A stretch of 64,000 bases of DNA, taken from contig JAULBX010018857.1 in assembly GCA_032358255.1 (NCBI GenBank), forward strand, positions 230,190 through 294,189. The letters are read 5' to 3'. Source of the stretch: Heterotrichella gracilis (Eukaryota; Sar; Xanthophyceae; Tribonematales; Xanthonemataceae). Made by a program: the position numbers and the translations under genes. The notes beneath the pieces are model-generated. The model saw nothing but the letters and a program-made list of their open reading frames with translations, was not told the DNA's origin and did not search any database. Positions 1-64,000 of the stretch are shown piece after piece; the stretch's first letter is position 1, and every line of letters starts with the position of its first letter.

Positions 1-61
1 CTTAACAAAAACTGATGCAGTTCTGTGGCCAGACATCCACCATGGGACCACATGCTGCTCC

Positions 62-3000
62 TCAAGCGCTCTCAATCGCCTTGACGCACTCCCCCACGGG
101 TTTGCCGTCCCGCATGGCCTCCTGCAGCGCCGCATACTCCTTCTCGTAGCTCTTGAGCAGGCTGGCTGCCTGGTACACAGCCCAGCGTGTGACGTTCTGC
201 TGCTGCGCCCCCGACAGCTTGTTTGTGCTGCGGTTGAGGATGCGCTGCAGGTCCGACAGATCGGCGGTCTGGCCCATGACCTGCAAGATTAAAGGCGGTG
301 GTTAGGATTTGCTATACAGTATCGTCTATACCCTAATAGGGTTGATGCGCTGCAGGTTGGCGGTCTGGCCCAAGACCTGCAAACTATAAGGGGGGTTTAA
401 GGTTTAGGGTTGAGGATGCGCTGCAGGTCAGCGGTTTGGCCCATGACCTGCAAAATGAAGGGGGTGGTTGGGATTTATTATACCCTAATAGGGTTGAGGA
501 TGCGCTGGAGGTCAGACAGGTCGGCGGTCTTGCCCATGACCTGCGCACACAAAACAGGCGGTTTACTTACATGCACTTGCCTCGCCATGCAACTGGAATT
601 ACCATATAATTGAACATTCTTTCAAAGACTTTTAAAATCCAAGACCTTTGACAACGTTGTGGAGTTTAATGCAATGCAGCAATAAAATGTACTGAATCAT
701 CTGGAATGTAAGTGCTGGAAACCCAACTTGTGATCTACCAAACAACCCTCACCTCCTCGTATTTGACCGCCTCCGACGCCGCCCCCGCCATCGCCACCAC
801 CGCCAGCGCGTTCACCTCCTCATCCGACAGCTGGCGCTGGAACAGGCGCTGCTGCAGCTTGGCCTCGAGGAAGTCGACGTGCGCCTGGCCAATATCCAGG
901 GAGTAGCCAGTGATGGGGCAGCCAAGGAGGTAGCCCGCCTGGGGGTGGGGGTGGTGGGTTGGGTGGGTACGGGTGGATGATGGGGTTGGGAGGGGAAAGG
1001 ATGATGGCGGCTGGAGAAAAATGTAGGTGGGTAGGAGGTATGGTACTCATTAAGTGCTTAGTTTACTGCACATCGCAACCCCATGTTCACTCCCTCTTGA
1101 CCCCATAATTCATAACCTGCCTCTCTCTGCACCCACCAACCCCAAACCCTCCACACCTAACAGTGCGCTGCCTCGTGTCCCAGCACCCTGTATCGCACGA
1201 TACCTTGACACCCCCACAACACCCTCCACCCTGAATCCCAAACACCGCCTCATGACCCAGAACCCATTTCCCTCACCGAGGTGCACCTTAAAACCTAAAC
1301 CCTGCATTCTGCATTCCACCCACTCACCAGAAAGTGCGCGGCCTCGTGTCCCAGCACCCTGTCCCTGTAGTCGGGGTACACCTGCGAGAACTTGTCAATG
1401 ATGACGGACAGCAAGCCGGGTGCGGTGGAGCCAATGGCCAGCACCACCAGGCTGATGCCGCCCACAAGGTAGGGTACAAAGAAGCCCTGCGGGAGGGGAG
1501 AAAATGAGCAGGGTCGAGAGGGGCATGGTTGCGTGGGAATAGTAGGAATGGCCATAGGAGTTACATTAATATTGGCGCCGCATGTGCAAGGCAGACTGAT
1601 AATCTGGCTGTATTGCTGGAATGCTGTAACTAACTAGCTGACTATTTACATTTGTATGTGGGTGGTTCAGATGAGCTGCACAATGAAGTGCTCATATGAC
1701 AACCATATTTGAAATAAGCCCCTGCCATTGCCATGACCCCTGGCGGAGATGTGTCAATGATTGATGCCATGCAGGGGGATGGTGGAGAGCATGGCTGTGC
1801 AAGTGACGGACTTGTTGGGTTTCAAGCCTTGTGCCTGCACAAACGCGGCAGACACACATACTATCGCACATCCCTGGAAACATGAGGTTACCAGCGCTCG
1901 AAGCTGCCATAAGGTGGGCACAAACATTGACAATGACATGGAAGGCGTATTTGATGGAGTGGCCATTGCATTATACTGACCCTACACGAGTTAGCCACGA
2001 CATGCACACGTCCGGACATAGCATGCTTACCCAGTCCCCGGGCAGGAAACCACCTGCCACTGCTACCACCGAGGTTGTGCCCACCACAGTGACCAGGAAA
2101 GCCATGTCGTTGCGCACGCTGGGGCGGCCAATCTTCTCAGGGTCCTGAAAAACAGGGGAGCAAGGGTGAGAAGGTGGCTGTGCAAAGCACAGGCCAAGAC
2201 CCTAAGCGGTGGCACGATCAATCATTTCTGGGGCCTGGTAACAGGGGAGCAGCGAGCGCGTGGCGCGGGGAGGCAGCGGCAGCAGTGCGGTGCAGGCCAC
2301 AGGCCAAACCCTAAACCCTAACCATCAACACCTGCTACCTGCACGCCAACCCTCCTCAGCTCATACAGCACAAGCCTTGGGCCATGGAAGCAACCAAGCC
2401 CTGTACATCCCTAACCCTAACCCTAACCCTTCACATTGCACATAACCCTAAACCCTTAGCACGGACCCTGAACCCTCCCCACCTGCACGCCCACCCTCCT
2501 GAGCTCGTACAGCACCACGTTGCGCCTGTCCATGAAGGAGCGGTTATCCAGCAGGGATCCCCACTTGGGGATGCCGCCGCTCTCCTTGAGGGCAGTGAAG
2601 GCGCTCAGCACATCGCTGGAGGCATCAAACTTCTGCGCAGGGTGGAGGTGGGTTAGGTACATGCATTCCAGCAAAACAGTACAGCCAGGTTAGCAGTCTG
2701 TCTTGTGGGGGTGCAAGGGTGGTAACATATGTCCTGGTGGGCGGCTGTGGTTTGAAAGCATACAAGGCGCACTACTGCTACCCTCCAGGGTGTGGAGGGG
2801 AGAGTAACAGGGTTCAAGCGTGGTTGAGGTTTGAGAGGTGGTGGGTTGAAGGACGGAGGATGCTGTTATGCATGCTTGACTTCCTCCAAAAATGCTGTTG
2901 ATGAGGTGTGTGGCGGCGTACATTTATAAGTCTTAGGGTTTTGGGTTTAGGGTGGTGCACGTGCGCGTACCACAGAGGGTGGCGCCTGCTTGACATCCAG

Positions 3001-3237
3001 CAGTGCGTCCTCAAGCTGAGTGAACAGGGCGCCTGTGTCTTGCGCTGATGCGGGCTGGGGTGTGCTGGCCTCCGCTTGTGCTTCACACCTGGTGACACCA
3101 CCTGCCTGCCGCAGGCTGGGGCTGTAGCGGTGGGCTGGGCCGGTGCGGAAGGGGGTGAATGCCTTGCTGGGGCGCCTACTGGGGAGGGCTGCTGGCTGCA
3201 GGACTGCTTGGCTGGTATGGCTGAGAGTGAACGCCAT
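62..3237 (-). CDS. Chloroplast M41-like membrane peptidase without AAA domain
   Basis: Six exons on the minus strand: 3237-2971, 2632-2483, 2144-2031, 1486-1328, 938-753, 280-62; every junction is GT-AG and the frame is continuous (364 aa). The start is the ATG at 3237, which opens a basic, Ser/Ala-rich N-terminus typical of a plastid transit peptide. Exons 3-4 encode two hydrophobic segments. Exon 4 ends with the zinc motif HEAAH (about residues 224-228) and exon 5 continues GYLLGCPITGYSLDIG. Exon 6 carries QTADLSDLQRILNRS and an NVTRWA segment. These match the plant FtsH-like M41 family that lacks an ATPase domain (At5g27290/VIR3-like, by my recollection). The protein is probably a thylakoid or envelope membrane metallopeptidase; the HExxH is intact, but activity and substrate are unknown. 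Introns 2, 4 and 5 hold copies of neighbouring exon edges. It is head to head with the nucleoside transporter. Confidence 0.88.
340..546 (-). repeat. Three echoes of the exon 6 acceptor edge
   Basis: Intron 5 of the M41-like gene contains three degenerate copies (340-385, 408-457, 493-546) of the sequence spanning the acceptor and start of exon 6 (real copy about 235-286). The spacers contain telomere-like pieces such as GGTTTAGGGTTG and CCCTAATAGGGTTG on the plus strand, so CCCTAAA-type in the gene's sense. The third copy has lost its acceptor: the second base of CTGCAG is changed in CTGCGC. Confidence 0.85.
1161..1193 (-). repeat. Echo of the exon 4 donor edge
   Basis: A copy of the last bases of exon 4 of the M41-like gene (real copy about 1331-1370) lies in intron 4. 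The shared core is CCTCGTGTCCCAGCACCCTG. Confidence 0.7.
2331..2372 (-). repeat. Echo of the exon 2 donor edge with telomere-like repeats
   Basis: A copy of the exon 2 end and donor (real copy about 2481-2522) sits in intron 2. It is separated from the real copy by CCTAACCCTAACCCTAACCC-type repeats at 2405-2430, with more heptamers at 2308-2322. Confidence 0.7.
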
Positions 3238-4126
3238 TGTGCTAAGTAGGTGTGGTTAAGTAATTGAGGGGTTGTGTGGATACAGATGAAACGCTCTTGC
3301 TGTGTGAGCTGGTTGTTGGTGTTGGTGTTTGGTCGAGTGGCTGTGGAGTGGGGTTCTGTTCCAGGGTTGCTGAGGCACCACCAGGAACGAACTGTCAATG
3401 GCACACCAGGTGTATGGGCTGTGTTTACTAGTCGAGCACTTCCTCAGTCGCGATACAACCAAGAGGTATGAATCGGTGACAAGAAGTCCAAACCACGAGT
3501 ACACTGTCCTATTTGGGCAGGTATATACCTTGAGCACTTGGTTCACTGAGTTCTTCGCTATCTGATCAACGAGCTAGATATGTGACGGAAATATCCGGGT
3601 TAACTAGCTAGTGATGGCTCTTGCTGCACGGTTTTGCAGGCTTTGCTGTCCATGCTGGTTTGTGGGCAAAAACAGGTTTCTAGAGTCTGCAGTCACTCTC
3701 AATTGCCTGTGGGCAGTCGAGAAACAATGACGTGTCCATCTGTCGTTTGACCTTTCGTGATGACGAGGTGACGATCATGCGACATGTGGCATCCTTTCGC
3801 CCTCCCACAATGCATGCATATAAACGCAGGTTGGCGTGTGGAACACCATTGCAAAACTCGTGCAATGCGTGTGCAATTGGCACATGCAGACGACCTCTTC
3901 TGACGCAGGTTGTGGCCCTGAATCTCATATTGATAACTGCGCATAATACCTTATGCATGTACAGCTTTGAACAGCTCTCTACTAAGCAACAACAGCAGCC
4001 ACTATGTAGGCCCAGCCGGGACGTCACACGCTGTGTCAACCCAGAGGCTCCAGGCCCTATGGGCAGTCCTTAAATAAGCTCGAGTGAAAAATAGGGGCGG
4101 ACAAAGACTGTCCATCAACAACCAAT
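3238..4126. promoter_or_regulatory. Divergent intergenic region, M41-like and nucleoside transporter
   Basis: About 890 bp lie between the start codons of two head-to-head genes. I see no convincing exon here. Open frames exist on both strands but they have no family resemblance and their composition is like the surrounding non-coding DNA. The region should contain both promoters and 5' UTRs; no clear core element was recognised. Confidence 0.5.
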
Positions 4127-7100
4127 ATGGCGTTTGTCGACCGTTCAACGCTGTGCTTCTTCTTGCTGTCGGTGCGTTCTGCCACCCTTTCATAGCTTGG
4201 CGAATACCTGTGCGAGGCCCAACACAACAACTGTAGACATAGATACCCGTAAGGAGTGTTATGAAAGTTCAGGCAATAAGTCCTGCCTGGTAGCCAGCAC
4301 CTGGCACGTGTGTGCGCTAAGATCACTACTTTTGAACTCGATTCAAAACACCGTTTGCAAAGTGCTGCTTGCCACACCATTGCTGGTGCCAACAGTTGGT
4401 TCTTTGCATCCCACTGGTGCAACCAACACCTTTATGGCTGCCCACTTGCTCGCAAAATGATTGGTGACACCAGTGAGTCTTTGATAGCTCGAGTCCCTGT
4501 GCAACCCAACACATACATGGTACCTCATAGCTCCATATGCACCTCGTGTGCGCGGCAACCTCTCAGCACTACTGTGTCCTACCAACCCTGTCTCCAAATC
4601 TATTTCCAACACTGCACACAACCCTGGCATTTCCTCCTCAGTAAGTAACCTAACCCCCTGCTTGCGCTCAGATCGCATACACCGTGGGGTGGACCACCAT
4701 ATCATCGCAGCTGGGCTACTACAAGGTGCTGTATGGGCCGGGAATCCTCCTGCAGCTCAACATCGCCTACTTCCTCCCCTCCATACCCATACTGCTCTGC
4801 CAGCAGGCGTTTGACGAGTATTTCGATAAGGCATGCGGCGTAAGGCGGGCCATGCTGGCTCGATTCTTTGTAGGTGCGCGCAGCCTCAATGTCACTGCAG
4901 TACATTATCATGCCACCATGCTGAGTTGTGCGTATAGTGACTTTACATGCCATTATAAACTCCATGGAAAGTCAGAGTTGGCTGAAAATGCCCCAATCCT
5001 AGAGTTTGCAGTCATGGACTTCACAGGAATGCGTGAAGTACGATAGTGCGTGTCCGAGTACCACCTTACACCTGGTGCAGGGTTTGGTGGCAGCGCCTTG
5101 ATCACCGCGCTCTTCCCGCTGCAAGCCTCCAGCCTGCACCTGCTGGTGGCAAGTACAGTGACCCTGGGCCTGTGCTGCGGGGTGGCATTCGGGTGCTCCT
5201 ACGAGCTTGTTTCTCGCTTCCCCGACAACAGCAGCGTGGCGCTCAATCTAGGTAGGGAACCTGTCCTACTTACGTTCTAACATGCGTTTCAGCCTAGGTG
5301 GAACTGAGCGCCAGGCATTGCCACCACTCGCGTGTCTGCAAAGCCCGCCACGGTGCTTATATACCACAGGCAATACATGGATCGGCGCCAGGCAATGCAA
5401 CCACTCAAGGGGCCTGTATTGCATGATAAACCTCCTTGCATGTGCATATATGGACCAACTGGCTTACCAGCCCTTCCCTCCCCTGCAGGTTTTGTATGCA
5501 GCGGTCCCCTAGTCCTGCTATTGGAAGCTGCCCTGCGCATCGGTCCTCGGCCCCAAGCCAGGCAACAGGTGGTCTTGTTCGAGGGGGTGGCGGTCCTTAC
5601 CCTCATAGGGTTGGTGGCCGCCATGGGGGTGCTTCGCAAGGTGGCCCCAGAGGAGGTGGAGGTGTTGGACTTGGCAGGGGAGGGGCCAAGGGAGGCGGTG
5701 GATGGGTGGGCGGGGGAACGGGGAGGGAGCTTCACGCAGCAAGGCGCAAGGTGAGGGGCGGGCGAAGGGTGAGGGCCAAGGGTGGCAGTGGTCAGGAGCC
5801 TGTTGTGCTGTGCTGGCGGGTGCATATTGGGGCTAAGGAGTAGTTGTTGAAAGTGAAACTTGGGTGCTGGAGGGTAACACAAGGTGATCAGTGGGAGGTG
5901 GATACGCCATTTATATAATCTGGGAGATTATTTAGACTTGAGTTACATCCTATGCAGTTTCTGTGATTTTTCATGGTGCATATTTTTGTGAGATGAATGC
6001 AATGCAATGCCTTTCCGACCCATTTAGGCCTGGTGCTGGTGCCCGCAGGTACATGCCCCGCATTGCAGCAGATGGGGCATCTCCCACATACAGGTGGGGC
6101 CTGCCCACCTACTTTGACCCAAGCACGCCCCATGCGGCGGGGTCGCCCAACGCACTGGACGCCTCAAAGCGCCAAGAGGAGAACGATGAACAGGAGACAC
6201 TGGCGTTGCTGCAGGTATGGGACAGGGGGATGGCACTTGCTGTTGTCTTTGCGAACCCTCTTCTGTATACGTTTATTTACACAACAAACAGTTACTGCGG
6301 ATTTATTGAATTCGTGTACGTTTTTGTATCTGTTGGGTATAAAGTTAGGTGTGTCAACACTGAATCTGCGATGAAACAAATACTTCCTTCACTATTTCTG
6401 TTTTGATACATTTGTACTTAACTGGCACTGCACCTGATGACAGCGCAAACAGCATCGTATTTCCTGTAATTTGTTACATTCTTAAAAATACCGTGATGTT
6501 TCTATTACTGGGGTTGCTGCAGCCGGATGACAGCGCCAGCAGCAGTGCGGGCTCATCCGATGCCAGCATCTTGGGAACCAAGGCTGTGATCCGGAAAGTG
6601 AGACCCTTTGGAGTTGCGCTCTTCCTCAGCGTGGTGACCTCGGTGCTCCTGTTCCCCTTCTTCACATACATACCCACATGCGGGACCTTTGGGGAGATGC
6701 TGCCACAGGTGAAATCACATGCATGGCAACACCCTGTGTACCACCACGCGCACTACAGTTACCACGGGGGTCGTGCATCCAGTTGGTCTGGGCCCCACAT
6801 CATAACAGGCTCCCACACTGATGTACAACCCCTTGCCCTCCAGGTTATCTTTGCGGTGCCTGAACCTAAGCCTTAAACCCATAAGTTGTCTTTAAGCCTA
6901 ACGCCTCAACCCTAAATTACTCCGCAATTGCCCCCGCAGGTCATGTTTGCGGTGCGCGTTCTGAGCGACATACTCGGGCGCGTGGCCCCGGCGCGCCTGC
7001 GCACCCGCTCGCCGCGCGTGCTGCTCGCCCTGGCCGCCCTCAAAACCGCCACCACCCCGCTTTTCTTCCTCTACCTGCTCCCCCTGTGGCCCAGCCACCG

Positions 7101-7404
7101 GCGCAGCGACGCCTGGATGATGGCCTACGTGGCCTGCCAGTGGGTCCTGTCTGGGTACATCAACACGTGCGCCTACATCGCGGCGCCGGCGTCGGTGCCG
7201 CGGGGCGCGGGGCAGCGCGTGGGCGGGGCCATGGCGCTGCTGTTCCAGCTGGCGTGCCTGGCTGCGCTGCTGCTGGCGGTGCTGGTGGAGCATCTGCTTG
7301 TGCAGTTGCAGCCTGCGGCGGGGGCCAGCAGAGGGGTGGGCGAGTACCATGAGATGGTGCATGCCATGCTGACGCACGGGGCGGTAGTGCACCAGGGGCG
7401 ATGA
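4127..7404 (+). CDS. Equilibrative nucleoside transporter (SLC29/ENT family)
   Basis: Seven exons: 4127-4171, 4672-4873, 5081-5251, 5489-5750, 6049-6214, 6523-6708, 6940-7404; frame is continuous across all six GT-AG introns (498 aa). The tiny first exon (15 codons, MAFVDRST...) splits transmembrane segment 1 and restores it when joined to exon 2. The protein has many hydrophobic segments and a hydrophilic loop (about residues 210-300) between two bundles. Family features include the TM1-like GWTTISSQLGYY, the late segment with D-x-x-GR (SDILGR) and a GYINTCAYIAAP block resembling the TM11 region of ENTs. It would move nucleosides or nucleobases across the plasma membrane or a vacuolar membrane; substrate and location cannot be read from sequence. 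Introns 5 and 6 carry exon-edge echoes. Confidence 0.85.
6430..6457 (+). repeat. Echo of the exon 6 acceptor edge (nucleoside transporter)
   Basis: The segment containing CCTGATGACAGCGCAAACAG resembles the start of exon 6 (CCGGATGACAGCGCCAGCAG at 6523). Confidence 0.6.
6835..6866 (+). repeat. Echo of the exon 7 acceptor edge (nucleoside transporter)
   Basis: CAGGTTATCTTTGCGGTGCC at 6841 is a near copy of the real acceptor and exon 7 start at 6937. The spacer carries degenerate CCTAA-type heptamers, including CCCTAAAT at 6910. Confidence 0.75.
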
Positions 7405-8671
7405 CGCAGCTGTAGGGATTTATGCTTAGGTTTTTGTCTGCTGACACTTCAAGTGAGTCTATTAGATGCAAGTACCATTTTTGTACTGAGCCTGTGAGTT
7501 TCCCAATATCATAGCTTTTATTAAGCAAGTACGACTAAATTAGATGATTGCATTGCAATTTGCAATTCCCAATAGCAAGTTGAAATTGGTGTATCATAGT
7601 GACAGAATAGAAAGACAGAAAGGGAACGCGCAACGGGTGCGTACAATACAGTAGCAATTCATCTTATTTGGCAATGCCAGGATATGTCCTAGGAGGACAA
7701 GCCTTGGCGGCTCTCTATTAGTAAAGCACACAGTGCTTGATGCGCAATTTATGCAGGGAGCGCCCGGCCCGGCACTGAGACCAGACTTCAGTGCAGGTTA
7801 ACATCAGGCCTGGGCCGCATTCCATCACAACTGCACACCGCGTCATGCCATGCGGCGCATTCACATTCCATTTAATGTAGCCCATGTGCATGTTCACTGC
7901 CACGGCGAGCCTGAAAGTGATACCCAGGATTACGGGATCCATAGCTCCAAACCGAAATGAATATCATAGAAAATAACATCTTGGCAATCTCACTTGAAAT
8001 GCAGCTTGATACAAAACTGGTGTGCGCACTGGAATCCACTGCAGACTCTTGGCAAGAGTGCATGGTATAAAAAAGCCAATGACCAATACTGCCAAAACAT
8101 CGTATGCATCGCACCACAATGAGTGATGCACCATTCCTGCATGATCCAATATGCAAATTTTAGGGTCAGGGACCCCATGTATGACCCATAACACAATGCC
8201 ATCAGCGACAAGTTCGGCTACAGTCTCACAACAAAATCCATTTCGAACAAATTCATAAAACAATTCTGCAAACTTGCACATGATGCAGCCAGCCTGGCTG
8301 CCCATTGGCACACACAGCTCGCTGTTGCACGTGGATCAGCCAAGCACCCTGGGATTTTGCACCCTAGGGGTGCACATGGGCCTGTAATAAAGCCGCTGAC
8401 GCTCTGGGTGGATTCCACAAAAACACTGCAAGCCCCACCAACCCTTGAGGAGCATTGGCACCCAGATTCATCATCCGCCTGCTCAGCATGCCTCAAAACC
8501 TTTAAGCCGCCACCCCACAGACGTCCTCACAGCGCCAAGGGCGGCGATTGCATGACATAGCCTGAGGGCTAGCCAGGACACAGCGCGGGGGTGCGCTGGG
8601 ATATCCAAAAGCCCTGCTGCGCTGGTAAAAACCAACTTGAAGCCCCAACTGCCAACCACTTCAGCTGGCAC
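7405..8671. other. Intergenic, tail-to-tail; no gene seen
   Basis: About 1.27 kb lie between the 3' ends of the nucleoside transporter and the SLC44-like gene. Composition falls towards AT in 7500-8300. 8570-8620 weakly resembles the repetitive Gly/Pro/Tyr coding sequence of the last SLC44-like exon. No supported coding exon or RNA gene. Confidence 0.5.
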
Positions 8672-11600
8672 TCACACCTTGGAGTAGCCGTCAGCCCCAT
8701 GCGGACCGCTGTAGGGCGGCGCCTGTGGGGCATACCCCGAGGGCTGGCCATAGGGCTGGCCCGGGTAGGGCGCAGGGGGAGCGCTGGGGTACCCAAACCC
8801 TGGCTGCTGCCCCGGGTAGGGCTGCTGGTGGGGGTGGGTGTAGTGCTGCGGGGGCATGGGGTACTGGCCCTGCTGGCCTGAGGGTGCCCCGTACTGGATC
8901 TCCCCACCTGGCTGCTGCACAACTGCGCCCACGGGCACCTGCGCGGTGCACAACCACTCCTTCAATGCCATGGTACCTCAAGGGCAACAGTGTACCAGCA
9001 ATGCAACATCGCCCCCCACCCCCACCCCACCCTCCTCACCTGTGCAAATACCTGGTGCGCCTCAGACCCCCACATTCCACCCCCTCGCGGAGTGCAAGCA
9101 CTGGGCAAGTAAACCCTAACCCCAAATCCTGCAATGTGAAGCTGTGCAATCATGGCACAGCGCACCCAGCATGCACATGCATATGCAATCACCCCACCTG
9201 TGCAAACACCTGGTGCACCTCCACGCGCGTGACTGCCTGCGTGTCCTTGTCCATTGCGTAGCACATGTACACCGCGTCAATCACGTTGAGCAGCACTCCG
9301 CTGAAGAACATGAGCACAACCAGCGACAGCACAAAGGACAGGCCGCCCACGATGCCCGCCTCCTGCAAGAGGGGACAGCGAGAAAATTTGGAATGGAGGA
9401 GAGGATGGCGAATATGGGCACAACCAGCAACAGGCCAATAGAGAGGACAACCACGACGCCCGCCTCCTGCAAGGGGAGGAGGGTAATTTTATGAAGATGG
9501 CGGAGCGAACCATGGAGAGAGCAGGGGATGGAGAGGACAGGAGGAGAGGCGAGAGTTGCTTGCCGCTGGTGATTTTAGGGGATTCACAAGCATGCCGCAC
9601 GCGCACTAGTGTCACAGCCTTGAAATGCTGCCATATCAAATCCCAGATGCCCGAGAAAGACGCCAATACTGCATGCGTTGCCCCGAAAAAATGCACCTGG
9701 TCAAGGACAGACTACAAACTAATCTGAGCTCAAATCACAAAGATGCATATTCTAAGCTGATTTGTTTCTACATCATTTTCCCGTCATGAGTTTTCTCCAT
9801 ATCGCTCCTTTCAGGCAATTTGTCAAATAACCACCAACCCACTCACCATGTGCGCATTGTTGTGGCGCGAGAAGCCCAGGTAGCTGAGCCCGTAGATGGC
9901 CATGGCACCCACCACGCTCAGCGCAAAGGAGCCCAGGTTGAGCACCATGGGCGGGAACCACCACACCCCATAGGTCTTGAGGAAGTTGCGCGCCAGGAGC
10001 GAGGTGGCGCTGCGCCCCGCGGCGAAAAAGGCCTCCCCAGTGATGGCCATGCGCACCGTGGCAAACTTTGTGATGAACTCGATGAGCGCATACACGCAGG
10101 TGAGGAGCAGCGAGCCGCATGCAATGAGCAGGTTGTCGCCGCCGCTCTCTGCGCGCTTCTCCTTAGCCCTGTTGGAACAGGAAAATATTACAACTTTATC
10201 AACAATTAGAGGAAGAGGGGATTTCTCATGCAGGATCAAAACTTTTGCATAGCATTTGCATTGTCATGCAGCCATTGCGTGACGGTTGCATAAGGAGTGA
10301 GCCCCCTGAACCAAAGTGCCACTACGGGCATGGGAGAATGCTTCCTCCCATCTACAGTAATGCTTTGCTTCCTCATATTTTGCCCGTGCACGATGATGCT
10401 ATGCCAGGAATAGATGGCAAAAATTGCGCATTCCTTCCTTACTTTTCCATTGCCTGGCGCGCCATCTGGACCAGCGTGAGCACCAGGCTGCCCAGCGACA
10501 GCGACCCAAAGTTAGGCCCCATGGCGTGCCTCACTGATCGCATGGTTGCCCCCTTGGTGGTGGTCACGCCCTGGGGCTTGAAGTACCACTGCGCAATGAC
10601 GCCCGCAATGACGTACACGCGGATCTGCGAGACACACAAATATATATAAGTATCCAAGCATATTTGTGATACAACAAGCAGGAAAAGCAGCAGATATTGA
10701 CGATCAGACGTCTGCAGTGCGCACAGTCCACGGCAAGGTAAAGGGCCTAGTTACCCTAAACCCTTAACCAAACCCCCACAGTGCGCATGGTAGTCCACAG
10801 CATGGTGAAGAGCTTGGTAAACGTAAACCCTAAACCTTCAACCCTAAAGGCATACCTCAGCGGTGAGCATGATGGTCCACAGCATGGTAAAAGGCCCGAG
10901 GCTCATGTATGCCATGGCCCAGTCATCGGGCTGCCACACGCAGCAAGCCACAGGCTGCCCCTCGTCATCCACGCACTGGCTCCTGCCCTCGCGCGCACCT
11001 GCGGGGAAGGGGCGAGAAGGGTTAATGACATGATTACAATCACTGTTATAAGAAAGGATCTCATGAAATCATGTGCACAGCACCGGCTTAGGGGTTGTAA
11101 AAGGAGAGAATGAATATAAACAAAACCATGACCGATCACATTTAGGGTTAAAATTAGGGTAAGGGTTTGCCCATAGAGGGCGCGGCGTACCGTTAGGCTG
11201 CACTGATCCGTTCATGTACGCCGCGCCCATCATGACCACCAGCGGCAGCAGCGCCAGCGCCAGCACCAGGTTGAGCAGCAGCACAAACAGGAACAGGCCG
11301 GGGTTGTCGTTCAGGCCGTCGGCAGACACCTTGAGGAGCCGCGCGCACAGCTCAATCTGGCTGCGCCTGCAGGGTTAGGGTTTGTGATTTAGGGTTTAGG
11401 AGCGGGGCGCACAGCTCAATCTGGCTGCGCCTGCAGGGTTAAGGTTTGTGATTTAGGGTTTAGGAGTCGGGCGCACAGCTCGATCTGGCTGCGCCTGCAG
11501 GGCAGTCAGGCGCTATTATTAAGGGTTTAAGGTTTGGGATCTAGGGTTTGGGGCCCACAGCTCGATCTGACTGCGCCTAGGTTTAGGGTTTAGGGTTTTC

Positions 11601-12739
11601 GTGAGGGCCAAGCAGCCACGTGCATGGCGTCGGCGCAGCGAGACAGACATTGGCGGTAAACTGAATCTCTAATGTTAAAATGCACTATGAACTCGGGTTA
11701 ATGATATGCCAGTATTGCATTCCCGCCGCCGATGGCTTGATTGGTTGTAACCGGCTGCAATGCATGATTACCAGTTGGAAGTGCTCAGTGCCGGGGCTTA
11801 CCACAGGTAGAACGTGAATGCTGCCAGCGCGCCCACAAACAGCAGCATCAGCGCGGGGGTGGGCTGGCCCGCAAAGAGCGCCCCCAGGCCCGCCACCAGC
11901 GGCAGCGCCACCTGCACCCCGATGGTGGTGTACACCATGGCGTGCGGCTGGTGCTTCAACAGCAACAAAAAGGCAAAGCCCATGGCGAAGCTGATCGCCA
12001 CCACGCCAAACAGCCACCACATTGACTCCCGTAGGAACTGGCCCACGTTGAAGCCTGAGGCCTCCTCGAGCTCGGCCAGGAGGTCGCGGCCAGCATGGTG
12101 GGTGTAAGGGCAATGAGCTGGGGTTTTTAGGTAGTCCTCGCTGACTAGCTTAGTGAAGTTGGGGTTCCTGGTGCAGGAACAGCTTGGGTTCAGTTTTGGG
12201 ATAATAGGGTTTAGCTTTGTGGGGTTCAGCAGTGCACTGTGGGGTTCAACCCCTTGGCAGGAACGCATTCATGCAAAGGTGTATGCAATGCCAGGAAAGG
12301 GTTGAGGGTGCATAGGTGGTGCAAGGCTTTGACTGCTAGCTGGGCTGTGGCTTCGAGTGCATGCATAAAGTGGGGTGTGGGGTGTGGGGGTGTGGGTGAT
12401 GGCACATCGCCCAAGTGACAAAAGCATATTCTATCCCTTCTTGCTACCTTTGTCTGTCGACGAAGAGTTCTTAGATGGCTAAAAATGAGTGTATCAACGT
12501 CAACTACTGCGCCAGGACTACTTCCGGGACAGAGGTTTTCCAACAAGCAGAACATCCGATGGCAGACAACCAGCGTGCGAGCCTCACCTGTGAACGATGC
12601 CGTACACGCCCCCTGCTATCGTCAGCCCCAGGCACACAACAAACAGCAGCCCCCAGAAGCGATCCCGAGGCGGCCGGTTGCTGTATTCGAAGTGCCCACT
12701 AGGTATCAGGGATGCCTCTTCTTCATGGTTGCGCGTCAT
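8672..12739 (-). CDS. Choline transporter-like protein (SLC44/CTL family)
   Basis: Eight exons: 12739-12588, 12167-11802, 11366-11191, 10998-10856, 10624-10443, 10168-9847, 9362-9198, 8938-8672; frame is continuous (590 aa). The start MTRNHEEEASLIPSG is followed by TM1 (about residues 30-48). The second half has the CTL hallmarks: IAGVIAQWYF, RHAMGPNFGSLSLGSLVLTL, VRMAITGEAFFAAGR and a late membrane pair ending near VLLNVIDAVYMCYAMDKD. The C-terminus is an unusual cytosolic tail of about 88 residues rich in Pro, Gly, Gln and Tyr (QPYPGQQPGFGYP-like), which is low complexity. It is a multipass membrane protein; plant relatives act in choline and lipid trafficking, but the substrate here is unproven. 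Four introns contain exon-edge echoes. Head to head with the coiled-coil gene. Confidence 0.9.
9035..9075 (-). repeat. Echo of the exon 7 donor edge (SLC44-like)
   Basis: The segment with CACCTGTGCAAATACCTGGT matches the exon 7 end and donor near 9194-9225 (CACCTGTGCAAACACCTGGT). AAACCCTAACCCC lies between the copies. Confidence 0.75.
9412..9481 (-). repeat. Echo of the exon 7 acceptor edge (SLC44-like)
   Basis: About 65 bp resembling the acceptor and first ~50 bp of exon 7 (real copy 9310-9372). Both copies contain GCCCGCCTCCTGCAAG and a CACAACCAGC block. Confidence 0.75.
10715..10817 (-). repeat. Two echoes of the exon 4 donor edge (SLC44-like)
   Basis: Copies at about 10715-10742 and 10788-10817 resemble exon 4 coding sequence near its end (real copy about 10862-10895, core GTCCACAGCATGGT). 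CCCTAAACCC and CCTAAACCTTCAACCCTAAA lie between copies on the plus strand, so TTTAGGG in the gene's sense. Confidence 0.75.
11407..11580 (-). repeat. Three echoes of the exon 3 acceptor edge (SLC44-like)
   Basis: Near-identical units at 11407-11438, 11471-11502 and 11551-11580 copy the acceptor and start of exon 3 (real copy 11342-11374, core TCTGGCTGCGCCTGCAGGG). Spacers are TTTAGGG-type on the plus strand, so CCCTAAA in the gene's sense. The first two keep an intact CTGCAG acceptor; the third is degenerate. Confidence 0.9.
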
Positions 12740-13354
12740 GGTGAAAGACCGCCACTTACGTATTTACTAAACAGGCTCGCGTGGACTTTTAGAAGCTATT
12801 GTGTCTGCCGTTTGGAAGCCTAGCACCGCTTTGTAAAGGGTCCGGGCAAAGCTGCAAGGCTGTGAAGATGCCTAGAACATGGCAACATGTGCGATGCCCA
12901 ACAACACGTGTGCGCACCGAAAGAATACCTGTTAGCTTACGGGTACACACCAGACGCAGCGTTGTAAAGCCCTGCACGTTTGCTGGTAGACAGTGAAGGC
13001 TGGTCGGTTATGGGAGAGCAGTAGCGGCCCCCTTGCCATGCCACCATGCTGAGGATCACGTAACAATAGCAAGGGATTGCAGGGACATTCTTGTCCCGTA
13101 GGGATTATGGTTCTTGACCTATCCCACATTCAAAATTCTGGGTGTTGGAAACACTTCTTTGACCGTTGCGAACAGCCTTCTTTTTGCACCTGCTTCGTCA
13201 GTTTGAGCAAGCAAACGCAGGCATACCGCACTGCTTGTACGTGTGCAACGCCGGAGGCAAGGTAGCAGCAAGGGTGGTTGCGCTGTGGTTGAAAAGAAAG
13301 CGTCACGTTCACAACCCACTGCTTTGAAGCGTAGCCCACAACAACCCAGTAACG
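12740..13354. promoter_or_regulatory. Divergent intergenic region, SLC44-like and coiled-coil gene
   Basis: 615 bp lie between two head-to-head start codons. Presumed bidirectional promoter; no exon or clear core element recognised. Confidence 0.5.
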
Positions 13355-14848
13355 ATGGCGAGCCCGACCCCAGTTGGGTTTCTGCCAACTATGGAGCGCA
13401 TACTGCAAGAAAGCATGCAGGCTCAGCTGCAGGTGAGCATCGGCCCAAATTCCCTCAAGTGCGATGTTGAAGGCATGATGTCTTCTGCCATAGGCAACCA
13501 ACCCTGCCCCGCTTCTTGCAGGGGCTACCAACAGAAGAAGCAGAGAAGTTGCAGAAGGTGATGGAGACCGCCCAGGCAAGTGTTGTCGCGCGTAGCTGTG
13601 TGCCGTTGTCTGTGGTAGGGTGGGTCCAGTGTTCGCTCATCCAAAGTGTTGCTGCCACACGCAGGCAAGCTTGGTGCAGAAGCTGCGTTCAGCCAACAGC
13701 TCTGTCTGTGAGAAGCAACGGTGAGGCAGCAAATCATACCACCCCACACCTGTATGCACGCGAAGTATTGTGCTCTGCAACTTTAAACCACTCCCCCACT
13801 GCAGGTCACAAAACCCTGCGATGCTCTCACCCATTGCCAAGCCACTGCCACCTCCACCTGTGGACGATGAAGTGAACGAGCTTGAGGCAAAGGTGCGGAA
13901 GGTTGACTTGCTGAGCAGCCTGGAGTCACTTTGTAAGCCCTCATGCTGATATATAGTCTGACGGTACTTGCAGCTGCGGGAGGCCTGCGAGAGGGTGAAC
14001 CAATACAGGCTCACTGTGCCTGGGGAGATAGCTGAGCAGCTGCAAGCACAGCTGCGGGACTGCCGCCCACTCTCTGATGCCACAGAGCCAGCAGCTGCAC
14101 AACGTGGTAAGTCTCCAAACGCGCTTGTGAATAGTCATTCAACTTGCAACTTCCATATGAAGCTTTCAACTGCAACAACACCCTGCTGCAGAGAGCTCAG
14201 GAGAGCTAGATGGCAACAAGGAGAACGTGTCAGCTCCTGGGCCTAGCGTGGTTGAAGCAGCGGCAGATGGGCGGCGCCTTGAAAGCAAAGTGGCGCTGTC
14301 GCCAGCTGCAGATGAGCTGGAGCGCAAGCTTGCTGGTGTCGCTGCAAAAATGCCCACAGTCAGGTACCGGTGATGCACCGCTACTATTTAACTTGTGGAT
14401 GTTGTCAAGTGTAGCCAGTGTGTTTAGGGCTTTTGATGCTTATTGGTGGTGCACCCAGTTGCCAGGTTTTGGGACTCATTCCCACCACGCTGGTACTCAC
14501 CCTAAGTTCAAAACCCTAAACCAGGCCCAGCACCACCACGCACCTCCTAGCTTATGGGGTGCTGCCAGGGTTGAACAAGGGCTCTTATGCTGACTGGATG
14601 ACCCTTGCAGGGCCAAACTTGAGGAGGCCTTGGAGCGGATGGAGAGGGTGATCACCGCCATAGAGCACGACAGCCAGCATCAAAACGGGCCAGGGACAAT
14701 TGAGCGTGCTCTCCTCGACCATGACGGACCCAGAGGCGCAAAGGTGTCTCCTGCATTCCAAGATGCGGTCCATTCTGGCAAGATCACCACGCGCAGGAGG
14801 ATTGCTGCTGACTACGCAGCGCGACCCATACCATACACAGCGCTCTAA
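13355..14848 (+). CDS. Uncharacterised coiled-coil protein
   Basis: Proposed exons: 13355-13432, 13522-13575, 13665-13720, 13805-13892, 13974-14106, 14192-14363, 14611-14848 (272 aa). Intron 2 has a GC donor (CAG|GCAAGT at 13576). Exon 4 is ambiguous: the strong-looking donor GTAAGC at 13933 breaks the frame with exon 5, whereas the donor GTGCGG at 13893 keeps it and joins two halves of one helix (NELEAK-LREACERVNQYR). The protein has predicted helices with heptad-like Leu spacing, a Pro-rich linker (PLPPPPVDDE), an acidic-polar middle and a basic C-terminus ending RRRIAADYAARPIPYTAL. I do not recognise the family. The R-x-x-V-P-x-x-I helix faintly recalls kinetochore Mis12-complex subunits, but I would not assign that. 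CCCTAAA heptamers occur in intron 6. Confidence 0.65.
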
Positions 14849-15411
14849 GCTGAACCATCATGGCCGTTCAGTTCACCAGCACCAGCTGCTTCTTGCTGGT
14901 TGGTGGCGTTTGAACGCAAGTGTTCCAGCTTATGCACACATTGGAACTGTGGAGGGTCCAGGGTTGGGTTTTTCAAAGCACCGCTGACATGATTTTGGGG
15001 AGGCGGTGGCGTTGGTGGATGGTTGCTTAGCGGCACGCGGGGGATCAGCTGCAGCGCCCATACCATCAAATTGAATGGGACCAAGCTGGGGATGTTGTGC
15101 ATGCTTTTTCTCTTGGAATTTGCATCTGTGCGCAGCTGGTTTTGATAGCACCCATCACAGTTGAACAGCCTGACATGTGGTTGGGTTGACCTAAACACGT
15201 CGTGCTTCATGACAGACACTGCATGGCATTGATGCACCAAATGTTGCAGTTACCATATATGCTGCGGCGTGAACACTGTGCCATGTTGGTGAGCAATGTG
15301 TCGCGGTCATTTCAGTACATCTTCTAAGCAGAATTTAAAATTAAGGCTTGACGATGCAAGCTCACAGTGACTGCAATTGACTCTTCATTTGGCTCTTCAG
15401 TGACTGGCAAT

Positions 15412-16269
15412 ATGGCAAGAGGGGGTACCACTGTTCATGATGAGCATGCTGCTGCAGTAGCGCATGCATCACAGGTACTGCTGCACTTGTAAACACTACA
15501 CGAGTCTCAGAGATGGCAGCTACAATGGCAGCACGTTGCAGGCAAGTGCGTTACGGTCAAAGTTCCCCCAAAAAAGGTGACCTACTTGATCACTCATTCA
15601 TGTTGACAATGTAAGCACCTTGGCTAAATTAGCTAGCTAGTGCGATAGCTAAAAGTTTGAAATCATACATTTTCAGTACAGCCAGCTACTATCTACTAGC
15701 TGGTGATCAGGATGATGCTGTGCACCAATCGCTGCTGCTTGTATTTTGCGCTACACTACTGGGGAAGGGCTTGTTGCCAATCCCATGGGGATGAAGCGAT
15801 GATATAAAGCTCATTCTCAGATAAGAAACTTTGCACTGATGCAACATCTTTAAGGCCAGATTTCTAACACAAACAGGCTGTGGTCCATTCCGCTGCCATT
15901 CTGGTACTGACAATCGCTGGTGAGCAATTCCGACGGTCCTTCCACACAACTGCTCATGATGCACAACTGATGATCCAGCAGGATGGAACTGCTCCAGCGA
16001 ATCATATGAACCGAATAATGTTTTTCTACAGCAATGAACACTCGTGTACCAGCACAGGCAGAGCGTTCCCTCGGCAGGGCAATCAGAACATGTCTTTCAA
16101 AACCTCGACGCACGCAAGGCGCAGCTCCCGAGCCGCATCCCCACTCAGATCCCTAGGTGATGAAGCACGGCTTCTGAAGTATGCTAGCGTTGCTGATCCA
16201 ATCGCTGAGCTCTCTGCATCTGTATGCCTGGGCCCTGTATCGCCCTGCATACCACACATACTGTGCTAA
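15412..16269 (+). CDS. Weak candidate two-exon gene
   Basis: A possible short gene: exon 1 15412-15474 (MARGGTTVHDEHAAAVAHASQ) joined in phase 0 by GT-AG to a long open exon 15877-16269. The predicted 151 aa have no recognisable domain; a Ser/Arg-rich stretch (SSRAASPLRSLGDEARLLKY) looks the most protein-like. It could equally be chance open frame in intergenic DNA. The flanks 14849-15411 and 16270-16554 show nothing I can support. Confidence 0.25.
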
Positions 16270-16400
16270 CTAGGATACAACATGTGTTGTGTCTAAGGCA
16301 AGGTAGAGCGCAGGCCACACAGTCGCCCTACTGTCGTCTCTCCCATGGAATAAAACGCTGTGGCGCAAAAATATGCTCAAGATTGAAAGGACCTGGTTTG

Positions 16401-16405
16401 TTACA
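16401..16405 (-). terminator. Candidate TGTAA polyadenylation signal
   Basis: TTACA on the plus strand (TGTAA in sense) lies about 150 nt downstream of the GST-like stop codon. TGTAA is the usual poly(A) signal in chlorophyte algae. Short motif, so weak. Confidence 0.3.
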
Positions 16406-16554
16406 AAAGTCAATGAAAAAGATAACTAACGCCAGATTGCAAATAATCAAATTACAGAAGGCCACGGTGCAACTAAACAGGTATATTTACTGGGGGAGTG
16501 CCAAATCAACCATGCTGGACATGTTCTGCTATGCATCTTCCAGCAGCAATGCAT

Positions 16555-19500
16555 TCAACAAGGGCATGCTCTCACCGTCAGCAAGTAGTTGCAGACCCTC
16601 CTCAGCGCAAGCTCCACTGCATTGCGCATGTCCCTTGATGGTGCGGCAGGCCACCCTGGGCAAGCATCACAGGTGAACATCGATGTATGGATCAAACAAC
16701 GGCAGGCTTAGCGAAACGCTTCATAGTTCCAGTTTATTAAACAAGTGAAATACAATTGATATTCCAAGAAAACTTGCGCCATCATCCTGCATTCCTCTAA
16801 AATGTCCTTTATGGTGATGGTCCTGTGCTGTACAATGGTGCAGGAATATGAGGAAAATATATGATAACACATGGATGTATTTCAAACCAGCAGCAGCCAT
16901 GACTCAGTGGGGATACTAAAGACAGCCCTGGCCCCACCAATGCAGTGACTTCATGGTCTTGTGTATGCCACGCCATGCACACCACGCGTATAAGTCACAT
17001 TTGTAGCGCCGTGTCCTTACCATTCAGAGCTGTTGCTGTTGCACCGTACGGGTTGCCCTTGTACCTGTAGATGCCGCTGTTTGTGAAGATGTCCTGAATG
17101 ATGACCTCACGGTTTTTCACAATCTTGGCAGCAGCCTCCCTGCAACCCAGAACTAGGGTTCAGCGGATCCCAGGGACCACAAGGCCAGCACAAATTCTCT
17201 GCTTCTGTAATTTGAATGCACATGGTGGTTCCATTGTTCCCAAAGGTATACCAGCAGGTCCATCGGTGCCCACAAGGCACCTCGCATTCTAAATGGACAG
17301 GACATCAAATCATGCACTTCCCATGACCAAGAGAAACACAGTGAAGCGATTAAGAGGGCGCCTATACAGGACCAACATATGGCATAAACAGTGCCAGGAT
17401 CGTTATCTGCACGTTGCTTGGCGCCGTGCTAATGCTAATCTAGCTGGAATGCCGCATACGCGAAGCTGACCAATTAACTAACACAGCCAGATTCATGCGG
17501 GCATGTGCGCATGACGTACCTGCGTGCAATCATCACGTCCTCCCCAGGCAAGTTGACCGATGGCTGCACATTAAAGAATCGCTTCACCACCAGGTGCAGC
17601 GTCTCATCATCACTCTTCACCTGCAAGACAGCAATGCAGGGCATGAGGCAAAGGCGCTCCACGCATGCATGGGTTCTATATGAAGCTTGGATGCAAACTG
17701 ACTGACTGATTAATAAAACACTAATACACTATGTCAACACAGCGTCGGAGCTGTAACCTACGCCACCCACCCACCAACATCGTCCGCACCATGCCAACTC
17801 TTGTCCTAAATCTATCAGTCTGGCCGCCCATGCCATTCGTATGACATACGCACTTAGTGGACCAGATGGCCTGCCAGTATGCGGCTCATGATTCCAAACC
17901 CACAAATCCAAGACAACGTACCTTCTTGTAAGCTGGGCGTGTGTCCATGGCCGCAAACCAGCCCCCAATGAAAGGGTAGGCGGGGTTGGCACGGAAGTCA
18001 AACCCGCGCATGACAGGCAGGTTGGCACCCATGCGCTCCAGAGTGGGCATGAACATCACATCCACCATGCCAAACTCCTTCCTGCGTATGGGTAAATACG
18101 ACAGTCAGCTTGCATTGCTAGGTTTGTGGGTGTCCTCATTGAAGCAGATCGGAAATACAAGTTTTACGAACAGCCACCTAGCATTTAAGCGATTTATTTG
18201 ACATGTTATATGTTCAACGCCTAAAGCCTGGGAGTTTCGTACTGCGGTTTAAATGTAAATGTAATGACAACTTGCAAAACATGATTTCAAAATTCCACCA
18301 TATCTAAACCAAAACTTTAAGATGTACGTCACATATGGGAGTTGCACACGTTACAACGTTTACATGATTATTTGACAATCATTCAAGGAGCCAATCCAGG
18401 CCCGCAAGTCTAGAACAGCATTGGAAGTCCTTAAAAACGTTTTTTCTTCTTTTTAATGTGTGGATGTAAATAAAAAGAATACCCGCTGCGGTGTACCACA
18501 CGCTGTCGATGTTCCACCGCTCGCATGCAATGTGCATGTGGCGTGACCGGTTGTGTCGCCATGCTCACCCCATGATGTAAGGCCCGCCGTGCTTGGCAAT
18601 GACGGACTCCAGCCACTGAAGCTGCTCTTCAAACTTGGCCCGGAACTCAGGGATCTTGGTCTCATCATACACGCCATCCACCCGGGAGGAGAGGAGCCTG
18701 GAACACCCCAAGCACACAAGAATGATTGCCATCTCACACCCTTTGATCAGGCGCCATATTGCACCATGCAGAGAGATGCACGGCAGGCAACAAGATAAAC
18801 ATGAGGGCCAACTTGACGGCTTGTGCTTTTAATTAACGTTGTTTCAGGCACGTACCCATAGCCTGCAGAGCTAAATTCCTGGCATTTTGACATGATGTCC
18901 TCAGCTTCCGTGCGCAATGCCTCGTCAGTGGGCAGCAGCGGGACTTCGGGGTACTCTGCCTCTAGCCGCTGCAACACCACACAACGCCACTAGGTGCCGA
19001 CGTGCACCCATGGACACTCGCTCTCGGTTGGGTGGATGTTGCAAGGGTGTGTGATGTTATATGGCTTATGTACAATCCCACGGCTGGGCACTGGTTGCAA
19101 ACCCATCTGCCATGCATGAAATTGCCATCCACCATGCGGGTACTGGTCAACGGTGCCCTGACATGCTTGCCCACTCTAGCATCACGTCACATGCGGCATG
19201 CCTATTGCAGGGCCTGCTCGGTGCCCACAGGAGGCGCACGCGCACCTTGAGGATGTCGTACGACTCGTACACCACGTCCCCCTTGATGGTGATAGCTGGC
19301 ACGAGTTTGGTCGGCACAATGTCTATGTACCAGGCAGGCTTATCCCGCAGGTTTATGAACATGGTGTCATAGGGTATGTTCTTCTCCTCCAGGGCCAGCC
19401 ATACCTGCAACAGGGCACAGACGCCGTGAGCAGCTGTAGTGAGCAATCGCAGTAGATGGGTTGCATGAAACACGAGCAGCTGCATACTTAAAGCACTGGT

Positions 19501-19967
19501 GCATCCACTGCACCAGTACTTCTAACAGGCGGCGATAACGTCGCCCATCCCAGGTGGGTGGTGGTGCGTACCCTCTCACAGAAAGGGCACCATGCATTGG
19601 CATCCCTGTACAGCACCACATCTTTGTCGCTTTTGACACCCGGTTCCGTTGGAAGCACTTTGCTTGGCGCACTCGATGGCTTGCTCTTGGGCAGCAGCGT
19701 GTACCCTTGCAAAACGTCCTGCCCAGCTGCTCTCTCCAAGCTGCGCCATGTGGTTTTGTCCTCTGTGGTAGGGGTTGCCGCCTGGCAGTGGACGGTGGGG
19801 GCACGGCGCAAGAAAGGCTTTGCTCTGTAGCCACCTGCTAGTGGGTTCCTCGTGTGTATTGCGGTGTGGCTGGTGCCCACCTTGGACATGCATGCATGCA
19901 TGGTGGCCTGGGTATGGAAAACTCGACAAGTACCGAAATTAACAGCCAAGTTGCTCAATATTTTCAC
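16555..19967 (-). CDS. Chloroplast GST-like thioredoxin-fold protein (CPFC)
   Basis: Eight exons: 19967-19572, 19404-19246, 18968-18856, 18697-18569, 18081-17922, 17620-17520, 17139-17021, 16655-16555; all junctions GT-AG, frame continuous (425 aa). The N-terminal ~70 residues are basic and Ser/Thr-rich, consistent with a transit peptide; the ATG at 19967 is the farthest in-frame start and a later Met (about 19899) is possible. The thioredoxin-like domain begins KDVVLYRDANAWCPFCERVW, with Cys127 and Cys130 as a redox-type active site, then the cis-Pro block KLVPAITIKGDVVYES. The helical C-terminal GST domain includes MFMPTLERMGANLPVMRG. It resembles algal and plant organellar 'glutathione S-transferase family' proteins with CPYC/CPFC rather than classical detoxifying GSTs. 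A glutathione-dependent reductase role is an inference. Head to head, at about 2 kb, with the MYB gene. Confidence 0.85.
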
Positions 19968-21947
19968 AGCGCGTGTTATATATCAAAGCCCTGCGGGCAT
20001 TGCAATGCTTGCACGCCTTCCGCGACAGATGTCCAGTGCGATGCAGACGTGCATGCCCAAGCTGAAGCCACCTGTTGAAGCATGCAACGCGCAGGCAGGA
20101 GCTACAGAAGCGTGACAACAAAGGCTTATCTTGTTGGGTGGGATCTGTCCAATATAAGGCAAACCTCAGACTAGACAGAGTTTCGAGTGGTGCTTCCAAG
20201 CAGGAGCTCCACGAAACACCTGTGCTCGACACCTGGCGCTGGGATGGCGTGGCGCGCTTTCATTGGGTCTCCACTGCCCGGCACAAAGTCCAGCGCTGAT
20301 GCATGCTGAGTGGACATGGTACAAACAGAAGGCTGTCTCTCGTGTTAACCCAGGTTCAGTACAAGCAGCTTTGTGCATTGGGCCATGTGCAATGCATCCA
20401 TATGGGCAGTGCTGTGGCACATATGAAGGGAGTACCAGGCGCATATGCATAGCCTATTCAAACTGCGTGCTGGCTAAGGAGAGCCACCATGCTGCAGCCA
20501 CTGCAGCTACAGGCTGCAAAATTCATTTTGGTGGGTTGCTGAGGCTGTAGGCCAAGGTGTAGGTGTACCCTAACGTCGGTGGCAGAGACCCACCATGCCC
20601 CATAGCCTTGTCAACGGATACAGGGAGCAGTATTGGGGTGAAGCTGGCGCCAAAGATAAGCCAGGGTTTTGGATACTTTGTACAGCTGCTAAACGTACCA
20701 TCATCAAGGGCACGATTATGGGACACTGATGGGTTCGTTGGGGCGGGGATGGAATTGCTGTGGGATGTTCAACAAGGTGCGTTTACCCTGAGCAGTGTAG
20801 GGGAGCAGGACACTGCATACACCACTGAGAAACGTATTTCCCTGCCTGTCAAAGGAAATCCTTTGGCATGCAGGATTGTTGGAAGGTGTTGATTTTCTTT
20901 GTGAACAACAATACCGTAAATGCACCTATTTAAATTTCCAAGTTTTTTCCTTGTCTTTCCTTGTTTTCCCCCCCTGCGAGACTTGTGGCACAAGCGTTAA
21001 AAGCACCAACCAGCACCAAACCTTGCACATAATCCTTCAGCAAACGCAGTGGCTTCCTGTGGAGCATCTGTAGCACCAGCATCCACCCTTTACTAAACGT
21101 TGCCTGGTTTGGGACACGGCATTTGTCCGGCATTTCCTCACCCCCAGTTGAACGCCACAGTGGGGACGTGGTCAGGGGCCCTACAGCTGGTAAGCCAGGT
21201 TGCACACAATAGCTGCTTTCAGTCGTTGAGGTGTGGTTAGACTGGGGCACGAAGCTGTCGTTTTCGGCTCTACTCGATTTCCCTTTTGGCATGGCATGCC
21301 CATGCCCTCCATGTCTGTGGCACCATGCTCTCACCACCCACATGTCTTTCATACGTCTTTTCGTAGTCCCGTCCTCAGTGCTAGTTCATCCAGTCCACGT
21401 TCCGTCACTCCGCTCGGGATAAGGCGTCTGTGTTCGATTACTCATCATGCTGCGAGCTTGAACAGCACGTTTCAGGGCGACTATTGGGGTGGGGACTAAC
21501 CCCTCTCATGGGGCTCAACATGCGTGTTCTAACCATCTCGCGTGGGACTAAGCTGTTTGTAAACCTTCGAGGTAGGGAATTCGCGAGTTTTTGTTGGCTT
21601 TGATCCAGGACGGCATGTGCCTGTCAGGCGTGAGGAGCATGTGTTCAACGGGTTGCGTCATGTTGACCTGGGGCCTTCACACGCCTCTTGCCCACTAACG
21701 AAACCTTGTTGAGCAGTGTTGGGTATCCTTCTAAGATACGGTTCTATATCCTGCGAGCTGGATCTGTGTGGGCAAGATTGGGGTTTTGAACAAGGGTGGT
21801 GTTGCTGCCACCACCAGGTTCCCTGTGCTGTGCTGTGCTGTGCCACGGCTCTCAACCACCACTTCAGGCTACAAATATGATTCCTTACACGCTTTTATCG
21901 TGACCACGCAGTTTCCTCTTCGGCCAGACAGTGTTGACCAAGCAGCC
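19968..21947. other. Divergent intergenic region with an orphan open frame
   Basis: About 2 kb lie between the GST-like and MYB start codons. An unbroken plus-strand frame at 20563-20892 encodes about 109 residues of globular-looking composition, with DTGSS near its start, but has no clear ATG context, splice partner or recognised family. 21230-21500 is another open stretch rich in Ser/Pro/His. 19875-19905 is rich in GCATGCATGC. Nothing else supported. Confidence 0.4.
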
Positions 21948-24900
21948 ATGCCACCAAAGAAAACCAGGAAAAGGCACAACAAAAGACCATATCCAGTGGC
22001 TCAGAAGAAAGGACATTGGACTCCAGAGGATGATGTCAGATTGATAAAGTGGGTTAATGCATGGTGCACTGATTGCCTGGCCATATTGGTGCCTGTTGAG
22101 CAACATCTCAAACTGCTTCAAGGTTAGGAACAACTTGGCTCAACACTGCTTAGCATTACCTTTTCAACCGCTTGCCATTTGCATTCCTTATTCATTCGAA
22201 ATCTTGAATGTTGAGTCATTGTGGTACATCAATGACATGTCCATGAACACAACCGTGTGCCTCCATTTGAGTGGAGCAGCATGTCTGGCTCAGCCACCAT
22301 ATCTGTCACCAGGCCAACTTCACTGTGCATTGCAAACATGATACTCCATATGGTGGCCATGCACAATGTTCAGCTCTCACAATGCATAATTTGAACTCTA
22401 ATGGTGAATGGATGATGCTCCACAGGATGGTCAAGGAACATGGGGAGGGCAAGTGGAGCTTGATTGCACAGGGGTTTCCTGGCCGCATCGGCAAGCAATG
22501 CCGTGACAGGTATGGTATGCAGGAAACATCGGCTGCATCCCTTGCAATGGCACATCACCCCTGCACTTGTGCTGCAACCGTTGCTGTGCACTGGTGGACA
22601 TGCCACAGTACATGACATGACAAGTAAGGCTCATTGGCCATGCCCCACGCCTGCAAGCAACAACTTTTGGAGTTCTTCTCCTGTAGACAGAGCACCTGCA
22701 TGTCAATTGCCACACATCACCTTTTCATGTTCCCGCAGGTATGACAATCAGCTCAGGCATGGCATCAACAGAAGTTCCTGGACAGATGATGAGGAGCATG
22801 AGCTGATTGAGGCACACAAAGAAGTCGGCAACAGATGGGCAGAGATTGCCAAGCGCATCCCTGGAAGGACAGAGAACGCTACCAAAAACCACTGGAATGC
22901 CACGCTGCGGCGGAAGGGCCCTCCAAGGTCTGGCAATGGCAGCCTGAGGGAGGTATCTCTGCTGAAGCACTACATGATCAGCGTGCACATTTGCCCAAAT
23001 GTGACAACCCCAAAGAGGGAATCAGAAGAACAGCCAATCACCCCAGCACTGCCACCAGCAATCATTCCACAGCCTTCCAGCACAGATCCTGACTGGAGGC
23101 CAAAAGGTGGCAAGCGCCACAAGCCATTGCACCCGGACCCTGCAGCTCTGCAGTCTGGCAGGGATCTCAGTGCAAGCTTGCACAGCAAGGGCATGCAGAT
23201 CAGGCAGACTCCACAATCTGTGGGATCGTTGCACGTAGTCAGCAAATTGAGGGCACAGGTGAGAACCGGTGGGGAAAAACTGTCAGCATTTGCTGTTCCC
23301 ACAAATTCTAGCAGTCACACTCATGCATGGATCTATAATGTCAGCATTTGCTGTTCTCATAAGTTACAGTAATCACATGCATGATCACAGAATGAAATTG
23401 TGGTGCTTGACACTGTGCATGCACCATGCATGAGACCGAACCGTGTATTTGCACCGTAACAGGAAATGTTGTGATTTTGAAATGTGGTTTTACAGGTGGA
23501 TCCGCCTGGCTACCATCTGCCACACCCAGCTGATGGCCGCTTCTCGATGAGCAAAGGCAACAGCAGCCTGCCCATTCCCCACGGCAAGCAAGGGATGACC
23601 AGCTACACAGAGCAGTTGGACAGGGGTGTGCATGGCAGCTTGGGGCATGGTCGGCAACGAGACAAATCTCAAGTGGCAATCTGTGAAGGCAAAGTTGTGG
23701 CTCCAAGAGCGCATGTGACTGTCACAGAAGATGTCCTCCGAGGCTACAACAGCATTGACCAAGACCTCCTGGGAGTGTTTCTTGATGGTCTTGGCCAGTT
23801 GGGCACACCAACAGCACCACCTGTGAAAGGTAAATTATCAATATGCTTCCTCAGTGTTTTGCCTTATAGAGCAGGCTACATCCGACAAGCAATGCCCTGT
23901 GTAATTTTGTCCTGCTCACTGTTCGTACCATTTGTATAAAACAGCACATCCTTTCTTGCACTTGAGATCCTCATGCAAATGCTGTGGGGTTGCAGATGCT
24001 GATGATGCCATCTACAACCGCAGCAGGAATCAGGACTTCACCTTTGCATCCCCTGGTGGTGTAGATCCAGCAATTTTCCATGCTCACCAGCTTACTGCTC
24101 TCTCGCCAGTAAAGCTCTGGCCTATGCAGAAGCAAGGAAAAGCCGCACACAGCTCAGAAGAGTACCCAGCTAACTGCAGGATGCCCACGCGACAGGTCCA
24201 ATCCGCTTCGTCCAATGGTAAGTCTGTGTTTAGCAGCTGAGCCAGTGTTACTGCAGTCCACCATGTGTTAGGAAAGCAGGTTCAGAAAGGTGATCAGCTA
24301 TTATGAAAGAGTGATTGTGTGTAGGTAGACGATGCTGCACAGATTCTTGCAGGAGGAAACTGTATGATCTGCTGTTTCTATCTTCTACATAATGTCTTGT
24401 ATTTTGCAATGCCATCCATGGAATGTCCGCTCACAGGGAACTTTTGTCCATCAGCAGGAAGTGTAACGCCTTCACAGGGGCATGCCAGGAACATGGATGA
24501 TGCTGAGGTGGCAACGAGCCCTCTGCCAAGTCCCTCTATGCTGCTGGAACCCCTCACACCTGTGAGTATGCGCTTGTGTTTGCCTGGTGACTGAAAATCG
24601 CACCAAAGGCTGGTCAATGCCAATTCTGGATGCATGGTCAATTGTGCTAGATCTCAGCATGTAGCAAATAACATTCACACTTTGGCATGATATTTGCCGG
24701 TGTAACGGCTAACAGCTTCACAAGTTTCTAGTAGTGTGCACAGTAGTTGGTCTTTGCGCAGACACTTGGCCGCAGCAGAGTGGATCTTGTACTGCTCTGA
24801 ATATGTCAGGCCTTGGGATAGATTTCTTCTCCTTGACACAACTAAATCTTGTACATCTTGTAACGTCAATGACTTTGTGGCCTGCAGAATGACGCAGGTT

Positions 24901-24992
24901 GGTTTTTATCACTGGGCAACCGCTTCAAGGTGAATGTGCAAGGCGACAATGTAGCCAACTTCTTGGGGGACTTGCGGGCGGTCGCATCATGA
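21948..24992 (+). CDS. R2R3-MYB transcription factor
   Basis: Seven exons: 21948-22048, 22426-22509, 22739-23258, 23496-23829, 23996-24217, 24458-24561, 24888-24992; frame continuous (489 aa). A basic N-terminus precedes two MYB repeats. R2 starts [14 protein letters not shown] with Trp24 and Trp44; the third core position is Tyr63 instead of Trp. R3 has Trp76, Trp95 and Trp114, ending [14 protein letters not shown]. The block [15 protein letters not shown] followed by [19 protein letters not shown] resembles plant R2R3 factors of the MYB98/MYB64/MYB119 type. The remaining ~370 residues are low-complexity, polar and unassigned, with a C-terminal segment ([16 protein letters not shown]) that may be a short conserved motif. 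It is a nuclear DNA-binding regulator; targets unknown. Confidence 0.92.
23281..23384 (+). repeat. Direct repeat inside MYB intron 3
   Basis: Two copies (about 23281-23327 and 23340-23384) share TGTCAGCATTTGCTGTTC and a diverged tail. This is purely intronic and does not copy an exon edge. Confidence 0.7.
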
Positions 24993-27305
24993 CCTCGTCA
25001 ACCACACCACAGCGCTCTGCAGCCATCAAAGACCAGCGCTGACATGCATGGGGGTCCATCATGCTTGAAAAGCCAATGTTGCACCAGATGTTGGCAAGCA
25101 TGAAGTGGAGCTTGGTACACTTTTTGTGGAGTCAGGCGTGAGAGAGTAAGCGCCCATCTTAGTTGTATAGGAAACTAGTCTAGCCTTTTACGTATGAAGA
25201 AACAAACGTAGCCACCGGCCATGGACTGGTCATGTTCATTCAGAAACGATTAGCACGCCTTCCTTACGCTCGTATACATATGGAGATTCGTTTGCAGGCA
25301 ATGTGGTGCACCGTAACATGCACTGTCTCTTTTCTCAGATACGCATGGCATTCATAACTATTTTTACGAGACAGTTTTTAGACCACGAGTACAACACACA
25401 CATTTTGTGCCCGTTCACAGCTATCAGTTACATTAATTTGAGTGCCGCTCTTCTGTTTTTACTCGACCGTTTCGAGGACTACATCTTGATTAATGAGTAT
25501 TTTGCCGTTTGGTACACTGAATATACGCGAGTGCAGAGATGCAACTTTTTCTCCACAATTTTGCTATCCGCCAATGACACACAACATTCCCTCATGGGAG
25601 TGTGGTTATTTGCAACCCGTATCCAGTGTTACATCAAGTAATTAGCTAGCCGTACACGTAGGCCACAATAACGAATAGCAATTGTGACTCATACTGAATG
25701 AACCCGCACAGCTGGTGGGGCACTGCACGCACACTACCAGGGCATTGATGCTGCCCTGGCAGTACGGCTCCTGCACATGCCAATACCCAGTAGTAAGCAA
25801 AATATTACACGTTAGCATAGTTTTCACCTGTTTCATTCGTTTGATTTTTATTGTTATCGCAGTTTTTTGGCTGGATCGTGGAAGATTTTTAGCCAACGAT
25901 TTCAATTTGAAATTAACAAACAGGGTGTGAATGAACGACGACGTATAGGACACTGGTAAGACTTCCAGGATTAGGCTCTCCGCAGATAGCATACATGTTT
26001 ATTTATGCCCCATCGTGCCGTGATGTTCACAGCACCTGTGTGTTATACGCATGGATCAGCCATGTGGCATACAGTAACCGCTTCACCTTACATGTTTTTA
26101 AAGGCTGTTGCGATTTGATACAGTACGTACGTGCAATTTCGTGAGGGTTTCAGAAACTCTCCCTGTGGGTGTCTGCCGCGCATGGCTGACACTCTGTGAT
26201 AACTGTAGCATTCCAGCACCGTTTTTCCTTGTCGCTACATTTACAAATTGGCATGCCATGCATTAAATTTATGTGGCCATGCCTTTGCTTAGGGACAAGG
26301 CCTGATGCTGGCGCATTCTAGTAATTCATGCCGCAAAGGCTTTTAAAGTTGGACATAATACATGTAATCCGATTACATGTGCTTACAATTACAATCTGGC
26401 AGGCTGCCAAATTACATGCACTTCTTCCCTGGATAAGCACATCAATCAATTATCAAAGGCTAATAACAGCCAGCCAGGTCAATAACTCCTCATTGATGTC
26501 GGTCTGCTTCAAGTGCATTGACCCAGAAAATACAGAGACGCACAAGTTGAACCTGCAAGATTGACCCGACACAACGGTTACCGTTGGTCAGCCTGAAGAA
26601 GGGTTACCCTCACTGAGAAGTGCTCAGCGCCGCTCATCCTTTGCTTCTAGCGCCGCTCATCCTTTGCTTTTAGCGGTATATTGCTGTTGCCCAGTATACT
26701 TAGGGCACCACCATGCTAAGTTGCAACTTGCGGAGTCACTGAGTCAGCTCTTGAAAGCTGCCCGGCACGCTGACCGAGTCGCATCCACTGGAACAATGTG
26801 ATCATCAGGGCCTTGCAACCATTGCACTGGCTCACCATGGAATGCCATCAAATAGGCTAGTGGCCCACTGTAGTGCACGTGACCTCACTGAGGTGGTCAC
26901 GGTTGCATCTGATGGCATGCCACAACTTTTAAGCAGTCAACACTTCACTCCTCAGTCAATGCTTCATGTATCACCAGGGGACGCATAGCTGCCACTTGCA
27001 CTGGGCTAGCCTAGCGCGGCGCTGACTGCTGCCATGGTATCTGGTGAGTTGTGGCGGTCACAGAATCATGAGTTATGGCAGACTGTGGTGGCCACTACAG
27101 TGGACAGTACAGTGGCAGTGACAACCGCTGTGCCTGCGATACTTCCCTGCATGAGTAGGGTTCAGTGCGAAAACCCTAATGTGGTTTAGCCAACCTCATG
27201 CTGTGCTGAAAACAGTAAGAGTGGACAAAGAGCAGGGCTTTATTGCAACCATAGCAGTGGTTTGGCTTTATTGCAAGCTTCCACTCTAAACCAGCAGTCG
27301 TCGCC
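24993..27305. other. Intergenic, AT-rich; no gene seen
   Basis: About 2.3 kb lie between the MYB stop and the next gene start. 25280-26560 is clearly more AT-rich than its surroundings and has scattered open frames without family resemblance. 26570-27250 is GC-balanced with short direct repeats, and telomere-like CCCTAAT/TAGGGTT occurs at 27155-27180. No exon, RNA gene or mobile-element protein recognised. Confidence 0.5.
26626..26669. repeat. Short tandem direct repeat
   Basis: Two head-to-tail copies of a 21-bp unit containing GCGCCGCTCATCCTTTGCTT (26626-26646 and 26649-26669). Confidence 0.8.
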
Positions 27306-29999
27306 ATGATGTACCACAGCCACAGTGTGTCACAGCCTAGGCTGTCTTTTTCTGGCTCCCAGGGCAGATGTGGTTCTCATAAAGACGCGCGCGTGACTTG
27401 CATGCGACTGCAAGGGAGCAAGCTTCAGTGTGATCAAGCTTTTGGCGCCGCAAGGAAGGCTGTGCAGCGTGTGCAACCTCGCACCAGGGGACCCGTGCAA
27501 TGCGCATGCCACGGAGATGGCAGAGTAAGCGTGAGTGATGGGCTATTAAGTTACGGTATTATTCACACAGAAGCTTTGAAACAGAGTACTTTCAACGGAT
27601 GTCTTTGTGGGTCGATCAGTCGGAGCGTAAGGGGGACCTAGGACTGTCCCATATGCATGCATACGGCATGGCTTCTTGGGTCAAAAGGTAGTACTTTTGG
27701 CGTGTTTCGGTTGAGCACGAGTATTTGATTTGTTCAGGTACCATGCAAGCAGGCTGCACTTGACTGGGACAGGCGAACCGTGCTGCTCTTGCCCGCCGGG
27801 CTGTTGGTACCCTGGGCAACCCTTGCAGCAGCAGCGGAGGAAGAGGAAATAAAGAAGGTACGGCTGCTTCTGTGAAGAAAGACCATTAAACTGCTTGGGA
27901 ATTGAGGACTGCCATGTATGTATGTGCCATGGTATCTGCTATGGTATCTGCTATGGTATGTGCTATGGTATGTGCTATGGTATCAAACCTGGACACATTT
28001 GTGGCATGTGATGCCGGTGGCATGTAGGGAGCAAAAGACAGGAGGATACATATTATTGGACCTCTATTGTCAGCTATTGTCCATGCAGTGCACCAAACAT
28101 CAAATTTGACTGCACTTGGATGACCACATGCACCAACGCCAGGCTGTTGTGCACCATGACATGGCGCAGCTGTTCCCTTTGCAGGTGTACGTTGCAGGCG
28201 CCACTGGGCAGACTGGGCGCAGAGTGGTGCAGCTGCTGCGAAAGAAAGGGGTGCAAGTCCGTGCGGGCGTCCGGGTATGACAAATCCATTCTGTTGCTGC
28301 ATCTGCACGCAGCGTTGGTTCCCGCCATCCCAATGGCATGGCGTTATATGACCAACTGTGTGCTGATGCACTGAGATTTTTTCTTCAGGACTTGGCCAAA
28401 GCTGAGAGCTTGGGGTTTGGCCTGGATGATGGGATAGAGCTTGTAAAGGCAGACGTGACCAAGGGGGTGAGGTGAGTGGCGCAGCATTGTGAAGCAGGCA
28501 CTTGGCCCCGGATGTATGTTGCGGAAACCCCCTCATGCCCCAAACCCTGTGCAGTGTTCTGCGTGAGGCCATTGGAGATGCTGACGCGGTGGTTTGCGCG
28601 CTGGGCTACAGCGGATTCAACCCCAAAGGCTACAGCAACATCGACAACAAGGTGCAGTGTACTCATATTTTTGGTGTATACTTTGGTCCACCACTCCCGC
28701 CGATTGTGGTTCACCACTCCTTGCTGCCGCATGTGTGCCTTTCACAGCTCCATGACCTGCAACCAGGAGTCTGCATTTCTGCTTTCTGTGGCTGGTGCAG
28801 GGGACCATCGACCTTGTGTCTGCCTCGCAAGCGGCTGGGGTCAAACACTTTGTGCTGCTGTCCTCGCTGCTGACCAACGCCAAGGCAGTGGGGCAGGAGA
28901 ACAACCCCGCCTTCAAGTTCCTCAACCTCTTTGGAGGCGTGCTGGACCAGAAGCTGGAGGTGCGAGATGCAGCCCAGGGTGTCCACTTGCGCCTGGTCAC
29001 AGTGGCGTTTCATGTCCCCATCTGTGACATGCCATGGACCACCCGCCCTGTTGACATGTGAGCTGTAATGAGTGCCCACTTGCGCCTTTGATCACCTGTT
29101 AACTATATAATTGTATTTGTTTGATAGGTGAGGTGTACTCCCAGGTGCTTGCCTGCTTTAATTGAAACAGAGGCAGGAGGCCGATACTATCCTGCTTCAT
29201 ACAGTAGTTGGTTCACGCCTCTTTTTCTCACCCCTGCAGGCAGAGCAGTTCCTGCGGAAGTCGGGCTTGACCTGGACTGTTGTGAGGTGAGCACCTCTGC
29301 TTCTAAAGTGAACTGAACCTAACCGTGCTCAACCATAGTTCCTGCTGTGCTGTGCTGTTCCTTGTGGGCACTTCTCCAGTAGCCTGTCCACAGTCAGTCC
29401 CAGTGACTGTAGCTGTAGCCCTGAGAGTGGTCTGTATGCACGACCAGGCCAGGGGGCTTGAGCAACGAGACACCAGACAAGATCGGGCGGTTGGTGGTGG
29501 GTGCAGAAGACACGCTGTTTGGACTACCCACAGACCCAGGGCGTGACATCTCGAGGGACACGGTACGTTGCTATCACATGCACGAAACCTGCAGGTGTGA
29601 CACACTTGAATCGTGCCGGGGACTGTATGGAAGTGTGCTGTATATGTGCGTGGTTGTGGACCCGTTGCAGGTGCAATGCCATTGTTTTGACTGGTTGCCT
29701 AGACCCCTGGCTTTGTGTATGCGAACGAAAGGTTACCCAACGTACACGATGTTGCGTGCTTCATAGTAGCTCAAGCACCCATATCAGAGCTGCAAACGAA
29801 GCTGTTGTCACTGCCATAGCGAAAGCCCTCCTACATGTGACTTGCATGCATGCATTGTTGACGCCCACCTACGCCTACACAGGTTGCCGAAGTGTTGGTG
29901 GAGGCCCTGTTCCAACCGGCAGCTGACAAAAAGGTGGTGGAGATAGTCGCATCGCCGACAGCACCACAGTTGTCTGCGGATCAGTGGTTTGCCGTCTAG
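27306..29999 (+). CDS. Plastid NAD(P)-binding reductase-like protein (At2g34460-like)
   Basis: Nine exons: 27306-27524, 27738-27857, 28185-28274, 28389-28471, 28555-28651, 28801-28959, 29240-29286, 29448-29562, 29883-29999; frame continuous (348 aa). The N-terminus is basic and Ser-rich (transit peptide). A hydrophobic stretch (VLLLPAGLLVPWATLAAAAEEE) follows and may act as a lumenal or membrane signal. The Rossmann core begins KVYVAGATGQTGRRVVQLL, with Gly118, Gly121 and Gly124 of the GxxGxxG dinucleotide motif. Later blocks are VKHFVLLSSLLTN, WTVVRPGGLSN and DISRDTVAEVLVEAL. All match the atypical short-chain dehydrogenases related to Arabidopsis At2g34460 and to TIC62/isoflavone-reductase-like proteins. 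Start choice: ATG 27306 is followed by another at 27309. The precise reaction is unknown. Confidence 0.88.
27927..27984 (+). repeat. 12-bp tandem repeat in intron 2
   Basis: Nearly five copies of CTATGGTATSTG (S is C or G), with the C/G variants grouped, inside intron 2 of the At2g34460-like gene. Confidence 0.85.
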
Positions 30000-30098
30000 A
30001 GCTAACGGCGTGTATGAAGCATGTTGAATATTTCCAACCTCGGGGTGCCAAATCGAGGGTCGATACTTGACAGTCAGGAAATTGCGTATTGCTACGCT

Positions 30099-30171
30099 GC
30101 TCGTGTGGCCTAATGGATAAGGCGTCTGTCTCCGGAGCAGAAGATTGCAGGTTCGAGTCCTGCCTCGGGCG
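30099..30171 (+). tRNA. tRNA-Arg (anticodon CCG)
   Basis: A complete 73-nt cloverleaf without intron. The acceptor stem (GCTCGTG with CTCGGGC) has one T-T mismatch and one wobble pair. The D arm is GCC/GGC with an A/T-rich loop. The anticodon stem TCTGT/GCAGA encloses CTCCGGA, giving anticodon CCG at 30132-30134 (reads CGG). The T arm is GCAGG-TTCGAGT-CCTGC. The B box GGTTCGAGTCC is at 30150-30160. The 3' CCA is not encoded, as expected for a nuclear gene. Confidence 0.93.
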
Positions 30172-30174
30172 ACA

Positions 30175-30179
30175 TTTTT
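30175..30179 (+). terminator. Pol III T-run terminator
   Basis: TTTTT begins four bases after the tRNA discriminator base. Confidence 0.75.
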
Positions 30180-30335
30180 GCTCTTTTCAGTGACCCGTTT
30201 TGGAGCTGTCTTATTTTTGCTTCCGTGCCTTGTTTTTGCACTGGTACTACCCAGATAATTGCTTCAGAGTTCACAAGAGTTACTACAGTATCAGCTGGAA
30301 TAACGATTATTGCAGTCTATTCAATGGGGTCTATC

Positions 30336-30800
30336 ACAACGATTGCTTGTCCCACACGACAACGTGGGCCTAGCCTTGTGAGTTTGAGCAGTGGTAACTG
30401 GTACACTGTAACTCTCTGACAGTCTGGGACTGCACTGCGTGTCGGTCGCCAATTTTTGTAGTCTAAAGTGCAAATAGCTACCAGTTGGCCGGTTGAAGCA
30501 GGTAGCAATTAATTGAAACAAAATCCACTGCACTGGATTACAACGTTTGCTTGTCCCACACGACAACGTGGGCCTAGCCTTGTGAGTTTGAGCAGTGGTA
30601 ACTGGTACACTGTAACTCTCTGANNNNNNNNNNNNNNNNNNNNNNNNNNNNNNNNNNNNNNNNNNNNNNNNNNNNNNNNNNNNNNNNNNNNNNNNNNNNN
30701 NNNNNNNNNNNNNNNNNNNNNNNGTCTAAAGTGCAAATAGCTACCAGTTGGCCGGTTGAAGCAGGTAGCAATTAATTGAAACAAAATCCACTGCACTGGA
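30336..30800. repeat. 204-bp tandem duplication broken by the gap
   Basis: The segment 30336-30419 recurs at 30540-30623 (offset 204), and 30461-30540 recurs at 30724-30800. Copies are almost identical (one visible change, GATTGC to GTTTGC). Confidence 0.9.
30624..30723. other. Assembly gap (100 N)
   Basis: Exactly 100 undetermined bases, probably a fixed-size placeholder. By alignment of the two repeat copies the missing piece should be about 41 nt, equivalent to 30420-30460. Confidence 0.95.
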
Positions 30801-31042
30801 CTATGCCACAGTCAGAGCGGGCTGTGACAAGCAACATAGCCATGGACTGTCAGAGCGGCTGTGACAAGCAACATGGCCAAGGCCTGTGTGCAGCACCAGA
30901 GTGGTACCAGAAACAAGCACCTATACTCCCAGATAGGTACCAGAAACCAAAAAGCGCTGGACCTTGAGCAGCATCCCATCAACCCGGACCAAGCAGGCCA
31001 ATTTCCTAACCTATAAAACCCTTTCAAATTGGCCCAGTGCCA

Positions 31043-34000
31043 TCACCCGATGATCTCGCTAGCAGACGCGATCATGCTGCTCTCGCGCGCAGGAGGGCGG
31101 GCCACAAACAGCACCCTTGCCACCGGCACCGCCCCCACCGCCTCCACCGTCACCCCGTCCATCATCTCCAGCAGGCCCCCGTAGCCCTCCACCAGGTACC
31201 AGACATCGGCGTCCCAAGTGAAGGCTCGGTCAACAACCAGCAGTCCAGGGCCAATGAGCTTGAGCCGCTCCTCAGCCGTCTGCAGCAAATGCGCAGTGTC
31301 AGGTTGTTGGCAATTACTTCTGTACGCGCCCTGCAAAATCCTCCTTTGATCTAAGGATGTGAATAACCAGATTGATGGACCCATTTGACGATCGATGTGT
31401 GTGTTGCAAAAACAAGCCCTGGTTGAAAAAGACCAAGTGGAATGGAGCTAGACCAAGTGGAATGCATGCCATGCCGTAGCATGCCCAACGTGATCCCATA
31501 TACACGGTAATATAAACGCTGTATATACAGCGTGCTCACCCACACCAGGCGCTCATGCTGCATTGGTTTTTTCCCCTTACATACTGGTGCATAGGTAGAT
31601 GCGAAGACAATCAATGCATGGCCAAAAGATAGCACGCGCCGCTAGGCATCACTGCACCCCTCGCCTACGCCAATGCCCACCCCCAACCCCGCCCACATAC
31701 CCGAGCAGTGGACACTGCAGCAATGGCCGGCACCTCTGCGCAGTTTGGTATGGACACCACCACTGGCGCGGTGGCCTTTGACAGGAGCACCCAGGGGGGC
31801 AGCACCACCCACTCCTGGTCAGCAGACCTGCAAATGTACAGAAATGATTAAGCAAGAAGAAAACGGGGAGAATTATAATTGACATTTTTGTAATAAAACA
31901 ACAAAAGACATTGTCGAGAGTTGCACACGCCATTGGTTGGATCACTCCCCTTGAACAAAAGTACAGTCCGTATGTGACAGTCTAGGGGGAGAAACCGCTG
32001 AAGGAAACAAAAGAATGATAGGGGGCACGCACTTGATGTTGAAGGTGCCGAAGGCCCCCGAGCTGCTGGCGGTGGGTGCCGCTGCAAAGGCCTTTGCGTT
32101 CACCGCCCCCAGCTTGCCCACCACCGGCATCACGATGTAGCCCATCTCATCGGCAGTCAGGCGGGTGATGGTGAGGTTGACAGTGGTGAGGGCAGCCTCC
32201 TCCTCGGCCTTGGCTTGGCCCCGCAGCTCATGCTGTTGAAAAAGGGTTTTGAAAAGCTCAACACAAACTGCCAGGAGGCGCTTGGCATGGGAGTGGATGT
32301 ACCATGCACGTGCACACCCACTGATCAGGTATTATGCTCCCATGGGTTTAGAATCCGACCATGACATGTGCTCCTGACATGCATTTGATGCGATGCGGTG
32401 CACTTCGCAACCAAACGTCACATGCGACCACATGCGATGTAATTTGATGGACAATGCGCACGCAGCATCCAAAACGTCCACATTCCCTTACATGCGATTT
32501 AGAAGCAATACAAAGTTCTGGGGTGCATGCAGAATCTGAACGTCACATGGCAGGGTTTGTTCAACCATGAGGTGAAGCACTCACCAGCTTGGCCTTTGCT
32601 GTGGCGCTGGTTGCATACTTGAGGCCCTTGACGATGCACGACTCGCGCTCTTGCGCAAACCGGCACTCTTGGGCCTGCAGGAACACATCCCGGGGGCTGC
32701 TTAGGCGCCATGCAAGGTGCAGCGATGCTTGTCATGTGCCTGACGCCATCGAGGAATCAGCACCTGCTGCTGAGGGTGACATGTGAGGGGCTTCTTTAGG
32801 GTTTTGGGTAGGTTTGCCTGGCCGAATGCTGCCACAGGGTGGCATGGGGCAGGCTGCCAAGCATTTGGTTACTAGTAGCACCCATAGGCGCGATGTAGAT
32901 GCACATGCAGTCTTCTTCTGGCCACATCCACCTCGATGTGTGCATACCCCATGACATGGAATCACTTCATGCATGTCCCATGCCCTGTGCATACCCCATG
33001 CCAGGTCAATCCAGCCCTTGAACGCAGCACAACCATGGCCGCTGTGCTTACTACGCGATGCACATCCTGATTGCATGCACATATACATCTCGGTACCACT
33101 TGAGCGCCAGACAGTCCCCAGTTGCCAGCCCAAAACCGTAACCCTAACCTCTGAGCAGTAAACCCCAGCCAAAAACCTTAACCCTGCATTATAAGCCCTG
33201 AATTGGGACACTTACATCTCGGTACCACTTGAACGCCAGGCAGTCCCCGGGTGTGAGCTCAAACCCTTGCCGGTCACTCCTACGCCGCTCATACTCCTTC
33301 ACCGCACGCGCAAGCATCTGGGCATCCTGCAGTCAGTCATGGACGCGCCGATCAGCAGGTGCACTCCACTGCCTGATGTGGTGGTGCATGCGCCTCCATG
33401 CACTTGCGTGCATGGGCAGGCTAACGCCAAACCCTAAACTTCAAACAGAGTCTCCCGTGCTGTACATGCAGTTCAAATGACACACACAACCGATGCGCCA
33501 GTGAATGTGGCGCCCAGTGGCATTGCAATGGTTGGTGCGCAGAATCAAAACCCTACCGCAGGGTCAAAGGACTCCTCCAGGATGAGCCGAGCGCAGCTGG
33601 GCCGGATGTCCAGCGACAGGAACCTGAGCTCATACAGCAGGTGCTCGGCGCCATCATTGTCAAAGTAGCGCATCTCCGCATCGCTCAGGCCCCCCGACTT
33701 TTTCAGCGAGGCATGCACATTGGTGGCCACCATCCACACATTCTGGAGGGTGCGCTCCAATCCGGTGGCGTCCTCAATCGCCTTGATGTCATACCCTGCC
33801 TGGCCCAGCTTGATGATGTACTTGGCTAGTGTGTGCCAGTAGTCCGACTGGCCCCGCAGCTTGTTGAGCATGCTCTCAATGTCCAGGTTGGACTCGTTGA
33901 GGGAGGAGCCCGCCTCGTCCATGAACCCCGGGGGCGGGCGGAAGTTGCCAAAGGTCTGGGAGGGGTGGCCCTGGTTGTCCTCGCTGATCACGCTCCCCCC

Positions 34001-34581
34001 GGTACTGCCTGGAAGGAGGGAGGGTGATGGTCACGGTTGTGGGTTGTGGTGTACATAATATTGGTTCAAACTAGGTTTTGTAGCATGTGTGTTTGGTGAG
34101 GCCATGGTTGGCAGGGCTTGTAAGTGGGTTTTGCAGGTAGGTGTGGCACTGTGAGTCGGGTAGGGCTCAACCCTGTGCAGGGTGAGGTGGCAGCAGGCAT
34201 GTGGCGTGTGTGGTAAGTGCTGGTGTGAAGGAAAGGAGTGGGAGACTACAGACCAACGGCACGCGTGTAAACCAGTGTGGCATGTGGATCTGCAGTGGTC
34301 CACCATGGGTGGTGAGGAGGCAGCAGCTCACCTCCTATGCGCCCCTGAGCCTCCTCGCCAGGCACAAACAGCTGCTGCCTGGTTTGGCCCTGGGAGCCGG
34401 TTTGGCCCGGGATGATCAGCCGTTGGTCCCGTGAGTTGCCGCTGTTGTTCTGCCTGTTGTTGCCACCCTGCCTGGCCACCACGGTTGCTCTGCACCTCTG
34501 CGTGGGTGCAGAGGCGAAGGCATGGCGGGTCCTGGTGGCTGTAGGTAGCCCCACAGGCCCACACAGGCCTGTAGTACTCAT
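31043..34581 (-). CDS. RAF1: Rubisco accumulation factor 1 (chloroplast chaperone)
   Basis: Seven exons: 34581-34332, 34008-33557, 33326-33216, 32674-32585, 32232-32033, 31827-31701, 31279-31043; frame continuous (488 aa). The chosen ATG (34581) starts a transit-like N-terminus ending near RATVVARQGG; the frame stays open upstream to 34764, so a longer start cannot be excluded. The N-terminal helical domain contains GLERTLQNVWMVATNVHASL and GAEHLLYELRFLSLDIRPS, followed by DAQMLARAVKEYERRR and LTPGDCLAFKWYRD; these are the signature blocks of RAF1. A linker and the beta-rich C-terminal dimerisation domain (DADVWYLVEGYGG, ending ASASEIIG) complete the protein. RAF1 binds and assembles Rubisco large-subunit dimers in the stroma. 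Head to head with ELP3. Intron 3 has an exon-edge echo. Confidence 0.93.
33088..33130 (-). repeat. Echo of the RAF1 exon 3 donor edge
   Basis: About 40 bp containing ACATCTCGGTACCACTTGAG copies the exon 3 end and donor (real copy 33214-33255). The copies are linked by CCCTAACC and CCTTAACCCT on the plus strand (TTAGGG in sense). Confidence 0.85.
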
Positions 34582-35198
34582 GGGGTGGTGGGCACTAGTA
34601 ACTAGGAAGGGATGGACACGGTGGAAGACGTATTCAGAGGCGAGAGTAGCGTGCCAAAAAGTTGTAGACGGTGAAAGTGGCACAAGAGGTACAGTGGGCT
34701 TGCTTTGCTGGGGAAATGTTCGCTTGCAACCAGCGTCAGTCTCCCACACGGGGACAGTGCGCAACCGTCCTGCAACTTTGTAGAAGACGAAGGTGGGAGT
34801 GCGAAAGGAATAACAGAAGCGTTGTCTCTAATTGAGCTTCTTCAACGTTGGGCAAGGCTTTGGCTTTTGCAACTAGGTTTACGATGTGCTCTCAGCTATA
34901 TAGCTCGTGGCCGCCACCGCTGCCAGGTGTCAAGCGCTGGAGAGGCCCACTGCATGCATGCATTTGCTAAACATATAGGCGTTCCGGAAGGAGCAACCGG
35001 CTGCTTTATTGCTCTTTAAAAACCCCACCTCTAGTACTTTGCAACCACTGTGCAACTCAAAATCGGAGTTGCCGTCACAGCTTTGAATATCGTTTGAACA
35101 GCACCCCTTGCTGGCATACACTGCGGATCCCACGCTGTCACAAACCAAACCCCTTCTTAACGTATGATGGGTGGCTAGGTGCCGAGCACAGTCGTAGC
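34582..35198. promoter_or_regulatory. Divergent intergenic region, RAF1 and ELP3
   Basis: 617 bp lie between the two start codons. No separate gene seen. If the longer RAF1 start (34764) is used, about 430 bp remain. Confidence 0.5.
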
Positions 35199-40590
<5,392 letters not shown>

Positions 40591-42526
40591 GGGAAGGTAT
40601 GGGTGTTACATGGGCAACGGCTTGGGGGAGGGGGGGGGCGGGGTGCAGAGAAGAAGGAAGAGGATGTATTAGGAGGTTGTTTTTGGGCTGCGGCAGGCTT
40701 TTCATCATATTTTATGTTATTAAGAGGAGGGGAGAAAGGTATGCACGGCCATTACTGGTTGCTGGGTTACTCCTTGGCGTGGGGCCTACATGGTCAAGGG
40801 AATGTGAGGGGGACATGCGGGGAGGAGCCTCCCCCTCGAGGGGGAAGGTGTAGGGGAAGGAAGGCGGGTGTTTGTTAATTGCAATGTTGACACTTTGGCC
40901 ATATGGGCACTTTGCGCCCAGTTTGAGCAAAGAGAAGTCGTACGATGTTACAGTAGCAAAGAAGAATGGCATTGGATGAGCATTATTGCTTAACTTCAAC
41001 TACATGTTTGCCAGTCGGTCACCACATGCCGTACAATTTGTAGAACGAAGAGTAAGTTCTAACTCGTTTGAACGTAACAACCCCTGGGTAACACACAGGC
41101 CTGCATGCAATTTCAAATATGGACAAAGCCACCATTGGTGGAACTTGTGCCCCGCGGGCAGGGCCAGGGGAGCTTCAGTGGACTCCAAGCCATGTGCATG
41201 CACCGGTATCCATACTATGATACATGCATATGTGCAGTTGGCATGGATCAGCAGTGCACGTTGACACGCTGACGGACCAAGGCCTCTTCTTGCGCTTAGC
41301 GTCAATATTGTTTTTCAGATCGTTATTTTTCCGGATGATCATCATTTCAAGACGATCAGAGTCTAGACAGCTGTTGATTTGTACACATGTCAAGCAGTGT
41401 CACTGAAATTGTAAATTTACATGCCATCATGCAAGGATGTGCAAGCAAGTGGCACTGCCCTTGCCAATTGCAAACGGGCGAGCATCTGAAATGCTGTTAC
41501 TAAGGCGGAATTTTTAATGTTGGACCGAAAATCTATCAGTGTTGAGTAGTTCCGAATGTGCAGCGCAAAATTTTGGTGCACCTGAAGTCAAACCTTGTCT
41601 TGCAATTTGCCTAGTTTACCTTCATGCATGCAGCATTACGAACCTATTTTGTGGTGCTGTACGCATTGCCCATTGTATTTAACAACATTCCATAAAAGAA
41701 ACGTTTTAATGCCATTATGTGTTGAATGTCAAGCCTAGCCTAAGGGCTACCCAAGGGCTGCCTGGCCCAGAATTTCGCTGTCCCAGCAAAGTCTTTTAAA
41801 ATTCTCCTGCCATGTAAAGTGTCACTGAAATGTCCTGAAATCTTATTGCACTTTCTTGGGATGATTCACTAGTGCCATAAAAAGCTACACTGGTGTCATA
41901 AAAAACGTTGAATGATCTGCCTTGCAAACTCAGTTGTTGTTGCCTTGCAATGATTATATGTGGCTGAGCAGATTGAGCTCCCTGTCAGCCCCCCAGAGTC
42001 AGTGACCTACGACCACCAGGAGCTAGAAATACTTGGCCAGAACGCCTTGCAGCCAATTCTTGAAAGTACCTTGGCACTGGTTTGCAGGTTGGAGACATAC
42101 GTGTCCAGTGTGCACACTGGACACCCCCACGCTGCGCAGGTGTTGCCCACAGCGTCAGCTGACCGTCTCAAATGTCACTGGGGCCAGCATTGGATCCGAA
42201 TGGACCCGCCTGTGGGAGCTGGGCTTGCGCACGGCGTTGAACAGGTGACAGAATTGAGTGCAACCGTTGGCTTTAGATTGTCGCCAACTACTAGAGCTCC
42301 TCCTTGCAGTGCGGATGTTCAAAAACAGAGCTGCACAATTGGATAACGTAATGCATATTCGTTTTAGTACAACAGACATTCAGGTTAATCAATGATTGGT
42401 AATCTCCCGCTTTTGTGTTTTGGCCCACAGGTGCCATACAACCACATGTATACTGCCTATCAAAACGCAGCATGCAGACTGACTTCCAAAATGAGGACTA
42501 GGAATTGCAAATCACTGATTCCAGCT
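40591..42526. other. Intergenic, tail-to-tail; one coding-like fragment
   Basis: Between the ELP3 and coiled-coil gene stops. 41972-42345 (+) reads IELPVSPPESVTYDHQELEILG..., then after a possible GT-AG intron (42066-42087) HTCPVCTLDTPTLRR and SNVTGASIGSEWTRLWELG. It has coding-like composition but no ATG and no recognised family; it may be a gene remnant. The remainder (40591-41970) shows no gene. Confidence 0.35.
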
Positions 42527-43862
42527 TTACCCATAACCACCTGTTTGATAATGCATGGTCATGCGGGCTAAACATGCGCACCTGCCCCCTAGCTCTAGCC
42601 CAAGCCTGTGTGCCTCAAGCGTGCGCATGTGTGTCTTGGTATCCTGCTCCAGCGCCTCGATCTGGCGCAGCTGTGCCTCAACCTTGCGCGCCTCTGCCTC
42701 AAAGTAGCGCACATGCCCCTTGAACTCGCCCACCACTTCTTCAAGCTGGCCCAGACGCGCCCTCAGCTGCCCCGCCAGCTCCTTGAGCGCGCATTCCTCT
42801 TCCTCAAGCGCACAATGCTCTGCCTCAAGGATGCTGCAGTAGTCGTCGGTCACTCCATCCAGCTTGCACATTGCCAAGGCGCCAGTAACCTCCTCCAAGG
42901 CACCCAGCTCAGCCCGTGGCATCACACCCTGTGCATCACCCACGGAGGCATGCTGCCGTTAGTGATGTTCAAGCAGCCTGTGCATGAATCCATGCATGCC
43001 ACTGCCAGCACCTGGCGCGGTGCACACCCAGTGTAATGATGTGAGGTCATGTGGCGACGGCACATGCGCACCTTTCCCTTGAGCTTGCGCCGCTCTTCAT
43101 CCAGCTGCCTGCTGGCATCTGAATCAGGGGTCTCTGCCATGACAGCCTGCGCATGACCCAATTTGGAAGTGACATTCAGCAGCTAGTGGCTTGGGAGTGG
43201 CTGTTGCATGGTTCATCCGAAACAGGATTTGGTTAATATTACCCACAACTGGAATTGGGTGCACATTTTGTGGTCATGCGGCATCGGCACATGCGCACCT
43301 TTCCCTTGAGCTTGCGCTGCTCTTCATCCAGCTGCCTGCTGGCATCTGTTTCAGGGGTCTCTGCCAGGGAAGTGGACTCCGCCTCTGCCGTGACATCCTG
43401 CGCATAGCCCAGGGTGACATGCAGCAGTCAGTGGCTCGGGAGTGGCTGTTGCATGGTTAACCCAAATGCGCTGGATATGGTTAATTTTACCCGTAGCTGG
43501 AATTAGGTGCACATTTTGAGGTCAAGCAGCGACGGCACATTCGCACCTTTCCCTTGAGCTTGCACAGCTCGTCCTCACGCTCTTTGCCAGCATGAGGGGT
43601 GTTTTTCAAGGCAGTGAAGTTCAACCCCGCCTCTGCTGTATCACCCTGCGCATGGCCCAGGGTAACATGCAGCAGTCAGTGGCTCGGGAGCAGCCTGCTG
43701 CATGGTTCCACGCATTGCTGGAAATATTAATCGGGTGCATACATGGAGGTCATGCAGCGACAAACACATGCGCACCCCTCCCTTGGGCTTGGGCTGCTCT
43801 GCGTCCAGCTCTTTGCTGGCATCAACGGTCTCTGCCACAGTATTGAACCCCGTGTCTGCCAT
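42527..43862 (-). CDS. Coiled-coil protein built from tandemly duplicated exons
   Basis: Five exons: 43862-43776, 43645-43547, 43397-43299, 43146-43072 and 42928-42527 (253 aa if exon 5 runs to its in-frame stop). Exons 1-4 are all phase 0 and encode variants of one module ending in QLDEE(Q/R)RKLKGK; each is followed by a donor of the form GTGCGNATGTG, and acceptors of exons 2-4 share ATGCGCAG. The last exon is a long Glu/Leu/Arg heptad-rich helix (LEEVTGALAMCKLDG, CALEEEECALKELAGQLRARL, EAQLRQIEALEQD). A donor-like GTGCGCATG also exists at 42581, so the true 3' end could be spliced differently. No family recognised. A structural or scaffold role is all that can be inferred. Confidence 0.6.
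43072..43862 (-). repeat. Tandem exon-plus-intron duplication array
   Basis: Four units with a period of about 220-250 bp, each one exon of the coiled-coil gene with its flanking intron. Shared intron sequences include GGCTCGGGAG/GGTTGCATGG-type blocks and ATTTTGNGGTCA. Confidence 0.88.
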
Positions 43863-44174
43863 GTCGCTCTGTGGCAATACAACCACATGCACTTTGGGTG
43901 TGAGCAGGAACTTCCATGATGACATTATTGGCAAACAAAGCTATAGCATTGGATACATAATACTACTAATGGTCAATAATATTAGAGATCTCGAGTCCAC
44001 ATCAGTCTGGGGGAGGGCATGGCAACTGCAGTACATGCCTTGACACAGCTTGCAATCATGGCAATGGCCAGACTGGGTGGCATAAAATTGATGTTCTCAG
44101 GTTGCAGCATGATGTGAAAACCGGCCATCATGGCCCCATTCCTTGCCCTCCTTGCAAGGAGGCAATCAGCTGCA

Positions 44175-44227
44175 TGACATTGTCATGAGAGTCTCACATT
44201 CAATGTGAGACTCTCATGACAATGTCA
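44175..44227. repeat. Perfect 26-bp inverted repeat with 1-nt loop
   Basis: Arms 44175-44200 and 44202-44227 (TGACATTGTCATGAGAGTCT... and its exact reverse complement) flank a single C at 44201. Confidence 0.97.
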
Positions 44228-44411
44228 ATTTGGCTACTCAGTCTGACTATCAAGATCTATTGACCAAGAAACCGGAAGAACAGCAAGCAGGGAACAAGAC
44301 AGCAGATCTTTGCTGCTGACTCCAGGCAAATAAGATGGCTATGACACTCTCATAAACCCTGATACAACTATGAGAAGCCATAAGATGTCTATAATACCCA
44401 GTGTGAGAAAC

Positions 44412-44436
44412 CCCGTTTCAATATTAGAGAAACGGG
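44412..44436. repeat. 8-bp stem hairpin
   Basis: CCCGTTTC (44412-44419) and GAAACGGG (44429-44436) flank a 9-nt A/T-rich loop. Confidence 0.8.
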
Positions 44437-45443
44437 CTCATGGGCGACAGCTCAAGGCAAGTCTGCAGTCTGAGACAGCGAGCTTTGGCAAAGCCTCTCG
44501 AAGACAAAGGTGACAACTGCTCTAGTGAGCCCCTGAGGAGCTCAAAACCACCCTTCCTACATCGGTTCAGTTCGCACCATGCCACGTAAACAGGAAACCT
44601 CAACCAACTACGACCACCTTTTCACAGTGAACGTTGTTGGAGGGTTACCCTGTCCCAGTTGTCACTGTCAGTGAGCAGTTGAAGGCACCAAGTTGTTCTG
44701 CCAGAGCAACTCAGTTTAGGGTTTAGGGTTGGCATCCTTGTGCTCGTTGGGAATGACGCCTGTCGCCTGTTGGCAACCGTTACAGTTACTGTTGCAGCAC
44801 CTATCAACTTCCAGCTCGACCCACACTCGTGGGTCATGACCTGACAGTTTCTCTCAGAGACGGCGTAACAACAGTTGTGACTCGTTCAACATAGTAAGTA
44901 CTTACGTCAAGCTTGAACTAAGTTCTTCATGATGGGCGTTGCCGAGAGGAAGTGGGTGTGATCCCGATTTGAAATAGGGTGGGATGAATACAAGTAGTGG
45001 ATGCGTAGGGTGGATGCCTTGCCCCTTGGACCCGAGATTCGTATTTAAACGGCCATAATAACATGTCCACAAAATCACATTGAATATTTGTTGAGACTCA
45101 CTGAATGACTCCCATTATGAGCTTTGTAAGCATCAAGAAACCTTGCGAGCTTCGGCATCCATTGGTTCAACATTTGGTATGATAGATAGGCACCAACCAC
45201 AGTTTGAGTTAAAACTGCAATGAATGGACGTCAATGTCTAACCCTCGCGACGTAGTGCTTATGCCACGCATCCGCATCCGCATGCCACGCTACGCCATGC
45301 ATGACTCCCAAATGGAATGGATGTTCCCACCCTGATCTATGGCCTGGAATGCCGTGGGATCGAGGCTCTCAGCTGCATATACTACATGCCTATACATGTA
45401 CAGCAAGCTCTTGCATTCCATCGCATGCGGCCCACTCCGCGTG

Positions 45444-48113
45444 TCACCGCTCCGCGCCCCTCGCCATCTGTTCCTCAAACCCGGGTGCAAGGTCCTCGGG
45501 CCCCTGTGGCAGTGAGTAGGTGGAGCCACCCTCCCCGCCCCCACCCGGCGTTTCCAGCGCATGTTGAAACATCTGCGATAGGGCCACACTCACCTGCACA
45601 ACGCAATTCATGGTGTTTAGGATTTTCAAGTACACCAGCATTACCATCCCTTGGCTGGGGTAATGAATGGGGTAAGAAATGCGGTAATGAATGCGGTAAT
45701 TCTATTTAAACCCACCCATGGAATTTAAACTACCGGTTTACTTTGAAATTACAGTAAACCTAGCACTGCCAGTACGGGAACATGTGTGACACACTCATCG
45801 CATGGCTCAGGTCATGGACTCTTTTACATTAAAATTTAAGCTGTATATAACGGCGCTATTTTTCTATATTTTATTATATGCGGCGTTGCCAGGCGCATTC
45901 TGCCACATGTGCCCCACTCACCGCATGGCTCAGGCTCATTGACTCCTGCAGGCGGCCAATGGGTATGGAGCACAGCACGTCACAGGCAGCCACCTCCTCC
46001 GGGGTGAAACCAAGGTCCTCCCGGCCAAACACCAGTGCGATGCGGCCAGGTGGCGGGCTGCCGGTGGTGGTGGTGCTGCTGGTGTTGGTGGTGTTGGTGG
46101 TGTTGGTGGGGGTGGTGGCGGCGGCATTGGTGGAGAGGGGGTTGGCGATGTGGGGCGCGATGGTGTGGATGTGGTGGAGGAGGTCGGGGATGTTGGTGAA
46201 GGAGGTGGGTGCGCCTGTGGGTGGGGGTGGGGGTGGGAAATGGCATGGTTGATGGCGCAGCAATTGTGGCTGCATCGCTGTTGCGTGCCCCAGATTGGTT
46301 GGCACGTGGGCACCCTATCCTGCACAATCCCATGTCCCTTCAATCATCACTAATGGGTACCCTGTATTCCAACATGGGTGTACACCATATGTAACATGGG
46401 CGGATGCACCCAGCTGAACCACATACCCAGCATGACCCCTGTCCCCTAACCCCTAAACCATATACCTAAACCCCACACCCACCTTGCACCCATCGGGTGA
46501 AGCCCACACTGACCATGCACCCCTGCAATGCATCCTCCAGCCGATCAAACACCTGGGCCCTGGGGAAACCACAAACCAGGGTTCAGGTAGAGTTCAGGGA
46601 GGGTCAAGGTTGCTACATCACAAGGCTTGCGTTGATTTCAGAGCATGCACAACTGCTGCAGTGCCACCCATGCCCAGTGCCACCCATGCCCAGCGACAGA
46701 ACTGAAGCATGCACACAGGCAGACTGACCACGTCAAAGAGATGGAAAAGAATTGACCGGAAGTGCAAAGGCACAGAATAGAGCCCCGTGCATCCAAACAG
46801 CCCTGGCCTATCCTGAAGACAGGCCAGCAATGTGTCTTCAGGACAGGCCATGTGCAAGTTAGATGCAGGACTTCTCACCCCACCTGTACAGTATGTATTG
46901 CGCCCCCTTGGAGGCGCTCCTGGAGGTACGCGCTAGGTGGTTGCACCTGGAAGCATTCATGCGCACACTTGGAACTGGCGCTTCAGAAGTAGCAAAAAGG
47001 AGCAAAGAAACAGAAATAGTGAGATAGACCAGCAACAAGATGAGCCACAGGACAGAAAGGCAAGCGACAAAAAATAAACTATTTAGCCACTGCTCAGGGG
47101 TTGCTGGGTTTAGGGCGCTGGGCTCGTACCTGGGAGCCACAATGCGCAGGTCCTCACACTCAAAGCAGCCGCTGGCGCGCGCCACAGTGCCAAAGCTGAC
47201 GGGGCGCCTTGGGCTGAGCAGCACGATGCACACGTTGGCCAGCAGGGCGGGGGGGTCGAGGGTGGGCTCCCACACCAGGGTTTTCTTGGGGCCAGTGAGG
47301 TCCCTGGGAGGACAGTTGAAATTGAAATTTAGGTGCGTCTAGCTGATTCACTGCGGACATTGCAATAAGGCTAAGGGCTGGGGAGAGGATTTTAGTGCGA
47401 ATCCACGTGGCATTGTGGTGAATGCGCATGGCCCATATCGGTGAGCAGGTTCCGCAGGCCCGAGGCGCGATACCATGCTGGAATGTGAACGGAATGGATG
47501 TGAGTGGTGGAGCTCTATTGGGTTCATAGGGGGTATTTCGAGGGATGTTGTTTGGCAGTAGGTATGCTTGAAGCATGTGGTGCAAGAGGTCCGACAATGC
47601 ATAAAACCCTACTTGAAGGACTCCCCTCGGACCGCTCGCTATCCTAACCCTAAACCCTATGTGGTGCAGCAGCGAAACCCTATTTGAATGACTCCACCCA
47701 TGCCGCTTGTTTATCTATACCCTGAACCCTAAACCCTATGTGGTACAGCAGCGAAACCCTTCTTGAAGGACTTGCACCCATGCCGCTTGTTTATCGGAAC
47801 CCTAGGCCCTATGTGATGCAGCAGCGGAAACCTACTTGAAGGACTCCACCCATGCCGCTCGCTGCTCGCTCCCGCCAGACACAAACTGCTTGGACGGCTG
47901 GTTGGTGGCTGCAGCAGTCTCGAGGTCGTTGGGCCTGCCGCTACACGTGGCCGGCCAATGCCTGTGTCCTGGCTGCCGTAGCTGGTGGGGAGCGCAGTAG
48001 CTGTGTAGGTGTCCTGCTGCAGCTGCAAAGGAGAAGTGCGTTGTTTCACGTAGTATGCCTACCCACACGCATGCCAGCAGTACGGCAATAGAAAGCATTT
48101 CAGCCGCGCACAA
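45444..48113 (-). CDS. TrmH/TrmJ-type (SPOUT) RNA 2'-O-methyltransferase
   Basis: Six exons: 48113-47836, 47303-47130, 46946-46884, 46559-46483, 46214-45922, 45593-45444; frame continuous (344 aa). The first ~90 residues are organelle-signal-like and otherwise unassigned; start at 48113 or the Met at 48098. The SPOUT domain opens ANVCIVLLSPRRPVSFGTVARASG (compare family NI..VL..P..P.N.G...RA), then DLRIVAPRCNHLARTSRSASKGA and AQVFDRLEDALQGC. The SAM-binding knot is formed by RIALVFGREDLGF (about residues 255-267) and SMSLSHA (289-295), followed by VSVALSQMF. It probably 2'-O-methylates a tRNA or rRNA, possibly in plastid or mitochondrion. A Thr/Asn tract of about 20 residues (TPTNTTNTTNTSS) interrupts the domain between exon 5 start and the knot. 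Introns 1 and 5 have exon-edge echoes. Confidence 0.85.
45779..45822 (-). repeat. Echo of the methyltransferase exon 5 donor edge
   Basis: A diverged copy of 45905-45945, sharing CGCATGGCTCAGG and GACTC blocks and an ACTCA(C/T)CGCATGG donor region. The GT is altered. Confidence 0.7.
47606..47795 (-). repeat. Three echoes of the methyltransferase exon 1 donor edge
   Basis: Copies at about 47606-47641, 47658-47711 and 47732-47795 repeat the exon 1 end and donor (real 47805-47870). Unit length is about 75 bp with ACTTGAAGGACT and CCATGCCGCT cores. Spacers contain CCCTAAACCCTATGTGGT on the plus strand (TTTAGGG in sense). Confidence 0.9.
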
Positions 48114-48970
48114 GCTGTTCCAAGAGATGCAAGCAAGAATCCAATCTGCTCATACCGTGTATTGACCGTGCGCAGTCTAGGGCAAGCCCGGTGTGGCGTA
48201 GCTGGTTGGGGCAGCAGCTGTGCAGGTGTGCGGCTGCTGTTGCATGGGGCCAAGCGGTGTGCCGCTGTTGTAGCCACAGCTGCCTGGTTTGGTGTGGGGC
48301 CCGCAGGGCCATGGACAGGCGCATGGGGAGTGGGGACTGTGTGGTTGGGTGGGGTGCAATAGGGCTGTGGCACTGACTAGGCAGCCTGTCGTTCCCGGTG
48401 CGCGCACTGTGCCAGTCAGGTTATCAACAGGACTGCCATGTGTGGGTGCGGGTGCGGTTACAGGACGCTCATTGAAGCACTTCACGGCTCACAGTGTGTT
48501 GTGGGGTGTGGCAGCTGTGCTGGCGTGTGTGTGGGACTCCATGTTCACGTGGGCGCATGCACTAGCACACACAGATGGTTTGCTGCAGCAACCAAAGTCT
48601 ACGACGCAGTACAGCTTCAGGCATAAGCAAACTGGATGTAGGACAACACTTGGCAGCGTTTGGCACGGTGGTAGGGTCTTGTCAAGAGCTCAGTGGCGTG
48701 CGGCTGCACTCACCAGCGGGCACTGTGGGCCACGAATGGCGCAATATATATGTACGAGCAAAGGACAAAGCAAGGCTATTTCAGGGTGCTTTTCGTTGCA
48801 ACTTGACCAGTACAAGTGTGATAGCAATATATTTCTACTGTCACTCACCTCGGTTCTGTGGTGTGGGCATTAAGCCGTTGTGCATGCATGCATTAATGCA
48901 TGCATATGCATGCACTTGCCCGTTGGCATCATGCGCTCTTAACAAGACTGAGAACCACTAGGCGTCCAAG
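48114..48970. promoter_or_regulatory. Divergent intergenic region, methyltransferase and rhodanese
   Basis: 857 bp between start codons. 48175-48250 resembles the start region of the methyltransferase exon 1 (shared CAGCT-x-CTGC and CCAGCTACG blocks), so it may be another echo. 48884-48905 is a 22-bp palindrome. Confidence 0.5.
48884..48905. repeat. 22-bp palindrome
   Basis: Perfect self-complementary sequence centred on ATTAAT between GCATGCAT arms, about 66 bp upstream of the rhodanese start codon. Confidence 0.85.
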
Positions 48971-51900
48971 ATGCCGTCCATCACCAACGTGGGTGGCTCC
49001 TTGACTAGCGCTCTCGCACTCACCCTGCTAGCATGGGGCGTGCGGGCTCTGCGAGAGTTTGCACTTCGCCACCAGCAAGAACGTGAGCTCAGGTCAACGC
49101 GTGGAGCTAAACCTCCGGGCAGGTACTTTGCGTCGTTGACACCGGCTGCGCTGCGAATGCTGGTACGTCTCCGACCGCGGGCTTTGCGCCATACTGCCTG
49201 ATGCACCACTGGCGTTTGCCTGCCCTCAGCACCATGGAGGTGTGCACCATCGTCCGCCCCTAACCTGCAACCTGCAACCTGTAGACCAAGCACCGTGCAA
49301 ACATATGTGCTGTCACATCAAGCAAGCGCACTTCACAGGGTTTCCAACACTTGTGTTTGTCGCCACCACCAACACGACCCACGAGGGCATGGTTGGACAC
49401 CGTTGCCTTGTCGCACAAACACAGCACTGTATTGTACTGCTCGGGCGGCAGGTTGAGACCAGACTTGTGCCCTAAACCCTATACCCTGTGGTTCTTGCCA
49501 CAGTTGAGACCGATTCTGTACCCTAAACCCTTCACCCTTGTCCTGTCACAGGTTGAGACCGACCCTGTGCCCTAAACCCTAAACCCTGCTATTGCCTCAG
49601 GTTGAGACCGACCCTGTACCCTAAACCATAAAACCTTTTCTTCCACAGGTTGAGACCGACCCTGTGCCCCATGTGGTGATAGACATACGCAGCGGGGAGG
49701 ACCTGACTCCCCTGCCTGCCGAGCTGGGCGAGGCAGTGCACATACCAGGCAAGTCTGTACCCTGCACACACTTGACGGCACAGTGGCAGTGCCATAACCC
49801 TTCCCAAGGCCTTCGATGGGCAGGCAATGTATGCATGGTAGCACTGTGTTTGAGCGCAAGATGGATGGAAGCAAAAGATCATCAGGCCGTGGATGAAACT
49901 GTCATTTAATGCCCACAAGAGATTACAGTATCACGTTTAACCCCCCATTTTCTACCCCCACCCTTCCCCTTGTGCCCCGCCCACCCCCCTCCCTTCCCCC
50001 CCTTATAGAGCAGGAGCTGGGTAGCTACCTGGGCGGCGACAAGAGCAGGTGGCAGCAGGCGTGGCCCGGGCGCCCCGTCCCTGACGAGGACTACACGCTT
50101 GTGTTTGTGTCGGACAGCGAGGCAAGCATGCGCAGCGCGGCGTCCACCGCAGCCCAGCTGGTACGGGGTAGTGCACCATGGAATTAGGGATTCACAATGT
50201 GACGTATTTTTGAAGAATAATACGTGTTGCTACATATTTTAGCCCTTTTCTGCAATACGTACACATTATCCGTGAGAATATGTCTATTATCATATCTTGA
50301 GTAATGAAAACGAGTTTGTGTTTGCCACATCAACAGTGGTTATGCCATGTCAACAATAGTACTACAAGCAATATTGCGGCAACCAATTTTGCAATTGGCC
50401 AGGAAACTGACACTTGTCGTGCTGGCCATGGAGGTCATCCACCTATGCGGTCACTGCATGGCGCAACATGCACCACACGGGTAGAACATCTGCATGCATA
50501 CGTACATATGTCCCTGCAGCATGATTAGGGTTTTGAAGGGTTTTGTTGGACCTGCAGGGCTTCATCCGCACCGCCATCCTGAGCGGGGGTCTGCAGGCTC
50601 TCGGCTACAGCTCTCACCAAGGACAGGCGCATCTACGCTTCATCAACAGGTGGGGTGCCAGGGTTTAGGGTCTAGAGTTTCAGGTTTAGGGTCAGGCACA
50701 CATATGGTACATGACCAGGTGGGGTGTAGGGTTTAATTTAAAAGGCCAGGCACACATACGGTATATCACCTGGTATGTCGCCAGACGGTTTTGGCAGGCT
50801 TGCGTGCATGCTGCACAAGTAACGGCCTTGCTATGAGGCAGTGACTGCTGTCGGTCAGGAAAACGGGCACATGCACACACCTCCACCTTGTTAGCACTTC
50901 AGGGATGCTGCTGTCCTTTTGCGGGAACACATCGCCCCTGTGCCCCAACTGGGCAATGCACAATGGTCATGTCACAATGATGCCATTGCGATCATAGAGT
51001 TGATGGATCGCCACGCATCCATTGACTACAGAAAATAATCCAAACCCCCATGTGTTGCTGCCACCCCAGGGATGCTGTTGCCCTCCTGCTGGGTCATGCC
51101 GAGGGCGTGCCCCCACTGTGCAATCAACAAAAACTTCAAGATTCTATTTCACTAAATATTTTTAATTTTTGCTTTGGTTAAATTTCAACGTTGCAATACA
51201 GCAATGGCCATGTCAGAACGATGCCATTGCGATCATCATGTCGATGGATTGGCGATGGAAAAAAATTCAAACCCCCATGTGTTGCTGCCACCCCAGGGAT
51301 GCTGTTGCCCTGCTGTGGGCCATGCCGAGGGTGTGCCCCCACTGTGCAATGCAATGCAGCAATGGCCATGTCAGAACGATGCCATTGCGATCATCATATC
51401 GATGGATCGGCATGCATCCATTGACTAAGGAAAATATTTCAAATCCATTTTGTTGCCGTCATCCCAGGGATGCTGTTGCCCTGCTGCTGGGCCATGCCGA
51501 GGGCGTGCCCCCACTGGGCGGCGCCACAATGGTTGACCTGAGGCGCTACGATGAGCGCGCCATGTATGGCACCATCCCCGAGACTGTGCACCTGCCAGGT
51601 GAGGGAATGCAGTTTTTTTGGGGCCAAAGTGTGGGGCAAGAATGAAGTGATCGGCCGGAAGAAGAAGAATGACGCCGTTTTCATGAAGCGCAGGGAGCTA
51701 TATGTTTTCATGAAGCGCAGGGACTATATGTTAAGAGTTGTACGCATGTTGGCGGTTTACTGCCATTGAACCGGGAACGATACAGGACATGGGTGCTTTG
51801 GTGTGAATGTTCCACACGCCATGGTCAGACAACACGGCAATGAGGGTTTGCTCAGCTGCCATCCAGTTGCTCTGTTCTGGCACTGCCACGGGAACAGCTT

Positions 51901-53066
51901 AATGCAGTCACTAACGCTCCCCATTGCGCCACCTGCAGCCGAGAACCTGGCCAGTGCCCTATCGCTGACTGCGGATGACTGGCAGGCGCAGTATCACTTC
52001 CCCAAGCCAGGCCCCACAGACCTCGTGGTCATGCAATGTAGGTCCCCAATATGTGTATCTGCAAGCACCTACCTCTGAGATCTGTCCATCTGCAATCTGT
52101 ACATCCAGTTCTGTACATCTGCAATTTGTACATCTGCAGATTGCACACAACAAGCATCAAGCGTCACTGTATCGTAACCTGATGACATGCGCCTGTCATA
52201 GCACCTATGCAAGCAGGCGCATGTCATAGCACCTATGCAATCTGGCATCGCCTGGCCAGTGCTTGCATAGGTAGTGGAAAAGCAATACAGGTGCCTAGAA
52301 GCCAGTGCATGCAATGGCCTAGGTGACTCATTGCAGGCCCCGATCCCTGCATCCCCACCCTGGTCACCATACTGCTTCCCCCAAGGCTGCTGCCAGATTT
52401 ACATGAGGCCAATTGCCAACTTAATCACAACCATTACTGCAGGCCTCGTGATCATGATTGCTCCTCTACCGTAACCTTCATTTTTGACAATTACAAATGT
52501 ACTTTTGACCCAGCTTCTGGCCGCCGTTCCCGCAGGCCGCACCAACCGCCGCGCCGCGTGGGCCGCCCAGGTTGCGCAGGACGCTGGCCTGCACTGCCTT
52601 GTGTACCGCCAGGGCGTGTACGGGTGGCGCCTGAGCCCTGCGGTGAAGGTGTACCGCAGCTACGAGAAGTGGGACCCGCCACCCGAGCCAGAGCCCTTCC
52701 AGGTGGGTGGAAGGGTCCCCTCCAGTTAAAACAAGAAACAACAGAAAATACTAAAAAAGGGTTGGAAGGTTACAAGATTATTGACATCAGATTTAGTGAG
52801 CTAACCGGGGCGCACAAGACTGTTGGACGTGCTTAAATACAACTTGAAAAAACTATGACTGATGGTTAAAAAAAGTCCGCTTCTTTTGCTTCCTTACAAG
52901 TGGAGCAGGTGGAACTGGGGGTTGTGCCAGCCCTGTCATGTAGTGTTAGCCACTGCAGGTGGGTACTCATCACATCCTTGTTCATGTTCAGGTGGAGCGG
53001 GTGGATGTGGAGGGTGCCAGACGGGAGCTGGTGGAGCTGGGTGTGGTGCCTTACACTGGCATGTGA
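48971..53066 (+). CDS. Tandem rhodanese-domain protein
   Basis: Eight exons: 48971-49162, 49649-49748, 50009-50160, 50558-50649, 51468-51598, 51939-52037, 52536-52702, 52992-53066; frame continuous (335 aa). Intron 2 has a GC donor (CAG|GCAAGT at 49749). The N-terminus has one hydrophobic helix (about residues 10-26) followed by a basic stretch: a membrane anchor or organelle signal. The first rhodanese-like domain (about 72-180, VVIDIRSGEDLTPLP ...) has SDSEASMRS where the catalytic Cys loop should be, so it is probably inactive. The second (about 195-300) has DLRRYDERAMYGTIPETVHLP and the active loop CRTNRRA with Cys256 formed across an intron. It could transfer sulfane sulfur or act as a persulfide sensor; substrate unknown. 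Two introns carry echo arrays. Confidence 0.85.
49448..49622 (+). repeat. Four echoes of the rhodanese exon 2 acceptor edge
   Basis: Four copies of CAGGTTGAGACCGACCCTGT (starting about 49449, 49499, 49550 and 49599; real 49646), each running straight into ACCCTAAACC/GCCCTAAACCCT. Period is about 50 bp. Confidence 0.95.
50898..51430 (+). repeat. Tandem array with echoes of the rhodanese exon 5 acceptor edge
   Basis: Three degenerate copies (from about 50898, 51063 and 51285) of the acceptor and exon 5 start (CAGGGATGCTGTTGCCCT...) alternate with a non-coding block (CAATGGCCATGTCAGAACG...GATGGATCG) seen at about 50960, 51203 and 51359. The real exon follows at 51468. Confidence 0.9.
52080..52240 (+). 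repeat. Short direct repeats in rhodanese intron 6
   Basis: About four copies of a ~15-bp CTGTACATCTGCAAT-like unit (52080-52145), then a duplicated GTCATAGCACCTATGCAA (52195-52235). Confidence 0.75.
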
Positions 53067-53354
53067 AGCCCGTCCTGCTGCCTGGTTGGTGTGGGGCAAC
53101 TGTCGCTGCTGGGGGTGTTTTTGGGGGCAGCAGCTTAAGGAGTGTGAGAGGGGTTGTGGGACAGCTGAGTGGTGGGTGTGTGGTAGGGTATGCTGCCTGG
53201 TGCATTTTATGATGCCCAGTCATTGCATGCGGCAGTTGCTGCAGCGTGGCATGGGTGCTCATGTGGGTGGGTGGTGGCGTAGTCCTGCAGCCTAGCGCCT
53301 GCACTGTGGTTTAAGGCGGCATGGTTTGGCGTGTTTGGCCCGTAAATTCTCCTG

Positions 53355-53359
53355 TGTAA
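53355..53359 (+). terminator. Candidate TGTAA polyadenylation signal (rhodanese gene)
   Basis: TGTAA about 290 nt after the stop codon, the usual chlorophyte poly(A) motif. Short, so weak. Confidence 0.3.
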
Positions 53360-53885
53360 TTTGGTTCCATGGTACATTTTGCTGCTAACTTGGCCAGGAT
53401 GCGGTGGCGCTTGATGAGTATATTACAGCCTTTCTGCTCCCATGAATTTACAAAAGAACCCTAAAATTTGCCATTATAAACGCTGTTTGCTGGGGGTTGT
53501 GCAAATGCATTGTCAGAAATGCTCTTAGGCTGGTTGGTTTTGTCCGAGGAATCACTATTGCTGAGGTTGCAGAATGAGTATGGATGCCCTGTGATATCCC
53601 CTGTGATTGTTTACAAACTGAGTGTCAGTAACAATGTAGGTGCATACGCACACAATATCCATTTGTGTGTTTCAGAGCTAATGGGCATCTCAGATGCAAG
53701 TTGCGTTGTTGAGCGTGCATGTGGTATCATATGGTATGAAGCCGAACATTGCTAGTTTGCCCTCACAAATTTTGCAAGCTTGTCAGCGTCTGTGGCAAGG
53801 ATTTTGAAGTTGCGGAAAGCCAGCGCTTCCCAGCTTTTGCAAGCCACTCAGTAGGGTTTAAGCAAAACCCTAAAGAGGAGGATCC

Positions 53886-53923
53886 TTCTCGATTGTTCGC
53901 GTTAATTCCCGCGCTTTCATGAA
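53886..53923 (+). promoter_or_regulatory. Heat-shock-element-like sites upstream of HSP110
   Basis: TTCTCGATTGTTC (53886-53898) fits nTTCnnGAAnnTTC with one mismatch in the central triplet; TTCATGAA (53916-53923) is a perfect TTCnnGAA pair. They lie about 190-225 bp upstream of the HSP110 ATG. Confidence 0.5.
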
Positions 53924-54111
53924 GTGAGGTGCATATAGCGGCGGACTGGCTATATGCTTGCACAAGTTGACGGTTTGGAGCAGCAAACCGTTTGGTGTCA
54001 GTGAACAATCCAGAGTGCAATTGAAAGCGAGTTACTCAACAAGTTGCCGTCGAGTATTGTGCAGCGCGATCACACACACACCCCTTCATCGCACATTGAA
54101 TCACCGCCAAC

Positions 54112-57100
54112 ATGTCTGTGGCTGGTTTTGACATTGGCAACGACACCTCGTGTGTCGCCGTTGCCAGGAGGAGGGGCATCGATGTGCTCCTCAACAAGGA
54201 GTCCAAGAGGGAGACGTTCAGCGGCGTGTCCTTCAACTCCAAGCAGCGTCTGTTGGGGACAGATGCCGCCGCATCCATGTCAATCAATCCCAAAAACACC
54301 ATCACGCAGATCAAGCGCCTGATTGGCAGGAAGTTCCAGGACCCGTCGGTGCAGAGGGACATCGCAAGGTTCCCTTTCACCGTCACCGAGGGGCCATCGG
54401 GAGAGTGCCTTATCAACGTGCAGTACTTGGACCAGCCTACCACCTTCACCCCAGAGCAGCTCTTTGCCATGTTGCTGGTAGACCTCAAGTCAATCGCAGA
54501 GGCCGACCAGGGTGCAGCCATCACCGACTGCGTGATAGCAGTCCCAGCTTTCTTCACCGAGCCCCAGCGGTATGCAGTCCTGACAGCTGCTCAGGTGGCC
54601 AACCTGACTTGCCTCAGGCTGCTCAACGAGACCACCGCAACAGCGCTCGCCTACGGGATCTACAAGACGGATCTGCCGGAGAACGACCCGGTGAACGTGG
54701 TCTTCGCCGATATCGGCAACCAGGCGATGCAGGTAAGGCTTTCTGCAGGTGCATGCATATGTTTTGTGCACCGTTTGCTGGCGGCCTGTTCCCCCAGCAT
54801 TTCAGGACATGCCATCTATGATCCAGTGCACTGCCTCACGGAGAACCTGTTCTGGTATTTGTAACCTCTTTATTTTCGTTTGTTTTTGCTGCAGGTGTGC
54901 GTGGTGTCGTACAAGAAGGGCCAGCTGCAGGTGCTGTCAAGTGCGTGGGACGAGAACTTGGGTGGAAGGGACCTGGACGAGGTGCTGTTCGACCACTTTG
55001 TGGACGAGTTTAAGGCGAAGTACAACCTCAACGTGCGTGAGAACCTCAAGGGGAGCTTCAGGCTGCGGGCTGGCTGCGAGAAGGTATGTCCTTCACAACT
55101 CCTGACTCATGCTCCTTGACAGCGCAGAGCAATTGGATTGACAGTCGACAACAGTTGTATATTGGAGGACATAGTTAACTGTTTTAGAGTGTTGAATATT
55201 TAGAGTGTTGACGACGCCCCCTGTCTGTGACTCGTGCAGCTCAAGAAGGTGCTGAGTGCCAATGCGGAGGCGCCCATCAACGTGGAGTGCCTGATGAACG
55301 ACATTGACTTCTCCAGCAAGATGACCCGTGAGAAGTTTGAGGAGCTGGCCGCCCCAGTGATGAACCGGGTGGCGGACGTCATTAAGAGGGTGCGTGCAAA
55401 CGCCGTGTGCATTGTGCTGTCCCTGCCCTGTTTCTGCAACTGTTGCATGTCTGCATTGCACTCTAGTGTTGTGCTGTTCAACACCTTGTGCATGGTGATG
55501 TCTGTATTGCCTGGTGCTGCGCAATGGGCATGGCATTGTCTTGGAACAGCAAACAGACATGCGGGGAGCGTCTGCCTTTGCACACCAGCTCTGTTCTGGC
55601 TTCCCCTTTGTGCTACCAACTGGGTCGCCGATGCTAAATATGGCTCGTGTTTTCTCCAGGCCATGGCTGATGCCAAGCTGGGCCCCGAGGCCATCGGCTC
55701 TGTGGAGGTGATTGGCGGCAGCTCCCGCGTGCCCTCCGTGCTCAAAACCCTGGCCGACTTCTTCGGCAAGGATCCCAGCCGCACCCTCAACGCCAAGGAG
55801 GTGGTGTCCCGGGGATGCGCGCTGCAGTGCGCCATGCTCAGCCCCATCTTCAGGTATGTGTTTGTGTACAATCAGTTGCTGGCTGGGGTCAGCTTGTGGC
55901 CATATATATATTCTGCTACATGCAATTTGAACGCGGCCCGCTACCCAGTTGCTCTGGATCCTGTCGTTTCCAAATTGCCAGCATTAAATAACCCTGTGCC
56001 ATGCGCTGCTTAACCCCGATAGCCAGACAGACATGGCTAGCCGTGCTCATGCTTTTCACCTGTCTGTGTGCAAGGTGAGGGACTTTGAGGTGACCGACTC
56101 ATAAACCCTAAAGCTTAAACCATTAACCCTAATCCCGCGGCACTGTGTGCAGGGTGAGGGACTTCCAGGTGATCGACTCCTTCCCCTTCGGCGTCAACTT
56201 CACGTGGGAGAAGGACGGCGAGGTGACCACCAGCACCATCTTTGAGCGCGGGAGCCCCATCCCCAGCACAAAGATGCTGACGTTCTTCCGGAACAAGGAG
56301 TTCCTGCTGACCGCGCAGTACACTGAGGACTCCCCGCTGCCCACCGGGATGAGCCACTTCATTGGGACCTTCAATGTGGGGCCTTTCAAGGTGCCGGCTG
56401 GCGAGGAGAAGAGCAAGCTGAAGGTCAAGGTCCGGCTGAACCTCCACGGGCTGGTGTCGGTGGAGTCGGTGCAGGTGGGTGGAATGACAAGGAATTTGTG
56501 AGGAGCGGTCTGCTGGCACTGGCATGCCAAGCATGTGACAATAGGTGGTGGCGCAGGCGGGGAATACAAGTACAATGGACATTTGCATGCTTGCCTGGGG
56601 TGAAATGCATGCACCCAGGAACAAGCATCACACCATGGTGTACTGCTGTCCATCACAGGGCATGTGCATGCATCGATTAGTCTTTATGTTCAAGTGCAAC
56701 CTCCAATCACATGATGCATGTGCTACTGGGGCGCTTGGTGATATGCCTGCCTGCAGTGTGGTTGAGGGACCTTTTTTCCCAACTGCTTTTTTCCTAACTG
56801 CATGAATTGTTGCAGCAAATCGAGGAGGAGGAGATTGAGGAGCCCGTGGCAGCACCAGCGGCCGATGTGCCCATGAGCGATGCCACACCAGCGGCTGGCG
56901 GAGCTGCTCCAGATGCAGCGGCGCCACAGGCTGAGGTATGCATGTGCACTCATCCTGGGTCCATTTGATGCATCAACCCACTGCATCAGGTGCATGGGCT
57001 AGGGAAATGCATTGCCTGGTCGCACCCCGGTCTGCTGCACCAACCCACTGGATGACGTGCATGGCCACGCGATTGCATCACCTGGCCGGCTGGTGCAAAG

Positions 57101-59204
57101 CTGCAGTTACATAGCCATCACCCACGCTCCATCCATCTGCTCTGTGCATCACGTGAGGCACCTGTGACTGCGCCTGAATGTGGTTTGGCTCGCAGGCGTC
57201 GGGCCCTCCTGGGGAGGAGTCCAGTGACCCCATGGAGGCTGAGCCCACCAAGGAGCCTGAGGCAGTGCCAAAGGCAGAAAAGAAGAAGCGGGTGAAGAAG
57301 GCATCGGTGCCGTTCAACTCACACACGCAGGCAATGCCGCAAACGCAGGTACGCTGCTGGTCTGGCAACAGACCTGGTGCCCATTTGCTTTATTCACGCG
57401 TATTGGCCGGGAGTGATGAGTGTTGCTGTGGGCATGGGGCAATGGCAAGGGGTGTGTGGATGCGTTGCATGTGCTGTAAACAGCCAGTGGTCATCACAAT
57501 CTTGGATGGTAATCGAAGTGATCGAGAGCTGCTCCTGTACCAGGTGCAAGGGCTGTTTGAGAGGGAATGCGAGCTGGCGCTGCAAGCCAGGATCCAAGAG
57601 GAGACCTCAGACAAGAAGAATGCACTTGAGTCGTACGTGTATGGCCTGCGCAACAAGCTGGACGGGGAGCTGGCCTCATTCTCATCGGAGCAGGAGAAGG
57701 CCTCGCTGAAGGAGAAGCTCAATGCCATGGAGGTACGTGCATCGCACACCATTGGAATATCAGGGTCAGGCAGGGGTGTTGTTCTACAGCACATGTGTTG
57801 GTATCAGCTTGGTAATGTGTGGCCATGAGTGTGCCTGGCTGAGGTGAACGTCTTGCTGCTGATCTATTGCCAAGGCGATGACCGGCAACTGCGCACGCAA
57901 CTTTGACACTGTTTTGGACATCCAAACATGGGTTCGAGTCTGCCCAGTGGTTGCTTTATTAGCCTGTATTGATTGTATTGGATTATGTTTATTAAGTTAT
58001 TAACCAACCCATTGTGGCGCACAGGACTGGTTGTACGACGAGGGCGAGGATGAGGCCAAGAGTGTGTATGTGCTGAAGCTGGAGGAGCTGCAGAAGCTGG
58101 GGGGGCCCATTGAGCTGCGCCACCAGGAGGACTCGACTCGCGCACCAGCGGTGGCAAAGCTGCAGGCCACATGCCACGCTTACCTGGCAATGGCACAGTC
58201 ACAGGTACTGTAACCAGCAATGGAAAATACCTGCTAGGGCAGAGCAAGCTGTGCAAGGGGGGCTATGCATGCGGTTGTGCTTCTGGAATGCGTGGAGATT
58301 AGTTGCCATGCTGCAGCGCATCAAGAATGCATGGATGTGGGGGTGTCTAGGGTGTGCAGCTGCATGCGTGGATATGCAGTGCCCACTCCAATGCATGCAG
58401 CACGCTGTTCCCTTTTCCCCATCCCTGTACTTACTCATCCCCATCCCCGCTGCTGCCTGATCCCCACTTACTGGCTTGTGGTCCCTTGCTGTTTCCTGAA
58501 CCCCATCCCCTGGCCATGCCGCAGGACAGCAAGTACGGCCACATAGACCAGGCGGACAAGGACAAGGTGATCGCCGAGTGCCAATCGGCGCTGAAGTGGT
58601 TGGCTGACCGCAAGTCGCTCCAATCGGCGCTCAAGAAGTGGCAGGAGCCTGCTCTGCTCACAGCGGACATCAAGAAGAAGGAGGACAGCCTGGTGCGGCT
58701 GGCGGACCCAATCATGAACAAGGCGGCGCCACCGCCACCAAAGGTGAGCGGGTGTGCGGGGCGCTGATGGAGGGGCTGTGGTCAAGCCTGCTGTGTGAGA
58801 GAGAGTGCAGCAGGGGCTGTGCTGGGCGCTGGACCCCACTTTTAATGCATATGTGGTCTTGGCGCATGCACGGGGCCATGGCATCCAATGTCGCCCACAG
58901 GTGAAGGGCGCGGTGCATGGTTCGTTGAATACATGGCAAGGAGTATTTATTTTCCAGGAGTAGCAGGCAGCCTGGGTATCCATCCTGCACCAGGCAGTCC
59001 TACCCCTGCCAATACCCTGGCATGTAATGCCCTGCTCACTATTCTGGCCCCCTGCAGGTTGAGGAGCCCAAGGTTGAGGAGCCAAAGAACGATGAGCCCA
59101 TGGAGACGGACCAGCCCACGCCCGAGCCTGCAGCTGATATCGAGATTGAGGAGGTGGATGGGGAGGCAGATATCGGCCCACAACCCATGCAAGCAGATGC
59201 GTAA
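54112..59204 (+). CDS. HSP110: HSP110-family chaperone (HSP70 superfamily)
   Basis: Eleven exons: 54112-54732, 54895-55083, 55240-55389, 55660-55853, 56153-56474, 56816-56935, 57196-57348, 57544-57732, 58025-58204, 58525-58743, 59058-59204; frame continuous (827 aa, typical for HSP110). The nucleotide-binding domain (1 to ~385) starts MSVAGFDIGNDTSCVAVARR and contains AVPAFFTEPQRYAVLTAAQVA, NETTATALAYG and VIGGSSRVPSVLK. The beta substrate domain (385-492) is followed by a long acidic, Ala/Pro/Lys-rich insertion (493-575), the hallmark of HSP110 over HSP70. A helical C-terminal region includes ALESYVYGLRNKL and a tail rich in Glu/Pro. The SSE/HSP110 class acts in the cytosol as nucleotide-exchange factor for HSP70 and as a holdase. 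The upstream heat-shock-like elements agree with this. Confidence 0.96.
56062..56102 (+). repeat. Echo of the HSP110 exon 5 acceptor edge
   Basis: GTGAGGGACTTTGAGGTGAC copies the exon 5 start (GTGAGGGACTTCCAGGTGAT at 56154). It is followed by TAAACCCTAAAGC and TTAACCCTAATCCC. Its AG acceptor is degenerate (GTGCAAG). Confidence 0.85.
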
Positions 59205-60380
59205 GCAGCCCTAAAGCTTAGACAACGCTGGGCACGTTTCCTGGCTGATGGGGATAGTCAGTTGTCAGTTTGGGATGGGTCGTTGGGGGGGCTAGCCAAC
59301 GGCAAACCAATGATTTTTAACTATTTTTGATGCTAACGTACTGGTTGAACCAAGCATTATGCACATGCGGGGTTGGCCGTGTGTTTCCTTGTAACAATTG
59401 AACACTGGTCACCCACACTAGTACAGCATTTTATGCAACTCGCCCGTGCCCAGGCCGGGACACCTCTGGGGTGTGACAAGTTATTTGTACAACAAGTTCA
59501 AGGCAGTTGGCTGCCTCTGCAGTGACACTGGCCCACGGCTGAGTTGAGCACAAAGAGTTGAGCACAATAGCGTCTCAACAACCATCAGAGTGAGCACATG
59601 GCACTGAGTCCTTGAGATTGGGCTCACTCGTTACAAAATACATCCTCAGGTTCATAAAGGGATGAGGCAACTAACTTGCACCTTGCATCGCGTGCTGTAT
59701 AAGTTTAATCTGCTAACTGGATCCATGGGAATCTGCCTTCGATGACTTGCAAGCAACTACGTGAGACCCAAGGTAATAATTGTAAATAACATTTCGGAGA
59801 GCACATGTTCCAAATTGGGAGAAACGGCCTGGTATTTAAACCAAATGGTGGAACCAGGAAAGCACCTGCAAGTAAGATATCTACTGGGGCAAAAAGGCAT
59901 CTGCAATTGGGCTAAAGAATGGGCAATACTATTGGGCCAAAGTAGTTGTGCTTTTCCCAAGAACCACCCTGCTCTAAAAGCGCACCGCAGGGGGCTATAC
60001 TTCAAAACCACGCAATAAGTAAACAATCTACGCAGCACAAAATACCGGGGGAACAGTGCTTGCCTAGCTGGGCATCACCCCAGCCAGTCACGGCTGGGAA
60101 GTAAGCGTGCAGCTTATTCGGACAGCACCACCTCATTTCAACTAGGAGCGCTCCAACGCGAGTGCTCGTAAGGCAGGATCAACTGGGTCCAAAACTTGTA
60201 AGCAAAAGGTAGGCAAGTCTGGCAAGGAATGGACGGTATTCGTTTGTGTAACAGTTTGGGAGGCGAGGTTGAACTTTGCCAGGTTCAGGCCGGAAACAAA
60301 AAAAAGCAACACCTGCAGACAGTACCTCTCGCTGTGTGCTGGGCAGTACACAAAAGGCCACCACTACAGTGGCACTACTA
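59205..60380. other. Intergenic, tail-to-tail; no gene seen
   Basis: About 1.2 kb between the HSP110 and secreted-protein stops. Presumed to be largely the two 3' UTRs. A 85-codon open frame at 59761-60018 has no recognisable features. Confidence 0.5.
59390..59394 (+). terminator. Candidate TGTAA polyadenylation signal (HSP110)
   Basis: TGTAAC lies about 190 nt after the HSP110 stop, at the spacing usual for chlorophyte poly(A) signals. Confidence 0.35.
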
Positions 60381-61498
60381 CTACCTAGTTAGGAAAGTGG
60401 TTTTCTCGTCGTTGAGATACGTCTTGGCATACACGCCAGCCACATAGTTCACCTTCACCCTGCCCCCCACCTCCACCACATGCAGCACGTCATCGTCATC
60501 CACCAGGCTGTGCTCATCGTCAGCATGCTTATCAAGCTTCTCTTGCACAGCCTCGCTGTTCTGGAGCAGCTGCTTTCTCGACTGCTGCTGTGTGGCGGCA
60601 TCAAGCTGCTGCAACTGCGCCTGCGCCTGAGGTAGCTTCTGCAGTTGCAATTGCACTTGCGCCCGCGGTAGCGGTTGCTTCTGCTTCTGTGGCTGCGCCT
60701 GCTGCTGCTTCTGTGATAGGGCTGGGATCTCCAGCGCCACAGGCAGCGACTTGCGGCCAATATTCTTGCTCCCCTTGTGGGTGAGCTGAGCAGCCAGCAG
60801 CGCCTTCGAGACGGTCTTTATCGCACTGCACATGCAACACAACGTCAGCCCAGGCCTGGGAGGGGTACAGCATAAAGGAACCCATGCAGCGGACACTTTC
60901 CAAAAAAGCAACCCCTTGCATGGGATACTTTCCAACACAGCAACCCCTGCCCACCAGCATGCATGCACACACACCTGGGCACTGAGTTGAGCCCCAGCTT
61001 GAGCTTCTGGCAAGCATCGGGGCGGTTCTTGGCACACACAACCCCCGGGTAGCTCTTCGAGAGGGCTGTGGTGTACTCTGGCGGGCAGGACTGCTCCTCC
61101 GGCGTGGCTACCATCGAGATCGCGATCTGCTTGTGCCGCACCAGCTTGGCGGAGTCCACTCTGCAGAAGACGTACTTGTGCCCACCACACTTGGGCTCTG
61201 ACTCGGTTGGCACCAGGAACTTGCTGAGGTAGATGACGTGGTTGGGCTGCACGCCCTTCTGCTGAGCCCACTCTGAGAAAGCGGCTGTGCATTGGGTGCA
61301 AAAGCTGGTTTGCTGCGACTGCCCATCCACCTTGCACGACACTGACAACTTGTAGCTGCTGGGTAGTTGCCGTACGGGGTTTGCAGAGGCACTGCAGAGC
61401 GAGACGAGCGAGGCCAAAGCATAGAGGGATGTCAAAACGAGTGCTGAAGCTTTCCCCCTAATTTGAGACGTCCGTGCCCCTCGCCGGGGGGACGCCAT
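60381..61498 (-). CDS. Secreted or lumenal Cys-rich protein with Gln-rich region
   Basis: Two exons: 61498-60975 and 60825-60381 (322 aa), GT-AG, frame continuous. A signal peptide or anchor is clear: a basic start (MASPRRGARTSQIRGK) and a hydrophobic core (ALVLTSLYALASLVSLC) with an SASA-like cleavage site near residue 40. The next ~135 residues form a Cys-rich globular domain, with SCKVDGQ, SFCTQC, PKCGGHKYVFCRV, QSCPPEY and VVCAKNRPDAC, likely forming disulfides. A long Gln/Ala/Leu/Pro low-complexity region (about 205-265) follows, then an acidic stretch (DDEHSLVDDDDVLHVVEVG) and a short beta-like end. I do not recognise the family. A cell-wall, surface or endomembrane protein is a reasonable guess only. 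Confidence 0.75.
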
Positions 61499-61651
61499 GG
61501 CTCTAACCCTGCCTGAATTGCTGCAGTGGCCAAAGCAATACACGGTGTACCCCAGTCCCTGCACCACGTCCTATTGATAAAAGGGTACCGCAGGCACAAA
61601 ACGCCACAAGTGGCACAACAGCGTCCACTGCCTACGGCCTACAGCGACAAG

Positions 61652-62071
61652 ATGGCGTGCTGCGAGAAAGTATCCCCTTGTACTAAAGCTGCCCCCCGCA
61701 CACCAGCACGACTGGAGAAGTGGCCTAGTCCGAAGGGTAGCACTGCAACGGCACCTAGCAAGTTTCACAATAGCCCAGATCACAATGTGAGAGCTACGCA
61801 GCAGCCGTCATCTGAGGAATTAGCTTTTGAACAGCGTTTTGAACAGGACAAAGCGTGGGTTGCAGAGCAAAACCCGCGGTGGCCCCACACTCAGCAGGGT
61901 TGGGCAGTGGAGTGGTTGGCAGCAGGCAGTGGAGAGGGGGGGTACGCCGGCGGTGCGACGTCCGGCGGCGCGCGGCGGTGCCGTCGGGCGACCCCTTTGT
62001 CGGAGCCAGTGGGCAAGATGGCACGTTGGGGTTCCCCTTTGAGGTGCGCACACGGAGGAGCTGACGCCTAG
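61652..62071 (+). CDS. Weak candidate single-exon frame
   Basis: An open frame of about 139 codons starting at an ATG 154 bp upstream of and divergent from the secreted-protein gene. A middle segment (EELAFEQRFEQDKAWVAEQNPRW, up to 20 of them quoted as FEQRFEQDKAWVAEQ) looks protein-like, but the last third becomes Gly/Arg-rich in a way typical of chance frames in GC-rich DNA; a splice into another frame is possible. No family recognised. Confidence 0.25.
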   Translation: MACCEKVSPCTKAAPRTPARLEKWPSPKGSTATAPSKFHNSPDHNVRATQQPSSEELAFEQRFEQDKAWVAEQNPRWPHTQQGWAVEWLAAGSGEGGYAGGATSGGARRCRRATPLSEPVGKMARWGSPLRCAHGGADA

Positions 62072-62141
62072 TCGAGGGGATTCTGGGGCTTGCTTACACG
62101 CCGGTGACAGTGCGTGATACGATGGGGACATCGTTGGTCCC

Positions 62142-62415
62142 TCAAACCGTCGGCGTCAAGTGGTCCAGGCATGAGAGAGTTGAGTTATCTACTGCCCCTG
62201 TATGTTCTTGGGTCACAGCAGAGTCGATTGCCTGCTGGATACTGCACTGCAATTGAAACAGGGCAGCCTCAGACATGGCCTCGATGAGCTCCCCAGTCCT
62301 GACAAAAACATGCAAACCACAAAGCAGACTGTCAAAACCCCACACACACTTGGATACCACCGATGTTTCACACTGCACCACCCAAACCATCCCCGTACTC
62401 TGCAATGGCGTTCAT
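62142..62415 (-). CDS. Weak candidate small gene or terminal exon
   Basis: Exon 62298-62142 has a good acceptor (TTTGTCAG) and encodes TGELIEAMSEAALFQLQCSI, then QQAIDSAVTQEHTG, ending at a TGA. A 17-nt upstream exon (62415-62399, MNAIA) with donor GTACGG restores frame, giving 57 aa. It could also be the last exon of an unrecognised longer gene. No family assigned. Confidence 0.3.
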
Positions 62416-62524
62416 CAAGCTAGGACCTGACATGCACAAGTTGTGAAGCCCAGTACAACCTCTTCCCCAGTACTGTACGTACTTCAACCCCCCTTCCCAG
62501 CCAGCGCGGCTGCGTCACCCCCCT

Positions 62525-63993
62525 TCACGCCACCCACTGCCAGAACCCACAGGTTGGGCCCTTGGTACTGTCACAGGAGTAGTAGTACCGAGTGCCCTGC
62601 TGTGCCTGCGCCTGCTGCTGCTGGTTAGGGTTTAGGGTTTTGGGCTTGGCTGCGCGCTTGTCGAGGTAGGCCCGCATGGCCGCCCGCCGCCCGCAGCGGC
62701 ACAGCGGTGCGCGCGCCTCCCACTCCGGCTTGTAGCGGCGCAGGGTGAAGTTGAGGCGCCGGGTGCCGCTGACGGGGTGTGGGGCCACTCGCTTCACTCG
62801 CGGGACCTGCAGCAGGGCAGGTGACAACCCTTGTTAAACAGCACACTGGCACACAAGCTGGGCTGCTGGTTTTGTATGCTACACTGCCGGATGCCAAAAA
62901 CTACAGTGAGAGCAGGGCACGCGCGGCAACCTACTGAACAGCATTACCATCTTATACCTGCTGACAAAACAGATGTTGCTGGTATATAATACATACTGGG
63001 ATAGCCATGCCATGCACCCGCCATGCATTACCTCGTGACGCCATGCCTCCTGCGCCGGCGGCCACATGACGAGAAGCGTGTTGTGCGGCAGCTCAACATC
63101 CACCACGTCAAACTCAAGCGCTAATTGTCCTGCCTTCTGACCCTCGCCTGGTGTGGACCCACCGCGCAGTCCACCTTGCGGTGCGGGGCTGGTGCTGCTG
63201 TCAGTGGTGGGTGTCGTTTCGTGCATCACCCCACTGCCGTTGGCTGGCTGGTTTTGGCTGCTGATGTCCTGTGTGGTGTCATGGGCCACGCTGTCGTTGG
63301 ATGGTCCTGGTGCGGCGCGGTGCAGCCTGAAGGTGCGAGTGGCTCCCAACGAGAGTGACGCGATGATGGGGCGCGGGCCCAGCTTGGTGAGGGTGTCTGG
63401 ATTGCCAAGAGTGTGTGCATGTCAGCAATAAGCAACAGATATGGGCATGCCCATTCCCATGCAATGCAATGTGACATGTGATAAATTGCTCCATGAGTAC
63501 TCAGGGTGGTATGCACCCACATGTGCAATCAACCAAGTCAAAAGCCTTTTTCACTGGCTGAAGTGCATATTTTACATGCGCCCGTTCCACCAAAGTGCAA
63601 CCCGGTAGGCAGGGCATGCATGGCACGCACCCCTCACCTGCATGTGCCCCCACTGTGTCTGAGCCATCCACATACAAGCCCGCCAGGACGTGCGTGGCAG
63701 CCCAGCCTTGCCTGCACAATACACAACACACAGATTCCAGATTGAACCCTGAACAGGATGTGCGTGGCAGCCCAGCCTTGCCTGCGGTACGCAGAACAAA
63801 CCAAAGCTTTAATCTTGGTTGTTTTCATGCTGTTAGTATGTTTGCGTGAAGCACGAGCCCCTGGAAATGCCTTGATAGCTTCCCCTGACATGCCCCATAA
63901 TGTGATATACAGTGGGAGCCACTCAACTGAGTAAGGTTTGTCAGCTGTCTCAGGTCCCCGTGTCGTGCCGTACACACCTCTCCCTATCAGGGC
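62525..63993 (-). CDS. ALKBH2-like 2OG-Fe(II) dioxygenase with GRF zinc finger (5' partial)
   Basis: The 3' exons are 63711-63638, 63396-63032 and 62806-62525; a further exon is likely at about 63993-63865 (GRGVYGTTRGPETADKPYS..., WLPLYITLWGM) but its donor is unclear, and the 5' end is beyond the window. The catalytic HxD (HAD) is assembled across an intron in VDGSDTVGAHA-D, followed by LGPRPIIASLSLGATRTFRLHR. The distal iron His lies in LVMWPPAQEAWRHEVPR, and the 2OG-binding Arg in TRRLNFTLRRY. The C-terminal zf-GRF is LCRCGRRAAMRAYL ... YYYSCDSTKGPTCGFWQW. This arrangement matches plant ALKBH2, which reverses N1-methyladenine and N3-methylcytosine in nuclear DNA. A Ser/Pro-rich insertion (about 60 residues) splits the core, and a telomere-like tract encodes KTLNPNQ within the zinc finger. 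Confidence 0.85.
62625..62640 (-). repeat. Telomere-like repeat inside coding exon
   Basis: GGTTAGGGTTTAGGGTTTTG on the plus strand is in the open reading frame of the ALKBH2-like last exon and translates as KTLNPN in the gene's sense. Confidence 0.85.
63754..63790 (-). repeat. Echo of the ALKBH2-like exon acceptor edge
   Basis: GTGCGTGGCAGCCCAGCCTTGCC occurs both here and at the real exon start (63690-63712, quoted core CAGCCCAGCCTTGCCTGC). This copy has a GCAG acceptor as well. Confidence 0.85.
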
Positions 63994-64000
63994 CTGCTTA

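Follow-up and report, generated by a model that had tools for sequence, protein, structure and literature searches.

The origin of intron sequence is a long-standing open question, and the 64-kb stretch of DNA analysed here (the window) raises it in a specific form: why do introns hold copies of the ends of the exons that flank them? A sequence-only reading of the window had described such exon-edge copies, or echoes, in unrelated genes and attributed them to repeated local duplication at exon–intron borders and not to introners, an attribution that the present analysis supports. Between about a fifth and a quarter of the examined introns hold decaying copies of the adjacent exon end, splice site included. 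Many of these copies lie beside telomere-type repeats, and in some arrays the exon-derived material sits in graded layers. These echoes point to DNA repair that repeatedly makes local duplications at exon borders, not to a mobile element.

Gene models were self-trained on 264 kb, composed of the window and 20 position-picked stretches of 10 kb from 11 contigs, which had been taken from a telomere match list; the exon–intron junctions are all predicted, from models without RNA support. The counts exclude introns shorter than 40 or longer than 3000 bases, introns with a flanking exon of less than 30 bases, and models with less than 150 coding bases. An echo was defined as an intron copy of the flanking exon edge with an alignment score of at least 25, at least 22 (full exons), or at least 20, and random intron–exon pairing and inverted copies served as controls. 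The two best-scoring matches of one protein from the window were from Coccomyxa, with 63-64% identity.

At a score of at least 25, an echo of the intron's own exon edge was found in 53 of 245 introns, compared with 0.2 in random intron–exon pairs, the control that the sequence-only reading had proposed, and 0 among inverted copies; such a direct, local copy beside its source is what break-repair small tandem duplications leave. At a score of at least 20, the number rises to 67 of the 245 introns, against 1.75 in random pairs and one inverted copy. The window is not special in this respect, and echoes occur beyond it: 12 of its 70 introns and 41 of the 175 introns in the other 20 stretches carry one at the stricter threshold, and with full exons and a score of at least 22, the counts are 16/70 and 48/175, the latter spread over 15 of the 20 stretches. 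The 16 window introns fall in seven of 14 predicted gene models. The earlier figure of at least nine genes in fifteen was not reproduced; a score of 22 was not reached by any intron of two models, 3398-7404 and 31043-34581, which apparently correspond to the nucleoside transporter and RAF1 of that reading. Copies were found of 57/490 adjacent exon edges versus 4/2926 non-adjacent edges of the same gene, and the rule that a distant exon is never copied nearly holds, though with these four exceptions.

All eight sets of copies reported previously in the window were confirmed. Six of them (340-546, 11407-11580, 36021-36268, 36637-36760, 47606-47795, and 50898-51430) were recovered by aligning introns to their own exon edges, while 40108-40373 and 49448-49622 were missed by the gene models; direct alignment gives three copies in each of these two, and both sets are also visible by TRF and self-BLAST. 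On the minus strand, the intron at 281-752 of a gene previously named M41-like has three 3'-splice-site echoes (344-405, 408-483, and 492-562), which are separated by telomere-type words within 344..562. The same strand carries 5'-splice-site echoes at 1146..1191 (intron 939-1327, score 31) and 2306..2383 (intron 2145-2482, score 40) and a 3'-splice-site echo at 9410..9505 (intron 9363-9846, score 44). It also carries a tandem array with a 64-bp unit in a choline-transporter-like gene (11334..11580; TRF, 94% match), in which 3'-splice-site echoes and telomere-type spacers come after the real exon edge at 11334-11366. Exon 47836-48022 of a SpoU-methylase-domain gene, again on the minus strand, has 5'-splice-site echoes at 47604..47796.

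On the plus strand, a 3'-splice-site echo array with CCCTAAA-type spacers (35989..36309) lies upstream of ELP3 exon 36310-36577, and two 5'-splice-site echoes of the same exon, with TTTAGGG-like spacers, lie at 36633..36787, where the nearest copy is 98% identical across 51 exon bases. ELP3 exon 36925-37157 has two 5'-splice-site echoes (37218-37253 and 37398-37467), the nearest of which is 97% identical, yet has a 60-bp spacer without a duplicate. Single 5'-splice-site echoes belong to ELP3 exons 37774-37888 (38021..38124, with the intron flank also duplicated) and 38264-38455 (38530..38625), and a 3'-splice-site echo belongs to exon 39394-39560 (39245..39331). Three 3'-splice-site echoes (40113-40149, 40206-40258, and 40326-40362; scores, from high to low, 39, 35, and 25) belong to the final ELP3 exon, whose start is at 40402. 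One of them spans 53 exon bases and two span 37, with CCCTAAA-type tracts between them; the self-trained gene model mistook an echo for this exon. Also on the plus strand, the 3'-splice-site edge of the rhodanese-domain exon 49649-49748 is repeated in an array with a 49-bp unit and CCCTAAACCC-type spacers (49449..49648), counted as 4.5 units including the real edge by TRF and as three copies by alignment (scores 21, 19, and 15). Exon 51468-51598 has three 3'-splice-site echoes within 50888..51467, the nearest with 96%, the next with 94%, and the third with 71% identity. Two weak plus-strand echoes were found at 52902..52941 (intron 52703-52991, score 22), ending 32 bases before the junction, and at 56064..56120 (intron 55854-56152, score 30, exon part 22), the latter a 3'-splice-site echo in the gene called HSP110 in the earlier reading.

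The previous claim that the nearest copy is the most intact holds for 12 of the 14 multi-copy arrays, a count that includes one tie, and several arrays have one exon breakpoint common to their copies. Identity quartiles of the echoes are 0.81, 0.86, and 0.92, and the divergence between copy and exon ranges from 0 to 30%, with graded ages. The first copies that reach the junction (n = 48) have medians of 57 exon bases, 83.5 spacer bases, and a period of 150. Two geometries are present among the young first copies, i.e., those with at least 88% identity (n = 21). In 11 of them, the intron flank is duplicated too, and pure insertion of exon edges is therefore rejected as the sole mode; in the other 10, a duplicate of the spacer is not significant (two are borderline), and since five of these 10 are 93-98% identical, pure tandem duplication is rejected as the sole mode as well. 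Unit repetition either head to tail or with filler (11/21 versus 10/21) is as known for break-repair duplications. Among older first copies (n = 26), 16 have a duplicated intron flank. As read off the alignments, nine of the 21 young first copies run only 2-15 bases past the junction, and 22 of 86 copies end more than 3 bases short of it.

The reading favored here, with a probability of about one half, is that echoes are relics of recurrent small direct duplications across splice junctions, each produced as a separate event of local break repair. Of the two copies that result from duplicating a splice junction, the one on the exon-body side would stay functional, and the other would drop into the intron and decay neutrally. 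Each event would copy the current, selectively maintained exon edge and displace older copies inward, so that the copies nearest to the exon would be the freshest. Some events would be pure tandem duplications with the intron flank included, while others would copy the exon edge and splice site across a spacer of approximately 50-150 bp without a detectable duplicate, a pattern that would resemble either templated insertion or filler-containing end-joining of staggered breaks. The median duplication period would be about 150 bp, and junctions would be struck about three times as often as expected under uniform placement, a bias that may be mutational. Ongoing activity of this process would be expected to show as single events between strains. 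Against this reading stand the intron duplications that lack an exon link, the 22 of 86 copies that fall short of the junction, and the seams, most of which carry no telomere-like word.

In rice and Arabidopsis, small tandem duplications have reportedly been traced to the repair of staggered breaks or paired nicks. The statement that no described mechanism makes such copies is not supported: the available part of PMC8355091 describes how staggered breaks give rise to small tandem duplications, with CST-Pol alpha-primase fill-in and end joining acting at breaks that have 3' overhangs. Echoes are like these duplications in being direct and local and in measuring tens of bases to about 200 bp, and overhang breaks in that account yield head-to-tail copies, as in echoes. 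Unlike the duplications set out there (PMC8355091, the same part), echoes recur at the same splice junctions in graded arrays with an approximately 3-fold junction enrichment, and often occur with telomere-type repeats. A literature search covering mostly titles and abstract openings recognized no description of splice-junction concentration with telomere-type seams, a coverage that does not show absence from print.

Because of exon conservation, copies of exons can be recognized for longer than copies of intron DNA, and part of the rule that the copy is always of an exon edge is ascertainment. An account in which neutral DNA receives ordinary small tandem duplications uniformly, with the exon-edge pattern being wholly an observer effect of exon conservation, is considered unlikely. 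It accommodates the many old copies evident from the identity quartiles, among which ascertainment is strongest. It also accommodates the finding that, of the 30 introns containing internal direct repeats, 11 have no exon link when exons are masked and low-complexity matches are filtered out of the repeat sets. However, the other 19 of this small set are exon-linked versus 36% expected (p = 0.0024; the label is lenient, covering repeats within 30 bp of a copy or with a weak continuation), and with exons masked, a junction excess of about 3-fold relative to uniform placement persists. At a score of at least 25, 17.6% of boundary, 10-11% of intron, 8.1% of exon, and 3.3% of gene-flank chunks of 80 bp have a local copy, and local duplication is nearly nil in intergenic DNA (0.9% versus 0.7% in the control, in a small chunk set that is partly unannotated gene), which also speaks against uniform placement, as do the telomere motifs that mark seams and spacers. 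Exclusive restriction of the copies to exon edges is not fully supported. Intron duplications without an exon link and telomere-type repeats between copies were both absent from the sequence-only reading.

The repeat in the introns is identical to the telomere repeat of the organism itself: arrays of (CCCTAAA)n lie within the first 280 bases of contigs C70, C140, C526, C609, C712, C717, and C770, and reverse-strand arrays are found in other contigs. In a more specific scheme, junctions would be breakage hot spots mended with telomere machinery, the ends being tagged by telomerase and the exon edge duplicated through CST-Pol alpha fill-in, and introns would grow as a conveyor of echoes and telomere tracts; this is quite unlikely, and if it were true, the evolution of intron length would be driven by a telomere-linked repair pathway. 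The version that stops at the single event, with telomerase tagging junction breaks, CST-Pol alpha fill-in duplicating the overhang, and end joining leaving an echo and a telomeric seam, is likewise rather doubtful. In its favor, the telomere heptamer occurs 11.1 times per 10 kb in introns, 3.65 in intergenic DNA, and 0.14 in exons, and the reversed heptamer 1.43 times in introns. The repeat is present in 20 of 47 spacers versus 15.5% of matched segments, and the telomere word is present at 22/92 seams versus 47/460 random places in the same introns and 20/534 in echo-free introns. For telomere 20-mer loci, the first 30 matches in contig order were taken and six near-coincident ones removed, leaving 24, two of which still overlap. 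Predicted introns contain 20 of the 24, and a local duplication is close to 16 of them, compared with 96/300 random places, which were unmatched for intron location. CCCTAAACCC lies within 20 bases before TGCAGG 792 times genome-wide versus 19 times with the reversed tail (overlapping matches counted apart), and in the sample, the pairing occurs in 6/69 cases versus 5/495 for permuted decamers. Telomerase-linked insertion at breaks is also known in mammals (PMC2246262, in the available part).

Against this single-event version, 36 or 22 of the 92 seams, depending on the cut-off, carry a telomere-like word, so most seams lack one. Since TGCAGG itself outnumbers its reverse about 8 to 1, the pairing exceeds independence only about 2-fold. 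In 10 of the 20 telomere-20-mer introns, a junction is no more than 50 bases away from the motif, and clustering of the motif within this distance is only suggestive (2.7-fold versus 2.2-fold for the reversed motif). The motif is G-rich at 5' ends and C-rich at 3' ends, as would fit telomerase-linked insertion, but the reversed motif is equally polar, and polarity was rejected as proof of end healing. The tracts could also pre-date the breaks, and those at or beside seams may be either repair filler or pre-existing recombinogenic sequence. A role for telomerase or CST in echoes is possible but unproven; if the link were causal, the telomere pathway would be tied to intron growth. Mammalian interstitial telomeric sequences are similar in being short telomere-type tracts at non-terminal sites, and Table 1 of PMC2246262 gives insertion with flank duplication at 6/130 rodent and 4/25 primate loci; unlike the mammalian tracts in the available part of that source, those of the alga are mainly intronic and lie beside repeated exon-edge copies.

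Copying of unspliced pre-mRNA fragments into breaks of the same gene, i.e., an RNA template, is very improbable. Local duplication is indeed largely confined to genes, and the nine young first copies that stop 2-15 bases past the junction would suit it, but the source is the adjacent edge and hardly ever another exon (4/2926), and the intron flank is often included (11/21). Selection on echoes as alternative exons or backup splice sites is scarcely credible. Splice dinucleotides are intact in 62/74 copies, somewhat above the approximately 74% expected from a mismatch of about 14% per base, and copied sites are still strong, with medians of 3.4 versus 4.26 for real donors and 3.98 versus 4.9 for real acceptors, and with 27/64 scoring at least as high as the real one. 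Against this, the frame is lost, as only 17/165 gaps in echo–exon alignments have a length that is a multiple of 3, on which ground coding alternative exons were rejected, and changes are free at the first two codon positions as well (mismatches of 12.5, 13.0, and 19.7% at positions 1, 2, and 3). The echoes are non-coding and decaying, and they leave strong decoy splice sites in many introns, which matter for gene prediction and splice-site choice.

An assembly artefact or a mobile introner family, to which only the repetitiveness and one dispersed repeat family in some introns lend anything, is dismissed as negligibly probable, given the graded divergence of 0-30% and the array at 11334..11580, which was searched alone across the 68.5-Mb assembly and matched only itself, against the same sequence in introns of many unrelated genes that an introner or transposon would give. 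The claim that the copies are private to their locus holds for this array, and a search with a second array matched itself and its own adjacent exon edge. Introners, in the available part of PMC9860276, resemble the echoes as a genome-wide effect on introns, algae included, but are similar introns across genes, whereas echoes resemble the adjoining exon only. Dispersed matches, against the sampled sequence only, were found in 24/245 introns, and 15 of the 24 are telomere-type by best match.

The favored break-repair reading also differs from intron gain by exon tandem duplication, as described in the available part of PMC2891723. In both, duplicated exon sequence becomes spliced out; there, a duplicated proto-splice site within an exon makes a new intron, whereas in echoes, the copied junction and the intron that receives the copy were both there already. 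Intron gain of that kind would place the upstream exon end at the 3' end of the intron, flush with the acceptor, and 47 of 48 first copies are instead no farther than 160 bases from the junction that they copy. Intron gain does fit two short predicted introns (L048 5030 and L049 9630), which are probably in-exon repeats split by the gene model.

The exon-edge echoes, decaying copies of an exon edge and its splice site within the adjacent intron, are real. They were examined in the window and 20 stretches of 10 kb chosen by position; the assembly containing the window comprises 68.5 Mb in 903 contigs. A two-strand gene finder was trained on this sample, and 245 introns had usable flanking exons, 70 of them from the window, with all junctions predicted. 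An alignment to the intron's own exon edge scoring at least 25 was found in 53 of the 245, compared with a mean of 0.2 for the same introns against exon edges from other loci; inverted exon edges gave none at this score in the same introns. With full exons and a score of at least 22, 86 copies were detected on 68 edges in 64 introns, with one copy on 54 edges, two on 11, three on two, and four on one. Adjacent edges were the source in 57 of 490 cases, and non-adjacent edges of the same gene in 4 of 2,926.

All eight echo sets named in the sequence-only reading were recovered, while its nine of fifteen genes became seven of the 14 window gene models, and no echoes were found in two models that it had apparently counted. 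ELP3 (window 35199-40590) has echoes in seven introns of a single gene, and its echo at 40206-40268 was called as the last exon by the gene finder. Inside the intron at window 32675-33556 is a 59-bp direct repeat that looks like the end of an exon with GTAAGT after it; this may be an exon overlooked by the gene model, together with its own echo. Pfam matches were obtained for four of six predicted window proteins searched (choline transporter, ELP3, SpoU methylase, and rhodanese) and not for the other two (M41-like and a short ELP3 tail); the genome was taken to be that of a green alga, as the two top-scoring matches of one window protein are from Coccomyxa (63–64% identity).

The junction is reached to within three bases by 64 of the 86 copies, and 22 end short. 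The 48 junction-reaching first copies, those nearest their own exon, have a median of 57 exon bases and a median distance of 83.5 bases from the real junction. When identity is at least 88%, 11 of 21 such copies also duplicate the intron flank (tandem class; e.g., window 11367, 35953, and 50650, and L034, a stretch outside the window), and 10 of 21 have no detected duplicated flank, two being borderline; the exon part of flank-less first copies can be 93–98% identical (e.g., window 36578 and 37158). Because young copies split in this way, a second mode (templated insertion, or a duplication that carries filler) seems to occur alongside the tandem one. Older first copies have a duplicated flank in 16 of 26 cases. 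The most identical copy is the nearest to the exon in 12 of 14 multi-copy arrays (one of the 12 tied to two decimals), as expected if each event copies the functional edge and older copies are displaced inward.

Chunks of 80 bases were scanned for a local direct copy (score at least 25), which was found for 17.6% of chunks across junctions (n = 358), 10.9% (near) and 10.2% (far) inside introns, echoes themselves included. The share was 8.1% for exon chunks, 3.3% for chunks flanking genes, and 0.9% for intergenic chunks, whose control stood at 0.7%. Self-BLAST pairs within 1 kb (score at least 24) were exon–intron (102), exon–exon (52), intron–intron (26), exon–intergenic (11), intergenic (7), intron–intergenic (1), and inverted (4); the exon–exon pairs listed at 28 or more were mostly confined to a few repetitive genes. 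Since exons are conserved and their copies stay recognizable longer, introns were self-compared with exons masked, giving 58 direct repeats in 30 introns and 11 inverted HSPs, unfiltered. By a hand count of script flags, 19 of these 30 introns are exon-linked, whereas uniform placement at the observed duplication size predicts 36% (15390 against 27136 in simulation; p = 0.0024), so that junctions show an excess of about threefold in odds, in a small set and with a lenient exon-linked label. The earlier statement that the exon edge is always the source thus stands as an excess surviving exon masking, and is partly an observer effect, as 11 of the 30 have no exon link.

The best-supported reading is that break repair has repeatedly produced small direct duplications spanning splice junctions, which then decay neutrally. 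Each event would copy the functional exon edge and shift older copies inward, some events being tandem and others involving filler or templated insertion. In PMC8355091, such small duplications are described as arising from CST-Pol alpha-primase fill-in of 3' overhangs followed by end joining, and the same complex performs telomere-end fill-in. Echoes differ from known break-repair duplications in density, junction bias, graded arrays, and telomeric seams, although calling the density unusual is a judgement from one genome.

Telomere-type repeats are associated with echoes. CCCTAAA is the telomere repeat here because (CCCTAAA)n arrays open seven contigs, with the reverse strand on others. In the sample, CCCTAAA/TTTAGGG occurs 11.1, 3.65, and 0.14 times per 10 kb in introns, intergenic DNA, and exons, respectively, and the reversed heptamer 1.43, 1.7, and 0.29 times. 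The motif is present at 22 of 92 echo seams vs. 47 of 460 random places within those introns, and echo-free introns gave 20 of 534; spacers are telomere-type in 20 of 47 cases vs. 146 of 940 position-matched segments. Predicted introns hold 20 of 24 telomere 20-mer loci, nine of those 20 with an exon echo, and local duplication lies near 16 of the 24 vs. 96 of 300 random places, not intron-matched. Genome-wide, CCCTAAACCC stands at most 20 bases before TGCAGG (acceptor plus first exon base) in 792 matches, against 19 with the tail reversed, 7 with the telomere word reversed, and 1 with both; as TGCAGG is common in this genome, the excess over independence is about twofold. Before TGCAGG in the sample, CCCTAAACCC compared with permuted decamers gave 6 of 69 vs. 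5 of 495. Extrapolation from the sample puts CCCTAAACCC decamers at approximately 18,000 in the whole assembly, which also has 1178 exact matches to a telomere 20-mer; both figures far exceed the number at contig ends.

A telomere-linked version of break repair at junctions is a plausible but hypothetical reading. PMC2246262 describes mammalian breaks that receive telomerase-linked repeat insertions, with the flank duplicated in some, and this insertion together with the fill-in of PMC8355091 makes such a version plausible; however, the strand polarity of the telomere word is compositional, its near-junction clustering is barely stronger than that of the reversed word, and the motif is absent from most seams.

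Regarding the decay expected under recurrent duplication, identity quartiles for 94 copies are 0.81, 0.86, and 0.92. Copy mismatches at codon positions 1, 2, and 3 (12.5%, 13.0%, and 19.7%) and gaps in multiples of three (only 17 of 165) fit a neutral copy plus synonymous drift of the exon, and do not fit an echo serving as an alternative exon. Splice dinucleotides are intact in 62 of 74 copies, and the copy's splice-site score equals or exceeds that of the real site in 27 of 64; decoy sites are therefore not visibly purged.

Other repeats were also observed. Two nested intergenic duplications of approximately 80–87 bp with 98–99% identity (window 30333-30803) represent recent duplication outside predicted genes. 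At window 43042-43863, several copies with a period of approximately 230–250 bp and 72–81% identity bear repeated exon-like segments in one predicted gene. A dispersed family of approximately 50–95 bp (81–93% identity), possibly a small mobile element, is common to introns of unrelated genes (window 1487-2030 and, in outside stretches, L050 4097-4511, L039 3683-3867, L037, and L021). Young exon-to-exon tandem duplications with 93–97% identity, broken by short introns in the gene model, lie at L048 4956-5264 and L049 9561-9916 and are either candidate cases of intron gain through duplicated exon sequence or plain in-exon repeats.
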